A stretch of 43,771 nucleotides of DNA from Verrucomicrobiia bacterium (lineage in GTDB: Bacteria > Omnitrophota > Omnitrophia > Omnitrophales > Aquincolibacteriaceae): NCBI GenBank assembly GCA_035495615.1, contig DATJFP010000006.1, positions 1-43,771 on the forward strand, written 5' to 3'. The first letter of the stretch is position 1. Each line of letters begins with the position of its first letter. The notes under the pieces are model-generated. The model was not told the origin of the DNA, ran no database searches, and saw only the letters and a program-made list of their open reading frames with translations. Of this stretch, positions 1-43,771 are shown in pieces. A program made the translations under genes and the position numbers.

Positions 1-1
1 T

Positions 2-3000
2 CCGGCCATGCAGTCCAAGGCCGAAGAAGAGTACGGCAAGATGATGACCTACATCAACAGCCGCAACACGGTCAACCGCAGGAATTTCCTGTGGCCCGCT
101 TACATGGGGCAGATGGTCTCGGCCAATTACACGCAGGAAGGACTTGCCAAAGTCGACCTCGTTTTCAGCGGCCAGCCCGAACAAGTCTTCAAGGCCATGA
201 AGGCCGGAGAAATTTTGCCCGTGGGGCCGACGACGCCGGCCGACATCGCAACTGAATTCCAGGCCCTGACCGAAGCCTCGGAAGACCCGATTCAGGACGG
301 GCAGGACCGTATGGTTTACAAGCGCATCCTGGACCGCTACATGGGCCTTTTGCGCGCCGCTTCGAGCGCCCAAGGCGCGGACGCGCGCCGCGCGTTCATG
401 GAGATCATGAACGGCGGTGAACCTGCTTCCGGCCCGCAGATGAATAACCGCCGCCTGCGTTATGCTCCTCTGGCTGAACAGATGGAAGGCCTTCCCGATA
501 AGGTCGAGCAGCAGATCGCGGGTTCGATCGACGATTTGTTCAAGGCGGAGATGAGAAGTGACGGCGAAATCGATAACGCGCTTACGCAGATCGAAGGAAA
601 ATCCGGTAATCCCGCCGGCGCGCGCCTTGCGATCCTGGCGCGCATCAACACGGCCGGATCTTCCCCGGAAGCGGACCGCGTGGTGGCGCGCCTTCTCCCG
701 CGCATGGGCATCGAAGAAGTGCGCGAGATGTTCGCGCTTTATTTTTGGAACCCGCCGGCCAAATTGGAAGCGTACATGCCCGCGGCGCTGGACCGGCTGG
801 AAGAGCTTCTTGCCGGCCGCCCGGCCCGTGATTTTTTTGCGAAGGAATTGACGGGCAGCGCCGCGGACGTGCAGATCATGGCTTCGGCCCTCAGGGTCTC
901 GCCGGTGCTGCGCATCTACCGCGGCGACAATCCGAAATACAAAAACCTGCGCGAAACGCTTCTCGAGATCGCGGGCTCGGACGACGCCGAAGCCGTGCTG
1001 GGCGCCTTCCGGTTTGTGCTCGAGCCGTATCAATCTTATCTTGAATTCACGACGCCGGAAAAGCTGGAGGAGATGCGGCGCAGGGGACAGCGGCTCGATC
1101 CCGTTTCGGTCGACAACATGAACGACCTCAAGGCGTTCATGCAGCGCATGCTGGACGCGCTTTTCCGCAAGCACGGCTTCAATGTTATGGCTTATCACGC
1201 GACGCTGCAGGTCTTCATGCCCTTCTTCCAGGACGGCGGGGCCGCGGTCCTCACGGCGGCCGAATCTCTTTTGCGCAGAAAGCTCCGCGAGGGGACCCTC
1301 GAAGCGGGCGATCTCACGGCCGCGCACCGGCTGCTGACGGGCATCGCCTTCATCATGGGATCCGACCTGACCGAACGGCTCGGCATTGTCCGCGGGGGGA
1401 AGACGGGCGAAAAGACGCGCTTCGAGCAAATTCTCGAAGAACCGCAGATGAAGCCGCTTTACGAAGCGGCGCAGCGGCGGTGGAAAGCGCCGAAGGCGGC
1501 GGATCCGGACAAGGCCGTCGTGCTTCCGGCTTTCAGCGCCGACACGCTGCGCCTTCCGGGGATCCAAAAAGATTTGTACGGGCTCGTGCGGGGCGTTTTG
1601 CTCGGGCAGGGCGACGCGTCCACGATTCTTCCGCAGGCGGAAGCAGAGCTGGTGAAACATCATCCGGTGCTTGCGGGGCAAAGCCTGGCGAATAAAAGCC
1701 CGTTGGATCTGGCGTTGAAACTCGCGGACACCCGCAGCGCGTATCAAAACAACCTGAAGATCGCGGCCGCGAACGTCGCGGAAATCGCGATGATGCTCAA
1801 TCACGCCGAAAGCAGCATGGGCGCGAGGCGCTTTGTGACGAATGCGATCGTTCCCATCAAGGGACTCGACGGAACCACGGAGTACCAGAACTTCGACCTG
1901 CTGCTCATGGAAGGCGGCGAGATCAAAGGCGCCTACGTCGTCGAGAAACCGCCCACGCATTATGACTTCGAAGACAATCCGGACCGCGAACGCATCGACA
2001 CCGCGGCGGGGCTCGCCTGGCAATTTGAGCGGTTGAAACAGCATCCGGACCTCCTGCCCGCGGGCATCACGCTCGCGGCGGACGCCAAATTCCAGATCCT
2101 GTCGTTTGATCCTCGGCCCGGCCTGCCCATGGCGCCGCTGGAGAGCTTGATCCAAAGCATTCCCGGCACGAACGAATCTCTCGGCCGTCTCAAAACGATT
2201 CTCCTCGACGCCTTCAAAGACCTGAAGACCCGGGCCGCGGCCGTTCCGCTGCGCGACAACCTGGATGCCAAGTCCGCCCAGAACGGCATGGGCGTTCTCG
2301 GGACGGCCTTCGCGTCCCTGGCCGCCGATGTCGCCTTATTAATAGAAAGCGGGGTGCTTACCCGGCCCAAGGCGCTCGAGAGCAGGCAGCTCAATGAGCT
2401 TTTGGACCTGATGGACGGTTATTACGGCAAATACTTCCGGTCGGCCTTCGGCGCGCTGAGCTCGGCGCAGACCGAGGCCCTTCAGGGCACGGTTCCGGTC
2501 CTGGCCATGCTTCCGGCCGCTCCGGCCAAATACACGGAGCTGATGCAGACCCTGACCAGCCGCAATTATTCCGACTACCATCAGGAAAGGGAAAGGACCT
2601 CCATCCTGGGGATCGCGCCTGAAGTCGCGGACAAGATGACGTTCGAGCAAATGTCTTTTGTCTCGCCCGAAACCCTTTTGAAATTCGCGGGCGAACGGAT
2701 CGCTGCCAAAAAACTTGCGGGAACGCCGCTCCTGGCGGAAGAGGCCGCCCTGGATTCCGGCGAACATGCCGTGGCCACGGCCAACCTTTACACGGGCACG
2801 AAGATCGGCGGGTTCGACGCGCTCGAGCTGGACATCCTGCGTTCGCTCCTCCAGAAAATGCTTTTCGCGCAGCAGCGCGTCGCAAGCGGGCAATCCGGCG
2901 AGCAGGCCAATTTCGACAAGGCCGCGGCCGCGCTCGCTTATTACGTGGCGCAGCGCAATGCCACGGCGCGCCGTGAGATCGTCGTGCCGCTTTTCCGGCA

Positions 3001-6000
3001 GATGGCGGCGCGCGGCAATTACCATTTTGACGCCGTGTCGAAAACGCTGGCCCGGGTGTCGCAGCTCAAGCCCGCGAATCCGCCGCCGGCATGGGAAGCC
3101 GCGGCCCATCTCGTGGCCCGAGCGCAGATCATCCAGGACACGGAGATAGACGCCCAGGTCCGCGCCGCGCTGCTCTATGACGCGGACCTTGCCAAATCAT
3201 CCGTGAAAACAGACGCGGCCGCCAAAGAGCCGCATCTGTGGGCGCTTGCTCCGGGAAATGCCGCGCTGCTGGACCAGATCACGAATCCGGACCTCGAATA
3301 CTTGAGAAAGCCCGCGCTTCCGCCGGAAGACGCCGCCGTGCAAAGCGAGGTGGAAGCGCTTCTCGACGAGGAATTGACCAAGACTGAATTGCGTTCCCAG
3401 GAAGAAATAGACGCCTTCATTACCAAGGTGGAACAGGCGGCGGGCGATCCGGCCGCGGGCCGCCTGGCGCTGATGCGCGAACTCAACCGCCCCGAAAAAA
3501 CGCAGGGCGTGCTGAAGACAAAGGCCGAGGCCCTGAGTGTCGGCGTGATCGGCCGCATGACGCATATTTCGGAAGTTCTCGATTACGCGATGCTGGTCAT
3601 GAAAGACCTTTCGGTGCCGGTCCCGATGTTCAACTACCAGGCCCAGGCCGTGAAAAAGTTAAACGCTTTGCTCGCGGACGAAAACGGTCAGGGCGAATTG
3701 ACGCAGCTTCTCACGGAGCGCGCGGGAGCGGCGGATGCGCTCGGTTATATCCTGGGCGTCGTCAGCGAACCGATTTACGACGACAAAAATCCGGCGTATG
3801 AAAATTTCCGCAATGCCGTCCGAAGGCTCGCTTTATCCGAAGATCCGAGAGAGGTGCGCGCGGCTTTCCATTTGATCGGAAGGATTTGGGGCGACATGGC
3901 GCGCTCCCTGAAGGTGCCCGGCCTCGATAACTCGGTGCGCGGGCCCATGGAGCAGTTTGTAAAAAACCTCGAGGCTTTTACCCAGGATCTATTTACCCGC
4001 CGTTATTATCAGTTCGGCTTTGATGCGTCCCGGCATTCCGGCATGAAGCTCATCGCGGGCATGCCGATTCAGGATCCTCTCAAGGTGGTCATTCCCGCCG
4101 TGGCGGCGGCGTTTGCCGACCGCTTGAGGGACGGCAAAACAGAGGAAGGCGAACGGCCCGCGGCCGTGCGCCATCTCCGGGACTTGTCCTACATGGTCGC
4201 GGGCAGCATGGACCAGAGCGACGTGATCATCTCGATAAACCATCCCAAGAAGAAATCGATCATCGATCAGGTCGTCGACGACTGGGACGGCATGAAGGCG
4301 CTTTACGAACAGGCCCAGCAGCGCTGGAAGGCCGCGAAGGCGCCGCGCCCCGTAAAGGTCCTGACCGACCAGGAACTTCAAGACGAGGTTTTTCAGCAGG
4401 ATCTCTTTGCCGCGATGGATCAGCTTTTCAACCGGTTCGCCCAGGGCGAGGTGCCCGGCGCCGCGTCTTTCGGAGCGGCCGACAGAATGTATGAAATTCC
4501 GAGCGTCGATCTGGTTAAAAAGATCGTCAAGGCCCGCCCCGCATGGCTCACCCTGCCGGCGGAATTCGCCGACGCCGACATGACTAAAGCCAACGTGGAC
4601 ACGGCCGTCGAAAAGGCCTACCTGCAGCGCGATTTCATGCACGGCATCCATTCTTTCAACAGCGCGCTTGGGCAGTTCGCGATGCGCCTCACGAATCCCG
4701 CGGCGCGCTACCGCTTCAATGTCCTGTTGAAGGTCAAAAATCCCGTGACCGGCGCGGAAGAAATGCATCGCGCGGACATGGCCGAGATTTCCGACAGCGG
4801 CGAGATCCAGAAATTGATCTTCTTCGAGCCGGGGCCTCTCGACATTTCTTTTATTCCCGATTACGAAGGCGAATACCGCCGGAGGATCGGCGGGCACCTG
4901 GCCGTGCTCTCGCAGGCGGGGCTGAAAAAAGAAGTCAAAACGGAATTCTATTCCTTGAAACCCGACACGCACGATTATGAAACACAGAAATTTCCCGGCC
5001 TGGAAAACAAGGACATCCGCTTCTTCACCCTCGACAGTCTCCTTGACCGGCTCACGGCGTCCGACCTGCTGGACGCGCGCGGCAAGCAGGTGATGGCGTC
5101 TTACCGTGAATTTCTCAAGAAAATCACGGCGGAACCGGTCCGGGAACAGCCCGTCGGTTACTACACCGCAGGCGTGACATTCCTGAAAGTGTATCGCGCC
5201 AATTTCGAGCATGCGACCGAAGCCGTGCTGGAGCGGATGAAAGGAAGGCCTGCGGGAGAGATCCAGCAGGAGGCGCTCACCCGCTACCGGCAGATGATCC
5301 AGGTCATGCAGGCGTTCGCAGGGCCGGCCATTCCGGCGTTCATGCAAAAACCGACCGGCAGCGGCGCGCAGAAAATCACGGATCATACGGCGCAGATCGT
5401 GGTTGACCTGAAAGGGCATGCGTACCAGGGCCGGGAAAGCAACGTCTACGATGCCTCGGCCAAAACCCACCGCAACCAGTACAAGGAAAAAATCGCGATC
5501 CAGGCGCCGCAGCAGTTTTACCGTACGGTGGTGCTCGGAGTGGATAAATGGCGTCCCGAATTAAGGGCCGGGAAAGCGGCGACGGCGTCGTCCCTCGACG
5601 ATGCCGCGGCGGCCCGCGCGTTTTGGAATCTTGCCCACATGCCGCGTCCCTTGCTCGGGGCCGGCGAGAAAGCGAAACTCGAAGGGCTTGTCAAAAAAGT
5701 ACTGGCCGCGACGGCGGCGGAAAGCCCGGCCGCGGAAGAAACCCTCAAGCAGTTTTTGGCGGGCAGGAACGGAGGCATCCGCGCGGATGAAGCGCAGCGG
5801 ATTCTCATCGAGGCCACGCTGCGGCAGACATATCCGGCGAACAATGTTCACCGTTTGTTCCAGATCCTCGTGGATGCAAGAACTCAGACCCCCGCCGCAA
5901 CACCCGGAACGGTTCTGACGCGGCTGCTGACATCGCTGGACGCTTCAGAGCGCGACGCGCAAACCGCCGCGGGCCAGAATTTCTTCCGTACTTCCGTCCT

Positions 6001-9000
6001 GCTTCATACCGCCACCCAGACGGGAAGGGACTTGAATGCAATTTTTATGTCCGGGGGAGCCGTTCAGACGATCGCGGCCTATTTCCCCTTCGAGGCCCTC
6101 GTGTCGCGGATTGCGGGAGGGCAATTTCTTGAAAAGCACGGTTTCGTAGGAATCGAGGAACGCCTCAAAAATTTGCCCGAGCTTCCGGCGGAGCTTCAGG
6201 ATTTCAAGCCCCTGGTCCTTCACCTCCGGACCGGCGGCCCCCTGGATGCCCGCCTGCAAACACTCTATGAAGGCCTGCGCACCAATCATGGCTTGCGGCT
6301 GCGCGTCCTGGATGAGCTTGCTTCGAAAATGACATTCGCGCCCGACGCGGAAATGCCGGCTTTGTCGGCAGCCGCCATGAAAGTCATGGCGGAGTTCAAA
6401 ACGCCGCAGGAATACCTTGATTTCGCCCAATGGAGCCTTGGCGCATGGCTGTCCAGCCGCAGCCGGTTTTCCTATGACGCCGTCGAACCGGTTTTTCTCA
6501 AGCTTAACGAGGTCTTGAAGACGCCGGAGGGTAAAGCGGAATTCGGCGCCGCGCTGGCCGGAAAAAGTATCTGGAATCAAATTCTGTGGCCGCATTGGAT
6601 CCACGCTTCCCTCGACCTGTCGCGTCCCGAGTATGCCGCTATCAAAGAGGCTTTGATTGAAAATGCCGCCGGCACGGATCCCCGCACAGCCTTCGCGGCG
6701 CTGCATCTTCTCATCCTCTATTTTGATTTCAACGACCTTTATGAAAAAGAAAAAAATAAAACCGTCATTTCACGCGACGGCCAAAGGGCCGTCCTGCGCG
6801 ATCTTGTGAAGAAATGGATCCAGACCCGGGCCTGGAAATTCGACGACATGGCGTTTTTCTTCGAAATTATCGCAAGCCAGCTCGATTGGAGCCTGGGTTA
6901 CATGGCGTATGTCTTTGAAGAGGAATTCCGCGCGGCAGCCGCGGCGGAGACGGACGCCTCGGCCGTCCGGCGGATCGCGGCGGACCTCGACCGGCTGGTG
7001 CGGTGGCTGGGATTGCAGAACGAAATCTTTTCCGAAACCGGCGGTAAAACCATCAGAATCAATCAGGCCGACATCATTCTCAAGACAGACGCGGCAGGCG
7101 AGACGCGTTTCGGACGCATCGTGAAAGAAAGGGAAGAAGAGATCTCGCGGAACCGTTTCAGGCGCGACTATGACCTCGATTCGCCGGCCCTGCAGAAAGA
7201 TTTCTATGCCTTGACCGGCGCCGCGATCCGGGAAATCGAAAAAACAAACGGCGCGCATTTCATGGCGCAGTTTCCTCTTTTTGAGACGGTTTTGGAAACG
7301 CTGAAGCGCCCGGAGATCAGCGGATTTCATCCGGTCTTCAAGGACGCGGATTTTTCCGCGGCCGGCCCGCTGCGCGGCCGTCTCGAAGCCCAATACGAGC
7401 GGCACAAATACCGGCATGCCGTGGAAACTTCTTACCGCGCCCTGGGCCAGCTGGCCATGCGCCTGACTTATCCCAAGCGGGACATCCGGTTCGACTATCC
7501 TCTGGAATTCAAAACGCCTTCCGGCGAATCGTATTCGGTCACCGCGGACGCAGTGATCATCGAAAACGGCAAGATCGACGCAATCCAGTTTTTCCCGCGG
7601 GGACCCGGCCCGCTGGACTTCGAAGGCGATCCGCAGGCGGTTTACGTGGAACGGGCGCTCGGCCAGATCGCGCATGCTTACAATCTCGCCAAAAATCCGG
7701 ATCTTCTCGTCAATGCCGCCATTCCGCTGAACGACAATGCGGCCGTGCGCCTGCACTTCCTCGGTCCGGACATGCGGTACTTTGAAAACAATACGATCGT
7801 TTATCCGAAGGGGAATGCGCCAAGCGCACCGGAAGAATACGCGTCGAGTTTCGATCTGGAAGCGCTGCTCCAGACCCGGTTCCTGAAATCAGCCGACAAT
7901 CCCATCCCCCGCCGCGACGTCATGACGACGGAACTGCTGAGCGCTTACCGTTTCCTCAAAGCCGCGGCGGATCAAATTCCGGCGGACAGGTCTGCGCTCG
8001 AAGCCGCGACGACCAGGCTCGCGCTCGCAGGCGACATTTTCAAATACACGCGCATCCTGACGGACGCCAACCTCCGAATCTTGAACAGCGGGACGTCCGG
8101 GATCTCGTACGACAAGGGAATGGAATTCACGTTCAACGCCCTGACCCAGGACGTGCACAAGCTTGTCGTGGACAATGACCAGGAGTTTGGACGTTTTGCG
8201 CTGGCCAATGTGACGGGCGTGCTTTTACCGCAAGTCGCCGGCGCCAAAGGCGCCATCCACATGCCGGGCGTGGATCAAGTCTATTCGGCCTCGCAGCAGC
8301 GCTACGTGCCAGCCCCCGCGGCTTTCGGCGGGCGCGATCTCGGACGTTTTTACGGCGACATGCTCCAGACCATGAAGGCCGTGCCCGTCTCTTCCATCCC
8401 GGGAGACCGCTATTATCCCGTGACGGCCAACCAATTCGCCATCGACATGGCCAACAGTTTCGAAAAGATCCAGGTCTGGCAGATGTCCGACGAGGAGAGA
8501 AGCATTTTACGCGACTACATCAGAGCCCTGCGTGCGGCCAAGGACGACGCCGAGCGTGCCGCTTACGCCGCGGACCTGAAGCGTTTCGTTCTTTCGCGCA
8601 ACACCGTGCCGCGCGGCCTCCAGCTTCAGGTTTACCTCATGGAGGCGGAAGCGACGGCCGACACCGCGCGGAAAGGGGACGCGTACAAAACGAAGGTCGA
8701 GAATGCGGTAATGAAAGATGTCCTGGGGCCGTCTGAATACAAGCCGGAGATGTTCGTGAAGCTCCAGGCGCTCGAGCAGGCCATCGCCAGCACGGATCCA
8801 TCCGTCAGCGAGCATGACCGGACCGTCTTCCTTTATCTTTCGCAAATGACCTACGACGAACTCGACCGGCTTTTCACGCAGCCCGGACAGACTTTGAAAG
8901 ATCTGTGGGGACAGTGGCTGAAGAATTCCACGCTGGACAGGCACAGCCCGAAGGCGCCCATTCTGAATCCCGGCCATGAACGCGCGGAATTCAATCAGAT

Positions 9001-12000
9001 CTTCAACATGGTGGTCGACTGGATCGCGGACGAGAAGGAAGAAAGGATCGGACAGAATCCCTGGCGCGCGAGGCTTACGGAACCGGGCGTGCGCCGCGAC
9101 GCCGTTGCCGCGTTGAGCACCTTGGCGGAAGCGGCGGCTGCGGGCGGGAATCCGGGCGCCGGAACTTTTCAGATCAACACCATGTCCCCGGTGACTTCGG
9201 CCAACCCGCAAGTGCCGCAGCGGTACAAGGATGTCCTGGGAAAAGTTCTGGCCGGCGTGAACAGCGTGGGAGAGATCGCGGATCTCGCCGCGATGTGGAA
9301 AGACGAATTGCTCGCTCAGGCCACGCCGGTGCTCGTGCAGAAACTGGACAGCCTTCTCGCCGCGGATCGTGACGACGCCGTGGAACAGCGCCGCGCCTTT
9401 GCCGCATCGCTCACCCGGCGCAGCTGGATGCCCGGCGTCTGGGACTCGGTTTTTGCGCGGCTCATCCGCTGGCAATTTTTCGATCCGGACGACAAGCGTT
9501 TTTCGAATATCCGCGACACGCTCCTGGAGCTCGCTGCGAGCGACGACGCCCTTGTCGCCTATCAGGCTTTTGCCGTGGCCGGCGATTTCCTGAAATACAC
9601 CACCGCGAATCCCCAGAACCTCGCCGACAGGATCGATGCCCAGAAATTCCTCGCGCAAATGGAAGCTGCCAGAATGAAAAAGTTCGGATCGGACAGCGCC
9701 CGTTACGGCTACATGCTCAGCCTGAATACGCTTTTGAACCGCTATCCGGAGCGTATCGTGCTCGAGCAAAGGCTCAAGGACCTGGCCGATCTCGCGGAAT
9801 CCCTTTTCACGGCCGACCTGGCTTCGCAGCAAGCCGGCCCGGAGCGCGCCGCCGAGCTGAACGACTGGATTTACATCATGGCTTATAACTCGAGGATGGA
9901 TCCCAAGACCGTGCTGCTGACGGACAACGGCGGACAAACGCGTTACGACCGCGCGGCGGAAAAGAAAATCGAACCGCGCGGTGCGGAAGAAGCGGCCGAA
10001 ACCGCCCCGCACGCGGAACTGAGAACCAAGGTCGAACAGGTGCCGCTCGACGAGCGGAGGGCGCTGTTCCAATCCGGCTGGCGCGTCATGCTCGAGCGCG
10101 CGAAGGCCGTGCCCGCGCTTGCGGCAAACATCCCGCAGACGGCGCGCGTGTATGCCGCGGTGTTCCAGTCCCTGCAAAAAGCCAAAGTGGTCGGAGAGCC
10201 GGATTTCAACGCGGCGATCGACGATCTCTCGCGCATCTCGGGCCTTCCCAAAGAATCGCTGCTGGGCACGCCGGCCGCGGCGGTTCCTAAAAAGAGTCTG
10301 ATGGACCTGATCCAGGCGCAGGAAGCAAGCCGCTTGTGGAATCTCACGGGCGCGGAAGAGCTGGAACTCACGGAAAGGATCGAGGATTTTGCGTCGGCCC
10401 CGGACGATCGCCAGGACGCGGCATGGGGAGACATCCAATCTTACGTGCTCGATTCGAACACCGTGAACCGGCTCATACGGTTGTCTTCATTGGTTCATTA
10501 CCGGATGGTGTCCGGAAATTTCCCCGCGGCGCGCATCCACAGCGCCATCGGACGCATGGACAGGCTGCGCACCAAGGTCGGCGACAAGCAGCTCGCTGAA
10601 GCGGCAAAGCGGGCATCTGCCGGCGAAGCCGAAAACGACGATCTCACGATCACCTTCAAAATGGGCAACTTGCAAAACATCGCGGAAGCCATGTCCGATC
10701 CCGCGACCGGTATTTTTGAAACGGTCTATTATATCCGGATGCTCGACAGTTTTTTTTACGCCACGGGCACGGATAAGATGGCCCCCCAAAACATCGGGAT
10801 CACTCTTGCCGGCCTGGTGGAGAAAGGGCTGGACAGCAATACCAAAGCGGCATGGTTTGCGCTTTACAACGCCGACGCGGTGAAGGCCAAGGCCTCGACG
10901 GTCGCGCGCGTGAAGCCGGTGGTCACCGAGGCGCTGCGTCAGCGCAAAATGACGACCGCCTTGAAAACGATCCTGGAATCCGACGAGGAATCCCGCTTCG
11001 CGGCCGTCGCGGAGCTTTCCAAAGCCATTTGGCCGCCCGGGTTGGCCGCTCCGGGCACGGCGGCACGCCCGGGAGAGCCTGTTTTTGCCGAGGCGCTCAC
11101 GAGCATGAAGAAGGTAAGCGAAATCCTCCGCCTTGTACGCACCATCGACGAGCTGAGCGGAAGAGGGCTGTCTTACAATCCCACGCCCGTGCTGAAAGGG
11201 CTCGACGGCATGCTCGCTACCGAAGAGGGCGTGCGCGAATTCGAAGAACTTATCCGCGGGAACAACTGGGTGGACCTGCAGATGATCGGCCCGCTGAATT
11301 TCGCCCTCAATACACCGATCAGCGCGTACCCGCATTTCACGGCCGCGGTGCGCCGGCTTGCGACAAGCGGCGAACCCGCGCTCGTCATCGCGGCATTCAA
11401 TATCATCATCAATTACCGGGAGCGCATCGCCTCCATGGAAAGGGCCGCCGGAGGTTCCGTGCCGGCCTTTGTCGTCACCATGCGCCAGGCCATGGACGCT
11501 TTCGCGCGCGACGTGTTCATGTCCCTGGTGCGCGAGTATGGATTCAGGGCGGAAATCTACCAGCCGCTTCTGTCCGATTTTTACGCGCAGCTGGTCAGGA
11601 ATTTTCCAGACTTCGAAGACTGGATCCGGGACGCGGCCGCGGATGTCTTCCGCAAAGGACTGGAAACGTCCGACCCCGTGAATTCCGATTACGGCAGATT
11701 CGTCCGCACCATGGTCTCCGTCGCGGCGGCCAACGGACAGACAAGCGACCGCTTCCTGGGCGTTTCTCAGGGAGAAAATATTTTTGAGAGGATTCTGAAG
11801 GAGACGGCGCCCGGCACGGCCGCGGCATGGCGCGGGCGGTATGAAGAAATCCGCCTGGCGGAAAGAAAAAGGCTGGAAGACCCGCAGATGCAGAAAGACC
11901 TTTTTGCGATCGTGGGGCGCGCGGTGAGCCATTACGAAAAAATGCGTTCTCATTTTCCCGCGCGGTTCGAGGACGTGCTCCCGCAGCTCATCGAGCCGCG

Positions 12001-15000
12001 TTCGTACTCCTTTCATCCGGATCTCGCGGATCTCCAGGTCGCACCGGACAGCCTGCTTCGGGAACAGTTTTATCTTCAGTTCCTCCGCCACCAATACCTG
12101 AACCGCCTTCAGGGCGCGTACAGCAGCACGGCGCAGGCCGTGATGCGTCTCATCGGCCATGGGGCCGGCGTGACTTCCGATTATCTGATGAGGCTCAAGG
12201 ATCCGTCGGGCGATGCGGCCAAAACTTACACGCTCAAGGCGGACGCGGCCGGGCGCACGCCGGGCGGCGTTCACAGCCTGTATTTCACGCCCATCGGCTA
12301 CACCGCGTTTTCATTCCTAGGCCAGGAAGAAGCCAAACAGAAATACCGCCGGGAAACCGAAGCGCTGCTCACCAACATCGCGCGCCTTTACAAGACGCCC
12401 GGCATTTCCAAAGACGGCGTCGATTTCGGGAAGACCGCGGTCTTTTACGTCCTGCCGCTCGGCAGCGACAGGCACGAAGGCGAGGGCATGGCGAACATGC
12501 TGCCGGAAATCCAAACGCCGACGCTGCTTTTCAGCCTGCGTGAAATGGTGGAAAAATTCAACCGTGAAGACAACCGCAAGCTTTGGCAGAGCACCATGCC
12601 CGCGCATGAGGCCGCGCTGGAAAAAGTTTATGCCGCTTTGCCGCCGGGAACCCAGGATCATTATGGGCTGGCCCTTGAAATTGCCCAGAACGTGCTGCCG
12701 TTCCTGCGCACGGTCAACAACGGCGAAGGAAACGCGGCTCAACTGGAAGAAGTGAACGAGCGCCTGGACCTCGTCCGTCAGGCCGCGGACGTGATGCGCC
12801 TTTCGCGCGAACTGAGCCTGGCGCTGGAGCTGCCGCAGTCCCGCCAGATGCAGCAAACGCCCACGGCCGGGGGACAGACCGCGATCGAAGATCTCATCCG
12901 GAGCAACCTGGTAAATCTGAACGGCCTCGTCCAGGAAATCCTGCTTCCTCTGGCCGATGCCGGCACGGCCAAGCCCGCGGCCGCGATCCGCCAGAAGATC
13001 GGCCGCATGCAGCAGGACCTGCGCGACCTGCAGAACCGCCTGGATGCCCAGTTCGGCACGCAGCTTGGAAGTTATTATCAATTCTATCCCGCGTCGATGC
13101 ATGCCTATTTCGATCCCGCGCAGGATAAATATGTGGACGACGACGCCCGCACTTTTGCGCTCGAAACGCAGCCGGATTATCACAAGGCCGCTCTCGACAA
13201 GATCGTGCGCGATTCCATGGCAGTCCCGGCCCCTGGGCCTTCCGCCAAACCGGAGCTGCGCATGAACGTGGTGGACGCGGCTTTCGTGGGGCCCGCTTAT
13301 GCCGTGACCGCGCTCAACCGCTCGGCCGACCAGACGCTTTACCATCTGACACCGGGCGAGAAAAAGAACATCGAAGACGGCGTGGCGGCGGTCTACGCGG
13401 CGGGGGACGCGGGAGTCCGGGCACGCAGGGCCAAGGCGCTCAGCAATTATGTTTATCTCGGCGAAAACGTGGAAAGCAAGAGGACGTGGCTCGCCACCGC
13501 ATGGAGAAGCGTTCCGATGCGGGGAGATTACAGCGCGGAGCAGCTGTCGGCCGCGCGTCCTTTCATCGGAGGCATCCTGCAGGCGCGCGAAGGCGGGCAG
13601 CCGGGCCTGGCGGGTATTTTGACGGGACTTCAAGTCATTCAGGAAGCGCTGGATCAGGGCGGGCTCACGGAAACGGAAAAAATCATCCTGGGCCACATGA
13701 TGACCTATGAAATGACGTCGCTTCTCGCTCCCTCCATGCAGGACGGCAAAATAATCTTTCCCGAAATCCGGAATAAAAAGATCAGCTATTTTCTTTCCCT
13801 GGCACGCGAACATTTCCTGGTAGAGAAAGCCAATCCGCCTCCGGCCAGGCCCGAAGAACAGAGCCCGGACCGTAAACAGATTTTCAGGCTGGTGAGCCAG
13901 CTGGTTCAGAACAAGAACCTCGACGAAGGCGGCCGCAAACTCGCGTCCGACGAACGGGACGCGATGACCCGGACCTTGAAAGATTTCGCGGAGCAGTCCC
14001 AGGACCATCGTTACATGATCCTGGCGGCCATGGAAGGATTCAAAGACAGCGGCGGCACCGATTTTTTCACGCGCGCGCAGCCCGTTTTCGCGGCGGTGGC
14101 TTCCACCATGAATACGCCCGACGAAATCCTGATCTGGGGCGCGCATCTGTTTTTCCTCCGGATCAGCGACCCGGTGCGGCACGCGGCCATGCCCGTCGTC
14201 GAACGCCTGGATGCTCTTCTGGCCGACCCGGAGCAGGCCGCGAAGTTCAACACGATCCTGCGCGACAGTGTGTGGGCGCGCATTGTCTGGGGAGCGCTTT
14301 TCATGGGCAGGGAAGACCAGGTGGTGCGGCTCGGCAACCTCCGCAAGCTGATCTTCGAAAATCTCAAGTCCAAGGACAATATCCTGCTCGACCGGACCCT
14401 GTCGCTCATCGCCTTTCTTTTGTCGCAGGCCCAGGATAACAAGAAAAAGACGAAGCTTCGGGTTTACGTGCGGGAAATCGTCCAGGAGATGGTCAAGGCA
14501 CACGGCACGGACATCGACAGCATTGCCGGCGTCATCGCCATCAATTACGCGGACAACGTGACTTGGAACCTTTTCCGCGATACGCTCGCGGAAGAATTCC
14601 GCAAAGCCGCGGCCTCGGGCGCCGTTCCCGATTATAAGAAAGCCGACCGCTGGATGCGGGCCCTGATCGCCGAGCACGGCAATCGCACGTCCGACGTTGC
14701 CGCCGAAATCGCCAAGGCCCTGGACCTTGATTCTAGCGGCCGTTCGATTTTCCAGCGCATCGTGGAAGACGCGGCCCGTCAAGCGCCGGCCGGAGAAAAG
14801 GCGCCGAAAAAGAAGAGCGCGGATTTCGATTTGAACGCTCAAGCCGTGCAGCAGGACCTTTTCATGATGGTGCGCAGCGTAGTCCGGCTTTTCGAAAAGG
14901 AAAACAACCGTTTCCCCGATTTCAGCGAAGTCCTCCAGAAGCTTCGCGATAACCGCGACGCGATCGACGGCTATCCCCCCACGGAAAACGCGGACCTGAA

Positions 15001-18000
15001 TTCCGCGGACAGCGATTTTGTCCGGCAGTTCGAACTCCAATACGAGCGCCTCCGCTGGGAAAGGCGCCTTGACCATGTCCAGCTCATGGCCGGACAGCTG
15101 GCAACCGCCATCCAGGTCCTCCCGGAAGCCGACATGAAGTTCAATTACGCCGTGCGCATGAAAGTCGGCGACGGCTCCGCCGCGACCACGATTCTTATTC
15201 CCGTGGTTTATGTCGGGCCCGACGGCAGGATCAAGCAGATGGGCACGTATAACATGGGGCTGAAGGATTTTGCCTTTGAAAGCGATGCGGCCTCGGTGCA
15301 TGAAGAGGAACTCGATTCCCTGATTTTCCTGAGCTCGAGGCTGCAGAACCAGCACGGTCTCGTCGAGCCGGTGGCCTGGGACAATACGGAATTCAAAGTG
15401 GGCTTTTTCGGGCCGCGCAGCGAACAGGCCGTGGACGTCACCAAGGTGCCGGCGCCGCTCAAGACCAACATCACGTTTGCCCGCCACGAATTGAATGGGG
15501 AGATCGGCAAAAAACTGCAGCTGCATCTCATGGATATGTGGGAGAAGATTTCCACCGCGGACCTCGCGGCGGTGAAAAAATTCAACCGCCGGATGGAAGG
15601 GCTGGAACGGGCTTACTCGGCCATGCTCCAGGCCCGCCTCTACAGCCGGCTCCTATACCAAAAAGGGCAGACGGATACCGCCGGCCCGGCCATCACCGAC
15701 CAGCTTCTCGAGCGTTACATGGTCCCTCTTACCGAAGGCGCGGAGATGGACGCTCTTGACCGCGGCGTTTTGGAACCGGAAGAAGCGCGCCTTCGGGACC
15801 TTTTGCGCGCACAAAGCGATAATGCCTCCGCGCCGCTGCACGGTCTTTTGCCGGCCGATCCCGGAGGCTTCTTTTACGACGCCGCGGAAAAACGCTACCG
15901 CTCATTCGACGAAGCCGGAAAAATCGTGGATGAAGACCGGCACGAACTTCCGGTGCAGGTGCTGCGCGATACGGCCAAGGCCGAATTGCGCACGGCGGCG
16001 CCGGTTGATTACGAAGGCAGCCGGCAATTCGGCTACTGGAACGCCAACCGGCGCAAGACGCCGCATTGGAATCTCCAGGCGGAAGAAAAGCAGATCCTCG
16101 ACCTGATCGTCAAGCGGCTCGTAAGCTCTAAAACGGACGCGGAACGCCTGCGGCATCTCCAAAGCCTTTATCGTTACATCCCGATGCATGACGGCCGCGA
16201 AGACGGCCTGGGCCGGGAAATGGTGTCCTCCATCCCGCAGAACAAAAGGATCGCGCGCAACTTTTATGCTTACGCGGCACTCGCGCGCGAAATCTATCAG
16301 GGCGATTACACGGTCGAGCAGATCAAAGAAGCGGACAGCCTGCTGGCCATGTTCAAAAGCCACAGCAAACCGGCCTCGGAACCGGTGCCCCTCGATATTT
16401 CGCCGCTGGTCTTCCTGCAGAATTTTCAAATGGTCGAGCAGGCGCTGCGGGACCTGCCGGAAGACATGGGCACGATCACCTGGAAAAGCGGTCTGTCGGT
16501 CATGTACCGGTCCTATCACGCAAACAAGCGCGAGGACGCGGCCGTCCTGCTCAGCGAAGCCAAAGAGCAGCTTACGCATCCGGACGTTTCGCGTTACGCG
16601 GGAAGCGTCGAAGAACGGCAAAAATGGCGGGACATCACCGCCGCGATCCAGAAGACCGATCTCGGACGAACCGTGGAGTACCGCCTTCAGCGGCTCCAGC
16701 CGCTTTTCAAAGACGCGTCCCAGAAGCAGGCGATCCTGGAAGGGCTTGCTTCGCTTACCGACGCGTGGAAGCAATATCCGGAAGCCGCGCGCTGGGCCAT
16801 TTTCGAAATACTCAGCCGGGACCTGCGCGGCAAAACCTCGAATTTCGAAAATGCCGCGCTGGAAGGCTACAAGACCGCAATCGCTTTCCTCGCCGAGCGC
16901 GCGGACAGCGTCGATGAAATTTATCGTTATGCCGAATGGATGGCGGCCGCCTGGCCGACGAAGACGTTCGCGCTTCCTGCGTCTTACTATGCTCTCGGGC
17001 CTCTGCTGGATCGTCTGGAAAATCTCCTGGCGGCCGAAGAGCCGGCGGGCGGGACCCAGCACCGCGACGCTTTCCTGCGGCTTTTGGGATCCCGCATGAC
17101 GTCCGCCCAGACGTGGGCTACGCTTCTCGGCAGCCATGCCGGCAAGACGGTCCTCGAGTATCCCACGCTGCGGAAAATCATCACGGAAGCCGCCGCAAGC
17201 GACAAGGGAGGCGTGGCCGCGCAGGCCTTTGCTTTGGTCCAATCCCGTTTCATCAATGAGTCCGCGGCCGCGGGAAAAAGGCCGATTGCCGAGGCGCTTG
17301 TTCCCGTCATGCTCGAAAAGGTGCTGGAGAAGTACGGTCTCGAGACGGAAAAATATTATTACCTGCTGCATTTGAACTATGTCGCGTTTCCCGACCCGAA
17401 AAAACTGCTTCCCGCCGCCCTGGAAAAAGAATTCCGCAAAAGATGGGACGCCGGCGAAACGCCCGATCCCCAAAAAGTGGAGCGCGTGCTGCGCGTCCTG
17501 GGCGTGCTGTTCCCGACGCAGACGGACGTAGAAGCGGAAATCAAGGAGATGCTCGGAACCGATGCCAAAGGCAAGAGCCGGTTCCAGAGAATTGCAGAAG
17601 CGCATGCTGGTGCGGCGCCGGTCTCCAGCCTTCAGTGGGACCTCCAGGCCATCGTGCGGACGGCTTCTGAGGACTTGGAAAAAGCCGAGAAAAAACGTCC
17701 CGAATTCGACGACGTGGCCGCGCTTCTTCAGCTCGAGCCGGAACGCTGGAACCGCCATCCTCAGCTGCGGGAAGAGTCCCTGACCGAAGGTTCCGGCCTG
17801 TATCAGCGCATCCAAGCCGCGTGGGAAGAACTGGAGAGGCAAAGGCTTCTCGAACGCTCCTTCCGCAGGCTGGGCCAGATCGTGCTGCTCATGGCCGAGC
17901 CGGACGGCAATTGGGGCTTTGACGTCGACGCCGAATGGCGCGAAGGGCTTGCGCCGGGCGAAGTGCCGCCGCATTATCAAATAGACGCCGTACAGATGGA

Positions 18001-21000
18001 CCCCACGACGCACGCCATTGCCAAGGTCGGGCATTTTCCGGCGGGATTCATTCCGTACCGCGAAGACGCCGAGAGGCGGTTCGTGGAAGAAACGCTCGGG
18101 ACTTTCGAACTCATGGGCAAATTGAGATCCGAAAAAGCCCTGACGACCCAAGTTCTGGCCACGCTGCTCTTTTTGAACCCGCGCATTGAGGACGTCAAGG
18201 CCACAGTCCTGGGTTCGAAATTCGATGAGCTCGATACCGCCGCCTATATTGCCCAAAACGTACGCCAGCCCATGATCAAGCATTTGGCTGTGCCGCTGCA
18301 GCAGGTCTATGCGGTGCTGCGCGAACAGGCCACGACGCGCGGCCAAGGCAATCTCACGCTCGACCAGCTCAAGGTCCTCGACGAAGCGCTCGGGCTTGCG
18401 CGCCTTTTCCTGAATGCGCACGTGCGCGAACTCTTCATCTACCAGACTCCGAATGCGAAAAGAACGAATGCCATTGCTGCGGAATTCGAGGTGGTTCTCA
18501 AAAGGATGGTGCTTGCGGCGGCGACGGGCGTCAATCCCGACGCGGACGCCACCCGGGACGGCTTTGCCAGCTCGAAGGAAAACGTGGAGCTCCTCAAACA
18601 GCAGTTGCTGCCGGCCCTTCGCGATACCTACGGCGGCCCGGAAGCGCTGGACACTTATCTCGACCTGAGGGCGGACAAATATGTGCCTTCGTCCCATAGG
18701 CCCGTGCCGCTCACGGATATTTCCAAAGCGCCGCGGCCGCAGACCTACGAAGCTTACAGCGAGGCCTTTAAGTTTTACGCGCGGGCGGGAGTAAAATATT
18801 GGAGCCTTTCGGGAGAAGAAAAAGCCCAGATCCTTTCACTCGTGCAGGCCCTGCTGTCCGCCGCGAACGACGCGGACCGTTCGAAGGCGGTTGCCGACCT
18901 GCGGTTTTACGTTTCCTTGAGCAACTCGCTCCCCAGAAAACATTTCGCACTGATCACGCTGCGTACGGAGGTCCAGCGCCGCGATTACGATTTCGAGGCG
19001 ATCCAGAAAGCCCAGGGCGAGCTCGCCAAGGCCTTTCCGGATGATGCGAATAAAACCATCGAAGCCATTCTCTACGAAGTCAGCGTGCTCCTGCAGGCGG
19101 GCCGGGACCCATCGCTTTCCAGCCAGGAAAGGCTCCTGCTGCAGGCCAAAGCGGATTTTCACATGACCGTCGCCAAGAACGCGGAGAAAACCGCGGGAAG
19201 AGAAGCCGCCTTCCAGGAGTGGCTCGATAAACTGGATACCTCCATTCCTCTGGCCTACTACGGGAATGCGACCGTGGACGTCAATCAGCTCACGACTCTT
19301 CCCGGACTCGAACCGCTTTTCAAAAAAGCGCTCGCCGAAGGGCCGCAAGCCCTGCAGCCTTTCCTCCAGGAATCCTATGCGAACCGCATGGCGGCGATTC
19401 TCATGACGCTCGGCGCGCCGCCGGAAGTCCAGCAGCGGTTTGCCAGCGCGGGTCTGATTCAAGCTTCGCTTCAATCATTGAAATCCGCGAAAGAAGTTTT
19501 TGAGGCCTTCCAGTGGGTCATGACGCTTCAGCGCATGGGACGTCTTCAGTTCACCCCGCAAAATGCGGGCCTTTACAACCAGATCATGCAAACGCTTGTC
19601 AAAGGGCTGAACGAGGCGCTAAAAAAACCTTCGGAGGCGGAGGAGTTCCGGAAACTGATGATTTCAAGGGCCCACACGCATATTTTGATCATGTCACTCA
19701 TCGAGTCCCAGACCCGGATGATCTTCACCGACGGCGGAGATCAATATGCGCCGATCAAGGATTTTTTCCTCGAAAGCGCCCGGAGCAGCGACCCGCGCGT
19801 CGCGGTCAAGGCTTTTGCCGCGATTCACCGGATCCTGGACAACTCGCGGCTCCTTCTGAGCCCGCGTTCGCCGATGCCGATTCCTCCGAAAGACAGGCCG
19901 AAGCTGGAAGAGATCATCCGCAGCCTCGAAGACTTCCTGCTCCTCATGTCGGCCGAAGTCTTCACCGCCTATGGGCCGGATTCGAGCCAGTATCACGCGC
20001 TTTTTTCAGAATTCGTATCGCTTCTGCCGCAGAATTTCCAAGGGCTGGTCTCGCTGGCCGTCCAAATCGCGCTTAAGAAGGACGCCTCTCAATATGCCCG
20101 TTTCTTCAGCGCGCTGGCGGCCCTGAAAGGGCTGAAGGCGGCAGACCGTGACGCGATTCTCGGGGTCAGAGGCGCAAACGAAACCTTTTTCCATTATGCC
20201 GTGACGCGCACCGAATTGCGCGGCGCCGAGCCCCAAGCCCCGCGGCCGGCCGCGTCCGCGACGTTGGACCAGGTGCTGGAACGCGCCGTGGCTTATCTGC
20301 TCCAGGAACGCGTCCCGTCTTCGATTTTCCGCGCGGAACTTCGCGACCTTGTGGCCGCGCGCGGCAACGAAGCCCTGGACGTGCTGGCCCGCCTCGCGGG
20401 AGCGGTCGAAACCGAAGCGTTCGCCCAGGAAGTTTTGTCCGCCCAGCTGCCGGCCTGGCGCGACCCGCGGATCATCCGCGCCATGCAGCGCATGACCGAA
20501 AGCCTCCGCAATCGCGGCCTTGGATTTTCCAGCCAGGCGTCCGACGTGGTGTTCGTGGTGCACGAGCTGCCGTCCTTGGACCTCATGCTCAGCATTCTGG
20601 AATCGCTGCCTGCCTTGAACATCCTTGTCGTCTGGACGCCGGCGGAAGGTTTCGACGGCCTGGACGCGGAGCGCGTGCGCGAGGTCGAGGCCCGGGCCAA
20701 ACTTTTGGAAGACGAAGTGCACGACAATCTCGGCATGGACGTGAACGGGCGGGAAAAAAGGTTGCAGGTGCGTGTCCCAAAAACTCTGGCCCGCGCGGAA
20801 GACGTTTTGAAGACCGCGGACCGCACCCTCTACGATCAGGGCGGCACGGACCGCCGGACCGGTTCTACGGACGCCATCAAAGGCCGTGTGGTCTACATTT
20901 ATCCCGAGAGCCTGCCCAGCCAGGCGCAATACGAAGAAGCCATGGGCACCGCCAAGACCGTGCGCTATTCGCTGGACAGCGGAGACCGTAATCTTTTCGG

Positions 21001-21187
21001 AAAGGCCTTCCTATTATTAAAGAGCGCCGCGGAAATCTCCGAAGGCACGCTGAGCACCCTTCTCCGCACCATCCTGGACGGCGAAGGCAAGTACACCTTC
21101 CAGGACGAACGCGTCACCGCCGACATGATCGCCGGCCTTCTAGTCCTCGATGCCGAAATCCAACAGCACTTCGCGCAGGCGGCATAA
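2..21187 (+). CDS. Giant repeat-unit protein, 5' truncated by window
   Basis: The frame is open from the first base to the TAA at 21185-21187 (over 7,050 codons) and has no upstream stop, so the true start lies outside the window; the ATG at 8 is only the first methionine. I recognise no catalytic domain, no membrane segment and no named family. The product is Ala/Glu/Leu-rich and mostly helical. Eight diverged copies of one large unit can be read (see repeat entries). Each starts with a helical module containing a pattern like 'D-A-x-R...Y-V...S-N-T-V-x-R', then a HEAT-like segment containing an 'N-L-R-x-x-L-L-E-x-A-x-S-D-D' pattern, then (in six units) a module starting 'L-Q-K-D-L' and a beta-rich module of about 100 residues. 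Units are joined by flexible Ala/Pro/Glu linkers that often contain a basic-x-E-L-R motif (E at 3386, 5558, 10016, 13253, 15983, 20213). The last ~320 residues are a different alpha/beta domain. Codon use looks like the neighbours. Function is unknown; a structural, surface or scaffold role is a guess. Confidence 0.9.
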   Translation, partial: PAMQSKAEEEYGKMMTYINSRNTVNRRNFLWPAYMGQMVSANYTQEGLAKVDLVFSGQPEQVFKAMKAGEILPVGPTTPADIATEFQALTEASEDPIQDGQDRMVYKRILDRYMGLLRAASSAQGADARRAFMEIMNGGEPASGPQMNNRRLRYAPLAEQMEGLPDKVEQQIAGSIDDLFKAEMRSDGEIDNALTQIEGKSGNPAGARLAILARINTAGSSPEADRVVARLLPRMGIEEVREMFALYFWNPPAKLEAYMPAALDRLEELLAGRPARDFFAKELTGSAADVQIMASALRVSPVLRIYRGDNPKYKNLRETLLEIAGSDDAEAVLGAFRFVLEPYQSYLEFTTPEKLEEMRRRGQRLDPVSVDNMNDLKAFMQRMLDALFRKHGFNVMAYHATLQVFMPFFQDGGAAVLTAAESLLRRKLREGTLEAGDLTAAHRLLTGIAFIMGSDLTERLGIVRGGKTGEKTRFEQILEEPQMKPLYEAAQRRWKAPKAADPDKAVVLPAFSADTLRLPGIQKDLYGLVRGVLLGQGDASTILPQAEAELVKHHPVLAGQSLANKSPLDLALKLADTRSAYQNNLKIAAANVAEIAMMLNHAESSMGARRFVTNAIVPIKGLDGTTEYQNFDLLLMEGGEIKGAYVVEKPPTHYDFEDNPDRERIDTAAGLAWQFERLKQHPDLLPAGITLAADAKFQILSFDPRPGLPMAPLESLIQSIPGTNESLGRLKTILLDAFKDLKTRAAAVPLRDNLDAKSAQNGMGVLGTAFASLAADVALLIESGVLTRPKALESRQLNELLDLMDGYYGKYFRSAFGALSSAQTEALQGTVPVLAMLPAAPAKYTELMQTLTSRNYSDYHQERERTSILGIAPEVADKMTFEQMSFVSPETLLKFAGERIAAKKLAGTPLLAEEAALDSGEHAVATANLYTGTKIGGFDALELDILRSLLQKMLFAQQRVASGQSGEQANFDKAAAALAYYVAQRNATARREIVVPLFRQMAARGNYHFDAVSKTLARVSQLKPANPPPAWEAAAHLVARAQIIQDTEIDAQVRAALLYDADLAKSSVKTDAAAKEPHLWALAPGNAALLDQITNPDLEYLRKPALPPEDAAVQSEVEALLDEELTKTELRSQEEIDAFITKVEQAAGDPAAGRLALMRELNRPEKTQGVLKTKAEALSVGVIGRMTHISEVLDYAMLVMKDLSVPVPMFNYQAQAVKKLNALLADENGQGELTQLLTERAGAADALGYILGVVSEPIYDDKNPAYENFRNAVRRLALSEDPREVRAAFHLIGRIWGDMARSLKVPGLDNSVRGPMEQFVKNLEAFTQDLFTRRYYQFGFDASRHSGMKLIAGMPIQDPLKVVIPAVAAAFADRLRDGKTEEGERPAAVRHLRDLSYMVAGSMDQSDVIISINHPKKKSIIDQVVDDWDGMKALYEQAQQRWKAAKAPRPVKVLTDQELQDEVFQQDLFAAMDQLFNRFAQGEVPGAASFGAADRMYEIPSVDLVKKIVKARPAWLTLPAEFADADMTKANVDTAVEKAYLQRDFMHGIHSFNSALGQFAMRLTNPAARYRFNVLLKVKNPVTGAEEMHRADMAEISDSGEIQKLIFFEPGPLDISFIPDYEGEYRRRIGGHLAVLSQAGLKKEVKTEFYSLKPDTHDYETQKFPGLENKDIRFFTLDSLLDRLTASDLLDARGKQVMASYREFLKKITAEPVREQPVGYYTAGVTFLKVYRANFEHATEAVLERMKGRPAGEIQQEALTRYRQMIQVMQAFAGPAIPAFMQKPTGSGAQKITDHTAQIVVDLKGHAYQGRESNVYDASAKTHRNQYKEKIAIQAPQQFYRTVVLGVDKWRPELRAGKAATASSLDDAAAARAFWNLAHMPRPLLGAGEKAKLEGLVKKVLAATAAESPAAEETLKQFLAGRNGGIRADEAQRILIEATLRQTYPANNVHRLFQILVDARTQTPAATPGTVLTRLLTSLDASERDAQTAAGQNFFRTSVLLHTATQTGRDLNAIFMSGGAVQTIAAYFPFEALVSRIAGGQFLEKHGFVGIEERLKNLPELPAELQDFKPLVLHLRTGGPLDARLQTLYEGLRTNHGLRLRVLDELASKMTFAPDAEMPALSAAAMKVMAEFKTPQEYLDFAQWSLGAWLSSRSRFSYDAVEPVFLKLNEVLKTPEGKAEFGAALAGKSIWNQILWPHWIHASLDLSRPEYAAIKEALIENAAGTDPRTAFAALHLLILYFDFNDLYEKEKNKTVISRDGQRAVLRDLVKKWIQTRAWKFDDMAFFFEIIASQLDWSLGYMAYVFEEEFRAAAAAETDASAVRRIAADLDRLVRWLGLQNEIFSETGGKTIRINQADIILKTDAAGETRFGRIVKEREEEISRNRFRRDYDLDSPALQKDFYALTGAAIREIEKTNGAHFMAQFPLFETVLETLKRPEISGFHPVFKDADFSAAGPLRGRLEAQYERHKYRHAVETSYRALGQLAMRLTYPKRDIRFDYPLEFKTPSGESYSVTADAVIIENGKIDAIQFFPRGPGPLDFEGDPQAVYVERALGQIAHAYNLAKNPDLLVNAAIPLNDNAAVRLHFLGPDMRYFENNTIVYPKGNAPSAPEEYASSFDLEALLQTRFLKSADNPIPRRDVMTTELLSAYRFLKAAADQIPADRSALEAATTRLALAGDIFKYTRILTDANLRILNSGTSGISYDKGMEFTFNALTQDVHKLVVDNDQEFGRFALANVTGVLLPQVAGAKGAIHMPGVDQVYSASQQRYVPAPAAFGGRDLGRFYGDMLQTMKAVPVSSIPGDRYYPVTANQFAIDMANSFEKIQVWQMSDEERSILRDYIRALRAAKDDAERAAYAADLKRFVLSRNTVPRGLQLQVYLMEAEATADTARKGDAYKTKVENAVMKDVLGPSEYKPEMFVKLQALEQAIASTDPSVSEHDRTVFLYLSQMTYDELDRLFTQPGQTLKDLWGQWLKNSTLDRHSPKAPILNPGHERAEFNQIFNMVVDWIADEKEERIGQNPWRARLTEPGVRRDAVAALSTLAEAAAAGGNPGAGTFQINTMSPVTSANPQVPQRYKDVLGKVLAGVNSVGEIADLAAMWKDELLAQATPVLVQKLDSLLAADRDDAVEQRRAFAASLTRRSWMPGVWDSVFARLIRWQFFDPDDKRFSNIRDTLLELAASDDALVAYQAFAVAGDFLKYTTANPQNLADRIDAQKFLAQMEAARMKKFGSDSARYGYMLSLNTLLNRYPERIVLEQRLKDLADLAESLFTADLASQQAGPERAAELNDWIYIMAYNSRMDPKTVLLTDNGGQTRYDRAAEKKIEPRGAEEAAETAPHAELRTKVEQVPLDERRALFQSGWRVMLERAKAVPALAANIPQTARVYAAVFQSLQKAKVVGEPDFNAAIDDLSRISGLPKESLLGTPAAAVPKKSLMDLIQAQEASRLWNLTGAEELELTERIEDFASAPDDRQDAAWGDIQSYVLDSNTVNRLIRLSSLVHYRMVSGNFPAARIHSAIGRMDRLRTKVGDKQLAEAAKRASAGEAENDDLTITFKMGNLQNIAEAMSDPATGIFETVYYIRMLDSFFYATGTDKMAPQNIGITLAGLVEKGLDSNTKAAWFALYNADAVKAKASTVARVKPVVTEALRQRKMTTALKTILESDEESRFAAVAELSKAIWPPGLAAPGTAARPGEPVFAEALTSMKKVSEILRLVRTIDELSGRGLSYNPTPVLKGLDGMLATEEGVREFEELIRGNNWVDLQMIGPLNFALNTPISAYPHFTAAVRRLATSGEPALVIAAFNIIINYRERIASMERAAGGSVPAFVVTMRQAMDAFARDVFMSLVREYGFRAEIYQPLLSDFYAQLVRNFPDFEDWIRDAAADVFRKGLETSDPVNSDYGRFVRTMVSVAAANGQTSDRFLGVSQGENIFERILKETAPGTAAAWRGRYEEIRLAERKRLEDPQMQKDLFAIVGRAVSHYEKMRSHFPARFEDVLPQLIEPRSYSFHPDLADLQVAPDSLLREQFYLQFLRHQYLNRLQGAYSSTAQAVMRLIGHGAGVTSDYLMRLKDPSGDAAKTYTLKADAAGRTPGGVHSLYFTPIGYTAFSFLGQEEAKQKYRRETEALLTNIARLYKTPGISKDGVDFGKTAVFYVLPLGSDRHEGEGMANMLPEIQTPTLLFSLREMVEKFNREDNRKLWQSTMPAHEAALEKVYAALPPGTQDHYGLALEIAQNVLPFLRTVNNGEGNAAQLEEVNERLDLVRQAADVMRLSRELSLALELPQSRQMQQTPTAGGQTAIEDLIRSNLVNLNGLVQEILLPLADAGTAKPAAAIRQKIGRMQQDLRDLQNRLDAQFGTQLGSYYQFYPASMHAYFDPAQDKYVDDDARTFALETQPDYHKAALDKIVRDSMAVPAPGPSAKPELRMNVVDAAFVGPAYAVTALNRSADQTLYHLTPGEKKNIEDGVAAVYAAGDAGVRARRAKALSNYVYLGENVESKRTWLATAWRSVPMRGDYSAEQLSAARPFIGGILQAREGGQPGLAGILTGLQVIQEALDQGGLTETEKIILGHMMTYEMTSLLAPSMQDGKIIFPEIRNKKISYFLSLAREHFLVEKANPPPARPEEQSPDRKQIFRLVSQLVQNKNLDEGGRKLASDERDAMTRTLKDFAEQSQDHRYMILAAMEGFKDSGGTDFFTRAQPVFAAVASTMNTPDEILIWGAHLFFLRISDPVRHAAMPVVERLDALLADPEQAAKFNTILRDSVWARIVWGALFMGREDQVVRLGNLRKLIFENLKSKDNILLDRTLSLIAFLLSQAQDNKKKTKLRVYVREIVQEMVKAHGTDIDSIAGVIAINYADNVTWNLFRDTLAEEFRKAAASGAVPDYKKADRWMRALIAEHGNRTSDVAAEIAKALDLDSSGRSIFQRIVEDAARQAPAGEKAPKKKSADFDLNAQAVQQDLFMMVRSVVRLFEKENNRFPDFSEVLQKLRDNRDAIDGYPPTENADLNSADSDFVRQFELQYERLRWERRLDHVQLMAGQLATAIQVLPEADMKFNYAVRMKVGDGSAATTILIPVVYVGPDGRIKQMGTYNMGLKDFAFESDAASVHEEELDSLIFLSSRLQNQHGLVEPVAWDNTEFKVGFFGPRSEQAVDVTKVPAPLKTNITFARHELNGEIGKKLQLHLMDMWEKISTADLAAVKKFNRRMEGLERAYSAMLQARLYSRLLYQKGQTDTAGPAITDQLLERYMVPLTEGAEMDALDRGVLEPEEARLRDLLRAQSDNASAPLHGLLPADPGGFFYDAAEKRYRSFDEAGKIVDEDRHELPVQVLRDTAKAELRTAAPVDYEGSRQFGYWNANRRKTPHWNLQAEEKQILDLIVKRLVSSKTDAERLRHLQSLYRYIPMHDGREDGLGREMVSSIPQNKRIARNFYAYAALAREIYQGDYTVEQIKEADSLLAMFKSHSKPASEPVPLDISPLVFLQNFQMVEQALRDLPEDMGTITWKSGLSVMYRSYHANKREDAAVLLSEAKEQLTHPDVSRYAGSVEERQKWRDITAAIQKTDLGRTVEYRLQRLQPLFKDASQKQAILEGLASLTDAWKQYPEAARWAIFEILSRDLRGKTSNFENAALEGYKTAIAFLAERADSVDEIYRYAEWMAAAWPTKTFALPASYYALGPLLDRLENLLAAEEPAGGTQHRDAFLRLLGSRMTSAQTWATLLGSHAGKTVLEYPTLRKIITEAAASDKGGVAAQAFALVQSRFINESAAAGKRPIAEALVPVMLEKVLEKYGLETEKYYYLLHLNYVAFPDPKKLLPAALEKEFRKRWDAGETPDPQKVERVLRVLGVLFPTQTDVEAEIKEMLGTDAKGKSRFQRIAEAHAGAAPVSSLQWDLQAIVRTASEDLEKAEKKRPEFDDVAALLQLEPERWNRHPQLREESLTEGSGLYQRIQAAWEELERQRLLERSFRRLGQIVLLMAEPDGNWGFDVDAEWREGLAPGEVPPHYQIDAVQMDPTTHAIAKVGHFPAGFIPYREDAERRFVEETLGTFELMGKLRSEKALTTQVLATLLFLNPRIEDVKATVLGSKFDELDTAAYIAQNVRQPMIKHLAVPLQQVYAVLREQATTRGQGNLTLDQLKVLDEALGLARLFLNAHVRELFIYQTPNAKRTNAIAAEFEVVLKRMVLAAATGVNPDADATRDGFASSKENVELLKQQLLPALRDTYGGPEALDTYLDLRADKYVPSSHRPVPLTDISKAPRPQTYEAYSEAFKFYARAGVKYWSLSGEEKAQILSLVQALLSAANDADRSKAVADLRFYVSLSNSLPRKHFALITLRTEVQRRDYDFEAIQKAQGELAKAFPDDANKTIEAILYEVSVLLQAGRDPSLSSQERLLLQAKADFHMTVAKNAEKTAGREAAFQEWLDKLDTSIPLAYYGNATVDVNQLTTLPGLEPLFKKALAEGPQALQPFLQESYANRMAAILMTLGAPPEVQQRFASAGLIQASLQSLKSAKEVFEAFQWVMTLQRMGRLQFTPQNAGLYNQIMQTLVKGLNEALKKPSEAEEFRKLMISRAHTHILIMSLIESQTRMIFTDGGDQYAPIKDFFLESARSSDPRVAVKAFAAIHRILDNSRLLLSPRSPMPIPPKDRPKLEEIIRSLEDFLLLMSAEVFTAYGPDSSQYHALFSEFVSLLPQNFQGLVSLAVQIALKKDASQYARFFSALAALKGLKAADRDAILGVRGANETFFHYAVTRTELRGAEPQAPRPAASATLDQVLERAVAYLLQERVPSSIFRAELRDLVAARGNEALDVLARLAGAVETEAFAQEVLSAQLPAWRDPRIIRAMQRMTESLRNRGLGFSSQASDVVFVVHELPSLDLMLSILESLPALNILVVWTPAEGFDGLDAERVREVEARAKLLEDEVHDNLGMDVNGREKRLQVRVPKTLARAEDVLKTADRTLYDQGGTDRRTGSTDAIKGRVVYIYPESLPSQAQYEEAMGTAKTVRYSLDSGDRNLFGKAFLLLKSAAEISEGTLSTLLRTILDGEGKYTFQDERVTADMIAGLLVLDAEIQQHFAQAA
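8..2827 (+). repeat. Protein repeat unit 0 of the giant ORF
   Basis: First visible unit, possibly missing its front end. The initial helical module contains 'INSRNTVNRRN' (about residues 16-26). The HEAT-like segment has 'NPKYKNLRETLLEIAGSDD' near nt 928. The beta-rich module spans about residues 575-685 (nt 1730-2060). A variant linker motif E-M-R occurs at 548-556, before 'SDGEID', which aligns with 'SQEEID' after the linker of unit 1. Boundaries are approximate and read by eye from the protein. Confidence 0.6.
2828..5619 (+). repeat. Protein repeat unit 1 of the giant ORF
   Basis: About 930 residues. It opens with a helical module ('LAYYVAQRNATARREIV' near nt 2935), carries the K-T-E-L-R linker at 3380-3394, then the HEAT-like segment ('NPAYENFRNAVRRLALSED' near 3788), a 'QQDLF' module near 4397 and the beta-rich module from 4652 ('SALGQFAMRLTNP'). 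It ends with the R-P-E-L-R linker at 5552-5566. Alignment by eye only. Confidence 0.6.
5620..8473 (+). repeat. Protein repeat unit 2 of the giant ORF
   Basis: About 950 residues. The opening helical module is the most diverged of the set. The HEAT-like segment has 'KEALIENAAGTDPRTAFAAL' near nt 6644; a 'LQKDFYALTG' module lies near 7190 and the beta-rich module begins at about 7430 ('ALGQLAMRLTYP', closely matching unit 1). No E-L-R linker is seen at its end. Confidence 0.55.
8474..10327 (+). repeat. Protein repeat unit 3, short form lacking the beta module
   Basis: Only about 618 residues. The opening helical module is clear ('DDAERAAYAADLKRFVLSRN' near nt 8543), as is the HEAT-like segment ('RFSNIRDTLLELAASDDA' near 9500). 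Sequence then passes from 'NGGQTRYDRAAEKK' (near 9929), which aligns with the end of the HEAT-like part of the other units, straight into the H-A-E-L-R linker at 10010-10024. The 'LQKDL' and beta-rich modules found in six other units are absent. Confidence 0.6.
10328..13336 (+). repeat. Protein repeat unit 4 of the giant ORF
   Basis: About 1,000 residues. The opening helical module has 'IQSYVLDSNTVNRLIRLSS' near nt 10436, very like the start of unit 0. The HEAT-like segment has 'YPHFTAAVRRLATSGEPAL' near 11330. A 'MQKDLFAIVG' module starts near 11888 and the beta-rich module near 12116. The unit ends in a Pro/Ala-rich linker with K-P-E-L-R at 13247-13261. Confidence 0.6.
13337..16033 (+). repeat. 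Protein repeat unit 5 of the giant ORF
   Basis: About 900 residues. It opens with 'LTPGEKKNIEDGVAAVYAAG' (near nt 13346), continues with a HEAT-like segment ('RLGNLRKLIFENLKSKDN' near 14327), a 'VQQDLFMMVRSVV' module near 14846 and the beta-rich module from 15074. It ends with K-A-E-L-R at 15977-15991. Confidence 0.6.
16034..18793 (+). repeat. Protein repeat unit 6 of the giant ORF
   Basis: About 920 residues. The opening module has 'LQAEEKQILDLIVKRLVSS' near nt 16073. The HEAT-like segment has 'YPTLRKIITEAAASD' near 17159. A 'LQWDLQAIVRTA' module starts near 17633 and the beta-rich module at 17858 ('FRRLGQIVLLMAEPDG'). No E-L-R linker follows; 'YLDLRADKYV' near 18656 is a different motif. 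Confidence 0.6.
18794..20221 (+). repeat. Protein repeat unit 7, partial, before the C-terminal domain
   Basis: About 475 residues. The opening module is typical ('LSGEEKAQILSLVQALLSAA' near nt 18809), and the HEAT-like segment has 'YAPIKDFFLESARSSDPRVA' near 19745. The unit stops before the 'LQKDL' and beta-rich modules and ends in the R-T-E-L-R linker at 20207-20221, after which the unrelated C-terminal alpha/beta domain begins. Confidence 0.6.
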
Positions 21188-21212
21188 GCGAAGCCAGGCG
21201 GCGCATCCCGGA

Positions 21213-21261
21213 CAGAACCATCAAGGTTCTGCCGGACAGTCCCAGCGCAATGGGCGCTGGG
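21213..21261 (+). terminator. Tandem hairpins after the giant gene
   Basis: Two perfect stem-loops follow the giant gene's stop codon: a 7-bp stem 21213-21219/21225-21231 with a 5-nt loop, and an 8-bp GC-rich stem 21241-21248/21254-21261 with a 5-nt loop. There is no T run, so a factor-independent terminator is doubtful. They may protect the transcript end or be extragenic repeats. The rest of the 157-bp gap shows nothing else. Confidence 0.35.
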
Positions 21262-21344
21262 GCAGGCGGCGTAACCATCTCCAGAGGCATGCCCTCGCTG
21301 CCGATACTCTAGGGCACGATAACTCCTGAAATCGGAGATTTTTC

Positions 21345-21905
21345 ATGCCCTATCTCAGCCAGCCCCAGCTCGAAGCCATGGGCTTCAGGAAGCTGGGCAA
21401 GAACGTCAAGATCAGCGACCGCGCGAGCGTCTACGATGCCCCTCAAATGGAAATCGGAGACCACGTGCGCATTGATGATTTCTGCGTGGTCTCGGGCCGG
21501 ATCGTTTTCAACAGCTACATCCACATCGCGCCGCTTTGCCTCGTGGCCGGGGGCGAGAAGGGGATCGTCTTCGACGATTTTACGGGCATGGCCTACGGCG
21601 CTTTTGCCTTCACGCAATCGGACGATTACACCGGCAAGACGCTCACCAATCCCACGGTCCCCGACGAATACAAGAACGAAACCAAGGCCCCCGTGCATTT
21701 CAAAAAACATTCCGGCCTCGGCGCCAAGGCCATCGTGTTTCCGGGCGTCACGCTCGCGGAAGGCACCGCGGTCGGGGCCATGGCGATGGTGGTGCACAGC
21801 ACCGAGCCTTGGGGAATCTATGTCGGCATTCCGGCCCGGCGCGTCAAAGAACGTCACCGAGATCTCCTTGAACTCGAAAAAAAATTCCGCTCCCATCCCG
21901 TTTAA
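21345..21905 (+). CDS. Hexapeptide (left-handed beta-helix) acyltransferase
   Basis: The 186-residue product has the length and hexapeptide periodicity of the CatB/WbbJ/LacA-type O- or N-acyltransferases, trimeric cytoplasmic enzymes that move an acetyl group from acetyl-CoA to a sugar. Visible features are hexad-rich stretches at about residues 19-75 and 120-165, a family-like histidine in 'KKHSGLGAKAIVFPGVTL' (about 119-136) and the late 'GIPARRVKER'. The ATG has a GGAG at 21334-21337, seven bases upstream. The stop lies 38 bases inside the likely start of the WecE gene, so translation is probably coupled. Context suggests it acylates the TDP-4-amino-4,6-dideoxygalactose made by the next gene, a step done by the unrelated GNAT enzyme WecD in enterobacteria. 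That substrate is inferred; O-acetylation of another sugar is the alternative. Confidence 0.8.
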   Translation: MPYLSQPQLEAMGFRKLGKNVKISDRASVYDAPQMEIGDHVRIDDFCVVSGRIVFNSYIHIAPLCLVAGGEKGIVFDDFTGMAYGAFAFTQSDDYTGKTLTNPTVPDEYKNETKAPVHFKKHSGLGAKAIVFPGVTLAEGTAVGAMAMVVHSTEPWGIYVGIPARRVKERHRDLLELEKKFRSHPV

Positions 21906-23013
21906 CAAACCCCATCTTTCCGGCAAAGAGATTTCCTTCATTGCCGAAGCGGTCGCGGCGGAAAAGCTCGCGGCCGAGGGCGATTTCACACGCCGCTGCA
22001 ATGCGTGGTTCGAAAAGCGGCTGAGCGTCAAAAAATCCCTGCTCACGCATTCGTGCACGGCCGCGCTCGAAATGGCGGCCCTCCTGGCCGGGGTCGGGCC
22101 GGGCGACGAAGTGATCCTGCCGTCTTTTACCTTTGTCTCCACCGCGAACGCTTTCGTGCTGCGCGGCGCCGTGCCGGTCTTCGTCGACATCCGCGCGGAC
22201 ACGCTCAATCTGGATGAAAAACTTGTCGAAGAGGCCATCACTCCGCGGACCAAGGCGATTGTCCCGGTCCATTACGGCGGCGTGGCCTGCGACATGGAAC
22301 GGATCCTGGACATTGCCAAGCGGCGCGACTTACGGGTGATCGAGGACGCGGCCCACAGCATTCTCGCGACTTATAAAGAGCGTCCCCTGGGTTCCCTCGG
22401 CGATCTCGGCTGCCTGAGCTTTCATGAAACCAAGCCGATTACGTCGGGACACGGAGGAGCGCTTCTTATTAATAATGAGAGCTTGAGAGAACGCGCGGAA
22501 ATCCTGCTCGACCGGGGAACCGACCAGGCGCGTTTCCTGCGCGGCGAAGTCGATCACTACACCTGGCAGGACATGGGCTCCTGTTACGCGGCCAGCGAAG
22601 TGACGGCGGCTTTTCTCTGGGGTCAGCTGGAAATCGTTGAGGAAATCATCCGCAAACGGATGGCTGTGTGGAATGCGTATCACGAAGCGCTGCAGGCTTT
22701 GGAAGCCCAGGAGCGCCTGCGCAGGCCCGTCATCCCGGCCGCGTGCCGGCACAATGCGCATGTGTATTACGTTCTCATGCGCTCGGCCGAAGAACGCACG
22801 CGCGTCCTGAAAAAAATGCGTGACGAAGGCGTGGCCGCCGCGTTTCATTATGTGCCGCTGCACAGTTCTCCCGCGGGCCGGCGTTTCGGCAGGGCAAGCG
22901 GCCCGCTTTCGGTGACTTCCGACGCAGCCTCGCGCCTCATCCGCCTGCCTCTGTGGATCGGCGTGGATGCCGGCCGCGTCCTCGAGGCGCTGCGGCGCGC
23001 GCTCCCGCCGTAA
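21868..23013 (+). CDS. wecE: TDP-4-oxo-6-deoxy-D-glucose transaminase (WecE/RffA type)
   Basis: A PLP-dependent DegT/DnrJ/EryC1 aminotransferase that would convert TDP-4-keto-6-deoxyglucose to TDP-4-amino-4,6-dideoxygalactose in the cytoplasm. Similarity to E. coli WecE as I remember it is close along the whole length: 'IPFNKPHLSG' at the start, 'GDFTRRCNAWFEKR', 'THSCTAALEMAALL', 'PSFTFVSTANAFVLRGA', 'VPVHYGGVACDM', 'VIEDAAHSI' and 'SFHETKPITSGHGGALL', whose lysine (codon 22432-22434) should bind PLP, then 'YTWQDMGSCY' and 'FHYVPLHSSPAG'. The family begins at the 'IPFN' stretch, so I chose the TTG at 21868, which adds ten residues; an in-frame ATG at 21820 after a GGGGA is the alternative. 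Either start overlaps the preceding gene. The stop is six bases from the next ATG, which supports an operon. Confidence 0.88.
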   Translation: MNSKKNSAPIPFNKPHLSGKEISFIAEAVAAEKLAAEGDFTRRCNAWFEKRLSVKKSLLTHSCTAALEMAALLAGVGPGDEVILPSFTFVSTANAFVLRGAVPVFVDIRADTLNLDEKLVEEAITPRTKAIVPVHYGGVACDMERILDIAKRRDLRVIEDAAHSILATYKERPLGSLGDLGCLSFHETKPITSGHGGALLINNESLRERAEILLDRGTDQARFLRGEVDHYTWQDMGSCYAASEVTAAFLWGQLEIVEEIIRKRMAVWNAYHEALQALEAQERLRRPVIPAACRHNAHVYYVLMRSAEERTRVLKKMRDEGVAAAFHYVPLHSSPAGRRFGRASGPLSVTSDAASRLIRLPLWIGVDAGRVLEALRRALPP

Positions 23014-23019
23014 AAGCCC

Positions 23020-24180
23020 ATGCGAATCCTGCATTTTGCAAACGATGAAAAATTCATGCCGCTGGTCCGGAGCCTTTACGAAGAGGCGTTTCCGGGCGGG
23101 AACACATTCCTTTTCTGCGAACATCCTAAGCTTCCTCTGGAACCTTCGCCCGAACTGCCGCGCACGCGCACGGTGCCGCCGTCTTATTTCAGCTCCGAAG
23201 AATTGAGGCAGGAAGTCCGGAATTACGACGCTGTGGTGATTCACGGCATGCTGGCCGCGTTCGCCAGCGCGATCAAGAGGCTCCCTCCGGAAATCCTTGT
23301 CGTGTGGTGCGGCTGGGGATTTGATTATGCGCATCTTCTGACGGGCGGCAAGGAAGGGCTGTTGCTGCCGGACACTGCGCGGATTTGCGCGGACCTCCGG
23401 AACAGCCGGCGGAATTTGAAAGACTGGCTGAAGGCCCTGCTTCGCCTTGCGAAACGGGCCGCAGGCTCCCAGGCCGTCGGCGAGCCGCTGGTTTCCGTGG
23501 CTGGCCGGATCAACGTCTTCAGCGTTTTGCCGGTCGAAGAAGAGAATGTGCGCGGCGCCTTGCCTGCAATGCGGGCGATTTATCACGGCTTGCCGTATCA
23601 AACGACCGAGGATGTTTTGGAAAAGGGGCCTCCCCGCATGATGGGAAATGACATCCTGCTGGGCAATTCGGCCGCGGCTTCGAACAATCACGTCGACGCG
23701 TTGAAGCTCCTGCGGGAAACGGCGCAGGACCGGAACGTGATCGTGCCGCTGAGTTACGCGGATCCCGGCGGGCTTTATACGGCCCGGGTAGTTGAAGAAG
23801 GCGCGCGGCTTTTGGGAGACCGCTTCAAGCCGCTTACCGCATGGATGCCCATGGAACGTTATTTCGCGCATTTGTCGAACTGCGGCATCGTCATCATGAA
23901 TCATCGCCGCCAGCAGGCGCTCGGCAATATCAGCGCCGCCTTGTACAAGGGAGCCAAGGTTTTTCTTCGGCCCGAGAATCCGGTTTACCGCTGGTATCTG
24001 GAAATGGGCATCAAACTTTTTCCCGTCACGGAGCTCGAGCAGCCGTCACCCGCGGCCTGGCAGGGCCTCGGCGAAGGGGACAGGGAGGCGAACCGCCGGA
24101 TCGTCGGCGAATTCTGGAAACGCGGCCGCGCGTTGAAAGCCATCCGCGATCTCGAATCCCTTCTCAAAACCCGCCGTTAG
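23020..24180 (+). CDS. wecF: TDP-Fuc4NAc:lipid II Fuc4NAc transferase (WecF type)
   Basis: A glycosyltransferase family 56 protein (386 residues; E. coli WecF is about 360). WecF moves 4-acetamido-4,6-dideoxygalactose from its TDP donor onto a lipid-linked disaccharide at the cytoplasmic face of the inner membrane during enterobacterial common antigen synthesis. The hallmark segments are visible: 'ILLGNSAAASNNHVDA' at about residue 212, 'VIVPLSYADPG', and 'MNHRRQQALGNI' at about residue 293. There is no signal peptide or membrane segment, as expected for a peripheral enzyme. It starts six bases after wecE with no clear ribosome site, so coupling is likely. The acceptor in this organism is unknown; the other common-antigen genes are not in the window. 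Confidence 0.88.
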   Translation: MRILHFANDEKFMPLVRSLYEEAFPGGNTFLFCEHPKLPLEPSPELPRTRTVPPSYFSSEELRQEVRNYDAVVIHGMLAAFASAIKRLPPEILVVWCGWGFDYAHLLTGGKEGLLLPDTARICADLRNSRRNLKDWLKALLRLAKRAAGSQAVGEPLVSVAGRINVFSVLPVEEENVRGALPAMRAIYHGLPYQTTEDVLEKGPPRMMGNDILLGNSAAASNNHVDALKLLRETAQDRNVIVPLSYADPGGLYTARVVEEGARLLGDRFKPLTAWMPMERYFAHLSNCGIVIMNHRRQQALGNISAALYKGAKVFLRPENPVYRWYLEMGIKLFPVTELEQPSPAAWQGLGEGDREANRRIVGEFWKRGRALKAIRDLESLLKTRR

Positions 24181-24186
24181 ACCCTG

Positions 24187-24214
24187 TTGATATTATTTTA
24201 TAACCATATATAAA
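24187..24214 (+). promoter_or_regulatory. Promoter-like sequence before the HD-GYP gene
   Basis: A TTGATA (24187-24192) is separated by 16 bp from TATAAA (24209-24214), in an AT-rich island between the wecF stop and the response regulator. It would give a leader of about 105 nt. Sigma-70-like by pattern only. Confidence 0.45.
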
Positions 24215-24325
24215 TAAAAGACTTACAATTAATTTTTGACGTGGATTGTAGATTGCTTTCCGGACAGGCATACTTTGTCTTGAACCCTAAAAAGACGGCA
24301 TCAGAACTGTTCGGAAGCAAGCTTG

Positions 24326-25438
24326 ATGGAAACCGATACGAAGATCCGCGAGTCCAAGATCCTGATCGTTGATGACGACATCAACATCGGGATGATGCTC
24401 GAAGAGACCCTCAAAGAGAATGAATTCTCCATGGTGCGGTACATTTCCGACTCGCGCCAGGTCGTCGAAGTCTTCAAGGAATACAAACCCGATCTCATCC
24501 TGCTCGATATCCGCATGCCGTACGTCGACGGCTTCCAGGTCATGGAACTGCTGAAAGAATTCCGCCAGGTTTCTTTCGTGCCGGTTCTTGTCCTCACCGC
24601 CGAAGCGGACGAATCCATCTGCGTGCGCGCCCTCAGCGCCGGCGCCACGGATTTCCTGAACAAACCCATGAAAGTCACGGAGACTCTGGTTCGCATCCAG
24701 AATCTTTTGAAAGTGCGGCAGCTGCAGAAGGAATTGGAAAACAAAAAAGAGTTCCTGGAAGTGAAGGTCAATGACCGCACCGAGCAGCTCAAGCAGGCCG
24801 TGAAAGAAATCGACGCCATGCACCAGCAGGTGAAAGAGGCCTACCTCGAGACGATTTACAGCCTGACGCGCGCCACCGAATACAAAGACGAAGAAACCGC
24901 AAGCCATGTGAAGCGGCTCAGCCTTTATTCCGCCGCGCTCGGCCGCGCCGCGGGCCTCAGCGAAAACGTCGTCGAGCTGCTGCTTTATGCCAGCCCCATG
25001 CACGACATCGGCAAGATCGGAATCCCGGACAAAATCCTTTTCAAAGGCGAGGCGCTGACAGAAGAAGAATGGAAGATCATGAAGAAGCATCCTGAGATCG
25101 GCTACGACATCCTGAAAAGCGCGCATGCGCCTGTTTTAATTCTCGGCGCCTCCATCTCACTCCATCATCACGAGCGCTGGGACGGCTCCGGTTATCCGCG
25201 CGGTCTGAAAGGGGAGCAGATTCCCATTGAGGGCCGGATCCTGCAGCTCGTTGACGTGTACGACGCACTGCGCAGCAAACGGCATTACAAGCCGGCCTTC
25301 GATCATGAGAAGGCCTGCAAGATCATTCTGGAAGGCGACGGCCGCGTCATGCCCGGACATTTCGATCCCAAACTCATCAATATCTTCAAGACGACGCACA
25401 TGGAATTTTGCCGCATCTTCGAAGAAAATAAACACTAA
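24326..25438 (+). CDS. Response regulator with HD-GYP domain (RpfG-like c-di-GMP phosphodiesterase)
   Basis: A two-domain signalling protein of 370 residues. The N-terminal receiver domain (about 8-130) has the acidic cluster 'VDDD' (15-18), the phospho-acceptor Asp61 in 'LILLDIRMP' and the conserved Lys in 'FLNKPM'. A coiled-coil linker (about 130-175) joins it to an HD-GYP domain (about 176-365). The metal-binding HD pair is His226-Asp227 in 'MHDIGKIGIPD'; 'HHHERWDGSGYP' contains Gly-Tyr-Pro at 289-291; 'VDVYDAL' follows. All key residues are present, so the enzyme is probably active and cuts cyclic di-GMP when phosphorylated. No histidine kinase lies nearby. The ATG at 24326 has a GGAAG (24313-24317) eight bases upstream; a TTG one codon earlier is possible. 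It has its own promoter-like sequence, separate from the sugar cassette. Confidence 0.9.
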   Translation: METDTKIRESKILIVDDDINIGMMLEETLKENEFSMVRYISDSRQVVEVFKEYKPDLILLDIRMPYVDGFQVMELLKEFRQVSFVPVLVLTAEADESICVRALSAGATDFLNKPMKVTETLVRIQNLLKVRQLQKELENKKEFLEVKVNDRTEQLKQAVKEIDAMHQQVKEAYLETIYSLTRATEYKDEETASHVKRLSLYSAALGRAAGLSENVVELLLYASPMHDIGKIGIPDKILFKGEALTEEEWKIMKKHPEIGYDILKSAHAPVLILGASISLHHHERWDGSGYPRGLKGEQIPIEGRILQLVDVYDALRSKRHYKPAFDHEKACKIILEGDGRVMPGHFDPKLINIFKTTHMEFCRIFEENKH

Positions 25439-25444
25439 GCCGCA

Positions 25445-25473
25445 TTAGACAAGCCCGCCCGAATCCCTATAAT
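25445..25473 (+). promoter_or_regulatory. Sigma-70-like promoter before the MFS gene
   Basis: TTAGAC (25445-25450), a 17-bp spacer and a consensus TATAAT (25468-25473) lie 45 bp upstream of the MFS start. This is the best-spaced promoter match in the window. Confidence 0.6.
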
Positions 25474-25518
25474 GGAGCGTCCTTTCTTCCACCGTCTGTC
25501 ATTCCGCCCGGAGAGGCG

Positions 25519-26712
25519 ATGAGCGAATCGAAAAAAGTTAAAGCCGCGGTGTTTTACCTCGGCTCGTTCGTGCAGGGGCTGTGCCTCATTCTTCTCCCGG
25601 GCTCCAGCTTTGTCCTGAAATCGCCGGATTTTTCCGGGATCACGGACCCGCAGTACGGCCTGGTTTTTCTTCCTATGGTGCTGACGGCCGCGGCCTGCAC
25701 GCTGGCCTTTGCCCGTCTCGAAGCCGTGTTCAAAAGGCCGCGTCTTTTTTACGCGGGCTATTTCGCGAATCTTCTCTTTCTGATTTTCCTGGGCCTGGTG
25801 CGCCTGACCCCGCATCGCAACATGGCAAGCTTCGGCCTTCTGCTCACTGCCAATTTTTTCCTCGGCCTGGGCTTCGGCCTTTTTTTCACGGCCATGAACC
25901 TCTACATCGTGGATCTTTTTTCCGCGCGGCGCGACGCGCTCCTGGCCGGAATGCATGCTTTTCTCGGCATCGGCGCCGCGGTATCGCCGCTTCTCGCCGG
26001 CCATTTTATCCGGCAGGGGAATTGGCCCGCGTCCGTCTCGGTCACGCTTCTCGCGCTGATTCTCGTGGGACTCGCCTGCCGCCTGACGCACGCTCACCGC
26101 ATGGGGCCTTTGTCCGGCATCGTGTCCCGGCCGCCCGTGCCTCCGGGGCCCTTTCCGGCCGGCGCGCGGCTTTTCCTCGTGACGGTTTTTTTCTACGGCA
26201 TCGTCGAATCCACGATCGGCAACTGGTCCGTGACTTACCTGAATCAGGACAAAGGATTTTCCGAAGGCGCGGCGCTGGCGTGCCTGTCGGTTTTCTGGTT
26301 CTCTTTGACCGCGGGGCGCCTGGCCGCCGCTTTTTATGCCGCGCGCTTTGAGCCGCTGCCTCTTTACCGGATCTCGCCGTTCCTGATCATGGGGGCATTG
26401 GCCGCAAACCTGGCCAACCGCGAGGAGGCCCGCGTACTCTTGATCTACGCGGCGACGGGCTTCGGATGCTCTTACTTTTTTCCGCTCTCGATCAGCCTTT
26501 CCACGCGCTTTTACGATCGCTGGCGCGACACGCTGGCCGGCGGCTGCGTGGCCGCGCTCATGCTCGGCGTGGGCGTGGGCAGCTCGCTCGCCGGATTTTT
26601 GAGGGACAGGGGATGGATGAACCTGGACCAGACTTTCATGGCGGCCCTAGGCTGCGCCGCCGTCGTGGCTGTTCTTGCCTGGATCCTGAGTACAAGCTCC
26701 CGTCCCGCCTGA
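25519..26712 (+). CDS. Major facilitator superfamily transporter
   Basis: A polytopic inner-membrane protein of 397 residues with about 12 hydrophobic segments, in two halves joined by a proline-rich polar stretch near residues 192-215 ('SRPPVPPGPFPAG'). The segment 'FFLGLGFGLFFTAMNLYIVD' and the later 'AATGFGCSYFFPLSISLSTR' are typical of MFS proteins, especially sugar/FucP-like members, but I cannot assign a substrate. The ATG follows a strong GGAGAGG (25510-25516) and a good promoter lies just upstream, so it is probably its own transcription unit. Nothing in the neighbours fixes its cargo. Confidence 0.82.
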   Translation: MSESKKVKAAVFYLGSFVQGLCLILLPGSSFVLKSPDFSGITDPQYGLVFLPMVLTAAACTLAFARLEAVFKRPRLFYAGYFANLLFLIFLGLVRLTPHRNMASFGLLLTANFFLGLGFGLFFTAMNLYIVDLFSARRDALLAGMHAFLGIGAAVSPLLAGHFIRQGNWPASVSVTLLALILVGLACRLTHAHRMGPLSGIVSRPPVPPGPFPAGARLFLVTVFFYGIVESTIGNWSVTYLNQDKGFSEGAALACLSVFWFSLTAGRLAAAFYAARFEPLPLYRISPFLIMGALAANLANREEARVLLIYAATGFGCSYFFPLSISLSTRFYDRWRDTLAGGCVAALMLGVGVGSSLAGFLRDRGWMNLDQTFMAALGCAAVVAVLAWILSTSSRPA

Positions 26713-26763
26713 GCTTCGAGCGTTTTCCCCGATGTCACACGCTTTCCGGGGCAGGATTTTTCC

Positions 26764-26797
26764 TTGACATCAGACAAAATCTGAATAAGATTCTGTC
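26764..26797 (+). promoter_or_regulatory. Promoter overlapped by a near-perfect dyad operator
   Basis: A consensus TTGACA (26764-26769) is followed after 16 bp by TAAGAT (26786-26791). A dyad with 10-bp arms (26773-26782 and 26788-26797, one mismatch, 5-bp centre) covers the spacer and the -10 box, the usual place for a repressor or MerR-type activator site. A 10-bp sequence from the left arm and centre (26778-26787) recurs directly at 26810-26819 in the leader. The adjacent genes suggest a metal-responsive regulator, by inference only. Confidence 0.5.
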
Positions 26798-26854
26798 CTA
26801 TTAGTCATGAATCTGAATAGTGCCGTTCGCGGCGAATCCCTCAAGGAGCAAGAA

Positions 26855-27601
26855 ATGAAAGTGTCCCGTTTTCTTAAAGGTCTCACCGCAACCGCTGTTT
26901 TCATGGTCGGAGTTTTGAGCGCCGCCGAGGCCCATACCCGCTACTATACTTTTACCGAACAATACCGCACGATCCCGCAGAACCAGTTTGAAATCGAACA
27001 GTGGACCAAGCTCGACGTTCCCAACCGCCACGCTACGAATGAAAACAAGTGGAAATACCAGACCGAGCTCGAGTACGGCATCACGGACCATTGGACGATC
27101 GCGCATTACGAATTCTGGGAAACCCAGAACGTGATCGGCAACGACGACGCCACCGGTTATGGCGGTTTCAAATTTGAAACCAAATACCGCATCGGCGAAA
27201 AAGGCAAGTACTGGGTCGATCCGTTGGTTTATCTCGAATGGGAAACCGAGCCGGGAGAAAACAATCCCAACACGATCGAAGGCAAGATCGTCCTCTCCAA
27301 AGATCTCGGCGATCTGAACGTGACCTACAACCAGATCCTGGAATCGCAGCTTGGCGAAGACGGCCGCACCGAGCCCGAGTTTGCGTTTGCCGCGAGCTAC
27401 GCGGTGCCCGGCGGCTTCCGCCCGGGCGTGGAATTCACCGGCAATTATTGGGAACCCGGAACGCGCCGCAATGAGCTTGCGCTTGGGCCGTCCCTGGCCT
27501 GGGAAGGCAAGTACTTCTGGCTCGCAGGCAGCGTGGTTTTCGGAATCAATCATGCCGCGGACGATGTCCAGGCCAACGTGGTGGTGGGAGTTCCTCTCTG
27601 A
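26855..27601 (+). CDS. Exported beta-rich, probable outer-membrane protein
   Basis: A 248-residue protein with a clear signal peptide ('MKVSRFLKGLTATAVFMVGV', cleavage likely after 'SAAEA', about residue 26). The mature part is full of alternating aromatic/polar strands ('YYTFTEQYRTIPQNQFEIEQ', 'YQTELEYGITDHWTIAHYE', 'GGFKFETKYRIGE'), typical of outer-membrane barrels of the general DUF6662/MetA-pathway-of-phenol type; exact family is a guess. I chose the ATG at 26855 because AAGGAG lies at 26843-26848 and the signal peptide begins there; an upstream in-frame ATG at 26807 has no ribosome site. The stop TGA shares its last base with the next ATG, so the two genes are translationally coupled. 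The pair may handle metal ions at the envelope. Confidence 0.72.
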   Translation: MKVSRFLKGLTATAVFMVGVLSAAEAHTRYYTFTEQYRTIPQNQFEIEQWTKLDVPNRHATNENKWKYQTELEYGITDHWTIAHYEFWETQNVIGNDDATGYGGFKFETKYRIGEKGKYWVDPLVYLEWETEPGENNPNTIEGKIVLSKDLGDLNVTYNQILESQLGEDGRTEPEFAFAASYAVPGGFRPGVEFTGNYWEPGTRRNELALGPSLAWEGKYFWLAGSVVFGINHAADDVQANVVVGVPL

Positions 27602-27876
27602 TGAAATCGCTGAGGCGCTTTTCTCGTTTTCTTTCCGCGGCCGTGATCGCGGGCGCGTTTTTCGCCGCGGCGCCGCTGCAGGCCGCGGCCTCGAAGCCGG
27701 CCCTTTTTCACAAAGGCATGGATTGCCCGGTCATGCCCGGGGAAAAGGTGAAGGAAAAATTTTACGCCGACTACAAAGGCCAGAGGATTTACCTCTGCTG
27801 CCGCAGCTGCGTCCGCAGCTTCAAGCGTAACCCGGAAAAGTATCTCGCCCGAATGGCTGCTGCGCAGCACTCGTAA
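27601..27876 (+). CDS. Small exported YHS/TRASH-like metal-binding protein
   Basis: The 91-residue product has a signal peptide ending near 'PLQAAA' (about residue 30). The mature part reads like a YHS/TRASH domain: 'DCPVMPGEKVKEKFYADYKG' followed by 'RIYLCCRSCVRSFKRNPEKY', with cysteines in C-P-V-M and C-C-x-x-C arrangement suited to copper or another soft metal. Such periplasmic domains are found beside metal exporters and sensors. It overlaps the stop of the barrel-like protein by one base (TGATG) and so is made with it. Metal identity is not determined by the sequence. Confidence 0.75.
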   Translation: MKSLRRFSRFLSAAVIAGAFFAAAPLQAAASKPALFHKGMDCPVMPGEKVKEKFYADYKGQRIYLCCRSCVRSFKRNPEKYLARMAAAQHS

Positions 27877-27934
27877 GCCGTTTTTCTCCTCATCCTGAGC
27901 GCATCCCAAACCCCCAGGACCGCCGCCTAGCATT

Positions 27935-28040
27935 CTTGATCACCTGCAATCAAGCCCGCATTCGCGCCTTCCTTAATTTGAGAAAAGCCGCCCCTGCGGG
28001 TACCTTTTATCAAACCCGGCGCAACGGCCAAACGGGTTTG
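27935..28040 (+). other. Structured leader before the large secreted protein
   Basis: Three hairpins can be drawn in the gap between 27876 and the start at 28050: 27935-27940/27949-27954 (6 bp); a compound stem 27983-27991/27996-28008 with a TTTT at 28005-28008; and a perfect 8-bp stem 28011-28018/28033-28040. The arrangement is compatible with a cis-regulatory RNA or attenuator, but I recognise no known riboswitch class. Confidence 0.25.
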
Positions 28041-28049
28041 CGTGACCGG

Positions 28050-31000
28050 ATGACTTTCTTCTCCTACAACCGTCGCCGCGCTCCTCGACAAACGGCCCTT
28101 TTCTTGCTATTTACCTTCGGGCTTTTGCAAAGTCCGCCTCCGGTCCGCGCGTTTTCCGCCGCGCCTTCTTCTTTCTCGATCCCCATGGAACTCGGCACCG
28201 TGGAAGAATCCGTCCAGCGCCCCGGCGCCAAAACGATTTTGTATCTCCAGGACGCGCACGACTGCCTCGAAGCCCAGGAAAATATCGCGAAGATCATCGG
28301 CGGCCTGGTGGAAAAGGGGGGTGTCCGCACGGTTTTCGAAGAAGGCTACGAAGGCCCCGTTCCCACGGATGCTTATTTCCAAAGCATCGCAGCGCCGCTC
28401 AAACGGCAGGTTTCTTACTTCCTCATGGACAGGCTGCGCCTCAGCGCCGCGGAATACGCGCATGTCAACCGATCGAGCGATTTCAATCTCATTGGAGCGG
28501 ACAATGCCCGTCTTCACGCGGAAAACATCGCCTGGTACCGGAAAAACGCCGCGCTCCAGAGCGGCGTGCGCGAGGATCTCTCGGCGCTCCAGGAACAGGT
28601 CCGGAAATTGATGAAGAAATTTTATCCGGAAGAAGCGGTGCTGTGGGTGCGTATGCGGGACCGTTTTCACGCCGGCGAGATGGAGCTGCTGGAGTACCTC
28701 CAAAGCACGGACGCCCTTTTTGCGAAACAATTTCCCCGCGAGGAAATGGCCGCGCGCTATCCGCGCCTTTCGCTCGTTCTGGAAGGGAAAACGCCTTCTC
28801 CGGAAGCCCTGCGTAAACTCGAAGATATCGAGGCTCGGGACTTTTTCACGGAAATCGAAGCGTGGGAAACGGCCATCGCCGGAAATGTTTTGACCGGCGC
28901 GGAACAAAAACAGATTTTCGAATACCATCGCGATCTGGACCTGCTGGCGCGCCTCTCGGAAGTCAAAGTGTCGCCGCTGGAATTCGAGGCCTCGAGTGCG
29001 GCGCTCGAAAGGCTGCGGACGCAGGCGTTCGCGGATTTCACGGCGCGCCTTCTCGGCCAATCGGTCGTGCTTTCCAGCAAATGGGAAGGCCTGGTTACCG
29101 CCGCTTCCGCGTTTTACCGGACCGCGGAGAAGCGCGATGAAGCGCTGCGCGGCAGGCTCGAAGCTTTCAAGCGCGGTCCCGCGCAGTCGGCCGTGATTGT
29201 CTTCGGCGGCTTCCACAAAAACAACATCAAGCGCCTCCTCGAAGAACTCGGCTTTTCTTACCAGGTCGTCGCGCCGAAGATTTCCGGCTCCGACGCCGTC
29301 CATGAAAATTATTACCGGCAGCTGATGACGTCGCAGGAAAGCCCGTATGATTTCGAAAAGGCCGCCACGGCCGTGCCGCCAGAGCGCATGATCTCGATTT
29401 TCAGTCCCGCCCAATTCCAGACCGTCCAGCTTCCCGCGATCAAGGCCGCCCTGGCCTTGGAAGCTTCGAAATCCGAATTGCGTGCGGACGAAACTCCCGA
29501 AGCAATCGAGCAGACGAACCGGGGCGTCATTCTCGAAGCGCGCGGGATGCTGAGAGCCATGCAGGACTACAGCGATGAGCATTTCCCCCGGCTCAACAGG
29601 CTTTCCGGGCGAGAACGCGACGACAACGAATGGCGTTTTGTTCTGTACGGGCATCTGTATGTTTTTCTGGAGATTTTTTCGAGATACCGCTTCGTTGGAA
29701 GGGACGGCAAACGGTACAAGGTCAGCGGGGGCGTGATCACGCGCTCGCTTTCCGGCGACGAAGAGCTGACTGTCGTGGTGAATTTAAGCTATGAAGGCCA
29801 GCATGCGGCGCAGTTGAAATTCGAAATTTCCATGGCGGGCGGCTTCAGCGTGACACCGGCGCTGTTCGTCAAGCCGGAGCATGCGGCCAACGGCCTGGGC
29901 GCGCAGGCCTACGCGCTTTTGCGGGAAATTACTCCCGCGGGGATGCTTATGGAGCTGAACGGAGACATCCAGAATATCCCGACGCTCGTGAAGCTCGCCG
30001 CCGCTCTGCCGCCGGAAGCGCGCGCTGAAGTGCAGCCGATCCTGGACAAATACCAGGCGCTCCTGGAAAAGGGGGCCGATACGGACAAGCAGCCCGAAAG
30101 AACGGGGCAAATGCAGGAGTCGGAAGCGCTGGCGAGAAATCTCGCCAAAGCCCTGCGCGCGGGACACGTACTTCCCGAAGAGATCGTTCGCTCGACGAAA
30201 CTCGCGCAGGCGCGGCTGAAATATTTTTCGCCGGACCTCGAGTTGAAGAAAATCGAATCCCCATACAGCCTGCCCGGCTACGTCAGCCGTTACACCGCGC
30301 CGCAGGACACGCCCATGCCGGACACCGCGATTTCCCGCGGAAAAATCCTGGCGGTCAAAGAAAAATATTTCAAGAGCGAACTGCGCATGGTGGCCGGCAT
30401 GAAGGCGCTCATCAAAGAGCAGCGCATGCTCAATCCCGGCTTTAAAGATGAGTCGCTGACCAAGTTCAATCTGACCGGTATTTCGGCCTGGACGAGTCAT
30501 TTTCAGTTCGAAGAATCCGCGCGCCGCATGCTCGAGGCCGATATGGAAAAACGGATCGCGCAAAAAATCGCGCAGGGCGACCGGTCCATGACGTTTGCCT
30601 CATTCGGCCTGGGCCTTCCCATGATCGAACCCCAGGACGTCCTGAAAAGCTTCTACACGGTGCTGAAAAGCCCGCGTTTTGCCGCGGCCGGCGAAAAGCC
30701 GTCGGGTTGGAAGGTGCGCTATTACGGTTTCGATTCGCAGGCGCTTTTGATTTATGCCAAAAGGACTTTTGACGAACTGGAAAGAGGGGAGAGACTGGCG
30801 GACATCGGCCTCGAAAAATCCGAGTTTGTGACGGGCATGCTCAAGGCGAAAGCGGTGAAGATCAACCTGTATGATTATGACCAGATGCGGCCCCTCGTGC
30901 GCCATGCAATGGGAAAGAGGAAAGCCGATTATCTTTTCCAGCGCAACGTCAGCTATGCCAACAGCCATGCCGCTTATTTGAAGTCACCGTCGCCGGACGA

Positions 31001-31904
31001 CTTGCACTATCTGGCGACGGCCTATCTTTCCACGCGCAATCTTCTTCTCGCCGCGGCCAAACCCGGCACGCGGTATATCCTCGAAGCCACAGAGTCTTCG
31101 ACGATTTTTGGATTTATGGGACTCACTCCCATGGACGCCAAAGACCTTCTGCCGGACTGGAAGCCGGAAAAAGAAGAGTCGTCGCGCAGTTACGGGATGT
31201 ATTGGGTGGGGAATCCGGAAGCGGTCCTGCGCTCCGAGAAGAAGCGGACGGCGGCGCGCGATTTTTATGCCGCGATCCAGCGGGCTTCGGGACATTCTGA
31301 GCTCCGCTTCGATCCCGGCCTGGGAGATATCGACCGCGCCTTGAAACGTTTGAAAACGCCCGTGGCCGTCTATCTCGATTACCAAGACCTCTCGGACCGT
31401 TTCTGGGACCGGGATAGAAACGCATGGAACGCGCAGGGGCTGGAGATTTTCACGATGGCTTACCGGTATCACGAAAAAGTAAAGCTGGTGATTTACGGCG
31501 CGGACTTGGCCGATGCGCGCCTGAAGCCTTTCCGCGAATTGAGCCGGCGCTTCCGCAATGTGTGGATCCTGTCGCAGGGCGGACAGGCGGCTTTCGACGA
31601 GACGCGCGGGCTCCGGAGTTTCCAGAAGGCTGTCAGCGTCCATCTTTCGAAAGATAATGCGCGGGTCCGCGCGGAATTTCTCAAGCGGACCCAAAGCGAT
31701 CTTTATTTCTTCCGGTATGCTTCGGCGGACGCGGAGGCGGGACTTCTGGCCGCGGCGCTGCTTTGGACCCAATATGAAGAAGCTGGCCGCGTGCTGCCGG
31801 GAATCGGGCGGGATTCCCAGGGCTTTTTGACGATCGTCGACGACGCGCTCCGCGGCCTCGTGAGGGAATTCGAAGCGCGGCTTGTCGTGTCCATGGCGGC
31901 GTAA
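28050..31904 (+). CDS. Large secreted multidomain protein, TraB/ChaN-like N-terminus
   Basis: A 1,284-residue product starting at the ATG of 'MTFFSYNRRRAPRQTALFLL', a signal peptide with cleavage near 'VRAFSA' (about 33). The longer in-frame start at 27936 would bury this peptide, so I rejected it. Domain A (about 45-440) resembles TraB/Tiki/ChaN proteins: 'ILYLQDAHDCLEAQENIAKI', 'VFEEGYEG', 'LIGADNARLHAENIAWY' and, near its end, 'VIVFGGFHKNNIKRLLEELG'. The G-x-x-H and E-E-G features are those expected of that fold. Three K/H-S-E-L-R linkers (E at 29475, 30378, 31299) separate domain B (about 480-700, unknown), domain C (about 780-1075, faintly like a CheR-type methyltransferase but with a degenerate cofactor loop) and domain D (about 1085-1284, alpha/beta). 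The same linker type occurs in the giant protein at the start of the window. Probably acts in the periplasm or outside; activity is unknown. Confidence 0.78.
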   Translation: MTFFSYNRRRAPRQTALFLLFTFGLLQSPPPVRAFSAAPSSFSIPMELGTVEESVQRPGAKTILYLQDAHDCLEAQENIAKIIGGLVEKGGVRTVFEEGYEGPVPTDAYFQSIAAPLKRQVSYFLMDRLRLSAAEYAHVNRSSDFNLIGADNARLHAENIAWYRKNAALQSGVREDLSALQEQVRKLMKKFYPEEAVLWVRMRDRFHAGEMELLEYLQSTDALFAKQFPREEMAARYPRLSLVLEGKTPSPEALRKLEDIEARDFFTEIEAWETAIAGNVLTGAEQKQIFEYHRDLDLLARLSEVKVSPLEFEASSAALERLRTQAFADFTARLLGQSVVLSSKWEGLVTAASAFYRTAEKRDEALRGRLEAFKRGPAQSAVIVFGGFHKNNIKRLLEELGFSYQVVAPKISGSDAVHENYYRQLMTSQESPYDFEKAATAVPPERMISIFSPAQFQTVQLPAIKAALALEASKSELRADETPEAIEQTNRGVILEARGMLRAMQDYSDEHFPRLNRLSGRERDDNEWRFVLYGHLYVFLEIFSRYRFVGRDGKRYKVSGGVITRSLSGDEELTVVVNLSYEGQHAAQLKFEISMAGGFSVTPALFVKPEHAANGLGAQAYALLREITPAGMLMELNGDIQNIPTLVKLAAALPPEARAEVQPILDKYQALLEKGADTDKQPERTGQMQESEALARNLAKALRAGHVLPEEIVRSTKLAQARLKYFSPDLELKKIESPYSLPGYVSRYTAPQDTPMPDTAISRGKILAVKEKYFKSELRMVAGMKALIKEQRMLNPGFKDESLTKFNLTGISAWTSHFQFEESARRMLEADMEKRIAQKIAQGDRSMTFASFGLGLPMIEPQDVLKSFYTVLKSPRFAAAGEKPSGWKVRYYGFDSQALLIYAKRTFDELERGERLADIGLEKSEFVTGMLKAKAVKINLYDYDQMRPLVRHAMGKRKADYLFQRNVSYANSHAAYLKSPSPDDLHYLATAYLSTRNLLLAAAKPGTRYILEATESSTIFGFMGLTPMDAKDLLPDWKPEKEESSRSYGMYWVGNPEAVLRSEKKRTAARDFYAAIQRASGHSELRFDPGLGDIDRALKRLKTPVAVYLDYQDLSDRFWDRDRNAWNAQGLEIFTMAYRYHEKVKLVIYGADLADARLKPFRELSRRFRNVWILSQGGQAAFDETRGLRSFQKAVSVHLSKDNARVRAEFLKRTQSDLYFFRYASADAEAGLLAAALLWTQYEEAGRVLPGIGRDSQGFLTIVDDALRGLVREFEARLVVSMAA

Positions 31905-31926
31905 GAGACAGCGGATTTCCTTCCTG

Positions 31927-31935
31927 TGATAGAAT
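31927..31935 (+). promoter_or_regulatory. Extended -10 promoter before the DUF2231 gene
   Basis: TGA directly precedes TAGAAT (31930-31935), a good extended -10 with no evident -35 box. An in-frame ATG lies seven bases downstream at 31943, but the ribosome site and domain start favour translation from 31979. Confidence 0.4.
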
Positions 31936-31978
31936 AGGCCTGATGCGATTGGCCCAAGGCCGCGCAGAAAAGGAAACC

Positions 31979-32377
31979 ATGACCGAAACATTCCTCTACC
32001 ATCCGCCGCTTGTCCATTTTCCCATCGCTTTTTCATTCCTGGAGTTTTTACTCCTCGTCCTGGGCCGCGTCAAAAAGAATGACGAATATTTCCGGTTCGC
32101 TTTCCTGACCTTCGTGCTCTGTCTCCTGAGCCTGCCGTTTGTGGTCGGCGCCGGATTCGTGGATCTCGGAGGCTTTGCCGGGCTGCGCAATGACCGGGTC
32201 CAGAGGCATGTCTTTTCCGCCCTGACCTTCGCCGTGATCAACCTGATCCGCATTCCCCGCTGGCGCCAGGCCCGGCAAAATCCGGGCGCTTCCTGGGCAA
32301 GCCTTGCCGCGGGGGCCGCGGCCTCGGCCCTTCTGGCCGGCTTGACGGGCTATTTCGGCGGATTCCTGATCGATTAG
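31979..32377 (+). CDS. DUF2231-like four-helix membrane protein
   Basis: A 132-residue inner-membrane protein that begins 'MTETFLYHPPLVHFPIAFSF', the H-x-x-x-x-H-F-P-I-A signature of DUF2231 proteins. About four hydrophobic helices follow, ending in 'LLAGLTGYFGGFLID'. The family is found beside cytochromes and redox genes but its role is not settled. The ATG at 31979 has AGGA at 31971-31974; an earlier in-frame ATG (31943) would add 12 polar residues and sits at a near-leaderless distance from the -10 box. Two terminator-like hairpins follow the gene, so it is probably monocistronic. Confidence 0.75.
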   Translation: MTETFLYHPPLVHFPIAFSFLEFLLLVLGRVKKNDEYFRFAFLTFVLCLLSLPFVVGAGFVDLGGFAGLRNDRVQRHVFSALTFAVINLIRIPRWRQARQNPGASWASLAAGAAASALLAGLTGYFGGFLID

Positions 32378-32435
32378 TACGGACAGCGGCGGTTCTAGCA
32401 ATTACCTTCATCCGGAATCAGCCTCGCGTTTATGT

Positions 32436-32478
32436 GCGCTCGCCCTTGAAGAGCGCCGCGGCGCGGGGTATTTTTTTT
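32436..32478 (+). terminator. Terminator-like hairpin after the DUF2231 gene
   Basis: A 6-bp stem 32436-32441/32451-32456 overlaps a 12-bp perfect palindrome (32453-32464) and is followed by eight T at 32471-32478. The stem and T run are separated by 14 bases, so the exact fold is uncertain. Confidence 0.4.
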
Positions 32479-32480
32479 CC

Positions 32481-32517
32481 AAACCCGCCCGCATCAATTT
32501 TCCAGCCGGGTTTTTTT
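32481..32517 (+). terminator. Second terminator, stem plus seven T
   Basis: A 7-bp perfect stem (32481-32487/32507-32513) with a 19-nt loop runs directly into seven T (32511-32517). It stands just after the first hairpin, giving a tandem stop for the upstream unit. Confidence 0.5.
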
Positions 32518-32772
32518 GAGTCATGGCGAAACGTCTTCCAACCTCAGCCGGCTCAAAAGGGGACAAGACCTCTCTTCCTTCTTACTCCGAGACTTTTTCA
32601 AAGCCCGCGGCTTCCTTTCTTTTCTCCCACGATCAGCCCTTTTCCAATCCAGCCTTTCCGGCATCCTTCCCAACCGCCGTGCTGGATTGGAAGAGGCTGG
32701 CAAGGGATGTCACGGAAGCAGGCGCGGCTGCCGATATTTAAGAGCATCTAACAAAGTCCCTCGGAAGGAACC

Positions 32773-33303
32773 ATGAACCTCATGTTTCGGACATTTTGGA
32801 TCTGGCTGGCCGCGTGCCTGGGAAAGAAAAGGGGCATGCTCGAGACGTCGGTGCTGCCCATGACCGTTCTGCCCAACGATCTGGACATTTTTTTGCACCT
32901 CAACAACGGGCGCGCGCTGCAGGTCATGGACCTGGGCCGCTTCGACCTCATCCTCCGCAGCCCGCTCCAAAAAGCCATGAACGAAGGAAAATGGACACCG
33001 GTCGTCGGCTCGACGCTTGTCCGGTACCGCCGGCCCATGCATCTCTTCGACCCCTACCTGCTCAAAACCCGGATCGTGTGCTGGGACGAGAAATGGATTT
33101 ACCTGGAACAGCGGCTGGAAAGAAAGGGCGATGCCGCGGTCGTCGGATTCATCAAAGGCACTTTCGTCGGAAAAGACGGCGCGGTGACTCCCGCCGAAAT
33201 TTTCGCCGCGGCCGCGCCCGGTCTCTCTTCTCCTCCGGTTCCGGATTTCATCCTGCGCTGGAACGAAACCGAATTTCTCGCGAAAAAGAAAAACCCCGAC
33301 TAA
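32773..33303 (+). CDS. Acyl-CoA thioesterase-like hotdog protein (4HBT_2/THEM6-like)
   Basis: A 176-residue protein with the single-hotdog pattern: 'TVLPNDLDIFLHLNNGRALQ' carries the N-D-L-D-x-x-x-H-x-N-N core of 4-hydroxybenzoyl-CoA-thioesterase-like proteins, where the Asp/His region activates water against an acyl thioester. Later 'STLVRYRRPMHLFDPYLLKT' and 'WIYLEQRLERKG' match the following strands. The first 20 residues are hydrophobic ('MNLMFRTFWIWLAACLG'), as in THEM6-like members, and could anchor it to the membrane. A strong GGAAGGA (32763-32769) precedes the ATG. Substrate chain is unknown; the next gene starts 66 bases later and may be co-transcribed. Confidence 0.8.
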   Translation: MNLMFRTFWIWLAACLGKKRGMLETSVLPMTVLPNDLDIFLHLNNGRALQVMDLGRFDLILRSPLQKAMNEGKWTPVVGSTLVRYRRPMHLFDPYLLKTRIVCWDEKWIYLEQRLERKGDAAVVGFIKGTFVGKDGAVTPAEIFAAAAPGLSSPPVPDFILRWNETEFLAKKKNPD

Positions 33304-33369
33304 GTTTTTCCTGCGTCCCGCCGATACATCCTTTCAATCTTTATAAATTGTCTTATTTTTTTCGGGACC

Positions 33370-35208
33370 ATGAGAAATTTTTTCCTTAGTTGTCTGCTCC
33401 TGTCCCTTTTTATTCCGCGCGCTGCCGGCGCGGACGAAGGCATCAGCGAAACGGACGCATCCTATCTTAAATTGATCGAAGCCGCGGCATTCCAGGGCTT
33501 CGAGCGCATGGTGGACCCTGCCACCGGCCTCCCCGTCGACGTGGCGGCCGTGGCGCAGGGCGGCCTTGTCCAGCGTCCGCGCGACACCGTTTTCTCCAAA
33601 ACTTCCCCCGGACACATTGCCCTGCGCCTCTTCCAGCTCGTGCTCTCGAAGGAACGAGGCTATCTGACCGAATCGGAAACCTACGACCGCGCCTTCCTCA
33701 TCCTCGACACCCTGGAAAGCATGGAGACCTATGAAGGCTTCCTTTATAACTGGTACACGCTTTCCGAAGATCCCCACCGGTCGCTCCGCGTCACGCTGAA
33801 CCGGTTCGTCCCTTTCGAGCAAAACGGGCTTCTCGATGCGTCGCTGATGACGCTGGCGGGCGCGTACCCTGGCACGCCTCTGGCGCGCAAGGCCGCGACG
33901 CTCGTGGAACAGCGCCATTATGATTTTTTCCTTCCGAAAGAGGGGGACCGCTCGCTGCTGAAAAACGGTTTCGACGCGTCGTCCGGCAAGCTGTCGGAAG
34001 AAAATCATTTGTGCCTCAATGATCCCGGCCGCGTCGGAGTTTTTATCGCGGTGCTGAAAGGTGACGTGCCTCCGGCCGTGTGGTGGGCGCAGGAGCGGCT
34101 GGTGAAGCCTTACAAGGCGCGTTCCGGCGAGGAAATCCCGGTGATCATTTCGTGGACCGGCGGGCTTTCCGATTTCCTGCTGGCCGACGAGATCCTGGGC
34201 GGCGACAGGATTGCGCCGCTTGCCTTTGGCAGCAATGCCCGGAACGTGCTGAAAATCCAGAGGGACTGGGCTTCGCGCGTTTCCGACACCGGGCTTTGGG
34301 GATTTTCCGAAGGCCAGGTGCCCGAGCAGAACCGGTATGAATCCGCAGGCATCCCGCCGATCGCGCATCAGGACGATTCCGCGGATTTTGTCGTGCCTTA
34401 TGCCACGTTTCTCGCGCTTCGCTACACTCCGGCGGAAGCCCTGAGAAACCTGAAGGCTATCATGCGCCGGTATCCGGCATGCCTGGGCAGGACTTACGGG
34501 TTTTGCGGCTCGCTCGATCCCGTGACCGGCATCGTGAACCGCAACATTCATGCGGGCGACAAGGGCATCGAAGTCCTGGCGCTGGGCAATTATCTCAGCG
34601 CGCTCGAAGGAAAAAAACAGACCGCGGATTATCTCTGGGCCTACTTCCGGGAAAAAGGATGGGAGAGAAAAGGCATGATGCTGCTCAAGGGCGAAGAAAA
34701 ACATGCGGCTTTTCGCCAGGTTCGAGGCGTTTTGACCCCGGCCAAGACCGCGGCGGAACCTTCGCCGGCGCTCGATCTTCTGGCACGCACCCGCGACATC
34801 GGAACATTTTATGATCCCGACAATGCCAAGGCCTCCTACGACGTGGACGGCCGCGGGGACGGCAGGAAAACGCTCCGCGTGCGCTATGACGTGCGCCGGC
34901 GCTGGACTTATTCGGGCGTGTACATGAAATTCCCTGATCTCAATGCCGGAGCCTTCCAGGCGTTGCGCTTTCTGATCCGCGGCAGCGAAGACAAGGGATT
35001 CCCGAAGAGCGTGAAAGTGGAAATCAAATACCGCGGGAAAAGCGTGCAGTTCGAACGCGTGCCGCTTACCTCGAGCTGGCACAACGTGAAAGTGCGTCTG
35101 CCGCAGGAAAACAAGGCCTTTGACGAGATCGTGTTCGTCTTCGAGAATTCCGTGGCGGGAAAACACCCGCGCGGGGAAGTTTTGATTCAGTCGCTCAGCG
35201 TGAGCTAA
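33370..35208 (+). CDS. Exported glucoamylase/DUF3131-like protein with C-terminal carbohydrate-binding-like domain
   Basis: A 612-residue protein with a signal peptide ('MRNFFLSCLLLSLFIPRAAG', cleavage about residue 21). The segment 'TSPGHIALRLFQLVLSKERG' and 'LDTLESMETYEGFLYNWYTL' (about 75-130) match the alpha-toroid of the glucoamylase (PF10091)/DUF3131 group, which includes periplasmic beta-glucan hydrolases. The toroid runs to about residue 440. The last 130 residues ('YSGVYMKFPDLNAGAFQALR' to 'VLIQSLSVS') look like a beta-sandwich carbohydrate-binding domain. It probably acts on a polysaccharide in the periplasm or outside; linkage is unknown and I cannot name catalytic acids. No strong ribosome site is visible before the ATG. 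The stop codon touches the palindromic element that separates it from the convergent DUF3592 gene. Confidence 0.75.
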   Translation: MRNFFLSCLLLSLFIPRAAGADEGISETDASYLKLIEAAAFQGFERMVDPATGLPVDVAAVAQGGLVQRPRDTVFSKTSPGHIALRLFQLVLSKERGYLTESETYDRAFLILDTLESMETYEGFLYNWYTLSEDPHRSLRVTLNRFVPFEQNGLLDASLMTLAGAYPGTPLARKAATLVEQRHYDFFLPKEGDRSLLKNGFDASSGKLSEENHLCLNDPGRVGVFIAVLKGDVPPAVWWAQERLVKPYKARSGEEIPVIISWTGGLSDFLLADEILGGDRIAPLAFGSNARNVLKIQRDWASRVSDTGLWGFSEGQVPEQNRYESAGIPPIAHQDDSADFVVPYATFLALRYTPAEALRNLKAIMRRYPACLGRTYGFCGSLDPVTGIVNRNIHAGDKGIEVLALGNYLSALEGKKQTADYLWAYFREKGWERKGMMLLKGEEKHAAFRQVRGVLTPAKTAAEPSPALDLLARTRDIGTFYDPDNAKASYDVDGRGDGRKTLRVRYDVRRRWTYSGVYMKFPDLNAGAFQALRFLIRGSEDKGFPKSVKVEIKYRGKSVQFERVPLTSSWHNVKVRLPQENKAFDEIVFVFENSVAGKHPRGEVLIQSLSVS

Positions 35209-35387
35209 GAGCACCTGACAAAACCCCGCTTGGCTGAAAACTCGCATGCCTGCGGGCTTTTTCGTTGCGCCGGCCAAAAAGTGCTCAGCGTACTGCATTG
35301 AGTACGCTTCCGCGCTTTTTGCCCGTCGCGTCTCGAATCCCTTTGGCCTGCGAGTTTTCGCTCTAACCAGGATGTTGTTAGTCGCTC
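35209..35387. repeat. 179-bp palindromic element between convergent stop codons
   Basis: Both ends carry related arms of about 42 nt in inverted orientation. The innermost part is an 11-bp perfect match (35236-35246/35349-35359) extended to 15 bp with one mismatch (35236-35250/35345-35359); the outer part shares GAGC, CT-ACAA and C-C patterns at roughly 70% identity. In the centre a stem 35287-35294/35301-35308 sits inside a second stem 35276-35284/35312-35320 that is flanked by A and T runs, so it can terminate transcription in both directions. The upstream gene's TAA ends at 35208 and the opposite gene's TAG begins on 35389, overlapping one base. It looks like a MITE- or REP-type repeat serving as a bidirectional terminator. 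Confidence 0.6.
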
Positions 35388-35908
35388 TAGATCGGGCCGT
35401 AGGCCAGGCTTCGCACGATGAAGAACATGCCCAGCAGAATGCCCAGCACGCCGAGCAGCGTGAATCTTTTGCGAGGGCCGGGGACAGCGCGGTTCAGCAC
35501 GGATTCGGCCGGGACGCGGGGATTGTAGTAAACGGGAACGGAAGTGTTGGGCGCGTAGGTCACGGAATGAGAATCGCCGTTTTGTTCCGTGTAATCGATT
35601 TCGAGGCCCTGCGGCGTTTCCAGGACACGATCGTAGGGCCCGCCGCTCAGGAAGACCTTGTGGCCCGTGTATTCCTTGCCGCTGGCGGTGTAACGGTATT
35701 CGACGTGAGGAAGCGCGGCTTCACCCTTCTTCTCGACCGCAGCCGTGATCAGCGTGCCGGGCGCCTCGGTCCACGTCTTGACGAAATCCGTGATGCCCGC
35801 GGCCTGGTTTCCGATGTTCAGGAAGCAGATCCCCACCGAGGCCAGCGCGAGACCGATGATGAAGAGCGAAATGGCGATTCCTTTCTGATTATGAAGAGAA
35901 ATGCGCAT
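35387..35908 (-). CDS. DUF3592 membrane protein
   Basis: A 173-residue protein with a membrane helix at each end (about 10-33, 'GIAISLFIIGLALASVGICF', and about 148-168, 'TLLGVLGILLGMFFIVRSLA') and a soluble beta domain between. The pattern 'W-x-x-A-x-G-T-L-I-x-A-x-V', 'VEYRYTASGKEYTGHKVFL' and 'VPVYYNPRVPAESVL' is that of DUF3592, a family of unknown function in bacterial membranes. It converges on the GH-like gene. No strong ribosome site precedes the ATG. Upstream lies a 180-bp region shared with the divergent typA. Confidence 0.82.
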   Translation of the reverse strand: MRISLHNQKGIAISLFIIGLALASVGICFLNIGNQAAGITDFVKTWTEAPGTLITAAVEKKGEAALPHVEYRYTASGKEYTGHKVFLSGGPYDRVLETPQGLEIDYTEQNGDSHSVTYAPNTSVPVYYNPRVPAESVLNRAVPGPRKRFTLLGVLGILLGMFFIVRSLAYGPI

Positions 35909-36031
35909 AAGGGTCCGGGATTTTCAAATATCCGCTTCTAGTATCGGAAACAGGGCCTGGGAACTGGATAGGGGAAATTCCGAAAAACAGCGCCGGAAAT
36001 CCCGGGGTTTATCGGACTCCGGGGGCCGATA

Positions 36032-36079
36032 TGGTAAGATAGAAGAAAACTACCGTTTTTAACCATCTTCTGGTAGAAT
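36032..36079 (+). promoter_or_regulatory. Two extended -10 boxes before typA
   Basis: TGG-TAAGAT (36032-36040) and TGG-TAGAAT (36071-36079) are two extended -10 sequences 39 bp apart. The second ends only nine bases before the typA ATG, which would give a nearly leaderless mRNA; the first would give a leader of about 40 nt. No ribosome site is visible before the ATG. GC-rich dyads at 35971-36023 occupy the rest of the divergent region. Confidence 0.4.
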
Positions 36080-36088
36080 CCGCGGCTT

Positions 36089-37924
36089 ATGTCATCGCAC
36101 AAGAGAAATAAAGATATCCGGAACGTCGCCATTATCGCCCACGTCGACCACGGCAAAACCACACTTGTCGACGCCATCCTGAAGGCCACCAACGCCTATG
36201 AATTTAAAGAAGGCGAAATCACGGTCATGGACTCCAACGAACTGGAGCGCGAGCGCGGCATTACCATTTTTTCGAAGAATGCCTCCTGCACCTACAAGGG
36301 CGTGCAGATCAACATCGTCGACACGCCGGGCCACGCGGACTTCGGCAGCGAGGTCGAACGCATCCTGAAGATGGTGGACGGTGTGCTGCTCCTCGTCGAT
36401 GCCATGGACGGCCCCATGCCGCAGACGAAATTCGTGCTGAAAAAGTCTCTTGAGCTTCACCTGAAGCCGATCGTCGTCGTGAACAAGATCGACCGCCCGA
36501 ACGCGCGTCCCCACGAAGTGGTGGACATGACCTTCGACCTTTTCTGCGAACTCAACGCTTCCGACGAACAGCTGGATTTCCCGGTGGTGTTCGCCTCCGG
36601 CAAAGACGGCGTGGCGATCATGAACCTCGAAGACGAAAAGAAAGACCTTACCCCGCTGCTCGAAACGATCCTGCATCGCGTATTGCCGCCCGTCGCCGAC
36701 GAAGATCAGCCGCTGCAGATGCTCGTCACCATGCTCGACTACGATTCGTACGTGGGGCGCATGGCCATCGGCCGCATCGCCAACGGACGCCTCGCGATGG
36801 GCGACAACGTGGCGCTGGTCAAGCGCGACGGCTCGCTCGAACGCGGCAAGATTACCAAGATCCTGAAGTATCGGGGCCTCACGCGTGTCGAGGCGCAGGC
36901 CGCGGGCGCCGGCGAGATCGTCTGCGTGGCGGGCATCGAACATCCCAAGGTGGGTGAGACCATTGCGTCTCCCTCCGATCCCAAGGCGCTGCCGCTTCTC
37001 AAAATTGACGAGCCCACGATCTCCATGAATTTTTCGCATAACACCAGCCCTCTTGCCGGTAAGGACGGCGGCCGGTTCCTGACGTCGCGGCACATCCGCG
37101 AGCGCCTCGAGCACGAGGCTATGATGAACGTCGGTTTCAAGATCGAGGAAGTCGAAGGCGGCGAACGCTTCAAGGTTTCGGGGCGCGGCGAACTCCATCT
37201 TGCCATTCTTATCGAGACCATGCGCCGTGAAGGGTATGAACTGGAAGTCTCCCGTCCCCAGGTCATTTTGAAGGAAATCGACGGCGAGACGCTGGAGCCG
37301 GTAGAAAAAGTCTTCATCGAAGTCGAACCTCAGTATCAGGGCGTCGTCATGCAGGAAATGGGCGAACGCCGCGCCGACATGATCAACATGATGAACACCT
37401 CGACGGGGACGCTCCGCCTCGAGTATGTCATTGCCTCCCGCGCGCTGATCGGCTTCCGCAGCAAGTTCCTCACCATGACGCGCGGCACGGGCATTGTGTA
37501 TCAGACCTTCCTTGAGTACCAGAAGTACAAGGGGGCGCTCAAGGAGCGTCAGTCCGGCGTGCTCATTTCTCAGACCGCCGGCGGGGCCGTGGCCTACGCG
37601 CTGTGGGGCCTGCAGGAACGCGGCGAGATTTTCGTGAAAGTGGGTGATGACCAGTACGAAGGAATGATCGTGGGTGTTAACAACAAGGGCCACGACCTTG
37701 TCGTCAACTCGATCCGCGAAAAGAAGCTGACCAACATGCGTTCGGCCGGCGCCGACGAGGCGATCCAGCTCATCCCGCCCCGCGAGATGACGCTCGAATT
37801 CGCGCTCGAATTCATCGCCGACGACGAGCTCGTCGAAATCACGCCGAAAAACATCCGCCTGCGCAAGCTGTACCTGACCGAAAACGACCGCAAGCGTTTC
37901 GCCCGCACGCAGCGCGCCGAATAA
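36089..37924 (+). CDS. typA: Ribosome-associated GTPase TypA/BipA
   Basis: A translational GTPase of 611 residues, the normal length. TypA binds the ribosome like EF-G and helps 50S assembly and growth under stress such as cold. The GTPase motifs are intact: G1 'AHVDHGKTT' (17-25), G2 'RGITI' (56-60), G3 'DTPGH' (78-82), G4 'NKID' (132-135). The body continues with '[19 protein letters not shown]' (domain II), '[20 protein letters not shown]' (EF-G domain III/V type) and the TypA-specific C-terminus around '[20 protein letters not shown]'. No ribosome site precedes the ATG, and an extended -10 box ends nine bases upstream, so initiation may be leaderless. The gene after it has its own promoter-like sequence. 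Confidence 0.97.
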
Positions 37925-37928
37925 TTTC

Positions 37929-37956
37929 TTGCACTTGCCGCCCGGCGAGTTAGAAT
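37929..37956 (+). promoter_or_regulatory. Promoter-like sequence after typA
   Basis: TTGCAC (37929-37934), a 16-bp spacer and TAGAAT (37951-37956) lie in the 60-bp gap after typA and would give a leader of about 20 nt with a GGAG at 37977-37980. Confidence 0.5.
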
Positions 37957-37984
37957 AACCCATCCCTGAAAGTCCCGGAGAACC

Positions 37985-39118
37985 ATGCTGAATTATAAGA
38001 AAAAACTCCTGGAACCTTCCCCGGCAAGAGAGGATCAAAAAACCTCCGCGCCAGCCGCTCCCGCGTCCGCGCCTGAAGTCAATCTGGATGAACGGCTGGC
38101 CGGCCTGCGCAAAGATCTGCTGCGTGATCTCGAAGCCGACCTTCAAACGCTCAAAGAAAAACGTCCGTCCCGCGCGGTGCCCAGCCGTTTTCTGCTCATC
38201 GCAGGCGCAGGGCTTATCGCGCTTCTTTGCTCGCTCGGCGGAGTCTGGGCCGGCATTGCGTGGATGGACGCGCGGCTGAAGCCGGACTGGCAGAAGGAAT
38301 TTGGGGAGCTCGAGCGCCAGGCGTCGCTCAAACTCGACCGGTTCATGACGAGCCGCGAAATGCAGGTGCTGATCGAAGACAAAGCGCGGTCGCATGCCGA
38401 AGATTACGCCGTGAAAGCCGCGGACGAGCAGGTGGGAAAAATCCTGGCCCCGCTCTCCGAAAAAGCATCGCAGGAAATCGAAAGGCTGGGGGCCGAAAGC
38501 AGCCGCGCGCTTACCGCCGTGCAGGATCTGGAAGCGTTTGAGCTTCTCGTGGTCCAGGCCAAAAACGACGACCGCCAGGCCTTCGAGCGGCTCCTTGCCG
38601 TGTCCCGCGACCGCAGCCACAAATTCCGTGAAATTGCGGGACAGGCCGTGGCGCAGATTTTCCTCGAGGCGGATTCTCGGGACCGCAGTGCCAGAACCGC
38701 CGATGCGCTGGATCCGGTGAAAAGCAAAGCCTACCTTTCGTTCCAGGATTTCAAGACTTCGTACGAAGGAGTCATTCCGTTGCTGCGGCCAAAAATGCTT
38801 TCCATGTTTTGGGACAGCACGCAATTCAGCGAGGAACAGAAACTCGGGTTCCTGGCTTCGGTCATCCGCTCAGATAAAAGCCTGATGGCGCTGGTGAGGG
38901 CCTGTACGCTGATGGACAAAAAAGCGCAGCTCCACCGGCCTTTCACCGCCTACGACAAGTACCTGGAATGGTGGGACTCGAGCAAAGTCTTTTTTGAACA
39001 GCAGGCTGCCGCGGCCCCTGCCGCCGCTCCCGCCCCGCAGAGCCAGGACACTTCCGTGCCCGTGCGGGTCAATGCGACGGCGCGTAGAACCCCCGCCAAC
39101 GCCAAGCCCCGACTTTGA
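37985..39118 (+). CDS. Membrane-anchored coiled-coil protein, unknown family
   Basis: I do not recognise this 377-residue protein. It has a polar N-terminus rich in Pro/Ala (about 1-35), a charged helix, one clear membrane segment ('FLLIAGAGLIALLCSLGGVW', about 69-88), and then a long, charged, probably coiled-coil region (about 95-175) followed by a helical domain with 'FQDFKTSYEGVIPLLRPKML'. The C-terminus is an Ala/Pro-rich, low-complexity tail. The likely topology is N-in, with the bulk in the periplasm. Start: ATG with GGAG four bases upstream. It follows typA by 60 bp but has its own promoter-like sequence. A partner role in envelope or cell-division structure is only a guess. Confidence 0.7.
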   Translation: MLNYKKKLLEPSPAREDQKTSAPAAPASAPEVNLDERLAGLRKDLLRDLEADLQTLKEKRPSRAVPSRFLLIAGAGLIALLCSLGGVWAGIAWMDARLKPDWQKEFGELERQASLKLDRFMTSREMQVLIEDKARSHAEDYAVKAADEQVGKILAPLSEKASQEIERLGAESSRALTAVQDLEAFELLVVQAKNDDRQAFERLLAVSRDRSHKFREIAGQAVAQIFLEADSRDRSARTADALDPVKSKAYLSFQDFKTSYEGVIPLLRPKMLSMFWDSTQFSEEQKLGFLASVIRSDKSLMALVRACTLMDKKAQLHRPFTAYDKYLEWWDSSKVFFEQQAAAAPAAAPAPQSQDTSVPVRVNATARRTPANAKPRL

Positions 39119-39189
39119 TCTGCCTCCCGCTATATAAATAAGGAAGGCCCTGCTTTCCGTAAATGACTCCAAACGGCACACATGTCTAA

Positions 39190-39213
39190 AAAACCGGATC
39201 AAGTCGCGGTTTT
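39190..39213 (+). terminator. Possible bidirectional terminator
   Basis: A 7-bp perfect stem (39190-39196/39207-39213) with a 10-nt loop; the arms begin with an A run and end in TTTT, so it could act on either strand. It lies 70 bases after the coiled-coil gene. Confidence 0.4.
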
Positions 39214-39376
39214 AAGGGCTTACTTCTTAAATTCCCTCCGACTTTCTTATGTCTTTAAGTTACGCCGGTTTAGAACCGCATCCGCCCTTTGGTTTTGTCC
39301 CTTTCTGGACGATACTTTTTTTGTAATGCTTCACTCAACCCAGTTACACTTTGAGTAGAGAAGCAGGCCCGGTTCC

Positions 39377-39402
39377 GCTTAAGGGGACAGAGTCCGATAA
39401 GC
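39377..39402 (+). repeat. REP-like palindrome with GGGGACAGAGTCC core
   Basis: Outer arms 39377-39381/39398-39402 and a perfect inner stem GGAC-AGA-GTCC (39385-39395) form a compact hairpin in the leader of the small exported protein. From memory, very similar GGGGACAGAGTCC sequences occur near Y1/REP-associated transposases in several bacterial phyla; no transposase lies in this window. Confidence 0.4.
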
Positions 39403-39429
39403 AAGAGCCGGGGGAAAAGGGAGGGGCCC

Positions 39430-39822
39430 ATGAAAAAGATCGCGTTGTTGTTGGTCGTGTTGTTGGTTGCGGGATCCGCGTCCGCTTGGGCGGGGATATG
39501 TCCCAAGACTGACAGTTGGATCAAAGGCAAGGTGGATTCCACGCAGTACGTCGTGAAGATGGGAGGCATGATGCTGGATGGTGTTAACCGCATCGTCGCG
39601 GCACCGTTCGACCTTCTTTATCACCCGGTCCAGGATATATTTGTAGATAAGCATTACGGGACCGGGCTCTTCACCGGATTGGGAGAGGGCTTGTACCATG
39701 GCGTCGAAGGCATTCTGATCGGCGCTTGGAACATTGTTTCTTCGCCCGTTCCCAACTACCACGGCGAAACGACGGACCATGTCCACTCGATTCTGCCGTG
39801 CACGAAAGGCGCGACCGCGTAA
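39430..39822 (+). CDS. Small exported protein, exosortase-associated (TIGR04073)-like
   Basis: A 130-residue protein with a textbook signal peptide ('MKKIALLLVVLLVAGSASAW', cleavage about residue 22). The mature part is rich in Gly and alternates short hydrophobic segments: 'KMGGMMLDGVNRIVAAPFDL', then 'GLFTGLGEGLYHGVEGILIG' and 'NIVSSPVPNY'. This order resembles the small TIGR04073 proteins often found in genomes with exosortase. The match is one of pattern, so I hold it loosely. There is a purine-rich ribosome site (AAGGGAGGGG, 39418-39426) and a strong terminator after the stop, so it is its own unit, probably well expressed. Confidence 0.6.
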   Translation: MKKIALLLVVLLVAGSASAWAGICPKTDSWIKGKVDSTQYVVKMGGMMLDGVNRIVAAPFDLLYHPVQDIFVDKHYGTGLFTGLGEGLYHGVEGILIGAWNIVSSPVPNYHGETTDHVHSILPCTKGATA

Positions 39823-39835
39823 TTCCAGGTTTCAC

Positions 39836-39868
39836 ACGGGGGCCGGCCGAAACCGGCCCCCGTTTTTT
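39836..39868 (+). terminator. Strong rho-independent terminator
   Basis: An 11-bp perfect GC-rich stem (39836-39846/39853-39863), a 6-nt loop and six T (39863-39868), 14 bases after the small exported protein gene. The clearest terminator in the window. Confidence 0.9.
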
Positions 39869-39980
39869 ATTTCCCCCCGCAATTAAGTTTCCCCTGAACC
39901 TGACGTATCCTAAAGATAAACCATTTCCCAAACAGGCTTCTTTCTTACCTTAAACGCTCGGCCGGACCGAAAAGGATCTT

Positions 39981-40862
39981 ATGGACAGCTCTCATCCTTC
40001 CCGCGAAATGCCCGTCATCGACCGTCTTTCCAACCCCTCCAGGAGCCTTTGGAAGTCGCTCGATCGGTGGGTTTACAAAGACGAAGAAGAGTACCTGGAA
40101 AATCCCGCGCTCCCGATGGAAGAACGAGTAGCCCTCGTTCGCGGGCTGAACGGCGTCAATCGCCGGTCCGGATATTTCAGGATTTTCCTTTCCGAATTGG
40201 AAGCCCTGATCATGGAGCTGCCGCCGGAAAAGAGAAGCCCGTCCCGGCCTTTGAAAATTCTGGATATCGGCGTGGGCGGCGGCGGACTGCTCGAAAGGAT
40301 TTACGCCTGGTCGATTAAAAAAGAAGTTCCGGTGCAGCTTTTCGGGATCGACGTGGACAAGGATTTTCTCGACAAGACGCGGGATTATCTCGCGGAGAAG
40401 CAAGTGCCGGCCACGCTGATTCTCGGAAGCGGGCAGGACCTGAAGCCGCTGGAAGACCGGAGCATGGACATTGTGGTGTCGAGTTATGTCGTGCATCACG
40501 TGCGCGCGTTTGAAAAGCTCCGCGCGTTTTTCGACGAAATCCTGCGCGTGTCGAGGCTCGGCTGGATGATCGTGGACATGGAAAGGCGATTCTGGGGGCC
40601 TCCGTTCGCGTTATTCGGGGGCTATCTCTTCGGCGGCTCGACGCCGCTGGTCTGGGACGGCGTGAAGAGCATGCGCCGCGCGTACACGTCGGAGGAAATC
40701 AACGTGCTGCTGAATCAGGTTCAGAAAGCTTCCGCTTATCAGGGCATGCACTGCCAGCCGCATGCCTTTTTTCCATATTGGTTCGTGAAGGGGCTCAGGA
40801 CGCCGTCGATCCTGGACAAGAAATTCGAGTTGGAGCCGGGCAAAAGCGCTTCGGCGGCGTGA
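39981..40862 (+). CDS. Class I SAM-dependent methyltransferase
   Basis: A 293-residue cytoplasmic enzyme. Motif I is 'LKILDIGVGGGGLLERI' (about 92-108), followed by an acidic end of strand 2 ('LFGIDVDKDFL', about 120-130), 'SGQDLKPLEDRSMDIVVSSY' (motif II/III) and 'HHVRAFEKLRAFFDEILRVS'. These mark a Rossmann-fold methyltransferase. The C-terminal part ('RRFWGPPFALFGGYLFGG' and the 'YTSEEINVLL' helix) is like those next to polyketide or lipid-type substrates, but I cannot name the substrate. The ATG has AAAGGA at 39971-39976. The stop ends one base before the stop of a gene on the other strand, an unusually tight convergence. Confidence 0.85.
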   Translation: MDSSHPSREMPVIDRLSNPSRSLWKSLDRWVYKDEEEYLENPALPMEERVALVRGLNGVNRRSGYFRIFLSELEALIMELPPEKRSPSRPLKILDIGVGGGGLLERIYAWSIKKEVPVQLFGIDVDKDFLDKTRDYLAEKQVPATLILGSGQDLKPLEDRSMDIVVSSYVVHHVRAFEKLRAFFDEILRVSRLGWMIVDMERRFWGPPFALFGGYLFGGSTPLVWDGVKSMRRAYTSEEINVLLNQVQKASAYQGMHCQPHAFFPYWFVKGLRTPSILDKKFELEPGKSASAA

Positions 40863-40863
40863 G

Positions 40864-41070
40864 TCAGAATAAATTTTTTTGCGATTGGGAAATGGTCCTG
40901 CGGGAAGGGCGATGGATGCCTTTGCGCCAGCGGCTGACGGTCGCCGTGCTGACGCCGAATTGTTCCGCCACCGCGAGCGTGCCGAGCCTTTCGATCAGGC
41001 GGTCGAGATCTTTGGGCCTGCCGCTTTTCGGATCGTAGATTTTGAGAGAAGCGGGTTTGCGGGCGTCCAT
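40864..41070 (-). CDS. Small helix-turn-helix protein
   Basis: A 68-residue basic protein whose middle, 'LGTLAVAEQFGVSTATVSRW' (about 29-48), is a clear helix-turn-helix of the AraC/Cro/transposase-like type. The flanks are basic ('DPKSGRPKDLDRL', 'RKGIHRPSRRTIS'). It may be a DNA-binding regulator or the recombinase-type HTH fragment of a lost mobile element; no transposase remnant is visible around it. There is no ribosome site: a TAGAAT box on this strand (41079-41084) ends eight bases before the ATG, so the mRNA may be leaderless. It could regulate the divergent pckA. Confidence 0.6.
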   Translation of the reverse strand: MDARKPASLKIYDPKSGRPKDLDRLIERLGTLAVAEQFGVSTATVSRWRKGIHRPSRRTISQSQKNLF

Positions 41071-41078
41071 CCGTTTTT

Positions 41079-41084
41079 ATTCTA
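41079..41084 (-). promoter_or_regulatory. -10-like TAGAAT before the HTH gene
   Basis: TAGAAT on the minus strand, eight bases from the ATG. No clear -35 box. It matches the -10 hexamer and spacing seen before typA. Confidence 0.3.
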
Positions 41085-41132
41085 AAACGCTTCCCGTGGA
41101 ATGGCCAGCGATTCCTTTTTGCGCGAAAGACA

Positions 41133-41140
41133 TGTAAAAT
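41133..41140 (+). promoter_or_regulatory. -10-like sequence before pckA
   Basis: TG followed directly by TAAAAT (41135-41140), 19 bases before the pckA ATG. It would leave a short leader that still includes the GAGG at 41152-41155. No -35 match. Confidence 0.35.
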
Positions 41141-41159
41141 AATACAAAGACGAGGTTTT

Positions 41160-42758
41160 ATGCCGACGCCTGAAAAGGAAAAAAGCCTGCAGTCGCTGGG
41201 CATCACGCCCAAGGCGAAAGTCTACTGGAACCTGCCCCGCTCCGCGCTTTATGAAGAAGCCCTGCGCCGTTCGGAAGGGCTGCTTTCGCATGGCGGCACC
41301 TTCGTCATCAATACCCAGCCGTACACCGGCCGCCTCCCGAACGACAAATTCATTGTCTCCGAACCGGCGAGCCAGTCCAGGGTCAACTGGGGCAAGATCA
41401 ACAAGCCCTTCGACCCCGCGAAATTCGAGGCCCTGAAAAAGCGCGTCTGCGATTATCTGGCGTCGAAAGACCTTTTCATCCAGGACCATTACGCGGGCGC
41501 GGATGAGCGCTACCGCATTCCGACTCGCATCGTTTCCGAGCGCGCGATCGCCGCTTTATTTGCCCGCACCATGCTGATCCGTGAAAAGAACAAAGAGAAG
41601 ATGCTGAACCTCGTGCCTCAATTCACGATCCTGCACGCCCCCGGCTTCAAGGCCGCCCCCGCCCGCGACGGCACGCGCAGCGAAGCGTTCATCCTCCTGA
41701 ACTTTGCCCAGAAAATGGTCATGATCGGCGGGACGTACTACCTGGGCGAAATCAAAAAATCCATTTTTTCGGTCATGAATTATTTGCTTCCGGAAAAAGG
41801 CGTGCTGCCCATGCATTGCTCCACCAATTACGGCCGCGACGAAAACGATGCCGCCATCTTTTTCGGGCTTTCGGGCACGGGCAAGACCACGCTTTCGGCC
41901 GCGCCGGACCGGACGCTGGTGGGCGACGACGAACACGGCTGGAGCGACCACGGCATTTTCAATTTCGAAGGCGGCTGTTACGCGAAGGTCATCAGGCTTT
42001 CCAAGGAAGGGGAGCCGGAGATTTTCGCGACGACCGGCCGCTTCGGCACCATTCTCGAAAACGTCGTGATCGATCCGGAAACGCGCGCCATCGACCTGAA
42101 CGATGACTCGATCACCGAGAACACGCGCGCGACCTATCCCATCTCCCACATCCCGAACATGACCCTGAGCGGCCAATCCGGCCATCCGAAAAATATTCTG
42201 ATGCTGACCGCGGACGCATTCGGCATCCTGCCGCCGGTTTCGCGGCTCACCAAGGAACAGGCCATGTACCATTTCATTTCCGGCTACACGGCCAAGGTCG
42301 CGGGCACCGAATCCGGCGTGAAGGAACCGCAGGCCACGTTCAGTCCCTGCTTCGGCGGGCCTTTCATGCCGCTGCCGCCGGCGGCCTATGCCAAGCTGCT
42401 CGGAGAGAAAATCACGAAGTACGACGTGCGCGTATGGCTGGTCAACACGGGCTGGAGCGGCGGCGCGTATCCAAACGGCAAACGCATGGATCTTGCCGTG
42501 ACGCGCGCGATCGTGAAGGCCATCCTGGACGGCAGCCTTGCGAAAATCGAAACTCGGATCGACCCGCATTTCGGCCTGGCTGTCCCCATTGGATGTCCGG
42601 GCGTGCCGCCCAAAATCCTCGACCCGAAACTGACCTGGAAAGACCCCGCCGCTTACGAGAAAAAAGCCGGCGAACTGGCGCGCATGTTCCAGGAACATTT
42701 CCTGGAGCAATGCGGGCCGGAGCTGCGTTCGCTCACGGCCGTCGGCCCCCAAGTCTGA
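41160..42758 (+). CDS. pckA: Phosphoenolpyruvate carboxykinase (ATP)
   Basis: The cytoplasmic enzyme that decarboxylates and phosphorylates oxaloacetate to PEP with ATP, the entry step to gluconeogenesis. The product is 532 residues, normal for the ATP-type family. Visible signatures are '[16 protein letters not shown]' near the start, 'MHCSTNYG', the phosphate loop '[12 protein letters not shown]' (236-247) preceded by 'IFF', the metal/nucleotide segment 'LVGDDEHGW', and 'RYPISHIPN'-like '[10 protein letters not shown]' with the following substrate residues. The ATG is preceded by GAGG (41152-41155). The stop TGA overlaps the next ATG by one base, so yjbQ is coupled. No missing catalytic element was found. 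Confidence 0.96.
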
Positions 42759-43174
42759 TGAAGTCCCTGACCGAATACCTCACGTTCCAGACCAAGAACC
42801 GCCGCGAATACCTGAACATCACGCCGCAGGTCGAAGAGCTCGTGCGTAAGAGCGCGATCCAGGAAGGCCTTTGTCTTGTTAACGCCATGCACATCACAGC
42901 GAGCGTTTACATCAACGACGACGAGCCGGGCCTGATCCAGGACTTCGACGAATTTCTCGAAAAGACCGCGCCCTACGACGTCCAGAAATACCGCCACCAC
43001 CGCACGGGCGAAGACAACGGCGACGCGCACCTGAAGCGCCAGCTCTTCGGCCGCGAGGTCGTGGTGGCCGTCACGCGCGGCAAGCTTGATTTCGGGCCGT
43101 GGGAACAGATTTTTTACGCCGAGTTCGACGGCAAAAGGAAAAAGCGCGTTCTCGTCAAAATCATCGGGGAATAA
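42758..43174 (+). CDS. yjbQ: YjbQ/UPF0047 family protein (secondary thiamine-phosphate synthase type)
   Basis: A 138-residue protein of the TIGR00149/UPF0047 family. Signatures seen are '[20 protein letters not shown]' (about 45-64) and, in the C-terminal half, '[20 protein letters not shown]' and '[19 protein letters not shown]'. Members form trimeric beta-barrel assemblies, and one has weak thiamine-phosphate-synthase activity; the physiological role is unclear. I start it at the ATG 42758, which overlaps the pckA stop (TGATG), because the family begins at 'KSLTEYLTF'; the longer frame upstream is read from the wrong phase of pckA. The two genes are almost surely co-translated. Confidence 0.9.
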
Positions 43175-43251
43175 GACCGCTTCCCGGTCCGCCGCCGTCC
43201 CGACCTCGATTTTTTAAGCCGCTTTTCTTCGTTTCAAGATAAGATACTTGC

Positions 43252-43771
43252 ATGGAAGTTTTACACGCTTTGTGGGCCTCCGGCCGCCTTCATCTTTGGA
43301 TCGAGACTTCGACTTTTTCCGCGGCGCGGACGCGCAGGCCGGAAACCCAGGGCACGGCCCCGCATCCCGCCATGGTCGGCCATGCGTCGCTTCCCGAAGT
43401 CCTGGCGCGCCTTCCCGGCGTTTCATTTTCTCCCGATGTCCGCTATGAATCCCTGAAACTCTCCCTGCCTTCCGGACCCAAAGCGCCCCAGGCTTCGCCC
43501 GAGCTCGGCGGCCCGGACGCCGCGGCGGAGGAGATGAGATTCTGGAAGGTGGAAACCCTTTCCTTGAACGCCGCGGACGCCTTTCGTTTTCTGTCTTCGC
43601 CCGGCGAAGCGCCGGGACTGAATTTTGGTGCCTCGGTTCTTTTCTGGAAAGAAGCCGCGGCCTTTGCCTTGGGCCTCATCGAAAAAGGATGCTTTGCGCC
43701 CGCGGCCTCGGGGGCATGGAAGCCGGACCTGGAGGAGAGCGGCTTTGAAGCGCGCGATCTCCTTGCGCAAG
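43252..43771 (+). CDS. SNF2-family helicase, N-terminal fragment cut by window end
   Basis: The frame starts at the ATG at 43252 and runs open to the last base (173 codons). 'MEVLHALWASGRLHLWIET' and the later 'RFWKVETLSLNAADAFRFLS', 'FGASVLFWKEAAAFALGLIE' and 'GAWKPDLEES' match the N-terminal region that precedes the SNF2 ATPase in bacterial SWI2/SNF2 helicases (the SNF2-helicase-associated type). The ATPase motifs must lie downstream. No ribosome site is seen; TAAGAT (43240-43245) ends six bases upstream, so the start may be leaderless. The assignment rests on the fragment's pattern alone. Confidence 0.65.
   Translation, partial: MEVLHALWASGRLHLWIETSTFSAARTRRPETQGTAPHPAMVGHASLPEVLARLPGVSFSPDVRYESLKLSLPSGPKAPQASPELGGPDAAAEEMRFWKVETLSLNAADAFRFLSSPGEAPGLNFGASVLFWKEAAAFALGLIEKGCFAPAASGAWKPDLEESGFEARDLLAQ

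Follow-up and report, generated by a model that had tools for sequence, protein, structure and literature searches.

Uncultured Omnitrophota appear to string ordinary enzymes into giant proteins with a motif, in essence R-S-E-L-R, in each linker, as if for cutting

The use of polyproteins on the scale considered here is known from viruses, and we know of no bacterial case. The proteins described below resemble viral polyproteins in carrying unrelated units in one chain, a repeated short consensus between them and a candidate protease in the same chain. They differ in lying on a bacterial chromosome with no viral genes, in occurring many times per genome and in placing the proposed protease N-terminally, after a signal; their cleavage is proposed from sequence. 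Among autoprocessing multi-effector proteins, MARTX toxins use a cysteine protease domain for release and carry RTX repeats, and the subset of our modules that was scanned gave no Pfam match to either. MARTX and its like share with the present proteins a large exported chain and effector-like modules, and TIKI-family domains occur in both (RRSP, PMC6254334); however, the TIKI-family domain is cargo in MARTX, whereas here a TIKI-like domain is the fixed head of the chain. Polymorphic toxin systems are defined by a shared N-terminal trafficking part, a variable C-terminal toxin and an immunity gene; what is seen here is a shared head with variable cargo.

Giant ORFs are already known in the phylum itself, for example one of 39,678 aa in Velamenicoccus archaeovorus (Seymour et al. 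2023, PMC10066038). Excerpts of that paper describe the giants as having few domains and poor conservation, with roles as coats or adhesins. The proteins studied here agree with them in phylum, very long ORFs, export-type features and suspected predation or symbiosis. A border motif, a common head and processing, which are described below (processing as a proposal), are not mentioned in these excerpts. Nor did we find a report of any of the three for Omnitrophota giants in open-access full texts, a body that leaves out bioRxiv and most subscription papers. Relative to the open-access literature these features appear new, although the giant ORFs themselves are known.

The window, the whole stretch of 43,771 nucleotides that was analysed, is the start of contig C6 in a genome of 3.16 Mb and 106 contigs. 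Two of its proteins carry the motif:

2..21187, + strand: giant ORF of 7,061 aa, with diverged tandem units of ~950 aa and 8 motif sites
542..556, + strand: KAEMR, the Met variant, with E at 548 (sequence)
3380..3394, + strand: KTELR (sequence)
5552..5566, + strand: RPELR (sequence)
10010..10024, + strand: HAELR (sequence)
13247..13261, + strand: KPELR (sequence), in a low-confidence stretch of the structure model
15977..15991, + strand: KAELR (sequence), in a low-confidence stretch of the structure model
20207..20221, + strand: RTELR (sequence)
20330..20344, + strand: RAELR, in the context SSIFRAELRDLVAARG
28050..31904, + strand: second candidate polyprotein ORF, a head followed by three cargo modules
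28080..28127, + strand: hydrophobic helix at the N-terminus, signal-peptide-like and with RRR in front of it (sequence; the model has a helix at 11-26)
28170..29348, + strand: head domain, Ere/ChaN/TIKI-like (sequence conservation, AlphaFold model, Foldseek)
28251, 28257, 28341, 29133 and 29214, + strand: putative catalytic residues D68, H70, E98, R362 and H389 of the head
29469..29483, + strand: KSELR at the border of the head and module 2; the model gives its linker as disordered (pLDDT <50)
30372..30386, + strand: KSELR at the border of modules 2 and 3 (sequence)
31293..31307, + strand: HSELR, just upstream of a homology block (aa 1126-1322) common to other genera

The second ORF has 1,284 aa when read from the ATG at 28050 and 1,322 aa from a TTG at 27936. 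The six ELR sites of the giant that the first-pass annotation gave, at 3380, 5552, 10010, 13247, 15977 and 20207, are all present at those positions. Its E-M-R form also exists with E at 548, but the motif begins at 542, and the RAELR at 20330 was missing from its list; the context of this additional site looks helical, so it is possibly a chance match. In the second ORF, the positions that it gave for the residue before E (29472, 30375 and 31296) belong to motifs starting at 29469, 30372 and 31293. Together the two proteins hold ten [KRH][STAPG]ELR sites and one EMR form. We compared each protein with 2000 Markov shuffles of itself. The tripeptide ELR is not significant: the giant has seven against a mean of 3.4 (reached in 123 of the 2000 shuffles) and the second ORF three against 1.1 (224 of 2000). 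The seven and three matches to [KRH]xELR (0.47 and 0.19 expected), and the same seven and three to [KRH][STAPG]ELR (means of 0.17 and 0.06), were not reached in any shuffle. Thus, the informative part is the two residues before ELR. The two proteins had been called unrelated, a description that we would revise, since both probably belong to one polyprotein class. As the contig end coincides with the start of the window, the 7,061-aa ORF lacks its N-terminus and with it the part in which a head would lie. The structure model of the giant's tandem unit is of too poor a quality for placing sites.

The first-pass annotation suggested looking for the motif through the wider proteome and at domain borders, and it is enriched in the long ORFs of this genome and lies almost always outside domains. 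Own-genome ORFs of at least 1200 aa contain 107 sites where composition predicts 1.75, and smaller ORFs contain 8 where it predicts 6.07; these counts come from a 1.0-Mb sample taken stretchwise, in which ORFs were called by greedy length, a rough procedure that likely admits some spurious small ones. The consensus in this genome is [R50/K46/H11]-[A37/S32/P23/G8/T7]-E-L-R-[A/T/S], and 19 Met forms occur besides. When own-genome ORFs are taken from 600 aa upwards and their N-terminus is known, the nine that bear a head have 86 sites (3.3 expected) and the 102 headless ones have 7 (7.0 expected). Fifteen ORFs of at least 600 aa have either a head or at least two sites, and they make up 18.7% of the called coding sequence in the 1.0-Mb sample. 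The longest ORF found, on contig C88, has 23,959 aa and 23 sites against 2.9 expected. A first scan of genome contigs with the whole protein as query gave no match.

The motif extends beyond this genome. In 92 head-bearing ORFs of other Omnitrophota we counted 529 sites against 26.7 expected, mostly of the form R-S-E-[L,V,M,A,T,I]-R, and relatives in the same order have R-[SA]-E-[LVMAT]-R, in which each species has its own typical fourth residue. Unsupervised searches agree: RSE is an enriched tripeptide in most genomes when stretches of the family's other genera are searched, and R.E.R is the top gapped pattern in family f2 of the same order (37 against 5.4) as well as in G001 and G022. The fourth residue is L in 26 of the 27 sites of G018, V in G009 and G023, A in G019 and G063 and K or T in G001; its mutual information with species is 0.95, compared with at most 0.27 in 1000 shuffles. 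Such a species-typical residue would be expected if all the sites of a genome were read by one recogniser. With a narrow pattern the motif seemed absent from G001, G007 and G022, an absence that dissolved into the variants RSEKR, RAETR and RSEVR. A giant of the same family in G005 is nearly without sites even after variants are allowed. Single ORFs examined in f4 and f6, of the same order, have the head and no motif, and head-bearing giants without the motif occur in f14 and f30, outside the class; the latter rule out a strict coupling of head and motif throughout the phylum. The head and the motif are separable.

Next, we compared the sites with domain positions. No site falls inside any of 25 Pfam domains in eight long ORFs, where 9.7 were expected (P ~1e-4), and most of these domains are bracketed singly by sites, as in four Pfam matches:

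aa 523-616: response regulator, between sites 510 and 712
aa 4113-4317: histidine phosphatase, between sites 4066 and 4411
aa 636-917: PfkB, between sites 508 and 942
aa 2576-2870: PALP, between sites 2493 and 2891

HATPase, methyltransferase, GT2 and FHA domains occupy one interval apiece, and the neighbours PfkB and NUDIX have sites between them. In L105 both GT matches lie within one interval, as expected for parts of a glycosyltransferase. Further modules of the own genome are FHA, an APH-type kinase, a protein kinase, RNase III-like, DUF218, M23 and alpha-amylase, and a sigma-70 module matches RpoS with 79.7 bits; a phmmer search of the PALP module against the PDB gave nothing at E 1e-10. 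Most paralogous modules of the own genome can be aligned over their full length between one site and the next (residues 1-411 of 411 with 1-408 of 408 in one pair); the tandem units of the window giant are exceptional in giving partial alignments. In 30% of 94 cases a homology block starts, in both partners, no more than 60 aa downstream of a site, compared with 3.2% at random; the ends of the blocks coincide with sites less sharply. The linkers that bear the motif are rich in Ala, Pro, Ser, Thr and Glu, and some of them hold several tandem sites. A conserved C-terminal tail module is confined to a few ORFs of the own genome. As in a polyprotein, single ORFs thus hold several unrelated, complete functional units, seen as Pfam matches in separate modules, and a consensus that is repeated between the units and avoids their interior (0 against 9.7 in the Pfam domains; 1 against 93 in the heads).

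In the 1.0-Mb sample, all own-genome ORFs of at least 600 aa with an intact N-terminus and at least two sites open with a hydrophobic helix, from which we infer export, and then a head of ~400 aa. The head has the invariant signature D-x-H...E...R...GGxH. Its residues D68, H70, E98, R362 and H389 do not vary in 85 of 86 heads (the remaining head is partial); the same holds for another 17 heads from across the phylum, one of which is a standalone form of 437 aa. Only one site lies within the 36,008 aa of heads, where 93 were expected, and the first site follows the head at a median distance of 64 aa (85 heads, several genomes). The AlphaFold model of the head has a pLDDT of 82.5, and in it the site-bearing linker is disordered. 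Foldseek placed Bcr135 and EreC in the top five ranks (prob 0.97 to 0.69), with a best E of 0.009 and TM-scores of ~0.2, and ChaN at rank ten (prob 0.47). No Pfam model of the TIKI/Ere/ChaN superfamily lies above its cut-off; PF04187 reached E = 0.041 in one of 21 members. With two conserved peptide patterns, which reach close relatives only, we found the head at 76 loci, all in Omnitrophota or Omnitrophica records.

The active site of the superfamily consists of two His, two Glu and a basic residue. In RRSP, a TIKI-family endopeptidase, E3900, H3902, E3930 and H4030 are essential, together with R4001 (PMC6254334). The spacing from H to E is 28 in RRSP (H3902-E3930), in Bcr135 (H85-E113) and in the head (H70-E98) (PMC6254334 for the references). 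The head therefore resembles TIKI, erythromycin esterase and ChaN in its putative H...E...H, which H70, E98 and H389 would form, in the conserved basic residue R362 and in this spacing; it differs in having Asp68 in place of the first Glu and in being fused to giant cargo. The TIKI/Ere relatives include non-proteases, namely erythromycin esterases and the haem-binding ChaN. From the conserved residues and the model, the head is a probable TIKI/Ere-type hydrolase, and a protease activity may be suspected from its sequence.

Taken together, these observations suggest the following proposal. A chain would consist of a signal-like hydrophobic helix, the Ere/ChaN/TIKI-like head and then a string of unrelated, ordinary modules, joined by linkers that carry the motif, in the own genome as [R/K/H]-[A/S/P]-E-[L/M]-R. 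A protease would recognize the motif in the linkers and free the enzymes as separate units, with one recogniser per genome that matches the species-typical fourth residue. We infer the cutting of the linker, and whichever bond is cut, from sequence, and consider that R-x-E-x-R probably serves a protease as its recognition sequence, by which exported bacterial polyproteins are divided into individual enzymes. The processing site raised by the first-pass annotation thus fits the enrichment, the border position, the unrelated flanks and the species-typical variation. That the head is the protease cutting at the motif is a more tentative assignment, to which we give somewhat less than an even chance. 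Several observations speak against the proposal: the separability of head and motif, the weak Foldseek scores and sub-threshold Pfam profiles of the head, its Asp68, the non-proteases among TIKI/Ere relatives, the poor model of the window giant and the less sharp ends of the homology blocks.

The main rival keeps the polyprotein and moves the cutting elsewhere: a separate protease would act in trans, in the periplasm or in a target cell, and the head would be another hydrolase or have a binding role, such as sorting or attachment. We regard this arrangement as possible, though a good deal less probable than cleavage as such. The motif-free giants of other lineages bear the head and therefore imply a role for it that is independent of the motif, and Ere and ChaN folds include proteins that are not proteases. 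However, the head is present in every own-genome ORF of the sample with at least two sites and a known N-terminus, and its putative catalytic residues never vary. Moreover, the own genome, searched for caspase-like, clostripain-like and C25/gingipain proteases, yielded neither of the first two; the C25/gingipain part was uninformative because no control genome gave a match.

Next in order, the motif may not be cut at all and the giant may stay permanently intact, the motif being a structural linker that keeps its domains apart or a short linear motif for binding, docked for example by the head. Its position in linkers and its species-typical variation would suit any recogniser, protease or not, and excerpts of PMC10066038 propose that Omnitrophota giants are surface coats or adhesins. 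Yet a sigma factor, PfkB, NUDIX, a response regulator and a histidine kinase ATPase are ordinary enzymes and regulators that gain nothing obvious from being joined, and several tandem sites in a linker make more sense for cutting than for spacing. We therefore consider an uncut motif rather improbable.

At the DNA level, we examined 672 sites, 621 of them with independent, unrelated flanks. Codon usage is at background for E (0.00 bits) and the last R (0.02 bits), and the 45 bases on each side have a mean information of ~0.02 bits; the motif is therefore kept at the protein level. Modest biases are seen at the first R (0.27 bits, CGN favoured) and at the Ser of the second position (0.36 bits, TCN favoured), and NTG is favoured at the fourth. 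Some linkers are recent tandem copies, one cluster having 14 members; copies made from older sites may account for the residual bias, which leaves room for a motif spread in this way. A start-codon explanation of L, M and V at the fourth residue was discarded, CTC, CTT, GTC and Ala and Thr codons being common there. A recombination-derived junction, as first suggested, or an insertion site or dispersed repeat translated in frame could draw on this bias, on the 14-member cluster and on modules clearly shuffled and duplicated at these borders, but the unbiased E and last-R codons, the nearly information-free and unrelated flanks and the drift of the fourth residue among L, V, M, A, T and I make such a trace very unlikely.

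Finally, the cargo bears on the life of these bacteria. What cytosolic-type cargo would do physiologically behind an export signal is not obvious, and this counts against the proposal. If enzymes of this type are exported, another cell may be their destination, which would accord with the life by predation or symbiosis that excerpts of PMC10066038 propose for Omnitrophota. In its widest form, which we hold to be doubtful, self-processing polyproteins would be an order-wide route for making and exporting sets of enzymes, in which the TIKI-like head cuts a species-tuned R-x-E-x-R and frees cargo that includes kinases, a sigma factor and enzymes of metabolism, whose destination may be prey or host cells. 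Should the chains stay uncut, what remains is a new motif in the linkers of giant proteins. So far, each Omnitrophota giant has been taken for one adhesin, coat or wall-degrading protein; cutting at a repeated code of five residues would make it a package of numerous individual proteins. This would mean re-annotating ~19% of the called coding capacity in the sampled 1.0 Mb, would predict protein termini at R-x-E-x-R in the proteomes of Omnitrophota and would make the function of the giants testable module by module. Bacteria would then gain a polyprotein strategy known from viruses.

In the giant protein at 2-21187 of the window, units of about 950 aa follow one another in tandem; they have diverged to 20-30% identity and are mostly helical in a low-confidence model. 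The largest ORF found in the same genome combines the head, the N-terminal Ere/ChaN/TIKI-like domain, with 23 sites of the linker motif R-x-E-x-R:

Contig C88 (stretches L189-L192), minus strand: ORF of 23,959 aa, whose intactness as one reading frame depends on the assembly.

Across all motif sites, CGC or CGT is favoured for the first Arg and TCN codons for the Ser, and codon bias is absent at the last Arg. Tandem 20-aa repeats occur in the linkers of L011 (contig C10) and L015 (contig C14), where a site closes each repeat, as in ASSEELLRSAGLKEVRPELR and ASSAEGVLGAGLKGARPELR. Immediately after 7 of the 130 sites there is a membrane-helix-like segment, as if it were the own anchor or signal of the next module. 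Such sites include:

C10 ORF (L011), aa 660, 1127 and 3054.
C14 ORF (L015), aa 5399.
C34 ORF (L055), aa 1058.

Four putative polyproteins of this genome end in related C-terminal modules, which have scarcely any match in relatives:

L012:8565-9326, L055:1459-2325, L055:7990-8895 and L010:7721-8584, related C-terminal module.

L010 also encodes a different module, which lies behind a motif site within an ORF that opens with a signal-like helix:

L010:3-728, minus strand: RpoS-like sigma-70 module, regions 2 and 3, truncated by the contig end.

The head also occurs in giants of two Omnitrophota families outside the class, f30 and f14 (L193-L195, L198-L201 and L203), which are devoid of R-x-E-x-R and in which no alternative obvious border motif was found either. 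In other Omnitrophota families, the head is present as standalone ORFs of about 440-500 aa, in further genomes as well as in the following stretch:

L208:1706-3016, head as a standalone ORF.

The standalone head ORF is possibly the ancestral form.
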